Assembly (NCBI RefSeq): GCF_900115505.1
Contig: NZ_FOWQ01000003.1
Span: 558,001-622,000, forward strand
Length of the DNA stretch: 64,000 nt
Direction of reading: 5' to 3'
DNA from: Geodermatophilus dictyosporus
GTDB taxonomy: Bacteria > Actinomycetota > Actinomycetes > Mycobacteriales > Geodermatophilaceae
Part shown: positions 1 through 64,000 of the stretch, piece by piece
How the letters are laid out: each line of letters starts with the position of its first letter
Position numbering within the stretch: the stretch's first letter is position 1
Program-made: the position numbers and the translations under genes
Notes under the pieces: model-generated
The model's database searches: none
Told to the model about the DNA's origin: nothing
The model's input: the letters and a program-made list of their open reading frames with translations, nothing else

Positions 1-870
1 GGACTGACGGTGGTGCAGACCTGCACGCGGACCCCGATCGCGTTCCGCGGGGCCGCGGCGTCGACGAGCCAGTCACCGCTCGCCCTCAGCCCCCCGGCCC
101 AGACCCAGCCGGGCGACGTCCTGGTGGCCCAGGTGGCCTACTACGGGACCTCGACGATCAGCGCGCCCGGCGACTGGACCCTCCTCTCCGCGGACACGAG
201 CGGGACGTCCGTGACCTCCGCCGTCTTCCACAAGGTCGCCACGGGCAGCGAGGCACCCGCGGTCTTCAGCCGTCCGCCCTCCAGTCCCGGGGACATGGTG
301 GGCGGGATCGTCGCCTACGGCGGGGTCGACCCGAGCAGCCCCGTCGCCGTGACCGGCAGGACCACGGGGACCGGCGAGACGGTGAACCTGCCGACGGTGA
401 CGACGACGGTGAAGGACACGGTGCTCGTGTACTTCCTCGCCAAGTCGGGCGGACTGCTCCCGACGCCCGGGGCTCTGCAGGAACGCTGGCGGCTGAGCTC
501 CGACAGCGAGGGCGCCACCGCGGCGGACGAGTCCTTCGTGGGACCGGGGACGACCCCGTCCCGCTCGTCCTCGACGCCCGGCTCCGCCACCGAGTACGTC
601 GCCCACACGATCGCCCTGCGGCCCACCGCGCCCCAGGTCGGCGCGTCCCTGTCCTGGACGGCCAGCCCCAGCACCTGGGCGACCGGCTACCGCCTCGAGC
701 GCAGCACCGCAGGTACGGCGCAGGCACCCCGGAGCATCACCCCGGTCGGCACGACGTCGACCACCGAGGGGCCGCTGGTCAACGGCACCGCGTACTCGTT
801 CCGCCTGTGGGCCTACCGCGGCACCTGGACCTCCACCGTCGCCACCGCTCCGCTGACCCCTGCCTGCTGA
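1..870 (+). CDS. Secreted beta-module/fibronectin-III protein, 5' end cut by window
   Basis: The reading frame is open from base 1, and the first visible GTG (position 10) falls inside a conserved segment, so the real start lies upstream. The visible 289 residues hold one beta-rich module (about residues 8-205; motifs TQPGDVLVAQVAYYG and APGDWTLL) and a C-terminal fibronectin-III-like domain ending in FRLWAYRGTW and a final Cys. The next gene is a close tandem paralogue with the same two domains, and modules of the same type occur three times in the protein at 25967-30016. It is probably an exported surface or matrix protein, by analogy with the paralogue's signal peptide. No catalytic residues are visible and the function is unknown. 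Confidence 0.8.
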   Translation, partial: GLTVVQTCTRTPIAFRGAAASTSQSPLALSPPAQTQPGDVLVAQVAYYGTSTISAPGDWTLLSADTSGTSVTSAVFHKVATGSEAPAVFSRPPSSPGDMVGGIVAYGGVDPSSPVAVTGRTTGTGETVNLPTVTTTVKDTVLVYFLAKSGGLLPTPGALQERWRLSSDSEGATAADESFVGPGTTPSRSSSTPGSATEYVAHTIALRPTAPQVGASLSWTASPSTWATGYRLERSTAGTAQAPRSITPVGTTSTTEGPLVNGTAYSFRLWAYRGTWTSTVATAPLTPAC

Positions 871-927
871 CGCCGCCCGTCGCCGTGCGCGCGTACTCCC
901 CCCGGGGGAGGGGTGTGCGGCCGGCCG

Positions 928-954
928 CTCAAGTCGGCGCGGGGCGCGGCCGAT
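928..954 (+). promoter_or_regulatory. Possible FliA/WhiG-class sigma factor promoter
   Basis: CTCA at 928-931, a 17-base spacer and GCCGAT at 949-954 lie about 50 bases upstream of the ATG at 1003. Motility and sporulation sigma factors of the FliA/WhiG class recognise promoters with a GCCGAT/GCCGAA-type -10 element. That the sites match is seen; that a FliA-like factor uses them is inference. Confidence 0.45.
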
Positions 955-1002
955 GCTCCGGCGAGGACCCGCCACCGGGCGGGACCCGGCAGGAGGACGG
1001 CG

Positions 1003-2055
1003 ATGACACGGTCACGGTGCGCGCGGCGGCTGCCGCGCCGCGCGCTGGCCGCCGTCGTCGGCGCGCTGGCGCTCCTCGCCCTCACGGTGCTGCTGCCCGG
1101 CGCCTCGGCGCGGTTCACCTCGGTGACCGGCAACCCGGCCGGCGCCTGGGCCACCGACGGGGTGGCGCCGCCGACCGGCTTCTCGGCGGCCCTGGCCTGC
1201 GCGACCACGCCCGTCGCCTTCCGCAGCGTGGCGACCGCCACCGGCACCGAGACGCTGACCCTCCCGGTGCCCACCGGCACGGTGGCCGGCGACCTGCTGC
1301 TGGTCCACATCGCCCACTCCTGGACCGGGGCGCCCTTCACCACGCCCGCCGGGTGGACCCACGTCCGCACCGACAACAGCGCGAACACGATCGTCTCCGC
1401 GCTCTACTGGAAGAAGGCCGCCACGGGGGAGGCGAGCGCGACGTTCAGCTACCCCCCGGGGAGCTCCGTCAAGATGGGCGGCGCCATGGCCGCCTACACC
1501 GGGGCGGACACCACCACGCCCGTCGACGACCACAGCGGCCAGGTCGGCACCGGTACGTCGGCCACCACCCCCGCGGTGACCACCGCGACCGCGGGCACCC
1601 TGGTGCTGCGGTTGATCAGCCACGCCGCCCAGCCCCACCCGGCGCCGACCGGCACGACCCCGCGGTGGAGCGTCGGCCCGGTGTCCGGCCTGGGCGGCTA
1701 CAGCGCGGGCGACGAGCAGGTCACCGGTGCCGGTCCGGTGTCCTCCCGGTCCTCGGCGTCGACCGGGACCTCGGCGGCCTGGGTGGGGCAGACCGTCGCG
1801 CTTCGGCGGGCCCCGGGCACGCCGCAGGCGGCCCTCTCCTGGACGGCCAGCCCCAGCACGTGGGCGAGCGGCTACCGCCTCGAGCGCCGCTCCGGCGCCA
1901 CGGTGCAGTCGGACCGGTCGATCACGCCGATCAGCACGACGTCCGCCACCGAGGGGCCGCTGGTCAACGGCACCTCGTACACGTTCCGCCTGTGGGCCCA
2001 CCGCGGCACCTGGACCTCCACCGTCGCCACCGCCTCGCTGACCCCCTCCTGCTGA
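1003..2055 (+). CDS. SipW-type exported protein with beta-module and fibronectin-III tail
   Basis: This is a 350-residue exported protein. The ATG is chosen because AGGAGG lies 7 bases upstream and a signal peptide follows directly: arginine-rich start, hydrophobic stretch about residues 12-34, likely cut after ASA. The next residues, RFTSVTGNPAGAW, resemble the mature start of actinobacterial proteins annotated as SipW-dependent exports. A beta-rich module follows (about residues 60-260; TVAGDLLLVHIAHSW, TPAGWTHV), then a fibronectin-III-like domain (about 275-350) ending in Cys. The domain order and much of the FN3 sequence match the gene ending at 870, so this is a tandem duplication. A structural fibre or matrix role is possible but unproven. 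Confidence 0.82.
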   Translation: MTRSRCARRLPRRALAAVVGALALLALTVLLPGASARFTSVTGNPAGAWATDGVAPPTGFSAALACATTPVAFRSVATATGTETLTLPVPTGTVAGDLLLVHIAHSWTGAPFTTPAGWTHVRTDNSANTIVSALYWKKAATGEASATFSYPPGSSVKMGGAMAAYTGADTTTPVDDHSGQVGTGTSATTPAVTTATAGTLVLRLISHAAQPHPAPTGTTPRWSVGPVSGLGGYSAGDEQVTGAGPVSSRSSASTGTSAAWVGQTVALRRAPGTPQAALSWTASPSTWASGYRLERRSGATVQSDRSITPISTTSATEGPLVNGTSYTFRLWAHRGTWTSTVATASLTPSC

Positions 2056-2147
2056 CCCGCCGGGTCGGGACGGATCGACAGCGCGGCGCCGCCGACTTCG
2101 TCAACCCCCGCGGTCCCGGCATCCCCGGACCGGGCCCCCGCGCGGCC

Positions 2148-2153
2148 TACCGT
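2148..2153 (+). promoter_or_regulatory. Possible -10 box (TACCGT) of a leaderless transcript
   Basis: TACCGT ends 8 bases before the GTG at 2162 and no Shine-Dalgarno sequence lies between. This resembles the -10/start spacing of leaderless actinobacterial genes. No clear -35 is visible. Confidence 0.35.
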
Positions 2154-2161
2154 TCCTGCCC

Positions 2162-3052
2162 GTGGCAACGGGGGAGCGTCCGGTCGCCCTCCTCCGGGAG
2201 GCGCTGGCCGTCGAGGTGCTGCTCGACGCCACCTGGCACCCGGCCGAGCTGCTGGGCTGGCGGCACGACGGTCCCGGCACCGCCCGGCTGCGGGTCCGCC
2301 TGGACTGGGACGGCGACCCGCGGGTGCTGTGGACGCCGCTGACGCTCGCGCGGCTGCCCGTGCCCGGCGCCGTGCCGGCACCCCGGCGGTCCCCTCCTGC
2401 GCTGCCCGCTCCGCACCGGGCCGCGCACCCCCCGGTCCGCCGGGCGGCCCCGTCCCCGCCGGCTCCTCCGGCCGGCACCTCGTCCCCGTCGTCCGCCGCC
2501 GAGCTCCGGCTGCAGGTCGAGCTGCTCAAGCTCCAGGCCGGCGTGCGCGAGGAGCGCCGCCGCGTGGTCGTCGTCCTCGAGGGCAGCCGCGACGCCGGCC
2601 AGCAGGGCATCGCCGCCGCACTCGTCGAGCACCTCGACCCCCGGTGGGCGCGGGTGGTGACCGACGCGCCCGACCGCGCCGCGCTGCTGCCCCGCCCGGG
2701 CGGTCTCCTGGTCGCCGACCGCTGCTGGTGCGGCCCGGCCCCGGTGGCGGTCGACGAGCTGGTGGCGCGCGAGCGGGCGCTGCTCGCCGACGGCGTGCAG
2801 CTGGTCAAGCTGTGGTGCTCGGTGCGCCGTCCCGACGCCGACCCCGTCGCCGAGGCCGCGCTGGTGGGCGCCACCTCGACCCCCGGCGCGCCGTGGACGG
2901 TGCTGGCCGCCGACGACGAGCCGCGGGCCCGGCTGGCGGCGCTGCGGCAGGTGCTCTCGACGGTGGACTACCGCGGCCGCAGCGACGACGTCCTCGGCCG
3001 GCCCGACCCGCTGCTGGTGGCCGCGGTGCCGCCGCTCGCCGCCCGCCCGTGA
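2162..3052 (+). CDS. PPK2-like protein with degenerate active site
   Basis: The 296-residue product has an N-terminal domain of unknown type (about 1-68), a Pro/Ala-rich linker (about 69-113) and a C-terminal half that follows the polyphosphate kinase 2 pattern: LRLQVELLKLQ, RRRVVVVLEGSRDAG, VEHLDPRWARVV, VADRCW, QLVKLWCSV, APWTVLAADD. In active PPK2 enzymes the P-loop reads like GRDAAGKGG and a lid helix carries basic residues. Here the loop is SRDAGQQG without the lysine, and the lid segment between SVRRPDAD and APWTV is largely deleted. I infer a non-catalytic PPK2 relative, perhaps regulatory or polyphosphate-binding. It starts with GTG, probably leaderless, and faces the crotonase gene. 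Confidence 0.72.
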   Translation: MATGERPVALLREALAVEVLLDATWHPAELLGWRHDGPGTARLRVRLDWDGDPRVLWTPLTLARLPVPGAVPAPRRSPPALPAPHRAAHPPVRRAAPSPPAPPAGTSSPSSAAELRLQVELLKLQAGVREERRRVVVVLEGSRDAGQQGIAAALVEHLDPRWARVVTDAPDRAALLPRPGGLLVADRCWCGPAPVAVDELVARERALLADGVQLVKLWCSVRRPDADPVAEAALVGATSTPGAPWTVLAADDEPRARLAALRQVLSTVDYRGRSDDVLGRPDPLLVAAVPPLAARP

Positions 3053-3057
3053 GGGGA

Positions 3058-3088
3058 GCGGCGCGGGCCTACGGCCGGCCCGCGCCGC
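3058..3088. terminator. Convergent hairpin terminator
   Basis: A perfect 12-bp stem (GCGGCGCGGGCC at 3058-3069 against 3077-3088) with a 7-base loop lies between two convergent genes and overlaps the stop codon of the crotonase gene. There is no U tract, as is usual in high-GC actinobacteria. Confidence 0.6.
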
Positions 3089-3863
3089 GGAAGTCGGGCC
3101 GGCGCTTCTCGACAAACGCGCGCACGCCCTCGCGCCCCTCGGGGTCGGCGGCGGACTCGGCGATCAGCCGCGCCTCGTCGTCCAGCTGCTCCTCCAGCGT
3201 GCGGATGGCCGCCCGCCGGACCAGCCCCCGGGTGCGCACCATCGCGCGCACCGGCCCCGTCGCCACCCGGTGGGCCAGGGCGACGGCGGCCTCGCGCAGG
3301 TCCTCGTCCTCGACCAGCCGCGCGACCAGCCCGAACTGGTGGGCCTCGGCGGCGGTGAGCGCGCCGTCGGTGAGCATCAGCTCCAGCGCGCGCGGCGCGC
3401 CCAGCGCCCGGGTGAGCGCCCACGAGCTGCCGCCGTCGGGCGAGAAGCCCAGCGCGCCGTACGCCGGGCGGAACTTCGTCGAGCGGGCGCAGACGACGAC
3501 GTCGCAGGCCCCCACCAGCCCGACGGCCGCGCCGGCCACCGCGCCCTGCACACCGGCGACCACCGGCACCGGGCTGTAGAGCAGCCGGCGCACCACCTCG
3601 TGCCAGTCGTGCGCCAGGCGTCCGACGAAGGCGCCGGGGTCCTCGGCGCGGGCGAAGGAGTGCACGTCGCCGCCGACGCAGAAGCGCTCGCCGCTGCCCA
3701 GCAGCAGCACCGTCCGGGTCGCCTCGGGGCGGGCCTCCAGCGCGGCGGTGAGCTGCTCGGCCATGGCCGGGTCCAGCGCGTTGCCGGCCTCGGGCCGGTC
3801 CAGCGTGATGGTCCAGACGTCCCCGTCGAGCGCGGTGAGGACGCGCGGGTGGTCGGTGGTCAT
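3069..3863 (-). CDS. Enoyl-CoA hydratase/isomerase family protein
   Basis: This 264-residue crotonase-fold enzyme acts on CoA thioesters, probably in fatty-acid or amino-acid breakdown in the cytoplasm. The ATG at 3863 is preferred to upstream in-frame codons because GGGAGGACC directly precedes it. Family marks seen: ITLDRPEAGNALD, the oxyanion-hole segment SGERFCVGGDVHSF, the second glycine-rich strand GVQGAVAGAAVGLVGACD, and LGFSPDGGSSWALTRALG. The acidic residue in the last motif is Asp, as in PaaG-like isomerases, so hydratase and isomerase cannot be separated. The gene stands alone, convergent with the PPK2-like gene; the exact substrate is unknown. Confidence 0.88.
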   Translation of the reverse strand: MTTDHPRVLTALDGDVWTITLDRPEAGNALDPAMAEQLTAALEARPEATRTVLLLGSGERFCVGGDVHSFARAEDPGAFVGRLAHDWHEVVRRLLYSPVPVVAGVQGAVAGAAVGLVGACDVVVCARSTKFRPAYGALGFSPDGGSSWALTRALGAPRALELMLTDGALTAAEAHQFGLVARLVEDEDLREAAVALAHRVATGPVRAMVRTRGLVRRAAIRTLEEQLDDEARLIAESAADPEGREGVRAFVEKRRPDFRGAGRP

Positions 3864-3915
3864 CGGTCCTCCCGAGGGCGGTGGCGACCACCGTAGGGCC
3901 CGGCCGCGCACCACC

Positions 3916-5445
3916 TCAGAACCAGGAGGGGAACCACATCCGCAGCAGCCACTCCGCGTGCGGGAGCGGCCGCCCGGCCAGCACCGGGTAGAAGAACGCG
4001 AACGTGCCGGCGACGACGGCGACGTAGCCGCTCACCGAAGCCAGGCCCACCGTGCGCCGCCACTGCGTGGCCCCCGGCCGGCCGAGGACGTCCTGCAGCA
4101 CCAGCGTCACGGCGAGCACGAAGAACGGCAGCACCGGCGCGGTGTAGAAGGCGAACATCGTCCGCTCGGGGTTGAGGAACCAGGTGCCCCACCCGGCGGC
4201 GACGGCGACCGCGACCAGCACCGCCGCGGGGTCGCGCCGGGCGACGATCCGCCAGAGCAGCCACAGCAGGGCCGGCGCGAAGGCCAGCCAGAGGGTCGGC
4301 GTCCCGACCATGAGGATGTAGCGGATCACCTGCCCGCCGGTCCCGTCGGTGAGGCCCTGCGGGTTCCACAGCAGGATCGGCCGGCCGTTGACCAGCCAGG
4401 TCCAGGGGCCGGACTCCCACGGGTGCGGCGTCGACAGGCCGTTGTGGAAGTCCCACCACTCGACGTGCATGTGCCACCAGGAGCGCAGCGCGCCGGGGAC
4501 CCACGGGAACGCCGTCTCCGGGTTGCGCTGCGCCCACCAGCGGCCCTGCGCCGTCTCGCCGAGGAACCACCCGGTGAAGCTCGCCACGTAGGTGAGCACC
4601 GGCACGGCCGCCAGCGCCCAGGTCGCGCCGGGCAGCCCGCGGCGCAGCGCGGTCGCCGTCGGCCGCGGGACGCCCGCCTCCCGCCACGCCGCGCGGTCCC
4701 AGAACAGCGAGAGCACCGCGAAGAAGGCGAGGAAGTACAGCCCGCTCCACTTGACCGAGCAGGCGCAGCCGAAGAGGACCCCCGCGGCGATCCGCCAGCC
4801 GCGCGGCCCGAGGCGGGACCCGGTGGCCGGCACCGGCAGCGACGCGCGGACGCGGGCGCGCACCCGGTCGCGGTCGACGACCAGGCAGGCGACCGCGCCG
4901 AGCACGAGGACCTGCAGGAACACGTCGAGCAGGCCGATGCGCGAGACGGTGAACTGGAAGCCGTCGAAGGCCAGGAGCAGGCCGGCGACCACGCCCAGCA
5001 GCGTCGAGCCGGTCAGCCGCCGCGCCAGCCGCACGAGGACGACGACGCTGATCGCCCCGGCCACCGCGGACGGGAACCGCCAGCCGAACGAGTCGTAGCC
5101 GAACAGCTGCTCCCCGGCCGCGATCAGCCACTTCCCGAGCGGCGGGTGGACGATGAAGGTGTAGCCGCGGTTGTACTCGTGGCCCCAGGTGAGCAGGTCG
5201 TGGGCCTCGGGCGGGTAGTAGGCCTCGTCGAACAGCAGCGTGTCGGGATAGCCGATGCCGACCAGCCGGCTGACCAGCGTGAGCACGCCGAGCACCCCGG
5301 CCAGCAGCCAGGACAGCAGCCGGTCGCCGGGCAGCGGCGGGGTGCGGTCGGTGCGCGGCCGGGGCAGCGGCAGGCGGCGGCGCGCGCGCGGCGGCGGGCC
5401 CGGCGGGTCCCCGGCGTCCGTGCGCTCGGGAGCCAGGACCGCCAT
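3916..5445 (-). CDS. Protein O-mannosyltransferase family (GT39) membrane enzyme
   Basis: A 509-residue polytopic membrane protein of the Pmt/GT39 family, which transfers mannose from polyprenyl-phosphate mannose to Ser/Thr of exported proteins. A Pro/Arg-rich cytoplasmic N-terminus (about 1-42) is followed by the first membrane helix and then LFDEAYYPPEAHDLL, whose Asp-Glu pair (residues 73-74) is the catalytic acidic motif of the family. VHPPLGKWLI, FRFP-like WRFPSA and several hydrophobic helices follow. It is divergent from rsmI, an arrangement common in actinobacteria. The secreted proteins elsewhere in the window are possible substrates; that is inference. Confidence 0.88.
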   Translation of the reverse strand: MAVLAPERTDAGDPPGPPPRARRRLPLPRPRTDRTPPLPGDRLLSWLLAGVLGVLTLVSRLVGIGYPDTLLFDEAYYPPEAHDLLTWGHEYNRGYTFIVHPPLGKWLIAAGEQLFGYDSFGWRFPSAVAGAISVVVLVRLARRLTGSTLLGVVAGLLLAFDGFQFTVSRIGLLDVFLQVLVLGAVACLVVDRDRVRARVRASLPVPATGSRLGPRGWRIAAGVLFGCACSVKWSGLYFLAFFAVLSLFWDRAAWREAGVPRPTATALRRGLPGATWALAAVPVLTYVASFTGWFLGETAQGRWWAQRNPETAFPWVPGALRSWWHMHVEWWDFHNGLSTPHPWESGPWTWLVNGRPILLWNPQGLTDGTGGQVIRYILMVGTPTLWLAFAPALLWLLWRIVARRDPAAVLVAVAVAAGWGTWFLNPERTMFAFYTAPVLPFFVLAVTLVLQDVLGRPGATQWRRTVGLASVSGYVAVVAGTFAFFYPVLAGRPLPHAEWLLRMWFPSWF

Positions 5446-5498
5446 GCGCCTCAGGGTATGTGCGCCGCCGGGGCGGGCCGGCGTGACAGGCTCGGGAC

Positions 5499-6338
5499 GT
5501 GACCGGACGGCTGGTGCTCGGTGGTGCCCCGCTCGGCCAGCCCGGCGACGTCGGCCCGCGGCTGCGCCGGGTGATGGCCGAGGCCGACGTCCTGGCCGTC
5601 GAGGACACCCGGCGGCTGCACCGGCTGGCCACCGACCTCGAGGTGACGCTCACCGGCCGCGTGGTGACCTTCCACGAGTCGGTGGAGCGCTCCCGCCTGC
5701 CCGGGCTGCTGTCGGCGCTCGACCAGGGCCAGACCGTCCTGCTGATCACCGACGCCGGCATGCCCTCGGTCTCCGACCCCGGCTACACGCTGGTGCGGGC
5801 GGCGATCGAGGCCGGGGCCGAGGTCACGTCGGTGCCCGGGCCGTCCGCGGTGACGACGGCCCTGGCGGTCTCCGGGCTGCCGGTGGACCGGTTCTGCTTC
5901 GAGGGCTTCCTGCCCCGCAGGGCCGGGGAGCGCCGGTCGCGGCTGGCCGGGCTGGCCGACGAGCGCCGCACGATGGTGTTCTTCGAGTCGCCGCACCGGC
6001 TGGCCGACGCCCTGGCCGACTGCGCCGCCGCGTTCGGCGACTCCCGGGCGGCCGCGGTGTGCCGGGAGCTGACCAAGACCCACGAGGAGGTCCGGCGGGG
6101 GCCGCTGACGGAGCTGGCCTCGTGGGCGGCCGACGGTGTGCGCGGGGAGATCACGCTCGTCGTCGCGGGCGCGTCGCCGGAGCCGGTGGCCCTGTCGGCC
6201 GGCGAGCTCGCCGCGCTGGTGGCGGGCGAGGAGGCCGCAGGAGCCACCCGCAAGGACGCCATCCGCGCCGTCGTCACCCGCACCGGCCTGCCCCGCCGCA
6301 CGGTCTACGACGCCGTCGTCGCCACCAAGGACACCTGA
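5499..6338 (+). CDS. rsmI: 16S rRNA (cytidine-1402-2'-O)-methyltransferase
   Basis: RsmI uses S-adenosylmethionine to methylate the ribose of C1402 in the 16S rRNA decoding centre. The 279-residue product has the tetrapyrrole-methylase fold signature: VEDTRRLHRL, TDAGMPSVSDPGY, VPGPSAVTTALAVSGLP and FEGFLPR, in the usual order. The GTG start sits six bases after CAGGCT, so the message is probably leaderless. The N-terminus (LVLGGAPLGQPGDVGPR) aligns with the usual ATPIGNLxD segment with several changes. A C-terminal tail carries a lysine-rich helix (TRKDAIRAVVTRTGLPRR), typical of the family. It is divergent from the Pmt gene. Confidence 0.95.
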   Translation: MTGRLVLGGAPLGQPGDVGPRLRRVMAEADVLAVEDTRRLHRLATDLEVTLTGRVVTFHESVERSRLPGLLSALDQGQTVLLITDAGMPSVSDPGYTLVRAAIEAGAEVTSVPGPSAVTTALAVSGLPVDRFCFEGFLPRRAGERRSRLAGLADERRTMVFFESPHRLADALADCAAAFGDSRAAAVCRELTKTHEEVRRGPLTELASWAADGVRGEITLVVAGASPEPVALSAGELAALVAGEEAAGATRKDAIRAVVTRTGLPRRTVYDAVVATKDT

Positions 6339-6342
6339 CCTC

Positions 6343-6400
6343 CGACCGTGCACTCGTCGGGGCCATCGGCGGCAGCGATGCCCCGGCAGGTGCACGGTCG
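6343..6400. terminator. Long intergenic hairpin after rsmI
   Basis: Arms CGACCGTGCAC (6343-6353) and its exact complement (6390-6400) enclose a second stem of GGGG-CATCG against CGATG-CCCC, leaving a 7-base loop. It lies just after the rsmI stop and is likely a terminator; it could also be a dispersed palindromic element. Confidence 0.55.
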
Positions 6401-6438
6401 CACCGACCTGTGGACGACGCCGGCGGGAGAGGTCCCTC

Positions 6439-7368
6439 GTGCGGCACGGTGCCGCGGTGTCCCGCCCCCCGGCGCAGCCGTCGCGCCTGACCACCGGCCC
6501 GTTCCGGGGTACCACCGCGGTCGCCCGGGGGCTGCTCACCGCGGACCAGCTCCGGAGCAGCGCCTGGCGGCGACTCTTCCGGGACGTCTACCTGCACCGT
6601 GACCTCCCGGTCACCCACGAGCTGCGTGCCGTGGCCGCGGCGGGGCTGCTGCTCCCCGGCGCCGTCGTCTCGGGGAGGAGTGCGGCGGTCCTCTGGGGCA
6701 TCGAGCTGGCCGGGACCGACGACGACGTCGAGCTCACGCTCCCGCCGGGGCGCCACCCGGTGCGGGTGGGTGGGTTGCGCGTGTGCCGGGCGTCGCTGGC
6801 CGGGGACGACGTCGAAGGCCGTCGGGGAGTCCCGGCCACCACGCCGGAGGCCACCGCCCTCGACCTGGCCCGGCACCTGGAGGGGGACGACGCGGTGGTG
6901 GCAGTCGACCGGGTGCTGGCCTCCGGCCTCGTCGACCTCGGTGCGCTGCGCGGTCGTGCGGCACGGTGCACGGGGCGAGGGAGTGCGCGGGCGCGGGCGG
7001 TCTGTGCGCTCGCGGACGAGCGGTCGGAGTCCCCGCAGGAGACGCGACTCCGGGTCCTCCTCCTCCGGGCGGGTCTGCCCGTGCCGGTCCCGCAGTTCAC
7101 CGTCCGGGTCGGGGGCCGCTTCGTCGCCCGCGTCGACCTCGCCTGGCCGGACCTGCGGGTGGCCGTCGAGTACGACGGTCGCTGGCACGCCGAGGCGGGA
7201 CAGTTCGCGCGGGACCGGCAGCGGCTCAACCGGCTGCAGGAGGCGGGGTGGCGCGTGGTCTTCGTGACCGCCGCGGACCTCCACCGGCCCGGCGAGCTGG
7301 TCGCGCGCGTCACCCGGGCCCTCGCGGCCGTGAGTGTGCGCTCCCCGGGCCCAGCCGCCGGCAGCTGA
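6439..7368 (+). CDS. AbiEi-like HTH / DUF559 nuclease-fold protein
   Basis: This 309-residue protein combines an N-terminal segment like the AbiEi antitoxin winged helix (AVARGLLTADQLRSSAWRRLF, then RDVYLHR) with a C-terminal DUF559 domain of the Vsr/PD-(D/E)XK nuclease fold (ARVDLAWPDLRVAVEYDGRW, then FARDRQRLNRLQEAGWRVV). Acidic D..E.D residues and RDRQR fit the expected core. Start: GTG at 6439 is chosen because GGAGAGG lies about six bases upstream; GTG at 6457 is an alternative. No toxin partner is adjacent. This architecture is frequent in actinobacteria, usually as a lone gene of unknown role. The gene is framed by two hairpins, one covering its last codons. Confidence 0.75.
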   Translation: MRHGAAVSRPPAQPSRLTTGPFRGTTAVARGLLTADQLRSSAWRRLFRDVYLHRDLPVTHELRAVAAAGLLLPGAVVSGRSAAVLWGIELAGTDDDVELTLPPGRHPVRVGGLRVCRASLAGDDVEGRRGVPATTPEATALDLARHLEGDDAVVAVDRVLASGLVDLGALRGRAARCTGRGSARARAVCALADERSESPQETRLRVLLLRAGLPVPVPQFTVRVGGRFVARVDLAWPDLRVAVEYDGRWHAEAGQFARDRQRLNRLQEAGWRVVFVTAADLHRPGELVARVTRALAAVSVRSPGPAAGS

Positions 7369-7390
7369 CCCCGGGGGCCGCACACTCGCG
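7329..7390. terminator. Convergent hairpin overlapping a gene end
   Basis: The arm CGTGAGTGTGCGCTCCCCGGG at 7329-7349 is nearly complementary to 7369-7390 (one mismatch plus one bulge in about 21 pairs). The left arm lies in the last codons of the DUF559 gene and the right arm just beyond the corA stop, so it can terminate both convergent transcripts. Confidence 0.65.
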
Positions 7391-7395
7391 CCCAG

Positions 7396-8490
7396 CTAGA
7401 GCCAGCCGTTGCGCTTGAAGCCGCGGTAGAGCAGCAGGCAGGCGGTGGCGATCACCAGCAGCACCATCGGGTAGCCCCACCGCCAGCGCAGCTCGGGCAT
7501 GAACTCGAAGTTCATCCCGTAGATGCCGGCGATCGCGGTGGGGACGGCGACGATGCCGGCCCACGCCGAGATCTTGCGCATGTCCTCGTTGTCGGCCATC
7601 GAGGTGCGCGCCAGCGACGCCTGCAGGATCGACGACAGCAGCTCGTCGAGGGAGCCCACCTGGTCGCGCACCCGGATGGCGTGGTCGAGGACGTCGCGGA
7701 AGTAGGAGCGCATCGCCTCCGGGACGACGTCGACGGGCCGCTCGGAGAGCTTCTGCAGCGGCACCTCCAGCGGTCCCACCGCCCGCCGCAGCGACATCAG
7801 CTCCCGCTTGAGCTGGTAGAGCCGGCCGATGTCGTCGGTGCGCTCCGGGCTGAACACCGAGGCCTCGAGCTCGTCGACGTCGTCCTGCACCTGCTCGACG
7901 ACGTCGACGAAGGTGTCGACGACGAGGTCGGCCACCGCGTACAGCACCGCCGCGGGCCCGTGGCAGAGCAGGTCGCGGTCCTCCTCCAGCCGCTGCCGCA
8001 GGTCGGTCAGGTCGTTGTGGTCGCCGTGCCGCACGGTGATCACGTGGTGGGCACCCACGAACACCATGACCTCGCCGGTGTCGACCACCTCGCTGGTGGC
8101 GGTCAGCTGCTCGTGCTCCACGTACCGCGCGGTCTTGAGCACCATGAACAGGTCGTCGTCGTAGCGCTCGAGCTTGGGCCGCTGGTGGGCGTAGACGGCG
8201 TCCTCGACGGCCAGCGGGTGCAACTGGTAGCGGCCGGCGATGGCGCCGAGCTCGGCCTCGGTCGGCTCGAACAGCCCGAGCCACACGAACCCGCCGCGCT
8301 CGACCGCGGTGTCGAGGGCCTCCATCGGGTCCACCGGCGGCTCGCGCCGGCCCTGCACGTAGACCGCGCAGTCGACCACCGCTCCGGTCCCCGGCGGCCG
8401 GCCGCGGGGCGGTCGTGGTGCCCCCGCCGGCCGCGGGCGGGGGCTGGGCGCGTAGAGCTCCGGTGCGCCCTCGGTCCGCGGGTCGACCAC
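7396..8490 (-). CDS. corA: CorA-type magnesium/cobalt transporter
   Basis: CorA forms pentameric inner-membrane channels for Mg2+ (and Co2+/Ni2+). The 364-residue product has a long soluble N-terminal domain (FVWLGLFEPTEAELGAIA, HPLAVEDAVYAHQRPKLE, YDDDLFMVLKTARY) and two C-terminal membrane helices with the selectivity motif GMN at about residues 325-327, followed by the short loop FEFMPEL. The GTG at 8490 is chosen because GGGAGGAGG lies six bases upstream and the family domain begins soon after; the open frame upstream is out-of-family sequence. The N-terminus contains a Pro/Arg-rich linker. It is divergent from the permease gene. Confidence 0.93.
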   Translation of the reverse strand: MVDPRTEGAPELYAPSPRPRPAGAPRPPRGRPPGTGAVVDCAVYVQGRREPPVDPMEALDTAVERGGFVWLGLFEPTEAELGAIAGRYQLHPLAVEDAVYAHQRPKLERYDDDLFMVLKTARYVEHEQLTATSEVVDTGEVMVFVGAHHVITVRHGDHNDLTDLRQRLEEDRDLLCHGPAAVLYAVADLVVDTFVDVVEQVQDDVDELEASVFSPERTDDIGRLYQLKRELMSLRRAVGPLEVPLQKLSERPVDVVPEAMRSYFRDVLDHAIRVRDQVGSLDELLSSILQASLARTSMADNEDMRKISAWAGIVAVPTAIAGIYGMNFEFMPELRWRWGYPMVLLVIATACLLLYRGFKRNGWL

Positions 8491-8623
8491 CGTCTGCCTC
8501 CTCCCGTCCCGCCGGTACGGCGGGCGAGGAGAGCGTAGGCGTGCGGCGCCCGCGGCCCCGTGCCACGCTGCCTGGGAGGCCGGCCGAGTCCAGGCCGGCG
8601 TCGCGCTCGCCGAGGAGGACGCC

Positions 8624-10126
8624 GTGACCGCAGGGTCCCGCCGGGTCAAGTCCGTCGAGGAGTCCATCCGGGACACCGACGAGCCGGAACACCGGCTCAA
8701 GAAGAACCTGTCGGGCCTCGACCTCACCGTCTTCGGTGTCGGCGTGATCATCGGCACCGGCATCTTCGTGCTCACCGGGCTGGTGGCACGCGACCAGGCC
8801 GGCCCGGCGGTGGCCATCTCGTTCGTCATCGCGGGCGTGGTCTGCGGCCTGGCGGCGATCTGCTACGCCGAGTTCGCCTCGACGGTGCCGGTGGCCGGGT
8901 CGGCCTACACGTTCTCCTACGCCACCTTCGGTGAGTTCATCGCCTGGATCATCGGCTGGGACCTCGTGCTGGAGCTGGCCCTGGGCGCCGCGACGGTGTC
9001 GGTCGGCTGGTCGGGGTACCTCAACCAGCTGCTCGACGACGTCGGCACGCCGCTGCCGACGTCGATCGCCGGGGAGACCGCGACGGTCAACATCCCGGCG
9101 ATCGTCATCGCCCTGGTGATGACCGGCGTCCTGATCCTCGGGATCAAGCTCTCCTCGCGCGTCACCAGCGTCATCGTGGCGATCAAGCTGGTCGTCGTCC
9201 TGCTGGTCATCGTCGTCGGGTTCTTCTACGTCTCCGCCGCCAACTACTCGCCGTTCGTGCCGCCGGCCGAGCCCGCGGCCGCGGGGGAGGAGGGCTGGCT
9301 GCACACGCCGCTGATCTCGGTGCTCACCGGGTTCAGCCCCGGCACCTTCGGGTGGGGCGGCGTGCTGGCCGGCGCGGCGATCGTGTTCTTCGCGTTCATC
9401 GGCTTCGACATCGTGGCCACCGCGGCGGAGGAGACCCGCGACCCCAGGCGGGACATGCCGCGCGGGATCCTCGGCTCCCTGGCGATCTGCACCGTGCTCT
9501 ACGTGGCGGTCTCGCTGGTGGTCGTGGGGATGCAGAACTACACCGAGCTCAGCGCGACCGCACCGCTCGCGGGTGCGTTCTCCGCCAACGGGATGCCGGT
9601 CTTCTCGAGCATCATCTCGCTGGGCGCGCTGGCCGGGCTCACGTCGGTGGTGATGATCCTGATGCTCGGTCAGTCCCGGGTGCTCTTCGCCATGAGCCGC
9701 GACCACCTGCTCCCACCCGGCCTGGCGAAGGTCCACCCCCGGTACGGCACCCCGTACCGCATCACGATCGTCACCGGGATCGTGGTCGCGCTGCTGGCCG
9801 GGTTCGTCCCGCTCACCGCCCTCGCGGAGCTGGTGAACATCGGCACGCTGTTCGCCTTCTTCCTCGTGTCGATCGGCGTCTGGCTGCTGCGGCGCACCCG
9901 CCCGGACCTGCACCGCTCCTTCCGCGTGCCGTGGGTGCCGGTCCTGCCGATCGTCTCGGCGCTCGCCTCCCTGTGGCTGATGTCCAACCTGCCCACCGAC
10001 ACCTGGCTGCGCTTCCTCGTCTGGATGGCCCTCGGCGTCGTCGTGTACTTCGCCTACGGCCGCGGCCACAGCCGGATGGCCACGGGGGAGCGGATGTCGG
10101 CCGCGGACAACATCGCCCGCCGCTGA
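8624..10126 (+). CDS. APC-family cationic amino acid permease (CAT/YfnA type)
   Basis: A 500-residue, about 12-helix amino acid/polyamine/cation-type secondary transporter. The first helix carries the unwound glycine motif VGVIIGTGIFVLTG that binds the amino group of the substrate, preceded by LKKNLSGLDLTVFG. Later segments include CYAEFASTVPVAGSAYTF, AFIGFDIVATAAEETRDPRRD and MSRDHLLPPG, all typical of the cationic amino acid transporter subgroup. The GTG start has GAGGAGGACGCC directly upstream. The exact substrate cannot be read from sequence. The gene is monocistronic, followed by a strong hairpin. Confidence 0.9.
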   Translation: MTAGSRRVKSVEESIRDTDEPEHRLKKNLSGLDLTVFGVGVIIGTGIFVLTGLVARDQAGPAVAISFVIAGVVCGLAAICYAEFASTVPVAGSAYTFSYATFGEFIAWIIGWDLVLELALGAATVSVGWSGYLNQLLDDVGTPLPTSIAGETATVNIPAIVIALVMTGVLILGIKLSSRVTSVIVAIKLVVVLLVIVVGFFYVSAANYSPFVPPAEPAAAGEEGWLHTPLISVLTGFSPGTFGWGGVLAGAAIVFFAFIGFDIVATAAEETRDPRRDMPRGILGSLAICTVLYVAVSLVVVGMQNYTELSATAPLAGAFSANGMPVFSSIISLGALAGLTSVVMILMLGQSRVLFAMSRDHLLPPGLAKVHPRYGTPYRITIVTGIVVALLAGFVPLTALAELVNIGTLFAFFLVSIGVWLLRRTRPDLHRSFRVPWVPVLPIVSALASLWLMSNLPTDTWLRFLVWMALGVVVYFAYGRGHSRMATGERMSAADNIARR

Positions 10127-10141
10127 CCCCCTCGGAGGGGT

Positions 10142-10176
10142 GAGGCGGGCTCCGGCGCACCTCCGGAGCCCGCCTC
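10142..10176 (+). terminator. Strong hairpin terminator
   Basis: A perfect 14-bp stem (GAGGCGGGCTCCGG, 10142-10155, against 10163-10176) with loop CGCACCT follows the permease stop by 16 bases. Confidence 0.75.
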
Positions 10177-10225
10177 CGCGCGACGACCTGACCGGTGACC
10201 GACGTCCCCGGCCAGGAGCAGACCC

Positions 10226-10840
10226 GTGGCGACCAGCGTCCTCGACGCCCCCCTCCCGACGATCCCCACCGCCGCGCCCCGGCGGCCGGCGGCCGTGCTC
10301 GCGCTCGCCGCGGTCTGCGGGCTGGAGTCGCTGGCCCTGCTCGCGGGCGGCCTGACGGGGCTCGACGGACTGCTCACCGCCACCCCGGCGCCGCCGGCGC
10401 CCGTGGTGGTCGTCGTCCTCGGCGGGCTGGCCGGCTGGATCGTCGCCTGCGCGGGCAGCGCGCTGACCGTCCTCGAGGGGCCGGGACGGCGGATGGCGGC
10501 CGTCGTCGCCGGTGCCGAGGTCGCCCTGGTGGTCGCGCTGCTCGCCGTCAGCCGGCTCACCGCGCTGCTGGACGGGCTGCCCGCCACCGTGCCGGTGCCC
10601 GCGGCCGCCCTGCTCGCCCTCGCCGTCCCCGTCGGCAAGCTGCTGCTCGCCTCGGCACCCTCGGTCCTCGCGTGGGCGCGGACCGCCCCGCCGCGGCACC
10701 GGGAGCCCGAGCCGGTGGTCCACCCGCGGCTGCGGGTGCTCACCGTGGCGGTCATCGGGCTGGCGCTGTGCGGGCTGGCGGTCACCACCCCGGTGGCCGG
10801 CGAGCCACCGGCTCCGGCCACCGCCGTCGCCGGCGGCTGA
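10226..10840 (+). CDS. Small polytopic membrane protein, unknown function
   Basis: The 204-residue product has about four hydrophobic segments (roughly residues 22-44, 60-85, 92-110, 122-140) and a further one near 170-188, separated by short Arg-containing loops, with an Ala/Pro-rich C-terminus. I recognise no family motif. The GTG is chosen from the open frame and the hydrophobic start that follows; AGGAGCAGACCC precedes it. It lies between a terminator and the leaderless metG promoter, so it is probably transcribed alone. Codon use is like that of its neighbours, supporting a real gene. Confidence 0.6.
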   Translation: MATSVLDAPLPTIPTAAPRRPAAVLALAAVCGLESLALLAGGLTGLDGLLTATPAPPAPVVVVVLGGLAGWIVACAGSALTVLEGPGRRMAAVVAGAEVALVVALLAVSRLTALLDGLPATVPVPAAALLALAVPVGKLLLASAPSVLAWARTAPPRHREPEPVVHPRLRVLTVAVIGLALCGLAVTTPVAGEPPAPATAVAGG

Positions 10841-10870
10841 CGGCCGCTCAACCGGGTGGACGCCGCCACC

Positions 10871-10876
10871 TAGGCT
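10871..10876 (+). promoter_or_regulatory. -10 box of leaderless metG transcript
   Basis: TAGGCT is followed by exactly six bases and the GTG of metG, with no Shine-Dalgarno sequence. The same layout occurs at eno and at the NADH dehydrogenase gene. A TANNNT box at this distance is the known mark of leaderless actinobacterial mRNAs. Confidence 0.65.
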
Positions 10877-10882
10877 CGGGGC

Positions 10883-12676
10883 GTGAGTGATCGGCACATC
10901 CTGACCGCCGTCGCGTGGCCCTACGCCAACGGCCCGCGGCACATCGGCCACGTCTCCGGCTTCGGCGTCCCCTCCGACGTCTTCAGCCGCTACCAGCGGA
11001 TGGCCGGCAACCGGGTGCTGATGGTCAGCGGCACCGACGAGCACGGGACGCCGATCACCGTCGCCGCCGACGCCGAGGGCGTGTCCCCGCGCGAGATCGC
11101 CGACCGCAACAACCGGCTGATCGTGGGCGACCTGCAGGCGCTGGGCCTGTCCTACGACCTGTTCACCCGGACGACGACGGCCAACCACGCCGCGATCAGC
11201 CAGGAGATCTTCCTGGGGCTGTTGAAGAACGGCTACGTCTTCCCGAAGACCACCCTCGGCGCCATCAGCCCGAGCACCGGCCGCACGCTGCCCGACCGCT
11301 ACATCGAGGGCACCTGTCCCATCTGCGGCTACGACGGGGCCCGCGGCGACCAGTGCGACAACTGCGGCAACCAGCTCGACCCGGTGGACCTCATCAACCC
11401 CCGGAGCCGGATCAACGGCGAGACGCCGAGGTTCGTCGAGGAGGAGCACTACTTCCTCGACCTGCCGGCCTTCACCCGCTCCCTGGGCGACTGGCTGGAC
11501 ACCCGCCGCGGCTGGCGGCCCAACGTGCTCAACTTCGCCAAGAACCTGCTGACCGACCTCAAGCCGCGCAGCTACACCCGCGACATCGACTGGGGCGTGC
11601 CGGTGCCCCTCGACGGCTGGCGCGACCGCCCCGACAAGCGGATCTACGTGTGGTTCGACGCCGTCGTCGGCTACCTGTCGGCGTCCATCGAGTGGGCCCG
11701 CCGCTCCGGGGACGGCGACGCCTGGCGGCAGTGGTGGCAGACGCCGGACGCCGACGCCTACTACTTCATGGGCAAGGACAACATCGTCTTCCACGCCGAG
11801 ATCTGGCCCGCCCAGTTGCTCGGCTACGACGGCGAGGGCGACCGGGGCGGGACGCCGGGCTCGCTGGGCCGGCTGAACCTGCCCACCGAGGTGGTCTCCA
11901 GCGAGTTCCTCACCATGGAGGGGCGCAAGTTCTCCTCCTCCCGCCAGGTGGTCATCTACGTCCGCGACTTCCTGGCCCGCTACGACGCCGACGCGCTGCG
12001 CTACTTCGTCGCCGCCGCCGGGCCCGAGACCCAGGACACCGACTTCACCTGGGCGGAGTTCCTGCGCCGCAACAACGACGAGCTGGTCGCCGGCTGGGGC
12101 AACCTGGTCAACCGCACGGTGTCGATGGCGGCCAAGAACGTCGGCGCCGTCCCGACGCCGGGGGACCTGACCGACGCCGACCGCGCCCTGCTGTCGGCCA
12201 CGCAGGGCGCCTTCGGCCCGATCGGCGAGCTGCTCTCGCGCAACCGGCAGAAGGCGGCGGCCACCGAGGCGATGCGGGTGGTCGGCGAGGCGAACAAGTA
12301 CCTGTCCGACCAGGCGCCGTGGAAGCTCAAGGAGGACCCGGCCCGCCGGGACACCGTGCTGCACACCGCGCTGCAGGCGGTCAGCGACTGCAACGCGCTG
12401 CTCACCCCGTTCCTCCCGCACTCGGCGCAGCGCATCCACGAGCTGCTCGGCGGCACCGGCGTGTGGTCGCCGGCGCCGCGCACCGAGGAGGTCACCGACC
12501 TCGACGACGGCTCGCCCTACCCGGTGATCACCGGCGACTACGCGTCCGCGCAGGCGGTCTGGGCGTCCCGGCCGCTGGAGTCGGGGACGCCGCTGTCGGC
12601 GCCCACGCCGGTGTTCCGGAAGCTGGACGAGTCGATCGTCGCCGAGGAGCTGCGGCGGCTGGACGAGGGCGAGTGA
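10883..12676 (+). CDS. metG: Methionyl-tRNA synthetase
   Basis: MetRS attaches methionine to tRNA-Met in two ATP-dependent steps. The 597-residue class I synthetase shows the HIGH signature (residues 20-23, [11 protein letters not shown]), the zinc-binding insertion CPICGYDG...[17 protein letters not shown], the specificity segment [14 protein letters not shown], and KFSSSR as the KMSKS-type loop. The C-terminal helical anticodon domain follows (GWGNLVNRT). There is no added C-terminal tRNA-binding domain, as is normal for actinobacterial forms of this length. It starts with GTG directly after a leaderless-type -10 box, and its stop codon overlaps the start of tatD (GTGA). Confidence 0.97.
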
Positions 12677-13563
12677 GCCGCTCGGCCTCGTCGCGGGCCA
12701 ACCGGCGGGGGGAGCCGCCGCCGTCGCCGGAGCCGCTGCCGGCCCCGGCGGTCGACAGCCACACCCACCTCGACATCGTCCTGGACGGGTTCCGCGCCGA
12801 GGAGCCGGCCGACGACGCGGCGGTGGACGCCGAGATCGCCGCCGCGGCTGCCGCCGGCGTCCCCCGGCTGGTCCAGGTCGGCGTCGACGTGGCCTCCTCC
12901 CGCTGGTCGGCGGAGCTGGCGGCCCGGCACCCGCAGGTGCTCGCCGCCGTCGCCGTCCACCCCAACGAGGCCGGGGAGGGGCTCGCCGACGACGACGCCC
13001 TGGCCGAGATCGACCGGCTGGCGGCGCTGCCGCGGGTGCGCGCGGTGGGGGAGACCGGCCTGGACCGCTACCGCACCGGCCCCGAGGGGTGGGCGGCGCA
13101 GGAGGCGTCGTTCCGGGCGCACGTCCGGATCGCGAAGGAACACGGGCTCGCGCTGGTCGTCCACGACCGCGACGCGCACGAGGAGGTGCTGCGCGTGCTC
13201 GACGACGAGGGCGCGCCCGGGCACGTCGTCATGCACTGCTTCTCCGGCGACGCCGGGTTCGCGGCGGCCTGCGTCGAGCGCGGCTTCGTGCTGTCCTTCG
13301 CCGGGACGCTGACCTTCGGCAACGCCGGCTACCTGCGCGAGGCGGCGGCGGCCACCCCGGTCGACCAGCTGCTCGTCGAGACCGACGCGCCCTTCCTCAC
13401 CCCGGTGCCGCACCGCGGCCGGCCCAACGCCTCGCGGCTCGTGCCGCACACCGTCCGGGCGCTGGCCGAGGTCACCGGCGTGGAGCTCGCGCTGCTGTGC
13501 GACGCGCTCACCACGAACGCCGAGCGCGTCTTCGGCGGCTGGCGGGACGACCCGACCGGCTGA
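12673..13563 (+). CDS. tatD: TatD-family metal-dependent DNase
   Basis: TatD proteins are two-metal TIM-barrel nucleases acting on DNA 3' ends and some chiral or peptide substrates. The 296-residue product has the metal ligands expected: DSHTHLD at the first strand, [17 protein letters not shown], the MHCFSGD segment and [18 protein letters not shown] Pro-rich extension of about 25 residues precedes the barrel. The GTG start overlaps the metG stop by four bases, so translation is probably coupled. The metG-tatD-rpf-rsmA-ispE order is conserved in actinobacteria. Confidence 0.92.
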
Positions 13564-13589
13564 GCCGGGAGGCGGGGCACACTGGGGGC

Positions 13590-14429
13590 GTGGGTCGCCT
13601 CATCGCCGTCGTGCTCTTCATCGCCGTCCTGGTGCCCGGCGTGCTGCTCGCGCGGGCCTGGGCGCTGGCCGCCGGCCGGCGCGCCGTCGCCTCGGCCGGC
13701 GTGGAGTTCGCGACCCCCACGCCCGAGGGGCTCGCCACGCTGCACCGGCAGGCCCAGCACGGCCGCCGGGTGCGCCGGCTGGGCCTGCTGCTCGGCGTCG
13801 TCGCCATCGTGGCCAGCGTCGTGGTCTTCGCCGAGGCGTCGGTCTTCCTCTGGCTGCCGGCCCTGCTCACCGGGCTGCTCGCCGGCGTGGTGCTGGCCGA
13901 GGCCACCCGCCCGCGCCCCCGCTGGCGGCTGTCCGCCCCGCCCCGCCGGCCGCGACGCGGCGAGCAGATCTCGCCGTGGCTGCTGTGGACGACCCGGGCC
14001 GTCGCCGTCGCCGAGGTCGCCGTCGCGAGCGTGATGTGGCACCGCGGGGACCTGCCCGACTCGGTCGGCTGGGTGGCGGTGGTGGTGCCGCTGGCCACGT
14101 GGCTGCTCGCCGAGGTCGCCCTGCTGCGCGCGCTGCTGCGCCCGCTGGCCGGGGAGGGCGCCGACGTGCCGGTCGACGAGGCGCTGCGCACCTGGACCGC
14201 GCACCTGGTCACCGCCGCGACCAGTGTCCTGGCGCTCCTCCCGCTGGGCGCCCTGCTGCTGGCCGCCGGCATCGACCTCGGCGACCGGGTCACCGAGAAC
14301 GTCGACCTGCTGCCGGTGGCCCTGGTCGCGGGAGGCTTCGCCGGCCTGGCGGCGGGCCTGGCCGTCGCGGTCTTCCTCGTCACCTGGCTGCGTCCCGTGC
14401 GCACCAGCGAGCGCGCACTCGCCGGCTGA
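13590..14429 (+). CDS. Six-to-seven-helix membrane protein, unknown
   Basis: The 279-residue product is mostly hydrophobic, with predicted helices near 5-22, 60-78, 82-100, 125-142, 150-172, 202-222 and 240-265, and an arginine-rich cytoplasmic segment near 105-120. The GTG at 13590 is the first start after tatD that gives an N-terminal signal-anchor. CACACT lies six bases upstream, a weak match to leaderless promoters. I recognise no conserved domain. It sits between tatD and rpf in an otherwise conserved cluster, a position often filled by a lineage-specific membrane protein. Confidence 0.65.
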   Translation: MGRLIAVVLFIAVLVPGVLLARAWALAAGRRAVASAGVEFATPTPEGLATLHRQAQHGRRVRRLGLLLGVVAIVASVVVFAEASVFLWLPALLTGLLAGVVLAEATRPRPRWRLSAPPRRPRRGEQISPWLLWTTRAVAVAEVAVASVMWHRGDLPDSVGWVAVVVPLATWLLAEVALLRALLRPLAGEGADVPVDEALRTWTAHLVTAATSVLALLPLGALLLAAGIDLGDRVTENVDLLPVALVAGGFAGLAAGLAVAVFLVTWLRPVRTSERALAG

Positions 14430-14626
14430 GCGACCGGCCCGCCGGGCCGCTCCCCGGCGGTGACCTCGATCACCGGCCGACCCCACGCAGCCCACTCGTC
14501 ACACCCGTCCCACCGGGCGCGTTCGTCACTCAACGTGTCGGCGTGGCTCCGTGTCGACGTGTCGGCCCCTTGGTTAGCTCTCCGTGCACCGTTGCACCAC
14601 GCACCGCACTCGTCATGGTGCCGTGA

Positions 14627-16691
<2,065 letters not shown>

Positions 16692-16695
<4 letters not shown>

Positions 16696-17651
16696 GCTGG
16701 TCCTCGTCCGGCGGTCCCGGGCACACCCGCGGCGACGGCACGGTCACCGCGCACGCCCCGGCCAAGGTCAACGTCTCGCTCGCCGTCGGGCCGCTGCGGC
16801 CCGACGGGTTCCACGCGCTGCAGACGGTCTACCTGGCCGTCTCGCTGCTGGACACGGTCACCGTGCGCCGCGGCGACGGGCTCTCGGTCACCGTCACCGG
16901 CGAGGGCACCGGCGGCCCCGACCCGGTGCCCACCGACCGGCGCAACCTCGTCTGGCGGGCCGCCGAGCTGCTCGCCGAGCAGGCCGGCGTGGCCGCCGAC
17001 GCCGCGATCGCCGTGGACAAGACCATCCCTGCAGCCGCCGGGCTGGCCGGCGGCAGCGCCGACGCCGCGGCCGCCCTGGTGGCCCTCGACGCCCTGTGGG
17101 GGACCCACGCCACCCGGGGCGACCTCACCGCCCTGGCCGCGCAGCTGGGCAGCGACGTGCCGTTCAGCCTCGCCGGCGGCGTGGCGCTGGGCAGCGGCCG
17201 CGGCGAGCAGCTCACGCCGGTCCTGGCCCGGCGGCAGTGGCACTGGGTGCTCGGCATCGCGGAGGGCGGCCTGGCCACGCCGGCCGTCTACGCCGAGCTG
17301 GACCGGCTGCGCGCCGCGGGCCGGGCCCCCGAGGGCGCCGGCGCGCCGTCACCGGAGCCCGTCGTGGCCGCGCTGCGCAGCGGACCGCCGCCGGCGTTGG
17401 CCGCGGCGCTCGGCAACGACCTGCAGGCCGCGGCCGTGTCGCTGCGGCCCGCGCTCCGGCGGGCGCTGCGCGCGGCCACCGACGCCGGGGCCCTGGCCGC
17501 GCTGGTCAGCGGGTCGGGGCCGACCGTGGCCGCGCTCGCCGAGGACGAGGACGCCGCCGTCCGGCTGGCCGCCGTGCTGGCGGGGGAGGGCGTGTTCCGC
17601 ACCGTCCGCGTGGTGCACGGCCCGGTCCCCGGCGCCCGCCTCGTGGGGTGA
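16692..17651 (+). CDS. ispE: 4-diphosphocytidyl-2-C-methyl-D-erythritol kinase
   Basis: IspE phosphorylates CDP-ME in the MEP pathway to isoprenoid precursors. The 319-residue GHMP kinase has [14 protein letters not shown] with the active-site Lys, the ATP loop [18 protein letters not shown] and the C-terminal motif [16 protein letters not shown] at 16692 overlaps the rsmA stop (GTGA). About 17 extra residues precede the conserved core. The ABC-F gene often found after ispE in actinobacteria is absent; a desaturase faces it instead. Confidence 0.95.
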
Positions 17652-17672
17652 AGCGGCCTCCGGGCGGCGTCC

Positions 17673-18650
17673 TCAGGCCGCGGCGGGCTGCTGGCGCTTG
17701 GCGGCCAGGCGGACCGGGTCGGGCCACTTGACCGAGTGCGCCCAGCCGAGCTTCTCGAACACCCAGATCACCCGGGCGCTGATGTCGATCTGCCCGCGCA
17801 GCACGCCGTGCCGGGCGCAGGTCGGGTCGGCGTGGTGCAGGTTGTGCCAGGACTCGCCGCCGCTGAGGATCGCCAGCGGCCAGAAGTTGGTCGCCCGGTC
17901 GCGCGAGGCGAAGGGCCGGCTGCCCACGACGTGGCAGATCGAGTTGATCGACCAGGTCACGTGGTGCAGCAGGGCGGTGCGCACCAGGCCGGCCCAGAAG
18001 AACGCCGTCCAGGCGCCGGCCCAGCTGCCGGTGACCAGGCCGCCGATCGCGGCCGGCAGCGCGAGGCTGAGGAACGCCCACACGATGAACAGCCGGCTGG
18101 TGACGCGCAGGGCGCCGTCCTTGAGCAGGTCGGGGGCGTAGCGCTCGGCGTTGGTCTGCCGCCGGTCGAACAGCCAGCCCAGGTGCGCGTGGAACATGCC
18201 CTTGAGCAGCGCGCGGGTGTCGTCGCCGTAGCGCCACGGCGAGTGCGGGTCGCCGTCGCGGTCGGAGAAGGCGTGGTGCCGCCGGTGGTCGGCCACCCAC
18301 TGCACCACCGGGCCCTGGATCGCCATGCAGCCCACGACCGCCAGCGCGATCCGCAGCGGGCGGGTGGCCTTGAACGACCCGTGCGTGAAGTACCGGTGGT
18401 AGCCCACGGTGACCCCGAGCAGCGGGACGAAGTAGAAGGCGACGAGCAGGCCGACGTCGAGCCAGGACAGCCCCCAGCCCCACACCGCCGGCACGACGGC
18501 GGCCAGCGCCAGGAACGGCACGACGACGAACACGTAGAGCGTGAGCTGCTCGAGGTGGCCCTTCTCCTTGCCGAGGGCGTTGGGCGGCAGCCCGCGGTCG
18601 GGATCGGCGGGGCGGAGGGCCCTGGGGCGGGTGGCGGTGGGGGCGGACAC
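17673..18650 (-). CDS. Membrane acyl-CoA/acyl-lipid delta-9 desaturase
   Basis: This 325-residue di-iron membrane desaturase puts a double bond into a fatty acyl chain and so affects membrane fluidity. The three histidine clusters are intact: HRYFTH, HRRHH (in VADHRRHHAFSDRDGDPHSP) and NLHHADPT (in SWHNLHHADPT). About four hydrophobic helices surround them. The GTG start has TGGAGG five bases upstream. The gene converges on ispE with a 21-base gap and diverges from tRNA-Gln. Regiospecificity is inferred from similarity to SCD/DesC-type enzymes, not shown here. Confidence 0.9.
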   Translation of the reverse strand: MSAPTATRPRALRPADPDRGLPPNALGKEKGHLEQLTLYVFVVVPFLALAAVVPAVWGWGLSWLDVGLLVAFYFVPLLGVTVGYHRYFTHGSFKATRPLRIALAVVGCMAIQGPVVQWVADHRRHHAFSDRDGDPHSPWRYGDDTRALLKGMFHAHLGWLFDRRQTNAERYAPDLLKDGALRVTSRLFIVWAFLSLALPAAIGGLVTGSWAGAWTAFFWAGLVRTALLHHVTWSINSICHVVGSRPFASRDRATNFWPLAILSGGESWHNLHHADPTCARHGVLRGQIDISARVIWVFEKLGWAHSVKWPDPVRLAAKRQQPAAA

Positions 18651-18846
18651 GTGGCCTCCAGGGGTCGTCCGTCGCGATGCCGCTCGGCGGGACGGCCGGT
18701 GGCTACGGGGCCGTAACCTACGTCACCCACCCGGTCCCCGCCGGTCCGGGCCCCGGTGGCCGCGGGCGGCCGGACGCCCACCTCCGTGCCCGCGCCCGGC
18801 CCGAGCCCTAGTCTCGTCCGGTGGCGCCGCACGCGCGGCGCCGCGG

Positions 18847-18919
18847 TGGGGGATGGGGTAATCGGCAGCCCGCCGGCCTTTGGAGCCGGGAAGTCTCGGT
18901 TCGAGTCCGAGTCCCCCAG
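18847..18919 (+). tRNA. tRNA-Gln (anticodon UUG)
   Basis: A 73-base cloverleaf is visible. The acceptor TGGGGGA pairs with TCCCCCA, the anticodon stem is CCGGC/GCCGG with loop CTTTGGA (anticodon TTG at positions 34-36), and the T arm is CTCGG-TTCGAGT-CCGAG. The variable loop is short and CCA is not encoded. tRNA-Gln just before glmU is usual in actinobacteria. Confidence 0.95.
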
Positions 18920-18994
18920 CAGCGCCGGGGCCGCGCAGCCGCCCCGGCGCCGGGTCGCCGCGGCCGGCGGCCCGCCCACCGTCGGAGGAGATCC

Positions 18995-20485
18995 GTGAGC
19001 CCGCAGCAGGCAGTCGCCGCCGTCGTCGTCCTCGCCGCGGGGCAGGGGACCCGGATGCGCTCGGCCACGCCGAAGGTCCTGCACGAGATCGGCGGGCGCA
19101 GCATGCTCGGCCACGTCCTGGCCGCGGCCGCGCCGCTGGGGGCAGCGGAGACGCTCGTGGTGGTCGGGGCCGGTCGCGAGGTGGTGGCCGAGCACCTGGC
19201 CGCGGTCGCGCCGGGGGCCCGGCCGGTCGTGCAGGACGAGCAGCGCGGCTCGGGGCACGCCGCCGCGGTGGCGCTGGCCGCCGTCCCCGACCTGGCGGGG
19301 CCGGTCCTGGTCGTCAACGGCGACGCCCCGCTGCTGCGGGAGCAGACGGTCACCGCACTGGTCGAGGCACACCGGGACGCCGGCGCGGCGCTCACCGTGC
19401 TCACCGCCCGGGTCGAGGACCCCACCGGCCTGGGCCGGATCGTGCGCGACGGCTCCGGCGCGGTCACCGGCATCGTCGAGGAGCGCGACGCCACCCCCGA
19501 GCAGCGGGCGATCACCGAGGTCAACGCCGGCGTCTACGTCGGGGACGCCGCCGCGTTCCGCGCCGCGCTGGCCCGGATCGGGCAGGACAACGACCAGGGC
19601 GAGCTGTACCTGACCGACGTCGTCGGCCTGCTCGTCGGCGACGGCGAGACGGTGGCCGGCGCCCCCGCGGAGGACCCCGACGACGTCCTGGGCTGCAACG
19701 ACCGCCGCGAGCTGGCCGCCCGCCGCCGCACCCTCAACGACCGCGTCCTCGACGACCTGATGCGCGCCGGCGTCACCGTCGTCGACCCGGCCACCACGTG
19801 GGTCGACGTCACCGCGACCGTCGCCGCCGACGCGCTGCTCGAGCCCGGCGTCCAGCTCCGCGGGACGACGTCGGTGGCCGCCGGCGCCGTCGTCGGGCCC
19901 GACTCCACGCTGGTCGACACCACGGTGGGCGAGGGCGCCAGCGTGGTCCGCTCGCACGCCCTGGGCGCGGTCGTCGGCCCGCAGGCCACGGTCGGCCCGT
20001 TCAGCTACCTGCGGCCGGGCACCGACCTCGCGCGGGGCGCCAAGGTGGGCGCGTTCGTGGAGACCAAGAACGCCCGCGTCGGCGAGGACTCCAAGGTGCC
20101 GCACCTGTCCTACGTGGGCGACGCCACCATCGGCCGCGGCGCCAACGTCGGGGCGGCCACCGTGTTCGTCAACTACGACGGCACGGCCAAGCACCACACG
20201 ACCGTCGGCGACCACGTGCGGATCGGCTCGGACACGATGCTCGTGGCACCGGTCACCGTCGGCGACGGCGCCTACACCGCGGCGGGGTCGGTGATCACCC
20301 AGGACGTCCCGCCGGGGGCCATGGGTGTGGCGCGGGCCGCGCAGCGCAATGTGGCAGGCTGGGTGCGCCGCCGCCGGCCGGGCTCCGCCGCCGCGCGCGC
20401 TGCCGAGGCGGCCACCGGACCAGGCGTCGGCGCCCAGGCCGACGACGCGGGCGGCGAGCGCCTGGCGGGACACCACGACCAGTAG
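18995..20485 (+). CDS. glmU: Bifunctional GlcNAc-1-P uridyltransferase / GlcN-1-P acetyltransferase
   Basis: GlmU makes UDP-GlcNAc, the precursor of peptidoglycan and surface sugars. The 496-residue product has the N-terminal pyrophosphorylase domain (LAAGQGTRMRSATPK, then EQRGSGHAAAV, VNGDAPLL, GELYLTDV) and a C-terminal left-handed beta helix with acetyltransferase residues (PFSYLRPGTDL, GAFVETKN, HLSYVGDATIG, FVNYDGTAKHHT). A charged Ala-rich tail of about 45 residues follows, as often in actinobacteria. The GTG is chosen because GGAGGAG lies just upstream. prs follows 14 bases later, probably in one operon. Confidence 0.97.
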   Translation: MSPQQAVAAVVVLAAGQGTRMRSATPKVLHEIGGRSMLGHVLAAAAPLGAAETLVVVGAGREVVAEHLAAVAPGARPVVQDEQRGSGHAAAVALAAVPDLAGPVLVVNGDAPLLREQTVTALVEAHRDAGAALTVLTARVEDPTGLGRIVRDGSGAVTGIVEERDATPEQRAITEVNAGVYVGDAAAFRAALARIGQDNDQGELYLTDVVGLLVGDGETVAGAPAEDPDDVLGCNDRRELAARRRTLNDRVLDDLMRAGVTVVDPATTWVDVTATVAADALLEPGVQLRGTTSVAAGAVVGPDSTLVDTTVGEGASVVRSHALGAVVGPQATVGPFSYLRPGTDLARGAKVGAFVETKNARVGEDSKVPHLSYVGDATIGRGANVGAATVFVNYDGTAKHHTTVGDHVRIGSDTMLVAPVTVGDGAYTAAGSVITQDVPPGAMGVARAAQRNVAGWVRRRRPGSAAARAAEAATGPGVGAQADDAGGERLAGHHDQ

Positions 20486-20499
20486 GGGCAGTTGAGCCG

Positions 20500-21480
20500 A
20501 TGAGCGCCATCCGGCAGACCACCAGCAAGAGCCTCATGCTCTTCTCCGGCCGGGCCTTCCCCGAGCTCGCCGCCGAGATCGCCGGCCACCTCGGCGTCAC
20601 CCCGACCCCGACCGCCGCCTACGAGTTCGCCAACGGCGAGCTGTTCGTCCGGTTCGAGGAGTCGGTCCGCGGGTCCGACGCGTTCATCGTCCAGAGCCAC
20701 GCCGCGCCGATCAACACCTGGCTCATGGAGCAGCTGCTCATGGTCGACGCCGCCAAGCGCGCGTCGGCCAAGCGGATCACCGTCGTCGTCCCGTTCTTCC
20801 CCTACGCCCGGCAGGACAAGAAGCACCGCGGCCGCGAGCCCATCTCCGCCCGCCTGGTCGCCGACATGTTCAAGACCGCCGGCGCCGACCGGCTGATGAC
20901 CGTCGACCTGCACACCGCGCAGATCCAGGGCTTCTTCGACGGCCCGGTCGACCACCTGTTCGCCCTCGACCTGCTCGTCGAGCACGTCAAGGACCGCTGG
21001 GGCGACCGCGACATCACGGTGGTCTCGCCGGACTCGGGCCGGGTGCGGGTGTCGGAGCGGTGGTCGGACAAGCTCGGCGGCACCCCGCTGGCCTTCATCC
21101 ACAAGACCCGCGACCCGCTCAAGCCCAACGAGGTCGTGGCCAACCGCGTCGTCGGCGAGGTCGAGGGCCGGGTGTGCATCCTGGTCGACGACATGATCGA
21201 CACCGGCGGCACGATCGTGAAGGCCGCCGAGACGCTGTTCGACGCCGGTGCCGCCGACGTCATCGTCTGCGCCACCCACGGCGTGCTCTCCGGCCCGGCG
21301 GTCGACCGGCTCAAGAACAGCCGGGTCAGCGAGGTCATCGTGACCAACACGCTGCCCATCGAGGCGTCCCGCCAGTTCGACAAGCTCACCGTCCTCTCCA
21401 TCGCCCCGCTGCTCGCCCGGGCGATCAAGGAGGTCTTCGAGGACGGCTCGGTCACCAGCCTCTTCGGCGGCGCCAGCTGA
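20500..21480 (+). CDS. prs: Ribose-phosphate pyrophosphokinase
   Basis: PRPP synthase transfers pyrophosphate from ATP to ribose-5-phosphate, feeding purine, pyrimidine, His, Trp and NAD synthesis. The 326-residue class I enzyme shows FANGELFVRFEESVRG, FPYARQDKKHRGREPISA (ATP loop), DLHTAQIQGFFD and the PRPP-binding loop VCILVDDMIDTGGT. The start is the ATG at 20500, where GGGGCAGTTGAG offers a weak ribosome-binding site. The glmU-prs-rplY-pth order is the standard actinobacterial cluster. Confidence 0.97.
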   Translation: MSAIRQTTSKSLMLFSGRAFPELAAEIAGHLGVTPTPTAAYEFANGELFVRFEESVRGSDAFIVQSHAAPINTWLMEQLLMVDAAKRASAKRITVVVPFFPYARQDKKHRGREPISARLVADMFKTAGADRLMTVDLHTAQIQGFFDGPVDHLFALDLLVEHVKDRWGDRDITVVSPDSGRVRVSERWSDKLGGTPLAFIHKTRDPLKPNEVVANRVVGEVEGRVCILVDDMIDTGGTIVKAAETLFDAGAADVIVCATHGVLSGPAVDRLKNSRVSEVIVTNTLPIEASRQFDKLTVLSIAPLLARAIKEVFEDGSVTSLFGGAS

Positions 21481-21639
21481 CGGTCCGCCGAGCGGGGCCC
21501 GCAGGGTCCCCCGAGGACGGGCGGGGAGGGCTCCGTGCCACGGGGGCACGGCACCTGGCCGCGGTCACCCGGCCGGAGGCCGGGTAGGATGGGGGAGCCC
21601 GGCGAGGGAGCGGTCCGCCCGACTCCGTGATCGACGTGC

Positions 21640-21707
21640 GTGTGCTCCTCGTGGGGTGTGCCGCGCGCGGCCGCCGGCACACCGGCCGATCCACCTGAGG
21701 AGCACAC
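21640..21707 (+). promoter_or_regulatory. Leader hairpin enclosing the rplY Shine-Dalgarno sequence
   Basis: GTGTGCTCCTC at 21640-21650 is an exact complement of GAGGAGCACAC at 21697-21707. The right arm contains the GAGGAG ribosome-binding site (21697-21702) of rplY, nine bases before its GTG. A second stem, GGTGTGCCG against CGGCACACC, lies inside. The geometry could hide the ribosome-binding site, as in autogenous ribosomal-protein leaders; that role is inferred. Confidence 0.55.
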
Positions 21708-21711
21708 CACC

Positions 21712-22416
21712 GTGGCTGACCACCGCCTCGTCGCCGAGGCCCGCACCGAGTTCGGCAAGGGCAGCGCCCGCCGGACCCGCCGCGCGGGCCGCATCCCCGC
21801 CGTCCTCTACGGGCACGGCCAGGACGTCGTCCACCTGTCGCTGCCGGCGCTGGAGTTCGCCGCCGTGCTGCGCAACGGCGGCAGCAACGCCCTGATCACC
21901 GTCGTCCTCGACGGCACCGAGCAGCTCGCGCTCACCAAGTCGGTGCAGCGCGACCCGCTGACCCGCGTGCACGAGCACGTCGACCTGCTCGTGGTCCGCC
22001 GCGGCGAGCGCGTGACCGTCGACGTCCCCGTCGTCGTCGTGGGCGAGCCCGCCGCCGAGACCCTGGTCAGCGTCGAGCTGAACACCGTCTCGGTCGAGGC
22101 GCCGGCCACCGCGATCCCCGAGTCCATCGAGGTCGACGTCACCGGGCGCGAGGCCGGCAACGGCGTCACCGCCGCCGAGCTGTCCGTGACCGGGGGCGCC
22201 ACCGTGCTCACCGACCCCGAGGCCCTGGTCGTCAACCTCATGGCCGCCCCGACCGCCGAGCAGCTCGACGCCGAGCTCACCGAGGCCGAGGCCGAGGCCG
22301 GCATCGAGCGCGAGGAGTCCGCGCCCGCCGCGGAGGGCGTCGGCGAGGGCGACGTCGTCCCCGAGCCGCTGGCGCAGGGCAGCGGCGAGTCGGTCGAGTC
22401 GACCGAGAACAGCTGA
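21712..22416 (+). CDS. rplY: 50S ribosomal protein L25/general stress protein Ctc
   Basis: bL25 binds 5S rRNA at the central protuberance. This is the long CTC form, 234 residues: an N-terminal L25 barrel ([24 protein letters not shown], read in two parts about residues 11-35), a C-terminal TL5-like domain ([12 protein letters not shown]..., about 95-190) and an acidic tail rich in Glu and Ala (about 190-234). The GTG start follows the GAGGAG in the right arm of the leader hairpin. A possible -10 TAGGAT lies at 21585-21590. The gene is followed by pth after eight bases, suggesting cotranscription. Confidence 0.95.
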
Positions 22417-22424
22417 GGTCCCCG

Positions 22425-23072
22425 CTGACCGAGAGCACCACCCGCAGGGGCGCCGGCACCGCCGGCGCCCCTGCGGCGTCCGCTCCCTCCGAGGGGCCCT
22501 TCCTCGTCGTCGGCCTGGGCAACCCCGGCCCGGGCTACGCCGGCAACCGGCACAACGTCGGCGCGATGGTCCTCGACGAGCTCGCCGCCCGGGCCGGGGT
22601 GAAGCTGGCCCCCGGCAAGGGCGCGCGCGCCCGTGCGCTCTCGGGCGAGGGCCGGCTGGCCGGCCGCCGCGTCGTCCTCGCCCGGCCGACGACGTACATG
22701 AACGAGTCCGGCGGCCCCGTCCGCGGCCTGCTCGACTACCACAAGCTGCCGGCCACCGACCTCGTCGTCGTCCACGACGAGCTCGACGTCCCCTTCGCCG
22801 CGGTCCGGCTCAAGCGCGGCGGCGGCGAGGGTGGCCACAACGGCCTGCGCTCGATCAGCCGCGCCACCGGCACGAAGGACTACCTGCGGGTGCGGGTCGG
22901 CATCGGCCGCCCGCCCGGCCGCCAGGACCCGGCCGACTTCGTCCTCAAGGACTTCTCGGCCACCGAGCGCAAGGAGCTCGACCTGCTCGTCGCCGAGGCC
23001 GCCGACGCCGCCGAGGAGCTGGTCGCCCTCGGGCTGGAGGCGGCGCAGAACGTCGTGCACCCCCGCAGCTGA
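22425..23072 (+). CDS. pth: Peptidyl-tRNA hydrolase, probable CTG start
   Basis: Pth frees tRNA from peptidyl-tRNAs that drop off ribosomes. The core shows [57 protein letters not shown] and [12 protein letters not shown], with catalytic His in RHNVG. In this frame there is no ATG, GTG or TTG between the rplY stop and the conserved first strand. CTG at 22425 follows TGAGG by seven bases and gives LTEST..., the kind of start seen in relatives as MTEST. The product is then 215 residues with a 24-residue Ala/Thr-rich extension. A perfect 14-bp hairpin lies within that extension. Confidence 0.92.
22444..22474 (+). other. Perfect 14-bp hairpin in the pth start region
   Basis: GCAGGGGCGCCGGC (22444-22457) is an exact complement of 22461-22474, with loop ACC. 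It begins 28 bases after the rplY stop and lies inside pth codons if pth starts at the CTG. It could attenuate rplY read-through or slow translation of pth; only the structure is seen. Confidence 0.6.
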
Positions 23073-23258
23073 CCCGGTGGGACCGGACTTCTCCTTCGGG
23101 TGAAGCGTCACTCTCCGCATTGCCTCTCCCGTGACTCTCTGTGAATGTCCTTCCTGCGTCGTGGGGGACACGGCCGGTCTCGAGGCGGCGGGCAGGATGT
23201 GCGTTCCGTAGCAGAGCCCCCTGTGCGCACGCAGTGTGATGACGTGTGAGGGGGAGAC

Positions 23259-24776
23259 GTGCTGCTGGACCACCTGGGTGCAGGACGGGGGACGACGACG
23301 ACGGCGTCGGCGGTCGTGCCGGTGCCGCGCCCCGTGCCGGACACCGCGGCCGTGAGGCCCGGTGTCAGCCGCCCGACAGCCGCGCGCCGCTGGGCCGGCC
23401 GGTACGCCGCGGCGCTGGTCGCCGTCGAGGTGGCGGCCGCAGCCCTCACCTCGGTCGCCGTGCTCGTGGCCCGCTGGCCCGAGCTGACGGCCCGCTCACC
23501 GCTGGTCTGGGCAGCCTGCGTCCTCCCGCTGACGTGGCCGGTGCTGCTGCGGGGTGCCGGCGCGCACGACGAGCGCGTGTTCGGCACCGGCAGCGAGGAG
23601 TACCGCCGGGTCGCCCGGGCCGGCTTCCTGCTGCTGGCGCTGGCCAGCCTCGTCTCCTACGTCGGCCACCTCGAGCTCAGCCGCGCGTTGGTCCTCGTCG
23701 GCATCCCCGCTCTCACCGCCGTCACCCTGCTCGTCCGCCTCGGTGCCCGGTGGCAGCTGCGCCGGCTCCGGACGCTGGGGCGCTGCACGAAGCGGGTCGT
23801 CGTGGTCGGCCGTGGCGGTGCGGTGGCCGAGCTGACCACCCGCCTGCGCCGGGAACGCGCCGCCGGGCTCGAGGTCGTCGCCGCCTGCGTGACGCCGGAC
23901 AGCCGTGCGCGGGTGACCGACGCCCTCGGGGTGCCGGTCGGCGGCCTCGACGACGTCGCCGCGACCGCCGCCCGGCTCGGTGCCGACACCGTGGCGGTCA
24001 CCTCCGCCAGCGAGACCGCCGCGGAGTACCTGCGCCGGCTGTCCTGGCAGCTCGAGGGCACCGGGGTGGAGCTGCTCGTCGCACCCGGCCTCATCGAGGT
24101 GGCCGGACCCCGGCTGCACATCCGCCCGTTCGAGGGCCTCCCGCTGCTGTCGGTCGAGCAGCCCCGCTTCGAGGGGTGGCAGCGGGTGGTCAAGGGTGGC
24201 CTGGACCGGGTCGTCGCCGCGCTGGCGATCGTCCTCCTCGCCCCGGTGCTGCTGGCCATCGCCGCGGCCGTCAAGCTGACCAGCCCCGGGCCGCTGCTCT
24301 ACCGCCAGGAGCGGATCGGCGTGAACGGCCGGTCGTTCACGATGTACAAGTTCCGCAGCATGGTGGTCGACGCCGACCGGCAGGTCGACGCGCTGCGAAC
24401 GCAGAACATGTCCGACGGGCTGCTGTTCAAGATGCGGTCCGACCCGCGGGTCACCCCGGTCGGACGGCTCCTGCGTCGGCTCTCGCTGGACGAACTGCCA
24501 CAGCTGCTCAACGTCCTGGGCGGCACCATGTCGCTGGTCGGGCCGCGACCGCCGCTGCCGAGCGAGGTCGCCCGCTACGAGCCCCCGGTGCACCGCAGGC
24601 TGCTGGTCAAGCCCGGCCTGACCGGCCTCTGGCAGGTGTCCGGTCGCAGCGACCTGCCGTGGGAGGAGGCCGTGCGCCTGGATCTCCGCTACGTCGAGAA
24701 CTGGTCGCTGGCCATGGACCTGCTCATCCTGGTCAGGACCGCCCGCGCCGTCCTCAGCCGGTCCGGGGCCTACTGA
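23259..24776 (+). CDS. Polyprenyl glycosylphosphotransferase (WcaJ/CpsE type)
   Basis: This enzyme starts exopolysaccharide synthesis by moving a sugar-1-phosphate from a nucleotide sugar to undecaprenyl phosphate. The 505-residue product has four N-terminal membrane helices (about 45-160), a Rossmann-like middle (KRVVVVGRGGAVAEL) and the C-terminal catalytic domain from about residue 308: a membrane segment, then LTSPGPLLYRQERIGVNGRSF, MYKFRSM, SLDELPQLLNV, LVGPRPPLPSE and KPGLTGLWQVSGRS. The GTG is preceded by GAGGGGGAG. It opens the surface-polysaccharide locus. The donor sugar cannot be read from sequence. Confidence 0.93.
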   Translation: MLLDHLGAGRGTTTTASAVVPVPRPVPDTAAVRPGVSRPTAARRWAGRYAAALVAVEVAAAALTSVAVLVARWPELTARSPLVWAACVLPLTWPVLLRGAGAHDERVFGTGSEEYRRVARAGFLLLALASLVSYVGHLELSRALVLVGIPALTAVTLLVRLGARWQLRRLRTLGRCTKRVVVVGRGGAVAELTTRLRRERAAGLEVVAACVTPDSRARVTDALGVPVGGLDDVAATAARLGADTVAVTSASETAAEYLRRLSWQLEGTGVELLVAPGLIEVAGPRLHIRPFEGLPLLSVEQPRFEGWQRVVKGGLDRVVAALAIVLLAPVLLAIAAAVKLTSPGPLLYRQERIGVNGRSFTMYKFRSMVVDADRQVDALRTQNMSDGLLFKMRSDPRVTPVGRLLRRLSLDELPQLLNVLGGTMSLVGPRPPLPSEVARYEPPVHRRLLVKPGLTGLWQVSGRSDLPWEEAVRLDLRYVENWSLAMDLLILVRTARAVLSRSGAY

Positions 24777-25197
24777 CCCGTTCCGAGGTCATCGGGGTCC
24801 GCAGGCGCGCCGCCCCGCCGACGGCCCGGGACTCACGCGGGGCCGTCCGCCGCGTCCGTGAGCACGCGCTCCGACGTCGTGAGCGGGAGGTGGCGCGTGC
24901 CGCGCAGTCGGGCCGGCGCCCCGGCGGGTGTCCGCCGACGCTGCCGGCGCCACTGCCCGGCGACGACGGCGACGGTCACCGCCTCGCCGCCGCCGTCCGC
25001 CGCGGCTGCGACGCCAGCGCGCCGCTGCAGGCGCACGCCGGCACCCCCTCCGCGTACGAGCCGCAGCTCGTCCTGCACGTCGACCATGCCGGCGGTGAGC
25101 CGGCGCTGGTGGTCGGCGGCCGGCCCCCGCACGCTCCTGGCCCACCAGCCGTGTGCGGAGGCACCCTGCAGCGGTGCGGAAGGGGACGAGGAAGCCG
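24777..25197 (+). other. 421-base gap without a confident gene
   Basis: Two overlapping open frames have GC-rich third positions. One on the plus strand runs from just after the preceding stop and ends in a TGA overlapping the ATG at 25198, but lacks a good start (only GTG at 24890, with no spaced ribosome-binding site). The other, on the minus strand from ATG at 25084 to 24833, would encode 83 residues (MVDVQDELRLVRGGG...) without a visible ribosome-binding site. Neither resembles a family I know, and second-position composition does not separate them. Confidence 0.3.
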
Positions 25198-25848
25198 ATG
25201 AGCGGTCGCCGAGGCACGCCCGTGATCGGTGACGTGACCGTGCCCGGGCGGCGCACCCACCGACGCCGGGCGCGCGGACTCGCACCGGCCGCACTGCTGG
25301 CCGGTGCGGTGCTCGGCCTCGTGGGCGGCTGCGGCGACCCGGACCTGCTCGACCCGACGGAGGATCCGCTGGCCGCCGACCGCGAGCAGCTCGTCGACGA
25401 CATGACCGGCGCCCTGGCCTCGGCCGCTGACCAGCTCGGCGCCGGCGCGGCGCTGGGCACCCGGGTGGACACCTGGTGCTCCGCCGGTGAGGACACCTGG
25501 GAGTACACGGACGACCACCGGTCGACCTGTCAGCTCTCCCTCACCTCCGGACACCCGCTGAGCACCGGCGTCGGCGTCGGGGTGGACCACCTGCGCGAGT
25601 ACGGCCTGCCCGTGACCCAGGTGACCGGTGTGCGGCTCTACAGCGCCGAGGGCAACGGCAACTCCATCACCCTGTCGTTCCGGCCCGCCTCGACACCGGT
25701 CGACCCGGCGCGGTCGGGCTCCCCGGCGGGCTACTACACGGACACCGAGGGCTCGGACTGGCAGGACGGGTGGTCGGCGCAGAGCCCGTGGCACCCCTTC
25801 GTGATCGTCGCGTCCAGCGACGCGGTGCTCGGCGAGCAGCCCTGGTGA
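25198..25848 (+). CDS. Putative lipoprotein of the polysaccharide locus
   Basis: The 216-residue product has an Arg-rich start, a hydrophobic stretch (about 28-44) and a lipobox LVGGC with the lipidated Cys at residue 45. The mature part has a DPTEDPLAADREQLVDDM helix, then a mixed beta-rich region with two Cys (WCSAGED, STCQLSL) that could form a disulfide, and aromatic-rich C-terminal segments. The ATG has GGACGAGG just upstream. I recognise no family. It lies 421 bases after the initiating transferase and converges on the PKD-repeat gene, with a shared terminator between them. Confidence 0.75.
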   Translation: MSGRRGTPVIGDVTVPGRRTHRRRARGLAPAALLAGAVLGLVGGCGDPDLLDPTEDPLAADREQLVDDMTGALASAADQLGAGAALGTRVDTWCSAGEDTWEYTDDHRSTCQLSLTSGHPLSTGVGVGVDHLREYGLPVTQVTGVRLYSAEGNGNSITLSFRPASTPVDPARSGSPAGYYTDTEGSDWQDGWSAQSPWHPFVIVASSDAVLGEQPW

Positions 25849-25884
25849 GCGACCGGTGGCCCGCTGCGCCGCCGGCACGCACCA

Positions 25885-25918
25885 GGTCGCCGGGTGGGCC
25901 CCTGCCCACCCGGCGACC
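25885..25918. terminator. Convergent hairpin terminator
   Basis: GGTCGCCGGGTGGGC (25885-25899) pairs perfectly over 15 bases with 25904-25918 around loop CCCT, between two convergent genes. Confidence 0.8.
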
Positions 25919-25966
25919 CCGGAGCCGCGACCGGCCGGCCGCGCGTGGTACCTGCGCGCCCGCCGG

Positions 25967-28900
25967 TCAGGCGGCCGGGCGCAGGGCCACCAGCCACCCG
26001 CCGACGGCGGTCGCCTTCGGCAGGCGCCAGGTGGCGCTGCCGCTGGGCCCCGTGGCGGTCGTCGCGCGGGAGGCCAGCTCGGCGGCCTGGGCGCCGCTGC
26101 TCTCACCGAGCTCGGTCCACCCGCTCGGCGGCTCGATGCCGGCCGCCGAGCTGTCGAGACCGATGCCCCCGACCAGCAGCGCGCCCGGGGTGACGGTGGT
26201 GACCCCGGGGAGGGTCAGGCCGGTCGCGGTGAAGGTGCGGTCGACCCCGGTCACCGGCGCGGTGTCGAGGGGGGTGGTCCGGTCGACCCCGCGGAAGCTG
26301 CCCACGACGGCGTTCCACTTCTGGGCGGCCGACAGCCGCCAGGTGTAGGAGGCCGGCTCGGTGGCCGCGCTGGTCACCACGTGCGAGTAGACGAAGACCC
26401 GGGCCCCGCCACCGATGGACACCGGCCCGGTGAGCACCGGCGTCCAGCCGGCCGGTGCGCTGCCGACCGTGGGGGCGCTGTCCGTCGTGAACTGCGCGAT
26501 GAGGACGTCGCCGTCGGCGATCCCCGCCGGGCGGGGCACCGTCACGTCCGGCACCGCGGTCAGCGACACCGCCGTCGCCGAGGGGCCGGCCGTGACCGCT
26601 CCGCCGGCCGGCGGCGGGGTGTCCGGGCCCGTCACCGTGATGGTCGCGGTGGCCGGGCTGCTGGTGCCGGTGGCGTTGGTCGCGGTGAGGGTCACCGTGT
26701 AGGTGCCCGGCGTGGTGTAGGTGTGCGCCGGGTTCTGGCTGGTGGCGCGGGTCCCGTCCCCGAGGTCCCACGCCCAGGAGGTGGGCGTCCCGGTCGAGGT
26801 GTCGGCGAACTGCACCGCCAGCGGCGCCTGCCCGCCGGTCACCGAGGTGGTGAACGACGCGGTGGGGGCTCCCGGACCCGGCGGCGGTGCCGTGGGCCCG
26901 GACGCCGGCCGCAGCGCGCGCAGCCAGCCGCCCGAGGAGGTGCCCTTGCCCAGCGTCCAGGTCGCCGGCCCGCTCGCCCCGGTCTGGGACGGGGTGCGGT
27001 GCGCGAGCTCGGACACCTGGGCCCCCGAGCTCTCCCAGGCCTCGGTCCACCCGGTCGGCGGGGTCACCGCCGTCGCCGAGCTGTCCAGCCCGATCCCGCC
27101 GACCAGCAGCGCGCCGGCCGTCGTCGTGGTCACGCCGGGCACGGTGAGGCTGGCCGCGGTGTAGCCGGTCTGGACGGCGGTGCTCGCCGGGGAGTCGAAC
27201 GGGGCGGTCGTGTCCACGCCGCGGAACGCGGTCATCCCGGCGTTCCACTTCTGCGCGGCCGAGAGCTGCCAGGTCCACGACGCCGGCTCGCCGGCCGGGT
27301 CGCCGACCACGTGGGAGTAGGCGAACACGCGGGCGCCGCTGTGGATCGCGACCGGCGCCGTCAGCACCGGCGTCCAGCCGGCCGGGACGGTGGCCATGGC
27401 CGGGGCGCCGTTGGCGGTCACCTGGGCGACGAGCACGTCACCGGCGGCGACGCCCGCGGGCCGCGGGACGGTCACGGCGGTACCGGCGGTCGTGCCGACC
27501 GCGGTCGTCGACGCGCCCACCGAGATGCCCGCGGGCCGCGGCGGGGGAGGCGCCGTCACGGTCACCGTGGCGGTGGCCGGGGCGCTGGTCCCGACGTCGT
27601 TGGTGGCGGTCAGGCGGACCGTGTAGGTGCCCGGTGCGGTGTAGGTGTGCGCCACCTCCCGCGTGGTGGCGGTGCTGCCGTCGCCGAGGTCCCAGGCCCA
27701 GGAGGTGGGCCCGCCGGTCGAGGTGTCGGTGAACTGCACCGCCAGTGGCGCCTGGCCCTGGGTCACCGAGGTGGTGAAGGACGCCGTCGGGGGCGCGGGC
27801 CGCGGGCGCAGCGCACGGACCCAGCCGCCCGCGGCCGTGGCCCGGCTCAGGGTCCAGGTGAGGTCCCCGGTCGGGCCGGCCGCGGAGGTCTGGCGGGAGG
27901 CCATCTCCGACACCTGGCCGCCGTTGCTCTCCCAGGCCTCGGTCCACGCGGCGGGCGGGGTGACGCCGGCCGTGAGGTTGTCCAGGCCGAGACCGCCGAC
28001 GAGCAGGGCGCCGTCGGTGACGGTGGTCAGGCCGGGCACGGTGAGCCTGCTCGCCGCGTACGTGGTGTCGGTGGCGGTGCTCAGCGGGGTGTCGAAGGGC
28101 GCGGTGGGGTCGGCGCCGGCGAAGGCGGTCATCCCCGCACCCCACCGCTGGGCCGCCGACAGCGTCCACGTCGCGGTGGCCGGCTCGGTGGCCGGGTCGC
28201 CGACGACCCGGTAGTAGGCGAAGACCCGGGCGCCGCTGCCGAGGGCCAGCGGGCGGGGCAGCAGAGCCGTCCAGCCGCTGGGGACGGCGGCCATGGTGGG
28301 TGCGCCGTCCGCGGTGACCTGGGCGACCAGCACGGTCCCCGCGGTCACGCCCGCGGGCAGGGGGACGGCCACCTCCGTGCCGGCCGTCGTCCCGGCCGCG
28401 GTGGTCGACGCGCCCGCCGTGACGACGCCGCTCGCGGTCGCCGCGGCGGTCACCGTGACGGTGGCGGTGGCCGGCGTGCTCGAGCCGGTGGCGTTGGTGG
28501 CGACGAGGGTGACCGTGTACGTACCCGGGGCGGTGTAGGTGTGCGCCGGGTTCCGGGTCGTGGCGGTGGTGCCGTCGCCGAGGTCCCAGGCCCAGGAGGT
28601 CGGGGTGCCGGTCGAGGTGTCGGTGAACTGCACCGCCAGCGGTGCCTGCCCACCGGTCACCGAGGTGGTGAACGACGCGACGGGGGCCACCGGCGCCGCC
28701 GGCACGGCGGCGAGGTCGGCGTGCCAGTAGCGCTGGGAGGCCTTCTGGCTGGCCAGGACGACGATCCCGCTGGCCGCGGTCACGCTCTGCTTGGTGCCGG
28801 TGACGTCGTTCATGTTGGCCGAGGCGACGTCGCGGATCACCGGGGTGCCGCGCCCGGCGGCGAAGACCGGGTCGGCCATCGGTGCGGTCTTGTCGTAGAT

Positions 28901-30016
28901 CGTGCCGGGCGCGCCGGCGAAGGGGCACCCGCCGCTGGTGGGCGCCGTGGCCAGGACGTGGACGGTCTGGTGCTGCTCGTCCAGGATCAGCAGCGGCCGG
29001 GTGTGGCAGTCGGCGAGCGTGCCCACGGTCGTCGCGGACCACGCCCCGGTGCCCGGCTTGAAGCTCAGCAGCCGGATCTGCGGGTCGGTGGGGGCCGCCG
29101 TCGGGTCGCCGTCGAGGCTGGTCTTGACCACCGCGAACACCCGACCGGACGTGTCGGCCTGCACCGCCTTGATGTTCAGGTGGTCGTCGGCCTGGCGGTT
29201 CCCGCGGACGGCGGGGCTGCCCCGCCAGGAGGTGCGGGAGGTGCCGTCGTCGTGGACCGCCCAGTACACGGTCCCGTCGAGCTGGTTGCTCCACAGCAGC
29301 CCGATCCGGTTGCGGCCGAAGGCCACCACGCTGGAGATGTCGTCCGCCGACACGGCCGACCCCGCCACCGGGACGACGAACGGCGTCCCCCAGCTGCTGT
29401 CGCTGCCGGTGGTGGAGTTGACGTACACCGCGCTCGTGTAGCCGCCGCCCGCGGCCGCGCTGACCTGCGTCCAGGTGGCCCACAGGGTGCCGGTGGAGTC
29501 CTTGTCGATGGTCAGGGACTCGCTCGAGTACTGGGTGATGGCGACGGGGAAGCCGGCGTCGAGTGTGTACCCCCGGTCGGCGGACCAGCTGTACCGGTAG
29601 AGCCGCGCCGGGTTGTTGGCCAGCGACGGGGTGGCGCTCGTGTCGCTGGACAGGCTCACCACGTGCGACGCGACGTAGAGGCGCGTGCCGTCCCACAGCA
29701 CGTCGGCCAGGGTGTTCGGCCGGTCGTCGACCTGCACGCCGGTGTCGACCCACTGCTGGGTCGAGCGGTCCAGCCGGAAGACGTGCCAGGTCTTCGAGGC
29801 CGTGTCGAACATGTTCGCCCACCACGAGCCCTGCGCGAACCAGAGCTTGCTCTGCGGCTTGTCGGACGTGGGCACGTGGGACGCGCCGGCGTAGGACGGC
29901 CCCTGGTACCCGAAGTCCCCCGTCGCTGCGCTCGCCCGGTCGGGACCGACGACCACGCCGCCGACTGCCAGGAGGGCGGCGAGGACGACCACGATCAGAC
30001 TGCGTGTGGCACGCAC
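25967..30016 (-). CDS. Large secreted protein: propeller-like domain plus three PKD-module repeats
   Basis: This 1349-residue exported protein starts with a signal peptide (Arg-rich start, helix about 7-26, ASA cut near 31). GTG at 30016 is chosen because GGGGGAG lies nine bases upstream. Residues about 32-440 have repeated WFAQGSWW, LWATWTQV, GLLWSNQL and VYWAVHDD segments like a beta-propeller. Three tandem units follow at 447, 745 and 1053, each a PKD domain (ASFTTSVTGGQAPLAV, SWAWDLGDG, HTYTAPGTYTV) plus a beta-module of about 200 residues (VTAGTVLVAQVT, PSGWT) related to that of the genes at 1-2055. There is no LPXTG or membrane anchor. Its place in a polysaccharide locus suggests a matrix or adhesion protein. 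Confidence 0.85.
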   Translation of the reverse strand: MRATRSLIVVVLAALLAVGGVVVGPDRASAATGDFGYQGPSYAGASHVPTSDKPQSKLWFAQGSWWANMFDTASKTWHVFRLDRSTQQWVDTGVQVDDRPNTLADVLWDGTRLYVASHVVSLSSDTSATPSLANNPARLYRYSWSADRGYTLDAGFPVAITQYSSESLTIDKDSTGTLWATWTQVSAAAGGGYTSAVYVNSTTGSDSSWGTPFVVPVAGSAVSADDISSVVAFGRNRIGLLWSNQLDGTVYWAVHDDGTSRTSWRGSPAVRGNRQADDHLNIKAVQADTSGRVFAVVKTSLDGDPTAAPTDPQIRLLSFKPGTGAWSATTVGTLADCHTRPLLILDEQHQTVHVLATAPTSGGCPFAGAPGTIYDKTAPMADPVFAAGRGTPVIRDVASANMNDVTGTKQSVTAASGIVVLASQKASQRYWHADLAAVPAAPVAPVASFTTSVTGGQAPLAVQFTDTSTGTPTSWAWDLGDGTTATTRNPAHTYTAPGTYTVTLVATNATGSSTPATATVTVTAAATASGVVTAGASTTAAGTTAGTEVAVPLPAGVTAGTVLVAQVTADGAPTMAAVPSGWTALLPRPLALGSGARVFAYYRVVGDPATEPATATWTLSAAQRWGAGMTAFAGADPTAPFDTPLSTATDTTYAASRLTVPGLTTVTDGALLVGGLGLDNLTAGVTPPAAWTEAWESNGGQVSEMASRQTSAAGPTGDLTWTLSRATAAGGWVRALRPRPAPPTASFTTSVTQGQAPLAVQFTDTSTGGPTSWAWDLGDGSTATTREVAHTYTAPGTYTVRLTATNDVGTSAPATATVTVTAPPPPRPAGISVGASTTAVGTTAGTAVTVPRPAGVAAGDVLVAQVTANGAPAMATVPAGWTPVLTAPVAIHSGARVFAYSHVVGDPAGEPASWTWQLSAAQKWNAGMTAFRGVDTTAPFDSPASTAVQTGYTAASLTVPGVTTTTAGALLVGGIGLDSSATAVTPPTGWTEAWESSGAQVSELAHRTPSQTGASGPATWTLGKGTSSGGWLRALRPASGPTAPPPGPGAPTASFTTSVTGGQAPLAVQFADTSTGTPTSWAWDLGDGTRATSQNPAHTYTTPGTYTVTLTATNATGTSSPATATITVTGPDTPPPAGGAVTAGPSATAVSLTAVPDVTVPRPAGIADGDVLIAQFTTDSAPTVGSAPAGWTPVLTGPVSIGGGARVFVYSHVVTSAATEPASYTWRLSAAQKWNAVVGSFRGVDRTTPLDTAPVTGVDRTFTATGLTLPGVTTVTPGALLVGGIGLDSSAAGIEPPSGWTELGESSGAQAAELASRATTATGPSGSATWRLPKATAVGGWLVALRPAA
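25970..28678 (-). repeat. Three tandem about-900-base coding repeats
   Basis: Units at 28678-27785, 27784-26861 and 26860-25970 each encode one PKD domain followed by one beta-module (298, 308 and 297 residues). PKD parts are nearly identical at protein level and clearly similar in DNA. Such repeats can change number by recombination. Confidence 0.8.
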
Positions 30017-30222
30017 GAGTGTTGCTCCCCCGTCATAGCGTTGACCCGTGCGCGGCGCTCGGACGGCGTCCCGCTGCACGGATGACCTCGATCGACGCTA
30101 GGTGACCGAGCGTGAGCGGCGCGTCCCCCCGCGAGGTGACACCCGCCCGTGGCCGGACCCGCCGGCCGGGCCGCCCGCCGACCGGGCGGAGGGGCACTCC
30201 GGGGTCGCGGGCGGCCGGCGGC

Positions 30223-31032
30223 TCAGCGGTCGAGGACCGCCAGCATCGCCTCGGCGATCGCGGCGTGACCCGCGTCGTTGGGGTGGAACTGGTCGCGGAC
30301 CGCCCCGCTCGGGAGGACCGAGCCCTCGGGCCCGCGCAGCGTCTCGTCGACGTAGAGCGGGCTGAGGGGGACCACGACGCCGCCGTGGTCGGCGCAGACG
30401 GGCCGCAGCTCCCGGTCGAGGGCCGTGGCGAGCTCCGGGCCGTTCCACACGCCGTCGCACACGAGCGTGGCGTCGGGGGCCAGAGCGCGGACGCCGTCGA
30501 GCAGCGTGGCGTAGTCCGTGCCGAACCGGGCCGCCGAGATCGCGACCGAGTCGTTGGCGCCGACCTCGACGAAGACGAGGTCGAACGGGCCGGTCACCTC
30601 GGACAGGTCCTCCGCGGCCTCGGCCGCGCTCCAGCCAGGTCCGCCGACGGTGGCGACCTCGACCGGACCGCCGGCCGAGAGGCCGGCGGTGACGCGCGCC
30701 CGGTAGGTGAGGCTCTCGTCGCTGGCGAAGGAGCCCCACATCAGCGAGTCGCCGATGAACAGCACCCGGAGGGCGCGGTCGGCCGGCCGCTGCACCGGGA
30801 CGGCCGCCCGGGTGGGCGGGGCCGGCTCTGTGGCGGTCGGGTCGGTGGCGGTCGGCTCGGTGGCCCCTGCCGCCGCCGGGGCCGTGTCCTGCCGCAGGGC
30901 CGCCGGCCCGACGACGGCCAGGCCGGCGAGACACACCGCCATGGCGACGAGGGCCCAGGCCGGCGGCCGCTCCCACCTCCCGCCCCGGGAGCGCCGCGTC
31001 GGGCGGTTCGGGGACGCGTGTCGGGCGCGCAT
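30223..31032 (-). CDS. SGNH/GDSL hydrolase, membrane-anchored
   Basis: The 269-residue product has an N-terminal membrane segment (about 26-46), a Thr/Pro/Ala-rich linker, and an SGNH esterase domain with block I FIGDSLMWGS (nucleophile Ser), a VGGPGWS glycine block, VGANDS (the Asn block) and DQFHPNDAGH (catalytic Asp/His). The family removes or adds acyl groups on sugars, lipids or peptidoglycan. The ATG overlaps the stop of ugd (TGATG), so the two are translationally coupled. In this locus it may adjust O-acetylation of the exopolysaccharide; that is inference. Confidence 0.85.
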   Translation of the reverse strand: MRARHASPNRPTRRSRGGRWERPPAWALVAMAVCLAGLAVVGPAALRQDTAPAAAGATEPTATDPTATEPAPPTRAAVPVQRPADRALRVLFIGDSLMWGSFASDESLTYRARVTAGLSAGGPVEVATVGGPGWSAAEAAEDLSEVTGPFDLVFVEVGANDSVAISAARFGTDYATLLDGVRALAPDATLVCDGVWNGPELATALDRELRPVCADHGGVVVPLSPLYVDETLRGPEGSVLPSGAVRDQFHPNDAGHAAIAEAMLAVLDR

Positions 31033-32351
31033 CAGTCGGTCCGGCGGCCGAGGGCGCGGTAGGTCCAGCCGGCGGCGGTCCAGGCGTCGCGGTCGAGGGC
31101 GTTGCGCCCGTCGAGGACCCGCCTCTGGCGCACCACCTGGCCGAAGGCGACCGGATCGAGCTCGCGGTAGGCCCGCCACTCGGTGAGCACCAGCACGGCG
31201 TCGGCACCGGCGGCGGCCTCCTCGGCAGTGGCCGCGTAGTCCAGCTGCGGCCACAGCCGGCGGGCGTTGTCGACCGCGGCCGGGTCGGTCACCCGCACGA
31301 CGGCGCCCTGCAGCTGCAGCTGCGCGGCGACGTTGAGCGCCGGGGAGTCGCGGATGTCGTCGCAGTCGGGCTTGAACGCCGCCCCCAGCACCGCCACCCG
31401 CTTGCCCAGCAGCGACCCGTCGCAGACCTCGCGGGCCAGCTCCACCATCCGGATCCGGCGACGCATGTTGATGTTGTCCACCTCGCGCAGGAACGTCAGC
31501 GCCTGATCGGCGCCCAGCTCCCCGGCGCGGGCCATGAACGCCCGGATGTCCTTGGGCAGGCAGCCGCCGCCGAAGCCCAGGCCGGCGTTGAGGAACTTCC
31601 GCCCGATCCGGTCGTCGTAGCCGATCGCGTCGGCCAGCTGCTTGACGTCGGCGCCGGTGGCCTCGCACAGCTCGGCCATCGCGTTGATGAAGGAGATCTT
31701 GGTGGCCAGGAAGGAGTTCGCGGCGGTCTTGACCATCTCGGCGGTGGCGTGGTCGGTGGTCACCTTCGGCGTCCCGCGCTCGACGATCGGTGCGTACACC
31801 TCGTCGAGCAGCGCCTCGGCGACCTCGCCGTCGGCACCGGCGGGCAGGCCGTAGACCAGCCGGTCGGGGTGCAGGGTGTCGGCCACGGCGAACCCCTCGC
31901 GCAGGAACTCCGGGTTCCAGGCCAGCAGCGCACCGGGCACCTTCTCGGCGACCAGCTCGGCCAGCCCCGCCGCGGTGCCCACCGGCACCGTGGACTTGCC
32001 CACAACGAGGTCACCCGGGGCCAGCACACCCACCAGCGACTCGACGGCCTCCTGCACGTAGCGCAGGTCGGCGGCGTACTCGCCGCGCTTCTGCGGCGTG
32101 CCCACGCACACGAAGTGCACCCGCGCACCGGCCGCCTCGGCCACGTCCGTGGAGAACCGCAGCCGCCCGGTGGCCAGCGTGCGCGCCAGCAGCTCCTCGA
32201 ACCCCGGCTCGTAGAACGGCGCGCGCGCCTCGGTCAACGCCGCGATCTTCGGCCCGTCGACGTCGATGCCGACCACCTCGTGCCCCAGCTCGGCCATCGC
32301 CGCGGCGTGCACCGCCCCCAGGTAACCGCAACCGACCACCGAGACCCTCAT
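31032..32351 (-). CDS. ugd: UDP-glucose 6-dehydrogenase
   Basis: Ugd oxidises UDP-glucose to UDP-glucuronate in two NAD-dependent steps. The 439-residue product has the N-terminal Rossmann motif VSVVGCGYLGAVHA, VCVGTPQ, STVPVGTAAG, the catalytic-Cys segment GFGGGCLPKDIRAF and a C-terminal UDP-binding domain (LGAAFKPDCDDIRDSPAL, LTEWRAY). ATG at 32351 is chosen; GTG at 32357 is an in-frame alternative. It is divergent from the BY-kinase gene over 279 bases and coupled to the SGNH hydrolase, which suggests an acidic, uronate-containing polysaccharide. Confidence 0.95.
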   Translation of the reverse strand: MRVSVVGCGYLGAVHAAAMAELGHEVVGIDVDGPKIAALTEARAPFYEPGFEELLARTLATGRLRFSTDVAEAAGARVHFVCVGTPQKRGEYAADLRYVQEAVESLVGVLAPGDLVVGKSTVPVGTAAGLAELVAEKVPGALLAWNPEFLREGFAVADTLHPDRLVYGLPAGADGEVAEALLDEVYAPIVERGTPKVTTDHATAEMVKTAANSFLATKISFINAMAELCEATGADVKQLADAIGYDDRIGRKFLNAGLGFGGGCLPKDIRAFMARAGELGADQALTFLREVDNINMRRRIRMVELAREVCDGSLLGKRVAVLGAAFKPDCDDIRDSPALNVAAQLQLQGAVVRVTDPAAVDNARRLWPQLDYAATAEEAAAGADAVLVLTEWRAYRELDPVAFGQVVRQRRVLDGRNALDRDAWTAAGWTYRALGRRTD

Positions 32352-32505
32352 CGACACGGACTCCCTCTGCGACGCGATCCGCCGACCGACCGGCCGGCGG
32401 GAGCCACCCGGCGGACGCCGGGTGACGAGGCGGGATCGTGACACCCCCGGGAGCCCCCAGGAAGGCGGGAGGAGGGGTCGGTCGGCGCCGGGCCGCCGGA
32501 AACAA

Positions 32506-32515
32506 CCCCTAGGGG
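32506..32515. promoter_or_regulatory. CCCCTAGGGG palindrome between divergent operons
   Basis: A perfect 10-bp palindrome lies about mid-way between ugd and the BY-kinase gene. A possible -10 box TATCGT for the kinase lies at 32560-32565, so the palindrome would fall near its -35/operator region. The regulator is unknown. Confidence 0.3.
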
Positions 32516-32630
32516 GGAGGCCTCCGGGAGGAGGGGGGTCCGGCCGGTCGTGGCGCACCTATCGTCCGACGGGCGCGGCTCGGGCCGCGGGCCGAACGGC
32601 TACACCAGACGTGGGGAACGAGGACGCACG

Positions 32631-34007
32631 ATGAACTTCGGTGAGATGCTCCGGGCGCTGCGGCGGGGGTGGTGGATGCCGGCGCTGGGGCTCCTCCTCG
32701 GGGGCCTCGCCGCCCTGGCGGTCACGACGACGACCACGCCCGTCTACACGTCGCACACGCAGCTGTTCGTGTCCACGACCGACTCGTCCTCCACCGCCGA
32801 GGCGTTCCAGGGCAACCAGTTCGCGGAGAAGCGCATCGCCTCCTACGCGGAGCTGCTGACCAGCCAGGAGCTGGCCGCCCGGGTCGTGGACGAGCTCGGC
32901 CTGGACCTGACGCCCGGTGAGCTGGCCTCCCGCATCGAGGCGGCCCCGGTCTCCGGCACGGTGGTCCTCGACGTCAGCGTCACCGACCCCTCGCCCGAGC
33001 GGGCGCAGCGGATCGCCCTGACCGTCGCCGAGGAGTTCATCGCCGCGGTGGAGGAGCTGGAGACGCCGGCCGGCTCCCTCACCTCGCCGGTCAGGGTCAC
33101 GGTGTTCGGTGCCGCGGACCTGCCGCGGTCGCCCAGCGCGCCCCGGCCGGTGCTCGACCTCGCGGTCGGGCTGGTCATCGGCTTCGGCCTGGGGGCGGCC
33201 ACGGCGGTCGTCCGGGCCCGGCTGGACCGGTCGCTCAAGGACCCCGACGAGGTGGCCGACCTGGCCGGTGCGCCGGTCATCGGTGTCGTCCTCCGGGACG
33301 ACGAGCTGCAGGAGCGGCACCAGGTGGACCTGCAGAGCTCGAGCCGGTCGGCCGAGGCCTACCGGCACCTGCAGACCAACCTCCAGTTCCTGGACGTCGA
33401 CACGCCCCCGCGGGTGCTCATGGTCTCCAGTGCGATGCCGTCCGAGGGCAAGACGACGGTCGCGGTGAACCTGGCGCTCGCCCTGGCCGACGCCGGCCAG
33501 CGGGTCGCCCTCATCGAGGCCGACCTGCGGCGACCGCGGGTGACCAGCTACCTCGGCCTCGTCACCGGGGTGGGCCTCACCAACGTCCTGACCGGTCAGG
33601 TGCGGTTCGAGGAGGTGGCGCAGCCCGTCGGGGAGGACGGGAGCCTCGTGGTCATCGGCGCCGGACCGTCGGCGCCGAACCCGGCCCAGCTGCTCGCCTC
33701 GGGCGCGATGGGCACCCTCCTGCAGGAGCTGCGGGCGACCCACGACTACGTCGTCCTCGACGCCCCGCCGCTGCTGCCCGTCGCCGACGCGACCGGCCTC
33801 GCCGTCCTGGTCGACGGCGTCCTCCTCTCCGTGCGCCACGGCAGCACGACCCGGGAGCAGCTCCAGCGGACGCGCACCACGCTGGACCGCGTGGGTGCCC
33901 GCACGGTCGGGACCGTCCTGAACATCGTGCCGGCGCGCGACGACGTCAGCACGGCCTACGGCTACAGCGCCGAGTACGCCGCCCGGCCGGCGGCCGTGGC
34001 GCGCTAG
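32631..34007 (+). CDS. Wzz / bacterial tyrosine kinase fusion (polysaccharide co-polymerase)
   Basis: The 458-residue protein joins a Wzz chain-length domain (helix at about 13-31, periplasmic part, second helix about 178-197) to a cytoplasmic CpsD/CapB-type tyrosine kinase. The kinase part has Walker A SSAMPSEGKTT (Lys about 274), Walker A' ALIEADLRRP and Walker B YVVLDAPP. The C-terminus has a short Tyr cluster (TAYGYSAEYAA) as the likely autophosphorylation site. ATG follows GAGGACG. Cycling between this kinase and the phosphatase encoded next sets polymer length in Wzy-type systems. The single-chain layout is the usual actinobacterial form. Confidence 0.93.
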   Translation: MNFGEMLRALRRGWWMPALGLLLGGLAALAVTTTTTPVYTSHTQLFVSTTDSSSTAEAFQGNQFAEKRIASYAELLTSQELAARVVDELGLDLTPGELASRIEAAPVSGTVVLDVSVTDPSPERAQRIALTVAEEFIAAVEELETPAGSLTSPVRVTVFGAADLPRSPSAPRPVLDLAVGLVIGFGLGAATAVVRARLDRSLKDPDEVADLAGAPVIGVVLRDDELQERHQVDLQSSSRSAEAYRHLQTNLQFLDVDTPPRVLMVSSAMPSEGKTTVAVNLALALADAGQRVALIEADLRRPRVTSYLGLVTGVGLTNVLTGQVRFEEVAQPVGEDGSLVVIGAGPSAPNPAQLLASGAMGTLLQELRATHDYVVLDAPPLLPVADATGLAVLVDGVLLSVRHGSTTREQLQRTRTTLDRVGARTVGTVLNIVPARDDVSTAYGYSAEYAARPAAVAR

Positions 34008-34039
34008 GTGGACCCCCGGCCGTCGGGGGTCGGCACGCC

Positions 34040-34645
34040 GTGAGCGGCGGGCCGGCCCCCGCGACCGAGTTCCGGCTGCTGTTCGTCTGCACCGGCAACA
34101 TCTGCCGGTCCGCCGCAGCCGAGCGGCTGACCCGGCGGCGGCTCCAGGAGCTCCTCGGCGGTGGCGCCTCCGCCGTCTCGGTGCACAGCGCCGGGACGCA
34201 GGCGGTGGTCGGCGCCGCGGTCCACCCGGACAGCGCCGCGGCCGTGCGTGCGCTGGGTGGGGACGTCGAGGGGTTCGCCGCCCGCCGGCTCCGCCGGCCG
34301 ATGGTCACCGAGGCCGACCTGGTCCTGACGATGACGCGGGAGCACCGGCAGGCCGTGCTCGGCCTCGAGCCGCGGAGCCTGTCCCGGACCTTCACCCTCC
34401 GCGAGGCGGCGGACCTCGCGCGGCTGGTCGGCGGGCCGCCGGACGCCGCGGGCGCGCCGGACGGCGACCTGCGCGGCCTCGTGGCCCGGATGGCCGCGGC
34501 CCGGCGGCTGCGGCCGGGCGCCGGCGCGGACGACGACGTCGACGACCCGATCGCCGGACCCCCGGAGGCGCACGCCCGGGCCGTCGCGAGCATCGCCGGG
34601 CACCTGGGGCCGGTCCTCGACCACGTCGTCCGCTGCCGGAGCTGA
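34040..34645 (+). CDS. Low-molecular-weight protein-tyrosine phosphatase
   Basis: The 201-residue enzyme has the P-loop VCTGNICRS (Cys17 nucleophile, Arg23) near its N-terminus and a DDDVDDPIAG segment carrying the general-acid Asp before Pro. It probably dephosphorylates the C-terminal tyrosines of the preceding kinase. It is somewhat longer than the usual 150-180 residues because of inserts around 60-90 and 130-165. GTG at 34040 lies 32 bases after the kinase stop, so the pair forms an operon. Confidence 0.92.
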   Translation: MSGGPAPATEFRLLFVCTGNICRSAAAERLTRRRLQELLGGGASAVSVHSAGTQAVVGAAVHPDSAAAVRALGGDVEGFAARRLRRPMVTEADLVLTMTREHRQAVLGLEPRSLSRTFTLREAADLARLVGGPPDAAGAPDGDLRGLVARMAAARRLRPGAGADDDVDDPIAGPPEAHARAVASIAGHLGPVLDHVVRCRS

Positions 34646-34813
34646 CGGGCGCCCCGCCGGGCTGCGGTCCCTGGTCCACGGCGTCACCCCGGACGGGCAC
34701 GACGAGCCCGGCGAGCTCGTCCGGCGCACGAGACCCGACCTCGGGCGGACGTCGGCACGGATCGGGCTCGGGGAGGCCTGCGGCCGGCCGCCGTGGCCTC
34801 CGGAGCCCTGGTG

Positions 34814-35191
34814 CTAGCCGGCCGAGGGTGAGCGGTTGGAGTTCCAGATGTCGACGGCGTACTTCCACTCACCGTCAGGCTGGCGGCGGTGGACCACGAC
34901 GTACTTCCCCTCGTCGACGACGTCCGGGCCGACCCGCATGTCGTAGCGCCCCTCCTCCACCGCCAGGTCGTCTCGTTCGTCGAGGCTGACGGTCTCGAGT
35001 CGGCCCCCGGTGACGCCCATGTCCATGACGCTCTGCCAGTACGCCTGGATCCCCTGCCCCGTCACCGGGTCGGACCCCGGGGGCAACAGGTGCGCGTCCG
35101 GCGAGTAGACGGTGGCCAGGAGAGCGGAATCGCCCTTCTCGAGCGCCTGCACCAGGGTCGCGTTCAGCGTGTCGACGTCAGTGCGGGACAT
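34814..35191 (-). CDS. SnoaL/NTF2-like protein (DUF4440 type)
   Basis: The 125-residue product follows the NTF2-like cone fold: a helical start (TLNATLVQALEKGDSALLATVYSPDAHLLPPG), then ITGQGIQAYWQ-type segment GQGIQAYWQSVMDMG, and C-terminal strands ending YAVDIWNSN. Such proteins are small-molecule-binding or isomerase/lyase-like; no catalytic residues can be assigned. The ATG has AGGAGG seven bases upstream. It is divergent from the PRISE-type gene, so the two may share control. The 168 bases between it and the phosphatase hold no gene with a start codon. Confidence 0.8.
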   Translation of the reverse strand: MSRTDVDTLNATLVQALEKGDSALLATVYSPDAHLLPPGSDPVTGQGIQAYWQSVMDMGVTGGRLETVSLDERDDLAVEEGRYDMRVGPDVVDEGKYVVVHRRQPDGEWKYAVDIWNSNRSPSAG

Positions 35192-35428
35192 GGCGTGCCT
35201 CCTGGAGAGCCGGGGAGAGCCGGGGAGATCAGGCTGGCACTCGTCTCGACCGCCAACAAGGGTCGGACTCCGCGGAGGACCTCCGGCGTCCCGGCTCTTG
35301 ACAGCCGCCGGCGCCCCTCCGAGGGTGAGCCGTGCACCACGACGGAGCTGAGCGGGCGCTCGCTCGAGCGCCCGCGGAGTCGTAGCCGCGCGACCGCCCG
35401 GGCTCCTGTGCCTCCCCGGAGCTGCGCC

Positions 35429-36523
35429 GTGCTGAACACCGTCCTCGTCGCCGGAGCCAGCGGACTGGTCGGAGCCGCTGTCGTGGACCGCTTCCTCGAC
35501 GACGGCTGGGACGTCGTCGCGGTGTCGCGGCGCGAGCCGGAGGTCTTCAGCGACCGGCCCTTCGTGCACCTCGCGGTGGACCTGCAGGACGAGGGCGCCG
35601 CGAAGGCGGCGTTCGGCGGCATCGCGGACGTGACCCACGTCGTGTACGCCGCGGTCTACGAGAAGCCCGGTCTCATCGCCGGGTGGACCGAGGAGGACCA
35701 GATGCAGACCAACCTCGCGATGCTGCGGAACCTGGTCGAGCCGCTGTCCGGTGACGACGCCCTGCAGCACGTGACGCTGCTGCAGGGCACCAAGGCGTAC
35801 GGCATCCACGTGCACCCGATGCGGGTACCGGCGCGCGAGCGGTACCCGCGCGACGAGCACGCCAACTTCTACTGGCTGCAGGAGGACTACCTGAGGGAGA
35901 AGGCCGCGCAGCGCGGGTTGCGGTACACGATCTTCCGGCCGCAGCTCGTCGTGGGACCCAACTACGGCGTCGTGATGAACCTGCCGCCGGTGATCGGCGC
36001 CTACGCCGCGATCTGCAGGGAGGAGGGGCGGCCGTTCTCCTTCCCGGGCGGCCCGCCCTTCGTCTGGGAGGCCGTCGACACCCGCATCGTCGCGAACGCC
36101 ATCCGCTGGGCCGCCACGGAGCCGAGGGCCGACGGGGAGCACTACAACCTCACCAACGGCGAGGTCTTCGAGTGGCACGACCTGTGGCCGGCCCTGGCCG
36201 AGGAGCTCGGCGTGGAGGTGGGCGACGACGAGCCGCTGAGCATGGCGGAGTTCCTGCCGTCCAAGGCCGACGTCTGGGACCGCGTCGTCGACCGGCACGG
36301 TCTGCGCAGGATCGGGATGCAGGAGCTGCTGGGGGAGTCGCACCACTACGCCGACTTCTGCTTCCTCCACGGCGCGACGGAGGACCCGCCCCTCGCCTTC
36401 GTCAGCACGGTCAAGATCAAGCAGCACGGCTTCTGCGAGGTGATGGACACCGAGGAGTCGTTCCGGCACTGGATCCGCGTGCTGCAGGAGCGCAGGGTCC
36501 TCCCCCCGCGCCACCGGGCGTGA
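35429..36523 (+). CDS. PRISE-type short-chain reductase (NAD-dependent epimerase family)
   Basis: The 364-residue extended short-chain reductase begins VLNTVLVAGASGLVGAAVVD (nucleotide-binding glycine loop). The middle segments THVVYAAVYEKPG, LLQGTKAYG and NFYWLQEDYL match the pattern of PRISE enzymes (progesterone 5-beta-reductase/iridoid-synthase-like), in which a Tyr replaces the usual YxxxK context. They reduce C=C bonds of enones with NADPH. GTG at 35429 follows CCGGAG by about eight bases; GTG at 35408 is possible. Neighbours give no substrate clue. It is unusual inside a polysaccharide locus and may be a cargo gene. Confidence 0.8.
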   Translation: MLNTVLVAGASGLVGAAVVDRFLDDGWDVVAVSRREPEVFSDRPFVHLAVDLQDEGAAKAAFGGIADVTHVVYAAVYEKPGLIAGWTEEDQMQTNLAMLRNLVEPLSGDDALQHVTLLQGTKAYGIHVHPMRVPARERYPRDEHANFYWLQEDYLREKAAQRGLRYTIFRPQLVVGPNYGVVMNLPPVIGAYAAICREEGRPFSFPGGPPFVWEAVDTRIVANAIRWAATEPRADGEHYNLTNGEVFEWHDLWPALAEELGVEVGDDEPLSMAEFLPSKADVWDRVVDRHGLRRIGMQELLGESHHYADFCFLHGATEDPPLAFVSTVKIKQHGFCEVMDTEESFRHWIRVLQERRVLPPRHRA

Positions 36524-36557
36524 CCGGCCCGGTCGTCGGACGTCCCGGAGCCGCCCC

Positions 36558-36592
36558 CCGTTCCTCACGCCCACGACGGTCGTGAGGAACGG
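36558..36592. terminator. Convergent hairpin terminator
   Basis: CCGTTCCTCACG (36558-36569) pairs perfectly over 12 bases with 36581-36592 around an 11-base loop, between the convergent reductase and GYD genes. Confidence 0.8.
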
Positions 36593-36612
36593 AGTCCCCC
36601 GCGGGGCGGCCC

Positions 36613-36933
36613 TCAGGCGGTCGGCGGCTGGTAGTCCGGGTGCACCTGGCAGGCCGCGTCGACCTCCTCCGGGGTCATGAGGACGACGGTGCGCAGGCCG
36701 ATGGCGCCGCTGCCGTTCACCGCGAGGGCGATGGCGGTCGCCGTCCGGGCGTCGGGCAGCTCGACGATCGTGTAGACGTCGTCGGACCCGAACGCGAAGT
36801 CGAAGGTCTCCACCCGGCCGCCGAGGTCGGAGACCATCTTCTCGATGGCGGCCCGCCGAGCGGTGCCGCCGACCGCGAGGACCGCCTTCGAGCCCTGCGG
36901 GGAGTAGCTGCCGATGAAGAGGTAACGGGGCAT
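36613..36933 (-). CDS. GYD-domain protein
   Basis: The 106-residue product has the GYD family pattern: RYLFIGSYSPQGSKAVLA, then a helix with RRAAIEKMVSDLGGRVETFDFAFGSDD (positions about 26-52) and VYTIVELPDARTATAIALAV. The fold is ferredoxin-like and probably dimeric; the biochemical role is unknown. ATG at 36933 has GGGAGG six bases upstream. It stands alone between the terminator and the flippase gene. Confidence 0.85.
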   Translation of the reverse strand: MPRYLFIGSYSPQGSKAVLAVGGTARRAAIEKMVSDLGGRVETFDFAFGSDDVYTIVELPDARTATAIALAVNGSGAIGLRTVVLMTPEEVDAACQVHPDYQPPTA

Positions 36934-37043
36934 GGCGCCTCCCGTCTCGGCCCCCGTGCGGGCGCGATCGTCCCGCCGGGGACCGCCGGCGACAACGACG
37001 GCCGCTGCGGCGGAGCGGTCCCCGGCGTGCCGGCGACGGACGG

Positions 37044-38570
37044 TCAGACCCCGTTGGCCGGGCGGGACCGGGCGGTTGCCAGGACGGCCAGCTCGTCCCG
37101 GAAGAGCCGCCGGGTCGCGAGCAGGGCCGCCGCGGCCGCGAGCACGCCGCTCGCGGCCGTGCCGAGGACGACGACCGGGTCCGGCGCGGCGCCGCGCAGC
37201 GCCGTGGCCACCGGCCAGGCCACCGCGGCGGTGGCGGCGGCGACCGGCAGCGACCGGGCGTAGCTGCGCAGCACGCGCCCCACCAGGCCGGGGCTGATCC
37301 GCGCCGAGAAGACCAGCATGGTGAGGAAGTGCGCGACGATCGCCACGGACGCCCCGACGGCCACGCCGCGAACGCCCCACGCGCTGCCGACGGCGCAGCC
37401 CAGCGTGACCTCCGCCGCGTACAGCCACTGCCGCCACGCGCCGCCCAGGACCGCTCCGGTGGCGCGGGTCAGGGAGCCGCTGATCTTGTAGGCGGTCCGG
37501 GGCAGGAGCACCACGGCGAAGACCTGCAGCGGCACGACCACCGCAGTCCAGCCCGGCCCCAGCAGGACCGCGACCACCTCGGGAGCGAGGACGAACAGCA
37601 GGACGCTGACCGGCAGGGTGAGCAGGGCGACCAGCGACCCCGCCAGGACGTAGGCCCGGGCGAGCCGGTCGCGGTCGTCCTGGATCCGGGACAGCGACGG
37701 GAACAGCACCTTGTCCGCGACCGTCCCGATCAGGTTCGCGGGCTGCACGAGCAGCTGGTAGGCGCGCGAGTAGACGCCCAGGGCGGCCGGGCCGAGCGTG
37801 GAGGTGACGACCAGGTTGTCACCGTTGAGGCCCACCCAGTTCCCCAGCTGCGAGAGCGAGTAGGCGGACCCGAAGCCCAGCACCCGCCGTGCCGAGCGGA
37901 CCGTCTCCGCCCACGGGGGCAGGCGCACCGGGTGGCGCACCAGCGCGTACGCGGCGACGGCGGTCACCAGCGCCTGGACGACCTGCCCCCACACCAGCGC
38001 CGCGGCACCCGCGCCGGCGGAGGCGAGGACCACCGTCGTCCCCAGGTAGCCGATGCCGTAGGCCGACAGCTCGACGAGCACGAGGGCGCGGAAGCGCAGG
38101 GACCGCTGGAGGAGTCCGAGGGAGACCGAGCCGAGGCCGCCGAGGACCAGCACGACCGACAGCAGCCGCAGGAAGGGGGAGTCGACCGGGAGCCCCACCA
38201 GCGGGTTGACCAGGGGGGCGGAGAGGAACAGCCCCGCGGCCAGGACCACGCCCAGCGCGGTGGCCACGCCGAACGCGGTGGACACGTCCGCGCCGCTCAG
38301 ACTCCGGGCCTGCACGAGGGCGGGCCCGATGCCGAGCTGCCCGAGCACCACGGCGAGGCCCATCACGACGGTGGCCGCCACCGCGGTGCCGAACTCCTCG
38401 GCCGAGAGCAGCCGGGACAGCACCACGATGGAGACCAGCTGCAGGAGTGCCTGCCCGAGCGCGCCGAGCAGCGACCAGGACAGCCCCCGGACGGCGGAGC
38501 GGGTCATGGACCGCGCCGGTGCGGGGGGAGGGGCGGCCGCCTCCGCCCGGGCGGCGTCCGCGGGGGTCAC
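37044..38570 (-). CDS. Wzx-type oligosaccharide flippase
   Basis: The 508-residue MOP-superfamily protein has about 12-14 hydrophobic helices. Typical features are the start GLSWSLLGALGQALLQLVSI, VVLSRLLSAEEFGTA, the repeated GQLGIGPALVQ-type loop and LGVYSRAYQLLVQPANLI. It would flip undecaprenyl-linked repeat units across the membrane. GTG at 38570 overlaps the stop of the upstream gene by four bases (GTGA), which is why it is preferred to ATG at 38507. It is the last gene of the minus-strand polysaccharide operon that begins at 45247. Confidence 0.9.
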   Translation of the reverse strand: MTPADAARAEAAAPPPAPARSMTRSAVRGLSWSLLGALGQALLQLVSIVVLSRLLSAEEFGTAVAATVVMGLAVVLGQLGIGPALVQARSLSGADVSTAFGVATALGVVLAAGLFLSAPLVNPLVGLPVDSPFLRLLSVVLVLGGLGSVSLGLLQRSLRFRALVLVELSAYGIGYLGTTVVLASAGAGAAALVWGQVVQALVTAVAAYALVRHPVRLPPWAETVRSARRVLGFGSAYSLSQLGNWVGLNGDNLVVTSTLGPAALGVYSRAYQLLVQPANLIGTVADKVLFPSLSRIQDDRDRLARAYVLAGSLVALLTLPVSVLLFVLAPEVVAVLLGPGWTAVVVPLQVFAVVLLPRTAYKISGSLTRATGAVLGGAWRQWLYAAEVTLGCAVGSAWGVRGVAVGASVAIVAHFLTMLVFSARISPGLVGRVLRSYARSLPVAAATAAVAWPVATALRGAAPDPVVVLGTAASGVLAAAAALLATRRLFRDELAVLATARSRPANGV

Positions 38571-40471
38571 CTGCCGCGCCGTGCCAGGCCGACGAGGACG
38601 GCACGGGCGGCGCGCCGCGCCGCGCGCACGACCCGGGGGCGGCTCCGCTTGACCGCCGTCCGCAGGGTGAGCAGCAGCCACGCCAGGGCCATCCCGGGCT
38701 CGGCGAGCAGGGGGACCGACCACCGGGCCGCCCCGCCCAGCAGCAGGCGGGCCGGGACGCCGGTGACCCGGGCGGAGAAGACCGTCAGGACGGCGCCGCC
38801 GTAGGAGCTGACGCCCAGCGGCGTGTCGCCGTCCGGGGACCGGTCGTCCCGGCCGAGGACGGTGGGGGACTGCGCCAGCGGCGGCCGCTCGGCCGGGAGG
38901 TCCTGCAGGAACTCCCAGTCGATGACCTTGAGGCCCTCCACCGCGTCGCTCACCAGGTTCAGCGGCGTGAGGTCGAGCAGGTGGCTGCCGCGCGCGTGCA
39001 CGGTCCGGGCGAGCCGGGCCAGCGCGAGGCTCGTGCCCGGCGTCAGCTGGGCGTGCGGGCCGCCGGGGAGGGAGCGCCGGACGTGCGCCCGCGTGTCGGA
39101 GTAGCGGGGGGACAGCAGCCAGGTGTCGCCGGCCTCCAGCAGGGCGGGCACCTCGGGGAGGTCGGCGAACTCGGTGCGGGCCCGCAGCTCCCGCTCGAGG
39201 AAGCGGTGGGCGCCGGGGTGGAAGACCTTGCAGACGGACTCGCCGAAAACGGGGTGGTCGACGACCGCGGTCACCGCCCGGCGGCGCCCGCTCGGCAGCA
39301 GCTCGACGACCGGGTACGGGAAGGCCGTCGCGGCGCGCAGGCCGGCGATCTGCGCCCGGAGCCCGGCCACGAGGGCGGGGTCGTCGAGGGCGTCGAGGTA
39401 GTCCAGTGCCTGCCGGGCGTTGTCCGAGCTGTGCAGCGGGTTGAACCGTGCCCCCGACGGCTGCCCGGCCAGCAGCCGGCGGCGGACGGCGAGCTTCGAC
39501 GCGGTCACCCGCTCCGGCGAGGAGGTCGCACCCTCGACGACGGCGGCGAGGTCGAAGGCGACGACGTAGGCGGCCGGCCCGCCACCGCTGACGGCGAAGG
39601 GACCGGCGCCCCAGTTGCCGCCCCGCACCCGGGCACGGACCCGCGTCGCCTGCGCGGGGTCGAGCGGCACGGTCACCAGCGGCTCCCAGCCCTCGCGCAC
39701 CAGCTCCGCGCGCACCCGGTCCAGCAGGCCGGCCGCCTGCTCCCGGACCACGAAGACGGCGAGCCCGGGGAGGTCGGCGTCGGCGGGGCCGAACTCCCGG
39801 TCCAGGGAGTCGCGGAGCCAGGGGTTGGCCTCGGCGAGCTTCTCCAGGGTGTCCAGCGGCGGGCGCAACCCGGCCGCTGCGAGGTGCGCGTCGAGGTCGG
39901 CCAGGGTCGGCCGGACCGACAGCCCGACGTCCGCGGCCAGGCCCCCGAGGATCGAGACGTAGTCGTGCTCGGGGTCGTCCGTCGCGGGGCGCCCACCGGG
40001 CTCGGCGGGCAGTCCCGACCGGAGCCCCTTGTGGTAGGCGACGTGGTAGGCCAGGGAGTCGAAGTGGTCGGCCGGGGAGGGCACGCGGTAGCGGCCCCGG
40101 GAGAGGACGGCGCGGTCGAGCACGCGGGCGGCCAGCGCGGGGGAGAGGTAGGGGATCCCGCGGAAGTCCGAGCCCGGCAGGCCCGTCTCGGAGTACACGT
40201 CGAACGCCTGCCGGGCCGGCGCCACCCGGTGCGACCCCAGCAGGGTCCGCAGCAGTGGCAGGTCCTCGTCGGCCACCAGGACGTCGACGTCCTCGCCGGG
40301 GTCGACGTCCGGGAGCGTCTCGAACCAGCGCAGGACGGCGTACCGCACGCCCCGGCGGTTCAGCTCGTCGAAGAACGAGTCGATCGAGAGCCCGGCCCGC
40401 AGGTGCCGGCGGGTCGCCTCCCGAGGGGCCAGCAGCCCCAGCCCGACCCCGGTCAGCACCCGTGCGTCCAT
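38567..40471 (-). CDS. Nucleotidyltransferase-like / kinase-like fusion protein
   Basis: The 634-residue protein has no membrane segment. Residues about 28-300 resemble a minimal nucleotidyltransferase: RRGVRYAVLRWFETLPD followed by DVDVLVADED with Asp pairs at 61-63. Residues about 390-530 resemble an aminoglycoside/choline-type kinase: ESVCKVF (Lys415), HLLDLTPLNLV (Asp500, Asn505) and LKVIDWEF (Asp518), which could form a complete catalytic set. ATG at 40471 follows GGGGGAAG. It overlaps the flippase gene by four bases and follows the glycosyltransferase genes, so it belongs to the polysaccharide operon. Possible roles include activating a sugar or tailoring the polymer with a phospho-group; the function is not known to me. 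Confidence 0.7.
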   Translation of the reverse strand: MDARVLTGVGLGLLAPREATRRHLRAGLSIDSFFDELNRRGVRYAVLRWFETLPDVDPGEDVDVLVADEDLPLLRTLLGSHRVAPARQAFDVYSETGLPGSDFRGIPYLSPALAARVLDRAVLSRGRYRVPSPADHFDSLAYHVAYHKGLRSGLPAEPGGRPATDDPEHDYVSILGGLAADVGLSVRPTLADLDAHLAAAGLRPPLDTLEKLAEANPWLRDSLDREFGPADADLPGLAVFVVREQAAGLLDRVRAELVREGWEPLVTVPLDPAQATRVRARVRGGNWGAGPFAVSGGGPAAYVVAFDLAAVVEGATSSPERVTASKLAVRRRLLAGQPSGARFNPLHSSDNARQALDYLDALDDPALVAGLRAQIAGLRAATAFPYPVVELLPSGRRRAVTAVVDHPVFGESVCKVFHPGAHRFLERELRARTEFADLPEVPALLEAGDTWLLSPRYSDTRAHVRRSLPGGPHAQLTPGTSLALARLARTVHARGSHLLDLTPLNLVSDAVEGLKVIDWEFLQDLPAERPPLAQSPTVLGRDDRSPDGDTPLGVSSYGGAVLTVFSARVTGVPARLLLGGAARWSVPLLAEPGMALAWLLLTLRTAVKRSRPRVVRAARRAARAVLVGLARRGR

Positions 40472-40603
40472 CCCACTTCCCCCGTGTCCGGATGACGGCG
40501 CCGGTCTACCGGCTCCGTCCGTTCGACGGCGCGACCGTGCGCGCCTCACTGACGTGGATCCTCCCGTCCCGCCGCCCGTCCGCCGGGCCGGGCGGGGCCG
40601 CCC

Positions 40604-41584
40604 TCACCCCTCGGGGGCAGCCACCGCGGTGCGGCCGACCAGCGGCCGGCCGGCGCCCGCGTCCCGGCGCAGGCCGCCGCGCGCCGTCCGGGCCGCCGCC
40701 CGCACGGTCCGCCGGACCGAGGGCAGCGCCAGGAGCCGCAGCAGGCCGGGGAGGACGCCGCCGGGGACGACGTCCCCCGCGGGCAGGTAGGACGACGCCG
40801 GGCGCCCGTAGTCCAGGTGCCGGGACAGCCCCCGCCACCACAGCACGGACAGCCGGGCACGGGTCGCCGCCCCCCGCACCGGGCGGGGCAGCCCGCTCAG
40901 CGCGACGTCGGCGTGCCGGACGAGCAGTTCCCGCTCGGCCTGCACCGCGGCGACCACGTTGCCGGTGATCGTCCCGCCGTGGACCGCTCGGGCGGTCACC
41001 GGCACGGTGCGGTTCCACAGCCGACCCTGGGCGGCGGGGTCGCCGGCGAGGACGAGCCAGAAGGCGTAGTCGACCAGCCGCCGGACCGGCGGGAACCCGC
41101 CGACGCGCAGCGCCGGCTCCCGGCGGATCAGCGTCGAGGAGCTCACGAAGGGGTTGCGCCGCCACAGGCTGCGCAGGTCGACCGGCCGCGCCGGGTCGAG
41201 CACCGGGCCGCTGGGGGCGACCGCGGTGTCGGGGACCTCCCCGAAGCCGAGGACCCAGGCGTCCGGGTGTGTCTCGACCGCCTCCTCGAACAGCCGGGCG
41301 GCGTCCGGCAGCAGCCGGTCGTCGCCGTCGAGCACCAGCAGCCACGGTGCGCGCGCCCGCTCGAGCAGCGTCTGCCGGGCGGCGCCGACCCCGCGGTTCT
41401 CGACCCCGTCGACCACCTCCGCGCCGGCCGCGCGCGCCCGCGCCACCGTCGCGTCGGTGCTGCCGTCGGAGTACACGAGGACGCGCGCCGGTGCCGGCCG
41501 CTGCGACAGGGCCGAGGCCACGGCCGCGGCGATGGAGTCCTCGGCCTGGTAGGCCGGGACCAGGACCTCGTAGGCCAGCGTCAC
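40604..41584 (-). CDS. Family 2 glycosyltransferase
   Basis: The 326-residue GT-A enzyme has the family start EVLVPAYQAEDSIAAAVASA, the nucleotide-binding YSDGSTDATVARA and the DxD-type metal motif LDGDDRLLPD (about residues 85-94). Later, VSSSTLIRREPALRVGGFPP is the acceptor-side segment. GTG at 41584 overlaps the stop of the polymerase gene (GTGA). A basic C-terminal tail (RTVRAAARTARGGLRRD) may hold it at the membrane. It probably adds one residue of the repeat unit; the sugar is not readable. Confidence 0.92.
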   Translation of the reverse strand: MTLAYEVLVPAYQAEDSIAAAVASALSQRPAPARVLVYSDGSTDATVARARAAGAEVVDGVENRGVGAARQTLLERARAPWLLVLDGDDRLLPDAARLFEEAVETHPDAWVLGFGEVPDTAVAPSGPVLDPARPVDLRSLWRRNPFVSSSTLIRREPALRVGGFPPVRRLVDYAFWLVLAGDPAAQGRLWNRTVPVTARAVHGGTITGNVVAAVQAERELLVRHADVALSGLPRPVRGAATRARLSVLWWRGLSRHLDYGRPASSYLPAGDVVPGGVLPGLLRLLALPSVRRTVRAAARTARGGLRRDAGAGRPLVGRTAVAAPEG

Positions 41585-42966
41585 GCGAGTGCTCCCAGGG
41601 GTCGTGGTGTCGCGGTGGGCGCCGTCGGCCGCGTCCCGCCGGACCGCGGCCCGGGCGCCCGGTCGGGCACGGCGTCGGGCACGGCGTCGGGCACGGCGTC
41701 GGGCACGGCGTCCGGCGCGGGCTCCGTGGCCGGCGCGTCGTCCCGCCGGGGCAGGAGCTGCGCGAGCAGCACCAGGAGCACGGTCAGGCACGAGGGGTAG
41801 AGCAGCACCGGGTCGGTGATGCTCGCGACGACGGCGTACGCCAGCAGCACCGACGCGGTCCGGGACGACCGCGCGGACAGCAGCAGGGCGGCGAGCCCGA
41901 CGGCGGCGACCGCGGTCCCGACGCGCCCGACCTCCAGCCACAGCTGGACGTAGGTGCTGTGCGCGCCGAGCTCGTCGCCCATGACCGCGACGGTCTGGCC
42001 CCAGCCGATCCCCAGGAGCTCGTGCCCGCGGGTGGCCTCCAGGGCGTCCTGCCACTGACCGAGCCGCCAGCCCGAGGCGTTCTGCCCGGACAGCCCCCCG
42101 GTCCGGGAGATGCTCTCCAGCCGGGTGAGCACGGTCGTCCCGACGAACGGCAGGGCCACGAGCGCGGGCAGCAGCAGGCCGACGAACCGCCGGGCGCGCA
42201 GCCACACCGCCGGGAGCAGGAGGACCAGGAACACCAGCAGCGCGGCCCGGCTGCCGGTGAGCAGCAGCGCGAGCAGCAGGACCGCGGTGGAGCCGGCCCG
42301 CAGCGCGGTGAACCGCGTGGCGTAGAGCTGGTACAGCAGGACGAAGCAGATCGTGTAGGCGGCGAAGTTGGGGTGCCCGAACAGGCCGCCGAAGCGCTGG
42401 CCCACCCCCTCCGCGGTGCCGAACGCCTCGGGGTAGCCGGTCAGCGGCTGGGCGAGGAGGACGAGCGCACCCACGGTCACCGCGCCCTCGACCCACGCCA
42501 CGGTGCGGGAGCGTGCCGCCGCGGTGGAGTTGGCCAGGATCAGCACCAGGACGGCCAGGGACAGGAAGCGGGCGGTCCCGGGCAGGCCGGCGCCGCCGTT
42601 GACCGCCGCGGCGAGGGTGACCGCGAGCGCGACGGCGACGGGCCAGGCGGCCAGGGGCGTCCCGACCCGGCGGCGCGCCAGCAGCCACCCGGTGCCCACG
42701 GCGGCGCCGTAGAGGACCGCGACGTTGTCGAGGGTCACCGGGCCGGCCGCGTACCCCGACAGGTACAGCGGCCCCCCGACCATGGCGGCCAGGGCCGTGG
42801 CCCGCGGCCAGCGCGCCGTCACGGCCACGACGCCGAGGCCGAGGGCGGCTCCGGCGGTCGCCAGGGGGGCCAGCAGGGCGCCGGCCACGGCGGCCACGAC
42901 GGCGACCCCCGGGACGAGGGGCCAGAGCGCGGGGAGGAGCCGGGCGTGCAGGGGCGGGGCGCTCAT
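41581..42966 (-). CDS. O-antigen ligase/Wzy-type polymerase
   Basis: The 461-residue protein has about 10-12 membrane helices and a periplasmic loop with the family pattern HELLGIGWGQTVAVMGDELGAHSTYVQLWLE (about residues 316-346), in which GxG and His are characteristic of Wzy_C/WaaL proteins. It likely polymerises lipid-linked repeat units. ATG at 42966 overlaps the upstream stop (ATGA). The cytoplasmic C-terminal tail contains four perfect 12-base repeats coding for DAVP units. Confidence 0.9.
   Translation of the reverse strand: MSAPPLHARLLPALWPLVPGVAVVAAVAGALLAPLATAGAALGLGVVAVTARWPRATALAAMVGGPLYLSGYAAGPVTLDNVAVLYGAAVGTGWLLARRRVGTPLAAWPVAVALAVTLAAAVNGGAGLPGTARFLSLAVLVLILANSTAAARSRTVAWVEGAVTVGALVLLAQPLTGYPEAFGTAEGVGQRFGGLFGHPNFAAYTICFVLLYQLYATRFTALRAGSTAVLLLALLLTGSRAALLVFLVLLLPAVWLRARRFVGLLLPALVALPFVGTTVLTRLESISRTGGLSGQNASGWRLGQWQDALEATRGHELLGIGWGQTVAVMGDELGAHSTYVQLWLEVGRVGTAVAAVGLAALLLSARSSRTASVLLAYAVVASITDPVLLYPSCLTVLLVLLAQLLPRRDDAPATEPAPDAVPDAVPDAVPDAVPDRAPGPRSGGTRPTAPTATPRPLGALA
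41665..41712 (-). repeat. Four perfect 12-base tandem repeats (GGGCACGGCGTC)
   Basis: Units at 41665, 41677, 41689 and 41701 are identical and encode repeating Asp-Ala-Val-Pro in the C-terminal tail of the polymerase. Length changes would keep frame. Confidence 0.9.
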
Positions 42967-43712
42967 GAGCCGGTGTGCGCGGCCTGGGCCAGGAGCAGCA
43001 GCGCGCGCGGGCTCTCGACCAGGTAGCGCCGGCCGAGTCGGCGGGGCTGGTGCACCAGCCGGTAGGCCCACTCGAGCCCGAGCCGGCCCACCCAGTCCGG
43101 CGCCCCCGGCATGTCACCGGTGGCCATCTCCACGGCGCCGCCCACGCCCACGACCAGGCCGCGGGGCAGCAGCTCGGTGAGCGCCTGGCCCAGCGGCTCC
43201 CCCCGTGGCGCACCCAGCGCGACGAGGACGACGTCGCAGTCGCGCACGGCGACCTCCCGCGCGACGTCCGCCACGTCCCAGGTGCGGGCGTCCCCGTGGT
43301 GGCTCCAGGCCAGGGTCACGTCGTTGCGCGCCAGCTGCTCGGCGAACGCGACGGCGACCTCCGCCCGCGTCCCGAGCAGCGCGACCCGCCGCCCGGCGAA
43401 GGCCGGGTCGTGGAGCAGCGCGTCGACGATCTCGCGACCGGTGACCCGTGCGCAGGCCCGTCCGCCGCGCCGCACCAGGTAGGCCAGCGGCCACCCGTCC
43501 GCGGACACCAGGTCGGCGGCCATGGCGGCCTCCGCGGCCTGCTGGGAGGTCGCGATGAGGTGCACGTGCTGGAGGTTCACCGTCTGCACCCGCACCGGCC
43601 GGGTCTGCCACGGCGTGGCGAAGACGTCGGCCAGGCAGGTGACGAGCCGGCCCTCCTGGGCGCAGGAGCGCCAGAAGCCGGACACGCGGGTGTGGGGCGT
43701 CGACGTCAGCAC
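42963..43712 (-). CDS. WecG/TagA/CpsF family glycosyltransferase (GT26)
   Basis: The 249-residue product fits the GT26 family, which adds ManNAc(A) or a related sugar to lipid-linked GlcNAc. Motifs: VNLQHVHLIATSQQAAEAA, VSADGWPLAYL, RVTGREIVDALL, VALLGTRAEVAVAFAE and VLVALGAPRGEPLGQAL (in place of the usual GxPKQE). GTG at 43712 has GAGGAGG six bases upstream and overlaps the previous stop. It is co-transcribed with the GT4 fusion gene and the polymerase. Confidence 0.92.
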   Translation of the reverse strand: MLTSTPHTRVSGFWRSCAQEGRLVTCLADVFATPWQTRPVRVQTVNLQHVHLIATSQQAAEAAMAADLVSADGWPLAYLVRRGGRACARVTGREIVDALLHDPAFAGRRVALLGTRAEVAVAFAEQLARNDVTLAWSHHGDARTWDVADVAREVAVRDCDVVLVALGAPRGEPLGQALTELLPRGLVVGVGGAVEMATGDMPGAPDWVGRLGLEWAYRLVHQPRRLGRRYLVESPRALLLLAQAAHTGS

Positions 43713-45247
43713 GGTGTGCCTCCTCGGGTGGGCAGGACGCGGGCCGGGTTGCCGGCCACGGAGGTGGCGGGCGGGACGTCGCGCAGGACGACGCTCCCGG
43801 CCCCGATCAGGGCGCCCTCTCCCACGGAGATCGCGCCCAGCAGGACGCTGTGGGGGCCGACGTCGACGTGGGAGGCGAGCACCGGGCTGTCCTCGTCGGT
43901 GCGACGGGAGCCGAGGGTGGTGTTGTGGCGGAGCGTGACGTGGTCGCCGATCCGGGTGGCCCGGTTGACCACCAGGCCCATGCCGTGGTGGATCGCCAGA
44001 CCGCGGCCCACGGTGGTGGAGACCGGCAGGTCGATGCTGAACAGCCGCAGCGCCACCAGGCGGTAGAGCAGCACCGGCGGCGCCGCGAGCAGGCGGCGCA
44101 GCCCGCGCCCGCCGCCGCGGGCCCGCTGGGCGAGGCGGAACAGCACCAGCACGAGCTGGACGCCGGGCCGGCCGCGGTTGGCCGCCCAGTCCTGGAACGG
44201 GCCGGGTCGGCCGGCGGGGGCCGGTGCGGTCCGGCCCCGGTAGGCGCCGGCCAGCGCCCGGCCGACCGCCTCGAGACTGCAGTTCTCCTTGGCCCAGGTC
44301 AGGCCGCGCTGCCCCCGGTCGCGGGACAGGTCGGGGTCGGCGAGCAGCTCGCCGAGCCGGTCGGCGAGCCCGGCCGGGTCCCCGTCGACGAGCGCGACGC
44401 CCTGGTCCTCGCCGAGCTGGTCGATCTCCCCGACGGGGGTGGTGACCACCGGGACGCCCAGGGCGAGGCTCTCCAGGACGAACATCGGCAGCGCCTCGTC
44501 CCGCGACGGCAGGCAGGCGACCCGCGCCGAGCGGAGGACGCCGAGCAGCTCGGCGCGCTCGAGCGCACCGGCGTAGCGCATCCCCTCCGGCAGGTCGTCC
44601 ACCGGCAGGTCGCCGAGCGGACCGCACAGCAGGCAGGTCGCCTGCGGGTGGCGCCGGCGCACCTCCGGCCAGGCGGCGACCAGCCGGTCGACGCCCTTGC
44701 GCCGCCCGACCACGCCACCGAAGACGACGTCGGCGGTGCGCGACGGGGCCGGGGCGGTGCCCAGCTCGTCGAGGTCGACCGGGTTGAGCACCGGCCGCAC
44801 CGGGGTGCCCGGGCACAGCTCGGCCACCCGGGCAGCCGCGTGGGGACCCAGCGGGAACACGACCCGGCAGGCGCCGAGGACCCGCCGCACGAGGCGCGGG
44901 TGCCGCTCGGAGAACTCACGGAAGCGGGCGCCGTGCAGGGTGGCCGCGGTCCGGATGCCCAGGGCGCGGGCGGCGAGGAGCACCGCCCCCTCGCGGAGGA
45001 AGGACCCGCCCTCGCTGAGGTGGGCGTGCACCCAGTCGGGCCGCCGGTCCCGCGCGCGGACCAGCCGGCCCACCACCCGCAGGGTGGCGGTGAGCCCGTG
45101 GTCGCGGGAGGACGGCGTCCACGTGGCGGCGGTCGTGGCCCGCACACCGGCGTCGGGCGAGCGTGCGAGGAGGGTGATGACCGTGGCCATCCCGCCCGCG
45201 GTCCGCACGTCCGGTCCGACGTGCACGACGTGCAGTTCCTCGCTCAT
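43706..45247 (-). CDS. GT4 glycosyltransferase fused to serine-acetyltransferase-like domain
   Basis: The 513-residue protein has a GT-B family 4 transferase (HVVHVGPDVRTAGGMATVI, VHAHLSEGG, FGGVVGRRKGVDRLV, LPSRDEALPMFVLESLALG with the acidic donor-binding pair, about residues 1-340). From about 360, a short helical linker leads into a left-handed beta-helix like CysE (IHHGMGLVVNRATRIGDHV, RHNTTLGSR, IGAGSVVLRDVPP, AGNPARVLP, about 406-505), with the His/Asp region of hexapeptide acetyltransferases. The two functions could add and acetylate one residue. It opens the minus-strand operon and is divergent from mfd. Confidence 0.88.
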   Translation of the reverse strand: MSEELHVVHVGPDVRTAGGMATVITLLARSPDAGVRATTAATWTPSSRDHGLTATLRVVGRLVRARDRRPDWVHAHLSEGGSFLREGAVLLAARALGIRTAATLHGARFREFSERHPRLVRRVLGACRVVFPLGPHAAARVAELCPGTPVRPVLNPVDLDELGTAPAPSRTADVVFGGVVGRRKGVDRLVAAWPEVRRRHPQATCLLCGPLGDLPVDDLPEGMRYAGALERAELLGVLRSARVACLPSRDEALPMFVLESLALGVPVVTTPVGEIDQLGEDQGVALVDGDPAGLADRLGELLADPDLSRDRGQRGLTWAKENCSLEAVGRALAGAYRGRTAPAPAGRPGPFQDWAANRGRPGVQLVLVLFRLAQRARGGGRGLRRLLAAPPVLLYRLVALRLFSIDLPVSTTVGRGLAIHHGMGLVVNRATRIGDHVTLRHNTTLGSRRTDEDSPVLASHVDVGPHSVLLGAISVGEGALIGAGSVVLRDVPPATSVAGNPARVLPTRGGTPC

Positions 45248-45501
45248 GCAGTCCCCCGTGATCCGAAGCTCTCGAGGGAAGGTTGGGAGGTGTTCAGCGC
45301 CCTGTCATCGCTCGGTTACCCCAAGGAGTGAGGCCGGCGAGGTGTGCCACCCGGTCGGATGTCCCCGGTCGGTGTCCGTGCACCGTGGGTGACGGTGGTC
45401 GCGTGGCCGGGCGGGGGGCGGCGCCGCGGACTAACCTGGGGGATCGGCCCCCCGCGCACCCGGCGCGTCGTGTGTGGCCCCCGGCCTCAGGAGACGGTCC
45501 C

Positions 45502-49032
<3,531 letters not shown>

Positions 49033-49161
49033 CGGCTCACCCCTCCGGGGCGGAGGGCTCCCGGCCCACGCCCCGGGGGCCGACCGCGGCACGGTGAGGG
49101 CCGCGCCGGTGGCCGCCGCGTCGTGCGGGGAGCGCCACGGGCGGTGTGGGAGTCTCCGGGC

Positions 49162-50160
49162 GTGCGCACGCGTCGACTCCCCGCAGCTGCCGTCCTCGGG
49201 CTGGCCGCCGTCGCCGCCCTGACCGGCTGCCGGACCTCGCCGTCGGTGGCCGCCTACGTCGGTGACGAGCAGGTGACCGCCGTCGAGCTGCAGGCGGCGG
49301 TGGACGAGCGGCTGGCCGACCCGGCGATCGCGGAGGCCGCGGCCGGCTCGGAGACCGACTTCACCCGCCAGGTGCTGAGCCTGCTGCTCCGCGAGGAGGT
49401 CTACACGGCCGCGGCGCAGCGCTACGGCGTCGAGGTGACCGACGCCGAGGTGTCCGCGTTCGTCGACCGGTCGCTGGCCGGGCAGGACGCCGCGGACCTG
49501 TTCGCGCAGGCCGCCGCCCAGGGCTTCTCCCGCGACGACGTCCTGGAGAGCGCCCGCCAGCAGCTGCTGCGCCGCGAGCTGGCCGAGTCCGCGGGGGAGG
49601 CCGGCGCCCTCGACGAGGCCGCGCTGCGCGCCCGGTACGAGGAGGTCCGCGGCGACCTCGAGCAGGTGGAGCTCGGCTACCTCGTCGTCCCCGACCAGCC
49701 CACCGCCGACGGCGTCGTCGACGAGCTGACCGCGGACCCCGCCGCCTACCCGGCCGTGGCCGCGCGCTTCCCCGGCCAGAACACGCTGCCCGCGGTGGCG
49801 CCCGTGGCCCTCGCCGACGTCCCGGCACCGCTGGCCGGCGGCGTGACGACGGCCGCGCCGGGCACCGCCTTCACCGTGACCGTGCCGCAGGTGACCGGCG
49901 TGGTCGTGGTCTACGTCGGCCAGCGCAGCACCCCCGCCTTCGAGGAGGTGCGCACCCAGCTGGAGGACGAGGCGGCCACCGGCGTCGAGGAGGCCGGCGC
50001 GGCGCTGGTCGACGAGGTGCGCACCGACCTCGACATCACGGTGAACCCGCGCTACGGGGCGCTGGAGGACGACGTGGTCCGCGAGGCCGACGGCGGCGTG
50101 GTCGACCTGCTCGACGACGCGGCCGCCACCGGCACCACCGGCACCGGCTCGGGCGGCTGA
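49162..50160 (+). CDS. SurA N-domain lipoprotein, putative extracytoplasmic chaperone/PPIase
   Basis: The 332-residue product has a signal peptide and lipobox (LAAVAALTGC), then a SurA-type helical N-domain (SVAAYVGDEQVTAVELQAAV, TRQVLSLLLREEVYTAAAQR). A short middle segment lies where parvulin domains occur (YEEVRGDLEQVELGYLVVP), and an acidic Gly/Thr-rich tail closes the protein. It is a likely membrane-attached folding helper. GTG at 49162 fits the signal peptide. mfd-surA-mazG-eno order is conserved in actinobacteria. Whether the parvulin site is active cannot be told from sequence. Confidence 0.88.
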   Translation: MRTRRLPAAAVLGLAAVAALTGCRTSPSVAAYVGDEQVTAVELQAAVDERLADPAIAEAAAGSETDFTRQVLSLLLREEVYTAAAQRYGVEVTDAEVSAFVDRSLAGQDAADLFAQAAAQGFSRDDVLESARQQLLRRELAESAGEAGALDEAALRARYEEVRGDLEQVELGYLVVPDQPTADGVVDELTADPAAYPAVAARFPGQNTLPAVAPVALADVPAPLAGGVTTAAPGTAFTVTVPQVTGVVVVYVGQRSTPAFEEVRTQLEDEAATGVEEAGAALVDEVRTDLDITVNPRYGALEDDVVREADGGVVDLLDDAAATGTTGTGSGG

Positions 50161-50166
50161 GCCGGC

Positions 50167-50352
50167 GTGCCCTGGCGGTACCGCCCCCGCCCCGAGACGA
50201 TCACGGTCGACCCGGCGATCCGGCAGCGGGTGTCCGACCTCGCCCGCCACGACCGGGTGCGTGCGGTCCGCCTCCTCCGGGAGGAGACCGGGCTGCCGCT
50301 GGACTTCTCGGTCCTGCTGGTGGACTCCTGGCTCGGGAGGACCGCTCCCTGA
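50167..50352 (+). CDS. 61-residue protein resembling the L7/L12 C-terminal helix pair
   Basis: The small basic product contains RVRAVRLLREETGLPLDFSV, which follows the pattern of the ribosomal L7/L12 C-terminal domain (KIxVIKxVRExTGLGLKEA). The GTG at 50167 lies seven bases after the preceding stop and no alternative start is visible. Codon use is like that of its neighbours. It is a real gene on balance, but the function is unknown; it could be a partner of ribosome or elongation factors only by resemblance. Confidence 0.6.
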   Translation: MPWRYRPRPETITVDPAIRQRVSDLARHDRVRAVRLLREETGLPLDFSVLLVDSWLGRTAP

Positions 50353-50394
50353 GCCGCCGGGGCGGCTGGTCCGGCGGTCCCGGAGACTGGCCGA

Positions 50395-51306
50395 GTGCCC
50401 GTCGCGCTCGCCGTCGTCGTCCACCCCGCCCTCCCCGGCCTGCTCGGCCCCGCCGCCTGGCAGGCGCTGTCCAGCGGCCGCCCGGTGGTCGCGCTGCCCG
50501 GCGCCGCGGCGACCGCCGACGCGCTGCGCGCCCAGGGCTGGGCGGTCGACGACGTGTCCGACGCCGCGGCCGCCGCCGCCCGCCCCGACAGCGTCGTCGC
50601 CCTGGTCGCGGCCGGCACCGAGGTCGACGCCGGGGACGTGGTCGCCACCGCGGCGCCGCCCGGGGCCCGGCTGCTCGACGTCGTCGCGGTGATGGACCGG
50701 CTGCGCTCGCCGGGCGGCTGCCCGTGGGACGCCGAGCAGACGCACGCCTCGCTGCGCGGCTACCTGCTCGAGGAGGCGCACGAGGCCTACGACGCGATCG
50801 TCGACGACGACCCGGTCGCGATGCGCGAGGAGCTCGGTGACGTCCTGCTCCAGGTGGTGTTCCACGCGCGGGTGGCCGCCGAGGCGGGCGCCGGGCGCCG
50901 CTTCGACGTCGACGACGTGGCCGGCGACCTGGTGGACAAGCTGGTCCGGCGGCACCCCCACGTCTTCGGCGGCGCGGGCCCCCGCGACGTCGCCGGGGTG
51001 GAGGCGGGCTGGGAGGAGATCAAGCAGGCGGAGAAGCAGCGGCGCTCGCCGACGGAGGGCGTCTCGCGCTCGCAGCCGGCCGCGTCCTGGGGCGCGGCGC
51101 TGGTGCGCCGCGCCGCCCGGGCGGGGTTCCCGACGCCGGAGCCGGCCGGCCTGGACTCCGCCGCGCCGGAGGAGCTGGGCGAACGGCTGCTGGCGGTGGT
51201 CACCGCGGCCGAGCGGCGCGGCTGGGACGCCGAGGACGCGCTCCGGGAGGCGGTGCGCCGCTACGCCGGGGAGCTCGACGCCGAGGCGCGGCGCCGGGAG
51301 GGGTGA
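50395..51306 (+). CDS. mazG: MazG nucleoside triphosphate pyrophosphohydrolase
   Basis: MazG hydrolyses NTPs and dNTPs to monophosphates and pyrophosphate and clears aberrant nucleotides. The 303-residue product has a divergent N-terminal domain (about 1-95) of the tetrapyrrole-methylase-like region often found in actinobacterial MazG. The pyrophosphohydrolase domain follows: CPWDAEQTHASL, LLEEAHEAYDAI and EELGDVLLQVVFHARVA with the EExxE and ExxD metal ligands, then FDVDDVAGDLVDKLVRRHPHVF. It lies just upstream of eno. Confidence 0.92.
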   Translation: MPVALAVVVHPALPGLLGPAAWQALSSGRPVVALPGAAATADALRAQGWAVDDVSDAAAAAARPDSVVALVAAGTEVDAGDVVATAAPPGARLLDVVAVMDRLRSPGGCPWDAEQTHASLRGYLLEEAHEAYDAIVDDDPVAMREELGDVLLQVVFHARVAAEAGAGRRFDVDDVAGDLVDKLVRRHPHVFGGAGPRDVAGVEAGWEEIKQAEKQRRSPTEGVSRSQPAASWGAALVRRAARAGFPTPEPAGLDSAAPEELGERLLAVVTAAERRGWDAEDALREAVRRYAGELDAEARRREG

Positions 51307-51367
51307 CCGGGACCGTGCCCGCCGTGCCCGGGTGGGCGGCGTCCTCACCGACCGGGGGCGGGCTGGT

Positions 51368-52660
<1,293 letters not shown>

Positions 52661-52664
52661 CCCG

Positions 52665-53198
52665 GTGAGCGCGGGCACCGGCCGGCGCCGCTCGACCGGC
52701 CGGCCGCTCTCGCACGCCGCGTCCCGTCCGGTGCCGGCCGGGACGCGGTCGGGCGCGGGCAACCGTCCCGCCGCGGCCCGTCCCGGCCGGCGCACCCCGC
52801 GCCCGGCACCGCGCGCCGCGGCGGCCCGGCGGCCGCTGTTCACCGGCCGCGCCGTCGTCCTGGTGGGGCTGGTGCTGCTGCTCGCGCTGACGCTGGCCGG
52901 TCCCTTCCGGCAGTGGCTGGAGGGCCGCCAGGAGCTGGCCCGGCTCGCCGCCGAGGGGACCGCCCTCGACCAGCGGATCGCCGACCTCGAGGCCGAGCTG
53001 GAGCGCCAGGCCGACCCGGCGTGGACCGCCCGCGAGGCCCGGGAGCGGCTGGCCTACGTGCTGCCCGGCGACCGGCTGGTCGTCGTGGTCGACGGCGAGG
53101 CCGCCGAGGGCGACGCCGGCACGCTGCCCGAGGTCCCCGACACCGACCGGCCCTGGTACGAGGAGCTGCTCGGGTCGGTCGCCGAGGCCGACGGGTGA
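52665..53198 (+). CDS. FtsB/DivIC-type septum formation initiator
   Basis: The 177-residue bitopic protein has a basic, Arg/Pro/Ala-rich cytoplasmic N-terminus (about 1-58), one membrane helix (about 62-82, AVVLVGLVLLLALTLAG) and a short extracytoplasmic coiled coil (about 85-120, WLEGRQELARLAAEGTALDQ). A globular end with RERLAYVLPGDR follows; the WxARERLxYV pattern is typical of FtsB-like division proteins downstream of eno. It helps link FtsQ and FtsL in the divisome. GTG start; the stop overlaps the next gene. Confidence 0.85.
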   Translation: MSAGTGRRRSTGRPLSHAASRPVPAGTRSGAGNRPAAARPGRRTPRPAPRAAAARRPLFTGRAVVLVGLVLLLALTLAGPFRQWLEGRQELARLAAEGTALDQRIADLEAELERQADPAWTAREARERLAYVLPGDRLVVVVDGEAAEGDAGTLPEVPDTDRPWYEELLGSVAEADG

Positions 53199-53734
53199 AG
53201 GACCGTTCCCGCCCCTCCCCGGGCGAGCGGGTGCGGGAGCCGATCACCCCGGAGGAGCGCGCGGTCGTCGCCCGCCAGCTCGGCCGCCCGCCGCGCGCGG
53301 TGCGGGCGGTGGCGCACCGCTGCCCGTGCGGCCAGCCCGACGTGGTGCAGACCTCCCCGCGGCTGGAGGACGGCACCCCGTTCCCCACGCTGTACTACCT
53401 GACCTGCCCGCGCGCCTCCGCGGCCGCGAGCCGGCTGGAGTCGGCCGGCCGGATGCGCGAGTGGCAGGCCGACCTGGGCACCGACGCCGGCCTCGCCACG
53501 GCCTACCGCGCCGCCCACGAGGCCTACCTCGCCGAGCGCGACGCCCTCGGCGAGCTGCCCACCCGGGCCACCGCCGGCGGCATGCCCGACCGGGTCAAGT
53601 GCCTGCACGCCCTGGCCGGGCACGCGCTGGCCGCGGGCCCCGGCGTCAACCCGGTCGGCGACCGGGCCGTGGCCGAGATGGGGGAGTGGTGGGCCCAGGG
53701 CCCCTGCGCGCCCCCCGAGGGGGAGCCGACGTGA
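53195..53734 (+). CDS. DUF501 protein
   Basis: The 179-residue product carries the DUF501 pattern with CPCGQPDVVQTSPRL and GTPFPTLYYLTCP (Cys-containing), then RMREWQADL and DRVKCLHALAGHALA. The spaced Cys and His could bind metal. The family occurs almost only in actinobacteria between ftsB and ppx and has no assigned function known to me. GTG overlaps the previous stop, and its own stop overlaps the next start, so the three genes are coupled. Confidence 0.88.
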   Translation: MKDRSRPSPGERVREPITPEERAVVARQLGRPPRAVRAVAHRCPCGQPDVVQTSPRLEDGTPFPTLYYLTCPRASAAASRLESAGRMREWQADLGTDAGLATAYRAAHEAYLAERDALGELPTRATAGGMPDRVKCLHALAGHALAAGPGVNPVGDRAVAEMGEWWAQGPCAPPEGEPT

Positions 53735-54681
53735 CCCGGGTCGCGGCCGTCGACTGCGGTACCAACTCCATCCGCCTGCTCGTCGCCGACGTCCCGCCGG
53801 AGGGTGCGCACACCGACCTGCTGCGCCGCATGGAGGTGGTGCGCCTCGGCCAGGGCGTCGACGCCACCTGCCGGCTGGCGCCCGAGGCGATCGAGCGCAC
53901 CCGCCGGGTGCTGGCCGGGTACGCCGCGCAGGCACGCGAGTTGGGCGCCACCGCGGTGCGGATGGTCGCCACCAGCGCCACCCGCGACGCGGCCAACCGC
54001 GCCGACTTCGAGGCGATGGTCACCGCGACGCTCGGTCAGCCGCCCGACGTCGTCCCGGGCGACGAGGAGGCCCGGCTGTCCTTCCTCGGCGCCACCGCCT
54101 CGCTCGACGCCGCGGCCGCCGCGCACGGCGGCGCACCGCCGCGCCCGCCCTACCTGGTGGTCGACATCGGCGGCGGCTCGACGGAGTTCGTGCTCGGCGA
54201 CGCCGGCGGGGTCCGGGCCGCCCGCTCGGTGGACGTCGGCTGCGTGCGGCTGACCGAGCGGCACCTGCACGGCGACCCGCCCACCGCCGACGAGATCCAG
54301 CGCGCCGAGTCCGACGTCCGCGCCGCACTGGCCGAGGTCGCCGCCGCCGTGCCGGTGCAGGAGGCGGCCACGCTGGTCGGCCTGGCCGGCTCGGTGACCA
54401 CCGTGGCCGCGCTCGCGTTGCGGCTGCCCGCCTACGACCCGGTGGCCATCCACGGCTCGCGGATCGGGGTGGGCGCCGTCCGCTCGGTCACCGCCGGGCT
54501 GCTGACGGCCACCCGCGAGCGGCGCGCCGCGTACCCGGTCATGCACCCGGGGCGGGTCGACGTCATCGGCGCGGGCGCCCTCGTGCTGCGGGTGCTCATG
54601 GACGCCTTCTCGCTCGACGAGGTCGTCGTCAGCGAGCACGACATCCTCGACGGCATCGCGCTCCGGCTCGCCCGCGGCTGA
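53731..54681 (+). CDS. ppx: Exopolyphosphatase / GppA-type phosphatase
   Basis: The 316-residue ASKHA-fold enzyme cleaves terminal phosphates from polyphosphate and/or pppGpp. Motifs: AVDCGTNSIRLLVAD (phosphate 1), VATSATRDAANR, VVDIGGGSTEFVLG (phosphate 2) and a late GAGALVL adenosine-type loop. It is the short actinobacterial form without the C-terminal HD domain, so exopolyphosphatase and pppGpp roles cannot be separated. GTG at 53731 overlaps the DUF501 stop (GTGA). The protein at 2162 is a PPK2 relative, but no operon links them. Confidence 0.92.
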   Translation: MTRVAAVDCGTNSIRLLVADVPPEGAHTDLLRRMEVVRLGQGVDATCRLAPEAIERTRRVLAGYAAQARELGATAVRMVATSATRDAANRADFEAMVTATLGQPPDVVPGDEEARLSFLGATASLDAAAAAHGGAPPRPPYLVVDIGGGSTEFVLGDAGGVRAARSVDVGCVRLTERHLHGDPPTADEIQRAESDVRAALAEVAAAVPVQEAATLVGLAGSVTTVAALALRLPAYDPVAIHGSRIGVGAVRSVTAGLLTATRERRAAYPVMHPGRVDVIGAGALVLRVLMDAFSLDEVVVSEHDILDGIALRLARG

Positions 54682-54687
54682 GGTCGG

Positions 54688-54981
54688 TCAGGGGCCCTCG
54701 TTGAGGCCGGGGGGCAGCTTCCCGGTCAGCGACTGGTAGGCCGCCGCGGCACCCCGGGCGGCGACCAGCCGCCCGGCCGCGACGACGACGCCGGAGAAGG
54801 CGGCCCAGGCCAGCGCCTCCGGCCACGTCACGCCGGGCGCGGCCGGGTTCTTCGGCGGGTTGGTGCCGCGCGCGGCGTACCAGGCCGCGTCGGTCACCTT
54901 GCGGGCGGCGATCCCGGCGGGGATCGCGAGCCCCGAGCCGAGCAGCTTCCAGGTCAGCGGCGCCTTCTCCTTGCGGGCCAT
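54688..54981 (-). CDS. DUF4235 small membrane protein
   Basis: The 97-residue product has two hydrophobic stretches (LLGSGLAIPAGIAARKV near 13-29 and WAAFSGVVVAAGRLVAA near 58-75) with a short charged loop between, matching the DUF4235 actinobacterial family. ATG at 54981; the gene ends six bases from the convergent ppx stop. Function unknown. Confidence 0.8.
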   Translation of the reverse strand: MARKEKAPLTWKLLGSGLAIPAGIAARKVTDAAWYAARGTNPPKNPAAPGVTWPEALAWAAFSGVVVAAGRLVAARGAAAAYQSLTGKLPPGLNEGP

Positions 54982-55044
54982 GCGGTGATCATGCCCTGCC
55001 GCCCCGGAGGCCGCCCGTCCCCGCCCGGGTGGTCCACTGGGCCG

Positions 55045-55806
55045 GTGGCAGTCGACGCCCAGGGGTTCCCCGTCACCCGCACCCCCGCCGGCGTGCTCCG
55101 CGCCGCCCGGGCCGCCCGCGACCTCGCCGTCCTCGACGCCCGCGTCTCCGGCTGCCGCGCCTGCCCGCGGCTGGTGGCCTGGCGCGAGGAGGTGGCCCGG
55201 GTCAAGCGGGCCGCCTTCCGCGACGAGGACTACTGGGGCCGCCCGGTCCCGGGCCTGGGCCCCGCCGACGCCCGGATCGCGGTGGTCGGGCTGGCGCCGG
55301 CCGCACACGGCGGCAACCGCACCGGCCGCGTCTTCACCGGCGACCGCAGCGGCGACTGGATCTTCGCCGCGCTGTGGCGGGCCGGGCTGGCCAGCCAGCC
55401 GACGTCCACGCACGTCGGTGACGGCCTGGAGCTCGGCGACGTCCGGGTCGCCGCCGCGGTGCGCTGCGCGCCGCCGGACAACGCGCCCACCCCGGCCGAG
55501 CGCGACGCCTGCAACCCGTGGCTGGCCCGGGAGCTGGCACTGCTGCCGCGGCTTCGGGTGGTCGTCGTCCTCGGCGGCTTCGGCTGGACGGCGCTGTGGC
55601 CGGTGCTGGCCGCCGCCGGGTACGCGCTGCCCCGCCCGCGGCCGGCGTTCGGCCACGGCGTGGAGGTGACCCTCGACGGCCCGCGGGGGCCGCTGACGCT
55701 GCTGGGCAGCTACCACGTCAGCCAGCAGAACACCTTCACCGGCCGGCTGACCGAGCCGATGCTCGACGCTGTCCTGACCCGGGCCACGGAGCTCGTGCGC
55801 CCCTAG
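55045..55806 (+). CDS. Type-5 (UdgB) uracil-DNA glycosylase
   Basis: This 253-residue iron-sulfur glycosylase removes uracil, and often hypoxanthine, from DNA. It has the Cys pair CRACPRL, motif A GLAPAAHGGNRTGRVFTGD and two later Cys (VRCAPP, ERDAC) that complete a four-Cys cluster ligand set. The C-terminal segment GSYHVSQQNTFTG is the SYHPS-like motif. In family 5 the catalytic polar residue of motif A is replaced, as seen here by Ala. GTG at 55045 is chosen; the first residues are weakly conserved. It starts divergently 63 bases from the DUF4235 gene. Confidence 0.9.
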   Translation: MAVDAQGFPVTRTPAGVLRAARAARDLAVLDARVSGCRACPRLVAWREEVARVKRAAFRDEDYWGRPVPGLGPADARIAVVGLAPAAHGGNRTGRVFTGDRSGDWIFAALWRAGLASQPTSTHVGDGLELGDVRVAAAVRCAPPDNAPTPAERDACNPWLARELALLPRLRVVVVLGGFGWTALWPVLAAAGYALPRPRPAFGHGVEVTLDGPRGPLTLLGSYHVSQQNTFTGRLTEPMLDAVLTRATELVRP

Positions 55807-55809
55807 GGT
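55804..55809 (+). promoter_or_regulatory. -10 box of leaderless NADH dehydrogenase transcript
   Basis: TAGGGT overlaps the TAG stop of the glycosylase gene and is followed by six bases and the ATG at 55816, the same layout as at metG and eno. Confidence 0.6.
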
Positions 55810-55815
55810 GGGCGC

Positions 55816-57198
55816 ATGACCAGTCCCGGTCCCGCGTCCCGTCCGGTGGTCCTCGTCGTCGGCGGCGGCTACGTCGGCCTCTACACCGCGCTCCGGCTGC
55901 AGAAGAAGCTGTCCCGCGGCCGGGCGGAGATCGTCGTCGTCGACCCCCAGCCGCACATGACCTACCAGCCGTTCCTGCCCGAGGCGGCGGCCGGCTCGGT
56001 GGAGCCGCGTCACGTGGTGGTCCCGCTGCGCCGCACCCTGCACCGCTGCCGGGTGGTCACCGGCGCGGTGGCGTCGCTGTCGCACGCCGAACGGAAGGCG
56101 CGGATCGTGCCGGCCGAGGGCTCGCCCTACGAGCTGTCCTACGACGTCGTGGTCATGGCCGCCGGCTCCGTGGCGCGCACCCTGCCCATCCCCGGGCTGG
56201 CCGAGAACGGCATCGGCTTCAAGACCGTCGGCGAGGCCATCTACCTGCGCAACCACGTGCTGGCCCGGCTCGACGCCGCCGCCTCGACCGACGACCCCGC
56301 CGTCCGCACCCGGGCGCTGACGTTCACCTTCGTCGGTGGCGGCTACGCCGGCATCGAGGCCTTCGCCGAGCTCGAGGACATGGCGCGCTACGCCGTCGAG
56401 CACTACTACCCGCGGCTGTCGACCAGCGACATGCGCTGGGTGCTCGTGGAGGCGACCGGCCGGATCCTGCCCGAGGTCGACCTGGACATGGCCGCCTGGA
56501 CGGTCAAGCAGCTCACCGCCCGCGGCATGGACGTGCGGCTCAACACCCGGCTGGAGTCGGTGTCCGACGAGGGTGTCGTGCGGCTCAGCGACGGCGACGA
56601 GTTCGCCAGCGACACCCTGGTGTGGACGGCGGGCACCAAGCCCAACCCGCTGCTGACGCAGACCGACCTGCCCCTCGACGAGCGCGGCCGGGTGCGCTGC
56701 GAGCCGACCCTCCAGGTCAGCGGGCTGGAGGGAGCGTGGGCAGCAGGCGACCTGGCCGCCGTCCCCGACCTGACCAAGGACCAGCCGGGCGCCACGACCG
56801 CCCCCAACGCCCAGCACGCCGTCCGGCAGGCCAAGCGGCTGGCCGACAACGTCGTCGCCGTGCTGCACGGCCGGGAGCCGCAGCCCTACCGCCACGAGTA
56901 CGCCGGGTCGGTGGCCAGCCTGGGCCTGCACAAGGGCGTCGCGCAGGTCTACGGCGTCAAGCTCAAGGGCTGGCCGGCCTGGTTCATGCACCGCAGCTAC
57001 CACGTCAGCCGCGTCCCGACGTTCAACCGCAAGGCGCGCGTGGTGGCCGACTGGACGCTGGCCTCGGTGTTCCGCCGCGAGGTCATCGCCCTGGGGCAGC
57101 TGCAGGACCCGCGCCGGGAGTTCGTCACCGCCGCCGGGGGCGGGGGCACCGGGCAGCTGCCCGCCCCGACGGGGGCCGACCGCGCCCAGGCGAGCTAG
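55816..57198 (+). CDS. Type II NADH dehydrogenase-like FAD oxidoreductase
   Basis: The 460-residue single-subunit flavoenzyme passes electrons from NADH to quinone without pumping protons. It has the FAD glycine loop VVLVVGGGYVGLYTALRLQ, the second nucleotide loop FTFVGGGYAGIEAFAELED, DTLVWTAGTKPNP and GAWAAGDLAAVPDLT. The C-terminal amphipathic region (KLKGWPAWFMHRSYH) fits membrane attachment. ATG follows a leaderless-type -10 box. The gene is monocistronic and is followed by a tRNA. Confidence 0.92.
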   Translation: MTSPGPASRPVVLVVGGGYVGLYTALRLQKKLSRGRAEIVVVDPQPHMTYQPFLPEAAAGSVEPRHVVVPLRRTLHRCRVVTGAVASLSHAERKARIVPAEGSPYELSYDVVVMAAGSVARTLPIPGLAENGIGFKTVGEAIYLRNHVLARLDAAASTDDPAVRTRALTFTFVGGGYAGIEAFAELEDMARYAVEHYYPRLSTSDMRWVLVEATGRILPEVDLDMAAWTVKQLTARGMDVRLNTRLESVSDEGVVRLSDGDEFASDTLVWTAGTKPNPLLTQTDLPLDERGRVRCEPTLQVSGLEGAWAAGDLAAVPDLTKDQPGATTAPNAQHAVRQAKRLADNVVAVLHGREPQPYRHEYAGSVASLGLHKGVAQVYGVKLKGWPAWFMHRSYHVSRVPTFNRKARVVADWTLASVFRREVIALGQLQDPRREFVTAAGGGGTGQLPAPTGADRAQAS

Positions 57199-57240
57199 AC
57201 CGCCCCGCCCCGGGACCACCACGTCCCGGGGGAGGAGCGC

Positions 57241-57314
57241 GCCCCCGTGGCCCAACCGGCAGAGGCAGGCCCCTTAAAAGGGTCACAGTGTGGGTTCGAA
57301 CCCCACCGGGGGCA
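57241..57314 (+). tRNA. tRNA with UAA anticodon and short variable loop
   Basis: A cloverleaf of 74 bases is visible. Acceptor GCCCCCG pairs with CGGGGGC; the D stem is GCC/GGC with conserved GG in the loop; the anticodon stem is GGCCC/GGGTC with loop CTTAAAA (anticodon TAA); the variable loop is ACAGT; the T arm is GTGGG-TTCGAAC-CCCAC. The discriminator is A and the next bases are CC G, so CCA is not fully encoded. UAA reads leucine UUA, yet leucine tRNAs normally have a long variable arm, absent here. It is called tRNA-Leu by anticodon only. Confidence 0.85.
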
Positions 57315-57415
57315 CCGTGCGCCGGGCTCACGACTTCTTCCGGGGCTGTACACCATCGGCCGCAGGAAATACAGGTCTTGACGTCTCCCGTGACCCGTTT
57401 GACAGGGTGACCGGT

Positions 57416-57437
57416 AGTGAGCGACCGATCGCTCACT
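57416..57437. promoter_or_regulatory. Palindrome upstream of M28 peptidase gene
   Basis: AGTGAGCGA (57416-57424) and TCGCTCACT (57429-57437) are exact complements with a 4-base centre. It lies 23 bases before the peptidase ATG, after two TTGAC(A/G) hexamers (57378, 57399) that lack a well-spaced -10 box. It could be an operator for a dimeric repressor or a 5' hairpin; the regulator is not in the window. Confidence 0.45.
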
Positions 57438-57459
57438 CTCGACGTCCAAGGGAGTACGT

Positions 57460-59076
57460 ATGAGTCTGGTCCAGTCCGCGCGCCGGTCACGGGTCGCCGT
57501 GATCGGCACCGCCGGCGCCCTGGCGCTCGCGGGCAGCGTGGTCGTCGCGCTGCCGGCGGCGGCCGCGCCGGGCGGCTGCGAGACACGGAACAACAACACG
57601 GTGGCCAAGCTGACCGAGTGCGTCACGGTCGACGGCGTCACCGAGCACCTCACGGAGCTCCAGCGGATCGCGGACGCCAACGGGGGCAACCGCGCCTCGG
57701 GGACGCCCGGGTACGACGCGTCCGCCGAGTATGTGCAGCAGCGGCTGCGAGCGGCCGGCTGGCAGGTCTCCAGCCAGCAGTTCGAGTTCCCGTTCTACGA
57801 GCTGCTGGGCGAGCCGACGCTGACCGTCGACGGTGCGGGCTACGACTACCCCGACCAGTTCCGCGACATGACCTACTCGGGCACAGGCACCGTCACCGGT
57901 CTCGTCGTCCCGATCGACACCGCATCCGCGACCAGCGGCTGCGAGGCCTCCGACTTCGCCCCGGCCAGCGACGCCGAGACCCAGATCGCCCTCGTCAAGC
58001 GAGGTACCTGCACGTTCGGGGTCAAGGCCGGCAACGCCCTGGCGGCCGGGTACGACGCGGTCATCGTCTACAACGACGGTGCGTCCCCCGACCGCGTTGA
58101 CGTGGTCGCCGGGACGCTCGGGGCGCCGGTCGACATCCCTGCCGTCGGCACGTCGTTCGACCTCGGCCCGACGTTCGCCGGCGAGATCGCCACCGTCTCG
58201 ATCGAGACGATCAGCGAGCTGCGGGACACCAGCAACGTCCTCGCTGAGCTGCCCGGCCGCACGTCGGACAACGTCGTCATGGCCGGTGCTCACCTCGACT
58301 CGGTGGCCGCCGGCCCAGGCATCAACGACAACGGCTCCGGCAGCGCCGCGCTGATCGAGGTCGCCGAGAACCTGGGCAAGGTCAAGCCGACCAACACCGT
58401 CCGGTTCGCCTGGTGGGGTGCCGAGGAGCTCGGGCTGCAGGGCTCGAACTACTACGTCGCGAACCTGCCCCAGGCGGACAAGGACCGGATCGGCCTCTAC
58501 CTGAACTTCGACATGGTCGGCTCGCCCAACTTCGCCCGGTTCATCTACGACGGTGACCAGTCGACGTTCCCGGCCCCCACGGGCACCCCGGTGCCGGAGG
58601 GCTCGGCGGACATCGAGTACGTCCTCGAGGACTACTACGAGGCGCAGGGCCTCTGGTACGAGGGCACCGAGTTCAGCGGCCGCAGCGACTACCAGGCGTT
58701 CATCCGCGCCGGCATCCCCTCCGGTGGCCTGTTCACCGGCGCGGAGGTCGCGAAGAAGCCGTACCAGGTGCCGCTCTACGGCGGCACTCCCGGCGTGGCC
58801 TACGACCCGAACTACCACCAGGCCGGGGACACGATCACCAACGTCAACCGGACGGCGCTCGACCAGAACTCCGACGCCATCGCCTACTCGGTGCTCACCC
58901 TCGCCTACGACACGGCCCGGGTGAACGGCGTGGCCGGCACGCCGGTCCCCGGTGGCACCTTCGAGGAGGACCCGACCGACCGCCAGTGGCGGGTCACCGC
59001 GCAGCAGATGGCCGGTGGCGGCGGGCTCTCCCCGGACCACGACCACGACCACGACCACGGTGGTGACGCGGTCTGA
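57460..59076 (+). CDS. Secreted M28 zinc aminopeptidase with PA domain
   Basis: The 538-residue exported peptidase has a signal peptide (about 1-36, AAAA cut), a PA insertion domain (about 105-235, [19 protein letters not shown]) and a catalytic domain with the five zinc-site positions: His278 and Asp290 (GAHLDSV, INDNGSG), Glu322-Glu323 ([12 protein letters not shown]), Asp351 (NFDMVGS) and His453 (YHQAGDT). It resembles Streptomyces-type leucyl aminopeptidases and probably releases amino acids from peptides outside the cell. The C-terminus ends in alternating Asp-His ([10 protein letters not shown]), perhaps a metal-binding tail. ATG follows CAAGGGAG. It carries a strong terminator downstream. 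Confidence 0.93.
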
Positions 59077-59094
59077 CCTCCTGACCGGCACGAC

Positions 59095-59130
59095 CCGGGG
59101 GCGCGGCACCGCACGGTGCCGCGCCCCCGG
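59095..59130 (+). terminator. Perfect 16-bp hairpin terminator
   Basis: CCGGGGGCGCGGCACC (59095-59110) pairs exactly with 59115-59130 around loop GCAC, 18 bases after the peptidase stop. Confidence 0.85.
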
Positions 59131-59260
59131 TGTGTCCGCTCACCCGGTCGGGGTAGGCCGCTCCCCGCGGAACGCACGGGCCACCTGCTGCGTTGTACGA
59201 ACCGAGTGGGGTGCGAGGACGCAGCCCACCGACCGACGAAGTCACCTCGAGGAGATGACG

Positions 59261-60166
59261 ATGCCCAGCCACAACCCGGTCTTCGGCCGGGGCTTCGCCA
59301 ACGCCGCGTCCGGCGGTGGCCAGCAGTACGGCCAGCAGGGCTACGGCGCTCCCGGCTACGGCCAGCAGTACGGCCAGCAGGGCTACGCCGCTCCCGGCCA
59401 GCAGTACGGCCAGCCCTATGGCCAGCAGTACGGCCAGCCCTACGGTGCCCCCCAGGGCTACGGCGCCCCGGCCCCCGCCGGTCAGCCGTTCAGCCCGCCG
59501 ACCACGCGCTACATGACGATGGACGACGTCGTCCAGAAGACGGGCCTGTCGTTCCTGGTGACCGTCCTCGCCGCGGCCGCCGTCTGGGCGATGCCCGGTC
59601 AGGCCGCGTGGGGCCTGGCGCTGCCCGCGGTGCTGGTGGCCTTCGTCCTGGGCCTGGTGATCGCCTTCAAGCAGATCGCCAACCCGGCTGCCACCCTCGC
59701 CTACGGCGCGCTCTACGGTGTCGGGCTCGGCGCCATCAGCGAGGCCTTCAACACCATCTACCCGGGGATCGTCGTCCAGGCGATCATCGGCACGTTCGGT
59801 GTCTTCGCCGGCATGCTGGTGGTCTACAAGACCGGCGCCATCCGGGTCACCCCGAAGCTGACCCGCTGGGTCGTGGGCGCGCTGTTCGGCGTCCTCGCCC
59901 TCGTGCTGGTCAACCTGGTGGTCGGCTTCTTCGTCCCCGGCGGCCTGGGCCTGCGTGACGGCGGCCCGCTGGCCATCGTCTTCAGCCTCGTCGTGATCGG
60001 TGTGGCGGCCTTCTCGCTGCTGCTCGACTTCGACATGGCCGACGAGGCCATCCGCCGCGGCGCCCCGGCCAAGTTCGCCTGGTACATCGCCTTCGGCCTG
60101 CTCGTCACGGTCGTCTGGCTGTACCTGGAGATCCTGCGCCTGCTGTCCTACTTCCAGGACAACTGA
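59261..60166 (+). CDS. Bax inhibitor-1/YccA-like membrane protein with Gln-Tyr-Gly-rich N-terminus
   Basis: The 301-residue product has a low-complexity N-terminus (about 18-85, repeats of [12 protein letters not shown] and QPYGQ) and a seven-helix C-terminal domain of the actinobacterial Bax1-I type ([52 protein letters not shown]). ATG at 59261 has GAGGAG six bases upstream; ATG at 59255 is in frame but too close. The family may affect ion or protein homeostasis; the bacterial function is unclear. The N-terminal repeat may cause assembly or phase separation, which is speculation. Confidence 0.88.
59318..59460 (+). repeat. Imperfect coding repeats (Gln-Tyr-Gly-Gln)
   Basis: The 27-base string starting at 59318 recurs at 59360 (42-base period), followed by shorter copies containing GGCCAGCAGTACGGCCAG. 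It encodes the low-complexity N-terminus. Confidence 0.75.
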
Positions 60167-60180
60167 CCCACACCACACAC

Positions 60181-60220
60181 GGCAGTGGCCCGGTCCCCTC
60201 GCGGGGGCCGGGCCACTGCC
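60181..60220 (+). terminator. Hairpin terminator
   Basis: GGCAGTGGCCCGG (60181-60193) pairs perfectly over 13 bases with 60208-60220; the enclosed TCCCCTCGCGGGGG extends the stem. It lies 14 bases after the Bax-like stop. Confidence 0.85.
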
Positions 60221-60254
60221 CGTTCCGGGGTCCGATCCCGCGCCTGCACCCCGC

Positions 60255-60312
60255 CGAGATCGCCGATCCCGTGCGGCTGCCTGCCCGGAGCCGTGCGAGA
60301 CCGGCGATCTCG
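60255..60312 (-). terminator. Inverted repeat at the thiolase end
   Basis: CGAGATCGCCG (60255-60265) is an exact complement of 60302-60312. It lies just beyond the stop of the minus-strand thiolase gene and probably ends that transcript; the 36-base loop is long. Confidence 0.5.
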
Positions 60313-60325
60313 TCGCGTCAGGTGC

Positions 60326-61546
60326 TCAGGAGAGGCGCTCCAGGACCATCGCCATGCCCATGCCGCCACCGACGCACATCGTCTCCAGGCCGAAGGTGGC
60401 GTCCCTCGTCTGCAGGCCGTTGATCAGCGTGCCGGTGATGCGGGCGCCGGTCATGCCGAACGGGTGGCCGACGGCGATCGCGCCGCCGTGCACGTTCAGC
60501 TTGTCGAGGTCGATGCCCAGGTCGCGGTAGCTCGGGATGACCTGCGCGGCGAAGGCCTCGTTGATCTCGACGAGGTCGATGTCGTCGATGGTCATGCCGG
60601 CCCGCTGCAGCGCGAGCTCCGAGGCGCCGACCGGGCCGTAGCCCATGATCTCCGGCGACAGGCCGGTGACCGCCGTGGACACGATCCGCGCCAGCGGGGT
60701 CAGGCCGAGCTCGCGGGCCTTGGTGTCGCTCATGACGACCACCGCGGCGGCGCCGTCGTTGAGCGGGCAGGCGTTGCCGGCGGTGACCCTGCCGTCGGGG
60801 CGGAACACCGGCTTGAGACCGGAGATGCCCTCGAGGTTGGTGCCGGCGCGCGGGCCGTCGTCCGTGCTGACCACGGTGCCGTCGGGCGTGGTGACCGGGG
60901 TGATCTCCCGGGCCCAGAAGCCCTCGGCGATCGCCTTCTCGGCGAGGTTCTGGCTGCGGACGGCGAACTCGTCCATGTCCTGGCGGGACACGTCCTTGAG
61001 CAGCGCCAGGTTCTCGGCGGTCTGCCCCATGGCGACGTAGATGTCGGGCACCTCGCCGTTGTCGCGCGGGTCGGTCCAGGAGTCCGCGCCGCTCTCGGCG
61101 ACCTTGGCCACCCGGGTCTGCGCGTCGGTGAACGCGGGGTTCTGCGTGTCGGGCAGCGAGTCGCTGTTGCCCTTCACGAACCGCGACACCATCTCCACGC
61201 CGGCGGAGATGAAGACGTCGCCCTCGCCGGCCTTGATGGCGTGCATGGCCATGCGGGTGGTCTGCAGCGACGAGGAGCAGTAGCGGGTGATCGTGGTGCC
61301 GGGCAGGTGGTCCATGCCGAGCAGCACGCTGACCACGCGGCCCATGTTGTAGCCCTGCTCGCCGCCGGGCAGGCCGCAGCCCAGCATCAGGTCGTCGATG
61401 TCCGCGGGGTCCAGCGCCGGGACCTTGTCCAGCGCGGCGCGCACGATGGTGGCGGTCAGGTCGTCGGGGCGGAAGTCCTTGAGCGACCCCTTGAACGCAC
61501 GGCCGATGGGCGAGCGCGCGGTCGCGACGATGACTGCTTCGGGCAT
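60326..61546 (-). CDS. Acetyl-CoA acetyltransferase (thiolase)
   Basis: The 406-residue thiolase joins or cleaves acyl-CoA at the beta position. The three catalytic motifs are present: nucleophile Cys90 in [11 protein letters not shown], the His segment [18 protein letters not shown] and the second Cys in [10 protein letters not shown]. The NEAFA motif ([12 protein letters not shown]) is also intact. ATG at 61546 has GGAGGACCC upstream. Biosynthetic and degradative roles cannot be told apart; the gene stands alone. Confidence 0.95.
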
Positions 61547-61670
61547 GGGTCCTCCACGATGAGGCGGGCCCGGCCGGGAGTGCCGGGTGTCGGGTCACCC
61601 CGGAAACTACTCCCGGGTAGCGGCCCGGATGAGGGTGACGCCCGGTGCGGTTCCGTCCGTGTGGCGTGGC

Positions 61671-62705
61671 TCACGCACCGTCGTGCGCCCGCGCGGCGGG
61701 GACCTCCTCGGTGCGCAGCTCCTCCGGCGAGGGCAGCTCGGTGGGGCGGCGCCGCAGCAGCCGTGCCCAGGTGCCCAGCGGCCCGGTCTGCGAGCCGCGG
61801 ACCTCGGTGGCGCGCACCTCGGTACCCGGACGGCCGGCGGCCCGCGCGGCGGCCCGGGCCACCGGACGGACGGCGCCCCGGCGGCGGCGGCGCCCCTCGG
61901 CGCGCGCGGGCCACACGCCCACCGCGTCGGCCAGCGCGGGCAGGATGACGGCGGCCGCGGCGGCGTAGCCGGCCGCGCTGGGGTGGAACTCGTCGACGCT
62001 GAAGAGCGACCGGTCGGAGGCGAACGTCGGCCCCAGCACCGAGCCGAGCGACACCGTCCGGCCCCCCGCCTCGACCACCGCGATGGTCTGCGCGGCGGCC
62101 ATCTGCCGGCTCCAGCGGCGGGCCAGCAGCCGCAGCGGCTGGCCGATCGGGCGGATGGTGCCCAGGTCCGGGCAGGTGCCGACGACGACCTCCGCGCCGG
62201 CCGCCCGCAGCCGCCGCACCGCGTCGGCGAGGTGGCGCACCGACACCGCCGGGCGGGTGCGGGTGGTGACGTCGTTGGCGCCGATCATGATCAGCGCCAC
62301 GTCGGGCTTCTCGGCCAGGGCGCGGTCGACCTGCGGGTCCAGCTCGCAGGACTCCGCGCCGGAGACGGCCACCCGCACGAGCCGCACCGGCCGCTCGGCG
62401 AGCTCGGCCAGCGCCGCGGCCAGCAGCGCACCGGGGGTGTCGGCGGCGCGGTCGACGCCGAGCCCGACCGCGCTGGAGTCGCCGAGGACGGTGAACACCA
62501 TCGGCTTGGCCCGGCCCCGGCCGCGGCCGTAGACGCCGTCGCCGGAGGGCGGGTCCGCCTGGGAGGTGTGCGCGTCGACCCGGCGGCGGGCCGAGCGGGC
62601 CTGCAGTCGGAGCAGGCCGAGCAGGCCCGCGCCGGCCAGGCCGGCCCCGCCGCCCCCGTAGGCGACACCGGCCGCCAGCCGTCTCGCCGTGCCCGCTCGT
62701 GTCAC
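61671..62705 (-). CDS. Membrane-anchored SGNH/GDSL hydrolase
   Basis: The 344-residue product has an N-terminal hydrophobic segment (about 8-32), an SGNH esterase domain (TVLGDSSAVGLG, VAVSGAESCEL, MIGANDVTTRTRP, DEFHPSAAGY: Ser, Gly, Asn and Asp/His blocks) and an Arg-rich C-terminal tail of about 85 residues. GTG at 62705 is chosen because the membrane segment follows. It is a likely cell-surface lipase or deacetylase of unknown substrate. It is only distantly related to the SGNH protein at 30223-31032, and is divergent from the DUF2252 gene. Confidence 0.87.
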   Translation of the reverse strand: MTRAGTARRLAAGVAYGGGGAGLAGAGLLGLLRLQARSARRRVDAHTSQADPPSGDGVYGRGRGRAKPMVFTVLGDSSAVGLGVDRAADTPGALLAAALAELAERPVRLVRVAVSGAESCELDPQVDRALAEKPDVALIMIGANDVTTRTRPAVSVRHLADAVRRLRAAGAEVVVGTCPDLGTIRPIGQPLRLLARRWSRQMAAAQTIAVVEAGGRTVSLGSVLGPTFASDRSLFSVDEFHPSAAGYAAAAAVILPALADAVGVWPARAEGRRRRRGAVRPVARAAARAAGRPGTEVRATEVRGSQTGPLGTWARLLRRRPTELPSPEELRTEEVPAARAHDGA

Positions 62706-62761
62706 CGCCCACCCCTGTCGTCGCGCCGTGCAAGCGCCTGTCCCGCAGGCTATCGAGCCTC

Positions 62762-62767
62762 TACGGT
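62762..62767 (+). promoter_or_regulatory. Possible -10 box (TACGGT) of leaderless DUF2252 transcript
   Basis: TACGGT is followed by seven bases and the GTG at 62775, without a Shine-Dalgarno sequence. Confidence 0.5.
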
Positions 62768-62774
62768 GCCCCCC

Positions 62775-64000
62775 GTGTCCGAATCCCCCCGAGGGGTGGC
62801 CCGCGAGGGAACTCCCGGTGACCGCAGCGAGCTCATCGTCGGCGTGCTGGTCGACGCCTTCGCCGACCTGATGGCCGCCGACACCGACGCGTTCCGCACC
62901 AAGTTCCGCAAGATGGCCGCCGACCCGTTCGCCTTCTACCGCGGCAGCGCGTGCCTCTTCTACGCCGACATGGACGTCCTCGACGACCGCTGGTGCGACG
63001 AGCGGACCGCCCGGGTGTGGATCCAGGGCGACCTGCACGCGGAGAACTTCGGGACCTACATGGACGGCGCCGGGCGGATCGTCTTCGACGTCAACGACTT
63101 CGACGAGGCCTACGTCGGGCACGTCAGCTGGGACCTGCGCCGCTTCGCCGCGAGCTTCGCGCTGCTGGCCTGGCGCAAGGCGCTCGGCGACGAGGTCATC
63201 GGCGAGCTGCTGGCCGGCTACCTGCACTCCTACCTCGACCAGGTCGAGGCCTTCACGCGCTCCGACGACGACCGGTCCTTCGCGCTGACCACGGCCAACA
63301 CCGAGGGCGCGGTCCACCGGGCGATCCTGGAGACCACCGCCCGCACCCGCGGCTCGCTGCTGGACCGGATGACCGTCGTCGAGTCCTACGAGCGGCGCTT
63401 CGCCGACGGCGGCCGCACCCGCCGGCTCGAGGACGCCGAGCGCGAGCAGGTGCTGGCCGCGCTGGAGCGGTGGCGGACCACGGTGGTGCCGCCCGTGCGC
63501 CGCCGCGACGTCGCCTACGACGTCAAGGACGTCATCGGCACCGGCGGGTTCGGCATCGGCAGCGCGGGCCTGCCTGCCTACAACGTGCTGCTCGAGGGCT
63601 ACGACCAGGCGCTGGAGAACGACGTCGTCCTCTCCCTCAAGCAGGGCAACGTGGCCGCGCCGAGCCGGGTGGTCCGCGACCCGCGCATCAGCGGCTCCTT
63701 CGAGCACCACGGGCACCGCACCGCGGTCAGCCAGCGCGCGCTGCAGGCCAACGCCTCGCAGTTCCTCGGGCACACCGAGATCGGCGGTGTCGGCTTCGTC
63801 GTCCAGGAGCTCTCGCCCTACGAGGTCGACCTCGAGTGGGACGACCTCACCGAGCCCGAGGAGATCGCCCCGGTCCTGGCCCAGCTGGGCCGGGCGACGG
63901 CGAAGGTGCACTGCGTCGGCGACGTCGACAGCGACCACGAGCTCGTCGACTTCCAGACCGAGGAGGCCATCGTGGCGATGGTCGGCGGCCGCCGCGAGGA
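62775..64000 (+). CDS. DUF2252 protein, 3' end cut by window
   Basis: The visible 408 codons show the DUF2252 pattern: KFRKMAADPFAFYRGSA, WIQGDLHAENFGTY (His-Asp-Asn-like catalytic pattern of kinase-like folds), FDVNDFDEAYVGHVSWDLRR, IGTGGFGIGSAGLP and SLKQGN. Family members have an aminoglycoside-kinase-like fold, typically about 430-460 residues, so most of the protein is present. The GTG follows a leaderless-type -10 box and the family start fits. Substrate unknown. Confidence 0.88.
   Translation, partial: MSESPRGVAREGTPGDRSELIVGVLVDAFADLMAADTDAFRTKFRKMAADPFAFYRGSACLFYADMDVLDDRWCDERTARVWIQGDLHAENFGTYMDGAGRIVFDVNDFDEAYVGHVSWDLRRFAASFALLAWRKALGDEVIGELLAGYLHSYLDQVEAFTRSDDDRSFALTTANTEGAVHRAILETTARTRGSLLDRMTVVESYERRFADGGRTRRLEDAEREQVLAALERWRTTVVPPVRRRDVAYDVKDVIGTGGFGIGSAGLPAYNVLLEGYDQALENDVVLSLKQGNVAAPSRVVRDPRISGSFEHHGHRTAVSQRALQANASQFLGHTEIGGVGFVVQELSPYEVDLEWDDLTEPEEIAPVLAQLGRATAKVHCVGDVDSDHELVDFQTEEAIVAMVGGRRE

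Follow-up and report, generated by a model that had tools for sequence, protein, structure and literature searches.

Small proteins of Geodermatophilus with a predicted phage-tail-type module nested in a fibronectin-III domain are candidate accessory proteins of a TasA/SipW-type fibre system

Results

The window, by which we mean the whole stretch of 64,000 nucleotides from Geodermatophilus dictyosporus analysed here, is part of one 708-kb contig and carries five copies of a module of ~200 residues. Two small proteins at its left edge, A and B, have one copy each, and a large protein with PKD domains, encoded 24 kb away, has three. The features of the small proteins are as follows.

1..870, + strand: 3' part of the gene for small module protein A, the ATG being 174 bases outside the left edge (L009:9827)
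22..630, + strand: module copy in small protein A, from the profile search
1003..2055, + strand: small module protein B, its ATG at 1003 preceded by a GGAGG-type ribosome site
1003..1110, + strand: SipW-type signal sequence of B, with predicted cleavage before RF and Phe at P2' (rule from PMC10269814)
1111..1158, + strand: mature N-terminal tail of B, of low confidence in the model (residues 1-15), resembling the N-terminus of the mature TasA-like subunit
1159..1203, + strand: fibronectin-III (Fn3) strand A of B, bearing a conserved Cys (codon 1198-1200)
1198..1815, + strand: module copy in small protein B, inside the Fn3 domain, from the profile search and the structure model
1813..2052, + strand: Fn3 strands B-G of B, closing with the second of the conserved Cys (codon 2050-2052)

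The module of the small proteins is inserted between strands A and B of the Fn3 domain, as the structure model indicates. The fold test on the small proteins recovered Fn3, the two Cys are conserved in 18/18 proteins, and a relative with an uninterrupted Fn3 domain was found. The original prediction had these proteins ending in an Fn3 domain and a Cys; both are present, but the Fn3 domain encloses the module instead of merely lying downstream of it. Genes A and B arose by tandem duplication, with 278 of 300 bases identical across the start region, and their proteins are ~50-53% identical.

The modules of the small and the large proteins are homologous far beyond chance at the sequence level, judging from the cross-profile scores, the shuffles and the profile-profile comparison. 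A whole-genome search with a profile of the five copies found exactly those five places at E <= 0.001, all within 30 kb on the same contig. The profile of 12 small modules gave 40-53 bits for all eight large-type modules, with 3.2 as the best of 800 shuffles, and the large-type profile gave 15.8-43.8 bits for 12/12 small modules, with 7.6 as the best of 1200 shuffles; the two sets omit three of the 23 rows of our module alignment A3, from G018 and G016. hhalign matched the two groups with a probability of 98.5% (E 2e-15, 143/203 columns). It had been predicted that the small proteins and the large one share one module, which follows a PKD domain each time in the large protein, and our data bear out both points, the large protein having three PKD-module pairs; the unrelated folds that would have spoken against the prediction did not appear in this sequence comparison. 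The further idea that these proteins are exported also gains support.

The large protein is encoded next to exopolysaccharide genes, with the following layout.

23259..24776, + strand: sugar transferase (Bac_transf) adjoining the large gene
25967..30079, - strand: large secreted protein, an N-terminal domain of ~405 residues followed by (PKD + module) x 3
28715..29929, - strand: large-protein N-terminal domain, conserved in relatives that have modules
27797..28429, - strand: large-protein module 1, from the profile search
26900..27532, - strand: large-protein module 2, from the profile search
25970..26602, - strand: large-protein module 3, from the profile search
31032..32558, - strand: UDP-glucose/GDP-mannose dehydrogenase, flanking the large gene opposite the sugar transferase
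32550..34007, + strand: Wzz-type chain-length protein with an ATPase domain

The Pfam family PKD_4 matches the large protein in three stretches (201.6 bits), and the signal sequence is ordinary by eye. The N-terminal domain has no Pfam match and no significant match in a PDB sequence search; a propeller-like assignment was dropped since no tool supported it. Three other genomes (G002, G011 and G018) encode proteins that pair this N-terminal domain with the module, and the orthologues of the large gene have the same neighbours, i.e. sugar transferase and UDP-sugar dehydrogenase, in 3/3 relatives checked.

The large protein has probably recruited the module separately from the small proteins. 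In a tree of 52 module rows the 12 small modules form one clade (support 100/100) and the eight large-type modules another (99/99), with which a module of another family in the class groups (100/97). Deep forks in this tree are weak, with 18 of the 49 inner branches open, and it was built from rows at E 1e-10 or better with at least 150 residues, taken from the chosen set of loci. A constraint that unites the small and large-type modules in one clade is mildly rejected by the AU test (p 0.032, for a group that was named after the tree had been seen). The separate clades and this rejection suggest that each protein type took the module from a common domain pool on its own, and the tree gives no support to a local duplication linking them, the rejection being mild.

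The original prediction went further and took the small and the PKD proteins as one matrix or fibre family, made from a locally duplicated block and assembled with polysaccharide, a reading that now looks improbable. It is favoured by the shared module and contig, by the 30-kb range of the five copies and by the presence of small genes in three of the four genomes with the large gene among 25 genomes of the genus. However, this co-occurrence is not significant (3/9 in the reverse direction; Fisher p 0.12, relatedness ignored), the clades are separate, and the large protein has an ordinary signal sequence. The small genes had also been placed in a polysaccharide locus, but housekeeping genes, among them those for a CorA transporter, an amino-acid permease and methionyl-tRNA synthetase, lie between them and the polysaccharide genes, which adjoin the large gene only. 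The large PKD protein is probably a separate exopolysaccharide-associated surface protein using the same widespread module.

The modelled fold of the module matches that of phage minor tail proteins. The model had 92 matches among predicted viral structures at E 0.001 or better, the best covering 201 columns at 2.2 A with a TM score of 0.83 when normalised by target length and 0.55 by query. Most of the best 50 of the 92 align over ~200 or more columns, which is too long for Fn3 alone, and hence the match is to the module; in the same 50 the sequence identity is mostly 13-23%, and five of them are annotated as Mycobacterium phage minor tail proteins (e.g. from Tweety, Shauna1 and Hawkeye). Sequence searches gave partial matches to the module in three Gordonia phages, a Rhodococcus phage minor tail protein and seven viral contigs, and part of module 2 lies in the stretch of the large protein that PHROG 3329 recognises. 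The module stretch has no match among the Pfam and NCBIfam families, and the PDB fold searches with the small-protein model returned lists filled by Fn3 matches.

Could the module proteins derive from phage tails and have been domesticated to serve in receptor binding or as parts of a particle? The viral models and the PHROG match point that way, but the small proteins have SipW-type signals and an Fn3 frame, no phage gene was recognised among the identified neighbours (named with Pfam and NCBIfam-type models, not PHROGs), and bacterial copies are widespread in secreted-looking proteins, so that we regard this reading as hardly credible. The module is found in at least 22 of the 296 genomes and at least 19 of the 199 genera of the phylum, our own included; 10-11 candidates per genome were scored in this and the other phylum searches (TasA1 and SipW), which makes the counts lower bounds. 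The proteins carrying it also hold, by eye, PKD, Fn3, YD-repeat, phosphatase-like or collagen-like stretches. The module hence looks like a general extracellular binding domain.

The small genes belong to a cluster with a SipW-type signal peptidase gene, whose presence upstream of the window the original prediction had raised. The cluster was read in L009, a piece of 14 kb reaching 10 kb past the left edge, where the window position equals the L009 position minus 10000.

L009 5421-5496: tRNA-Ala
L009 5691-6344: TasA1, a TasA-like secreted protein
L009 6323-6946: SipW-type signal peptidase, ~3.1 kb left of the window (TIGR02228 at 70 bits, cut-off 51.85)
L009 7029-8069: TasA2, the second TasA-like protein, which has a proline-rich stretch and a hydrophobic segment at the C-terminus
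L009 8066-9715: diguanylate cyclase (PF00990)
L009 9827-10870: small protein A
L009 11003-12055: small protein B

The start of the cyclase gene overlaps the stop of TasA2, and a tRNA is the sole Rfam match in L009. The peptidase is SipW-like by sequence but falls outside the Bacillus equivalog NF046067, for which it scores 47.5 bits where more than 190 are needed. Its motifs SGSMxP, HRxV and GDAN, which we take to hold the catalytic Ser, His and Asp of SipW-type peptidases, have these positions invariant in 6/6 aligned rows. Like the archaeal or ER-type signal peptidase I, it passes TIGR02228 and its profile matches SEC11 chains.

The cluster is conserved in part of the genus. Ten of the 25 Geodermatophilus genomes encode a close SipW orthologue (E below 1e-60), and nine of these ten have the order TasA1-SipW-TasA2-GGDEF followed by one or two module genes, while no module gene was found at such a place in the other 15. 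The tenth genome (G008) has the whole four-gene core without a module gene, and thus the module protein is not essential to the core. The association between core and module gene has a Fisher p of 5e-6 over the 25 genomes, relatedness ignored; the module itself occurs somewhere in 13 of them, our own included, and G. siccatus gives a further example of the cluster. The cyclase was found in just 3 of the 19 loci with TasA1/SipW matches, scanned with a two-sequence profile.

TasA1 is TasA-like by homology and by its gene company, but it is no formal member of the Pfam camelysin/TasA family PF12389, whose model does not match the protein of the window genome. Its homologues in L100 (33% identity over 189 residues, E 5e-21) and L099 (37% over 127 residues, E 1e-18) pass this model. 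Five of nine TasA1-type proteins pass it, two are below the cut-off and two have no match. Nine of 15 genomes examined have a PF12389 match above the cut-off, none of them among the three genus genomes in that search, and the matches at TasA1-type places include those in G125, G084, G112, G088, G231, G134, G047 and G317. The TasA likeness of our own TasA1 is therefore transitive, the structure model of its G. tzadiensis orthologue being too poor to use (mean pLDDT 42.9, from a shallow alignment of 7 close rows). The PDB sequence-profile search with TasA1 and with the module found nothing at E <= 1, and searching plasmids for TasA1 yielded a single match, weak and partial (Euzebya).

The gene company of TasA1 holds across the phylum. 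Profiles of TasA1 and SipW match in at least 28 and at least 186 of the 296 genomes, respectively. A SipW match lies within 5 kb in all 28 TasA1-matching genomes and at 48 of the 53 TasA1 places, counted with SipW rows picked by hand among the matches listed and including G000, G125 and G084, whose proteins built the profiles.

TasA2 has no TasA1-type N-terminus in the nine distinct genus genomes read (11 of the 13 loci tried, L048 and L057 being missed), nor in L099. It retains a conserved tail and a C-terminal hydrophobic segment, which has a mean Kyte-Doolittle value of 1.5-1.8 over 19 residues in the genus and is a borderline membrane helix.

Several other actinobacteria encode the peptidase and a likely substrate in one reading frame, in which they differ from the archaeal or ER-type enzymes. 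A single frame of 572 codons in G125 combines the SipW-type peptidase with another signal segment, an Fn3 domain and the module, and is followed by TasA1, TasA2 and a diguanylate cyclase that is 36% identical to that of the window genome over 520 residues. The frame in G084 joins the peptidase to a signal segment and a nested module-Fn3 protein, next to a TasA1 gene. The cargo is a LamG domain in G182, G130, G001, G009 and G020; the last three are genus genomes, where a TasA-like gene adjoins the fused frame. The peptidase parts of eight fused frames were tested with TIGR02228: five pass (L099, L100, L103, L105 and L121) and three are below the cut-off (L104, L120 and L122), and no clear match was obtained for what the L105 frame encodes after its peptidase part. 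An assembly error is unlikely, since several fusions carry different cargo, although the genomes are mostly drafts and the frames were read from DNA. Since lineages have different exported partners at the TasA-SipW core, we read these sequences as an exchange of cargo at a constant core across actinobacteria.

The module proteins share the mature N-terminus of TasA1. Over 16 positions the two are 41.7% identical against 19.8% after permutation, and four fused proteins likewise agree (35.9% against 21.2%), with none of 20,000 permutations as high in either case. The first two positions were kept fixed in this test, which used 9 TasA1, 12 small and 4 fusion rows picked by us; neither the fusions in L105, L120, L121 and L122 nor the TasA1-type rows in L103-L118 were among them. 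The Phe at the predicted P2' is invariant in 9/9 small proteins and 7/7 TasA1 rows. The signal peptide of Bacillus TasA is removed by SipW, with Phe at P2' (PMC10269814), and the N-terminal strand of B. subtilis TasA completes the next subunit, a strand that the TapA N-terminus resembles (PMC9674648).

We believe on balance that the small proteins are accessory surface proteins, i.e. adhesins, of a TasA/SipW-type extracellular fibre system. The N-terminus common to TasA1 and the module proteins may alternatively be a recognition motif for SipW and nothing else. The small proteins would then be independent SipW-processed binding proteins, e.g. for carbohydrates or surfaces, which share the peptidase with TasA1 but belong to no fibre. 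The many unrelated contexts of the module, from phosphatase-like, YD-repeat and PKD proteins (by eye) to phage tails, and the core without a module in G008 fit such independent binders. But the positional match to TasA1 over 16 residues extends past the cleavage-site residues, and the small-type genes found in the genus sit at the TasA-SipW core, which makes independent binders rather unlikely in our view.

Discussion

Our analysis suggests the following mechanism for the fibre system. SipW would cleave the signal peptides off TasA1 and the module proteins, TasA1 would form the fibre, TasA2 would anchor it in the membrane, and the module proteins would display their binding domain on it, their Fn3 frame presumably closed by the two conserved Cys; c-di-GMP may tune the production. 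We speculate, by analogy, that the module proteins donate their TasA1-like N-terminal strand to a free TasA1 groove, and that TasA2, having no donor strand, could be the base. A protein without this N-terminus but with a C-terminal hydrophobic segment and tail is what would be expected of a base.

A fuller arrangement, which is possible and which we hold only tentatively, has TasA2 (groove, no donor strand) as the base, TasA1 (both) as the polymer and a swappable adhesin (donor, no groove) as the cap. The cap would be either LamG or the phage-tail-type module nested in Fn3, several lineages would make the adhesin and the peptidase that frees it as one self-processing polyprotein, and the Geodermatophilus cluster would carry its own c-di-GMP enzyme.

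The proposed system resembles the tapA-sipW-tasA operon of B. subtilis as described in PMC9674648 and PMC10151520. A dedicated SipW-type peptidase adjoins the fibre-type and accessory secreted proteins in both, and the N-terminus of the accessory protein resembles the donor strand of the fibre subunit. In contrast, the Geodermatophilus accessory protein is a nested Fn3/phage-tail-type module and not TapA, the two being likened by role only; TasA1 has diverged beyond the reach of the camelysin model; and Geodermatophilus adds a diguanylate cyclase and a second TasA-like protein, which is probably membrane-anchored. The TasA-CalY-CapP system of B. cereus likewise has several SipW substrates including a third accessory protein, CapP, which modulates the filaments there and is likened to our module proteins by role only, whereas peptidase-cargo fusions as seen in actinobacteria are not mentioned in the passages of PMC13082335 considered here. 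Compared with phage minor tail proteins, the module has the same predicted fold but is low in sequence identity, nested in Fn3 and exported by bacteria. A literature search of limited scope, partly by title, on SipW/TasA in Actinobacteria, Geodermatophilus biofilm and peptidase-LamG fusions returned no such cluster or fusion in the material it covered.

The TasA-SipW logic of matrix fibres, known from Bacillus, would thus extend to Geodermatophilus and other actinobacteria, with exported adhesin domains exchanged at a constant fibre core and, in the Geodermatophilus version, a c-di-GMP enzyme within the cluster. The nested Fn3 domain and its uninterrupted relative offer a clear instance of domain insertion, the inserted domain being of predicted phage-tail type. 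The peptidase-cargo fusions point, at the genome level, to the proteins that the peptidase serves, and may provide a test system for the substrate choice of SipW.

Large protein and module contexts

The large PKD-repeat protein begins with the following domain.

Window 28715-29929: N-terminal domain of the large protein, ~405 residues

This domain has no Pfam match and no significant PDB sequence match, is conserved together with modules across genomes of the genus, and was also recognized by eye in another family (loci L071 and L092). By eye, the module itself was observed in YD-repeat (RHS-like) proteins of other actinobacteria (L076 and L081), where it is apparently inserted among the repeats, and after a phosphatase-like domain in two proteins encoded about 13 kb apart in one genome (L077 and L095).

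Gene cluster and peptidase fusions

The diguanylate cyclase (L009:8066-9715) retains GGEEF and an upstream RxxD by visual inspection. The overlap between its start and the stop of TasA2 suggests that translation of the two genes is coupled. The TasA1-SipW-TasA2-GGDEF core is present without any module gene in another genome (G008:C37, locus L119). The genome of the window encodes a further, short SipW-like peptidase match (C11:196211-196510; 54% identity across about 100 residues).

In other loci a SipW-type signal peptidase shares a single frame with a putative cargo.

L103:6079-8181: peptidase, signal segment and LamG domain
L104:7393-8931: same arrangement
L120:6004-7764, (-): same arrangement
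L121: same arrangement
L122:6107-7516, (-): same arrangement
L105:5973-7448, (-): peptidase (72 bits), second hydrophobic segment and exported-looking domain without family assignment

The five LamG frames represent a recurring peptidase-cargo fusion.
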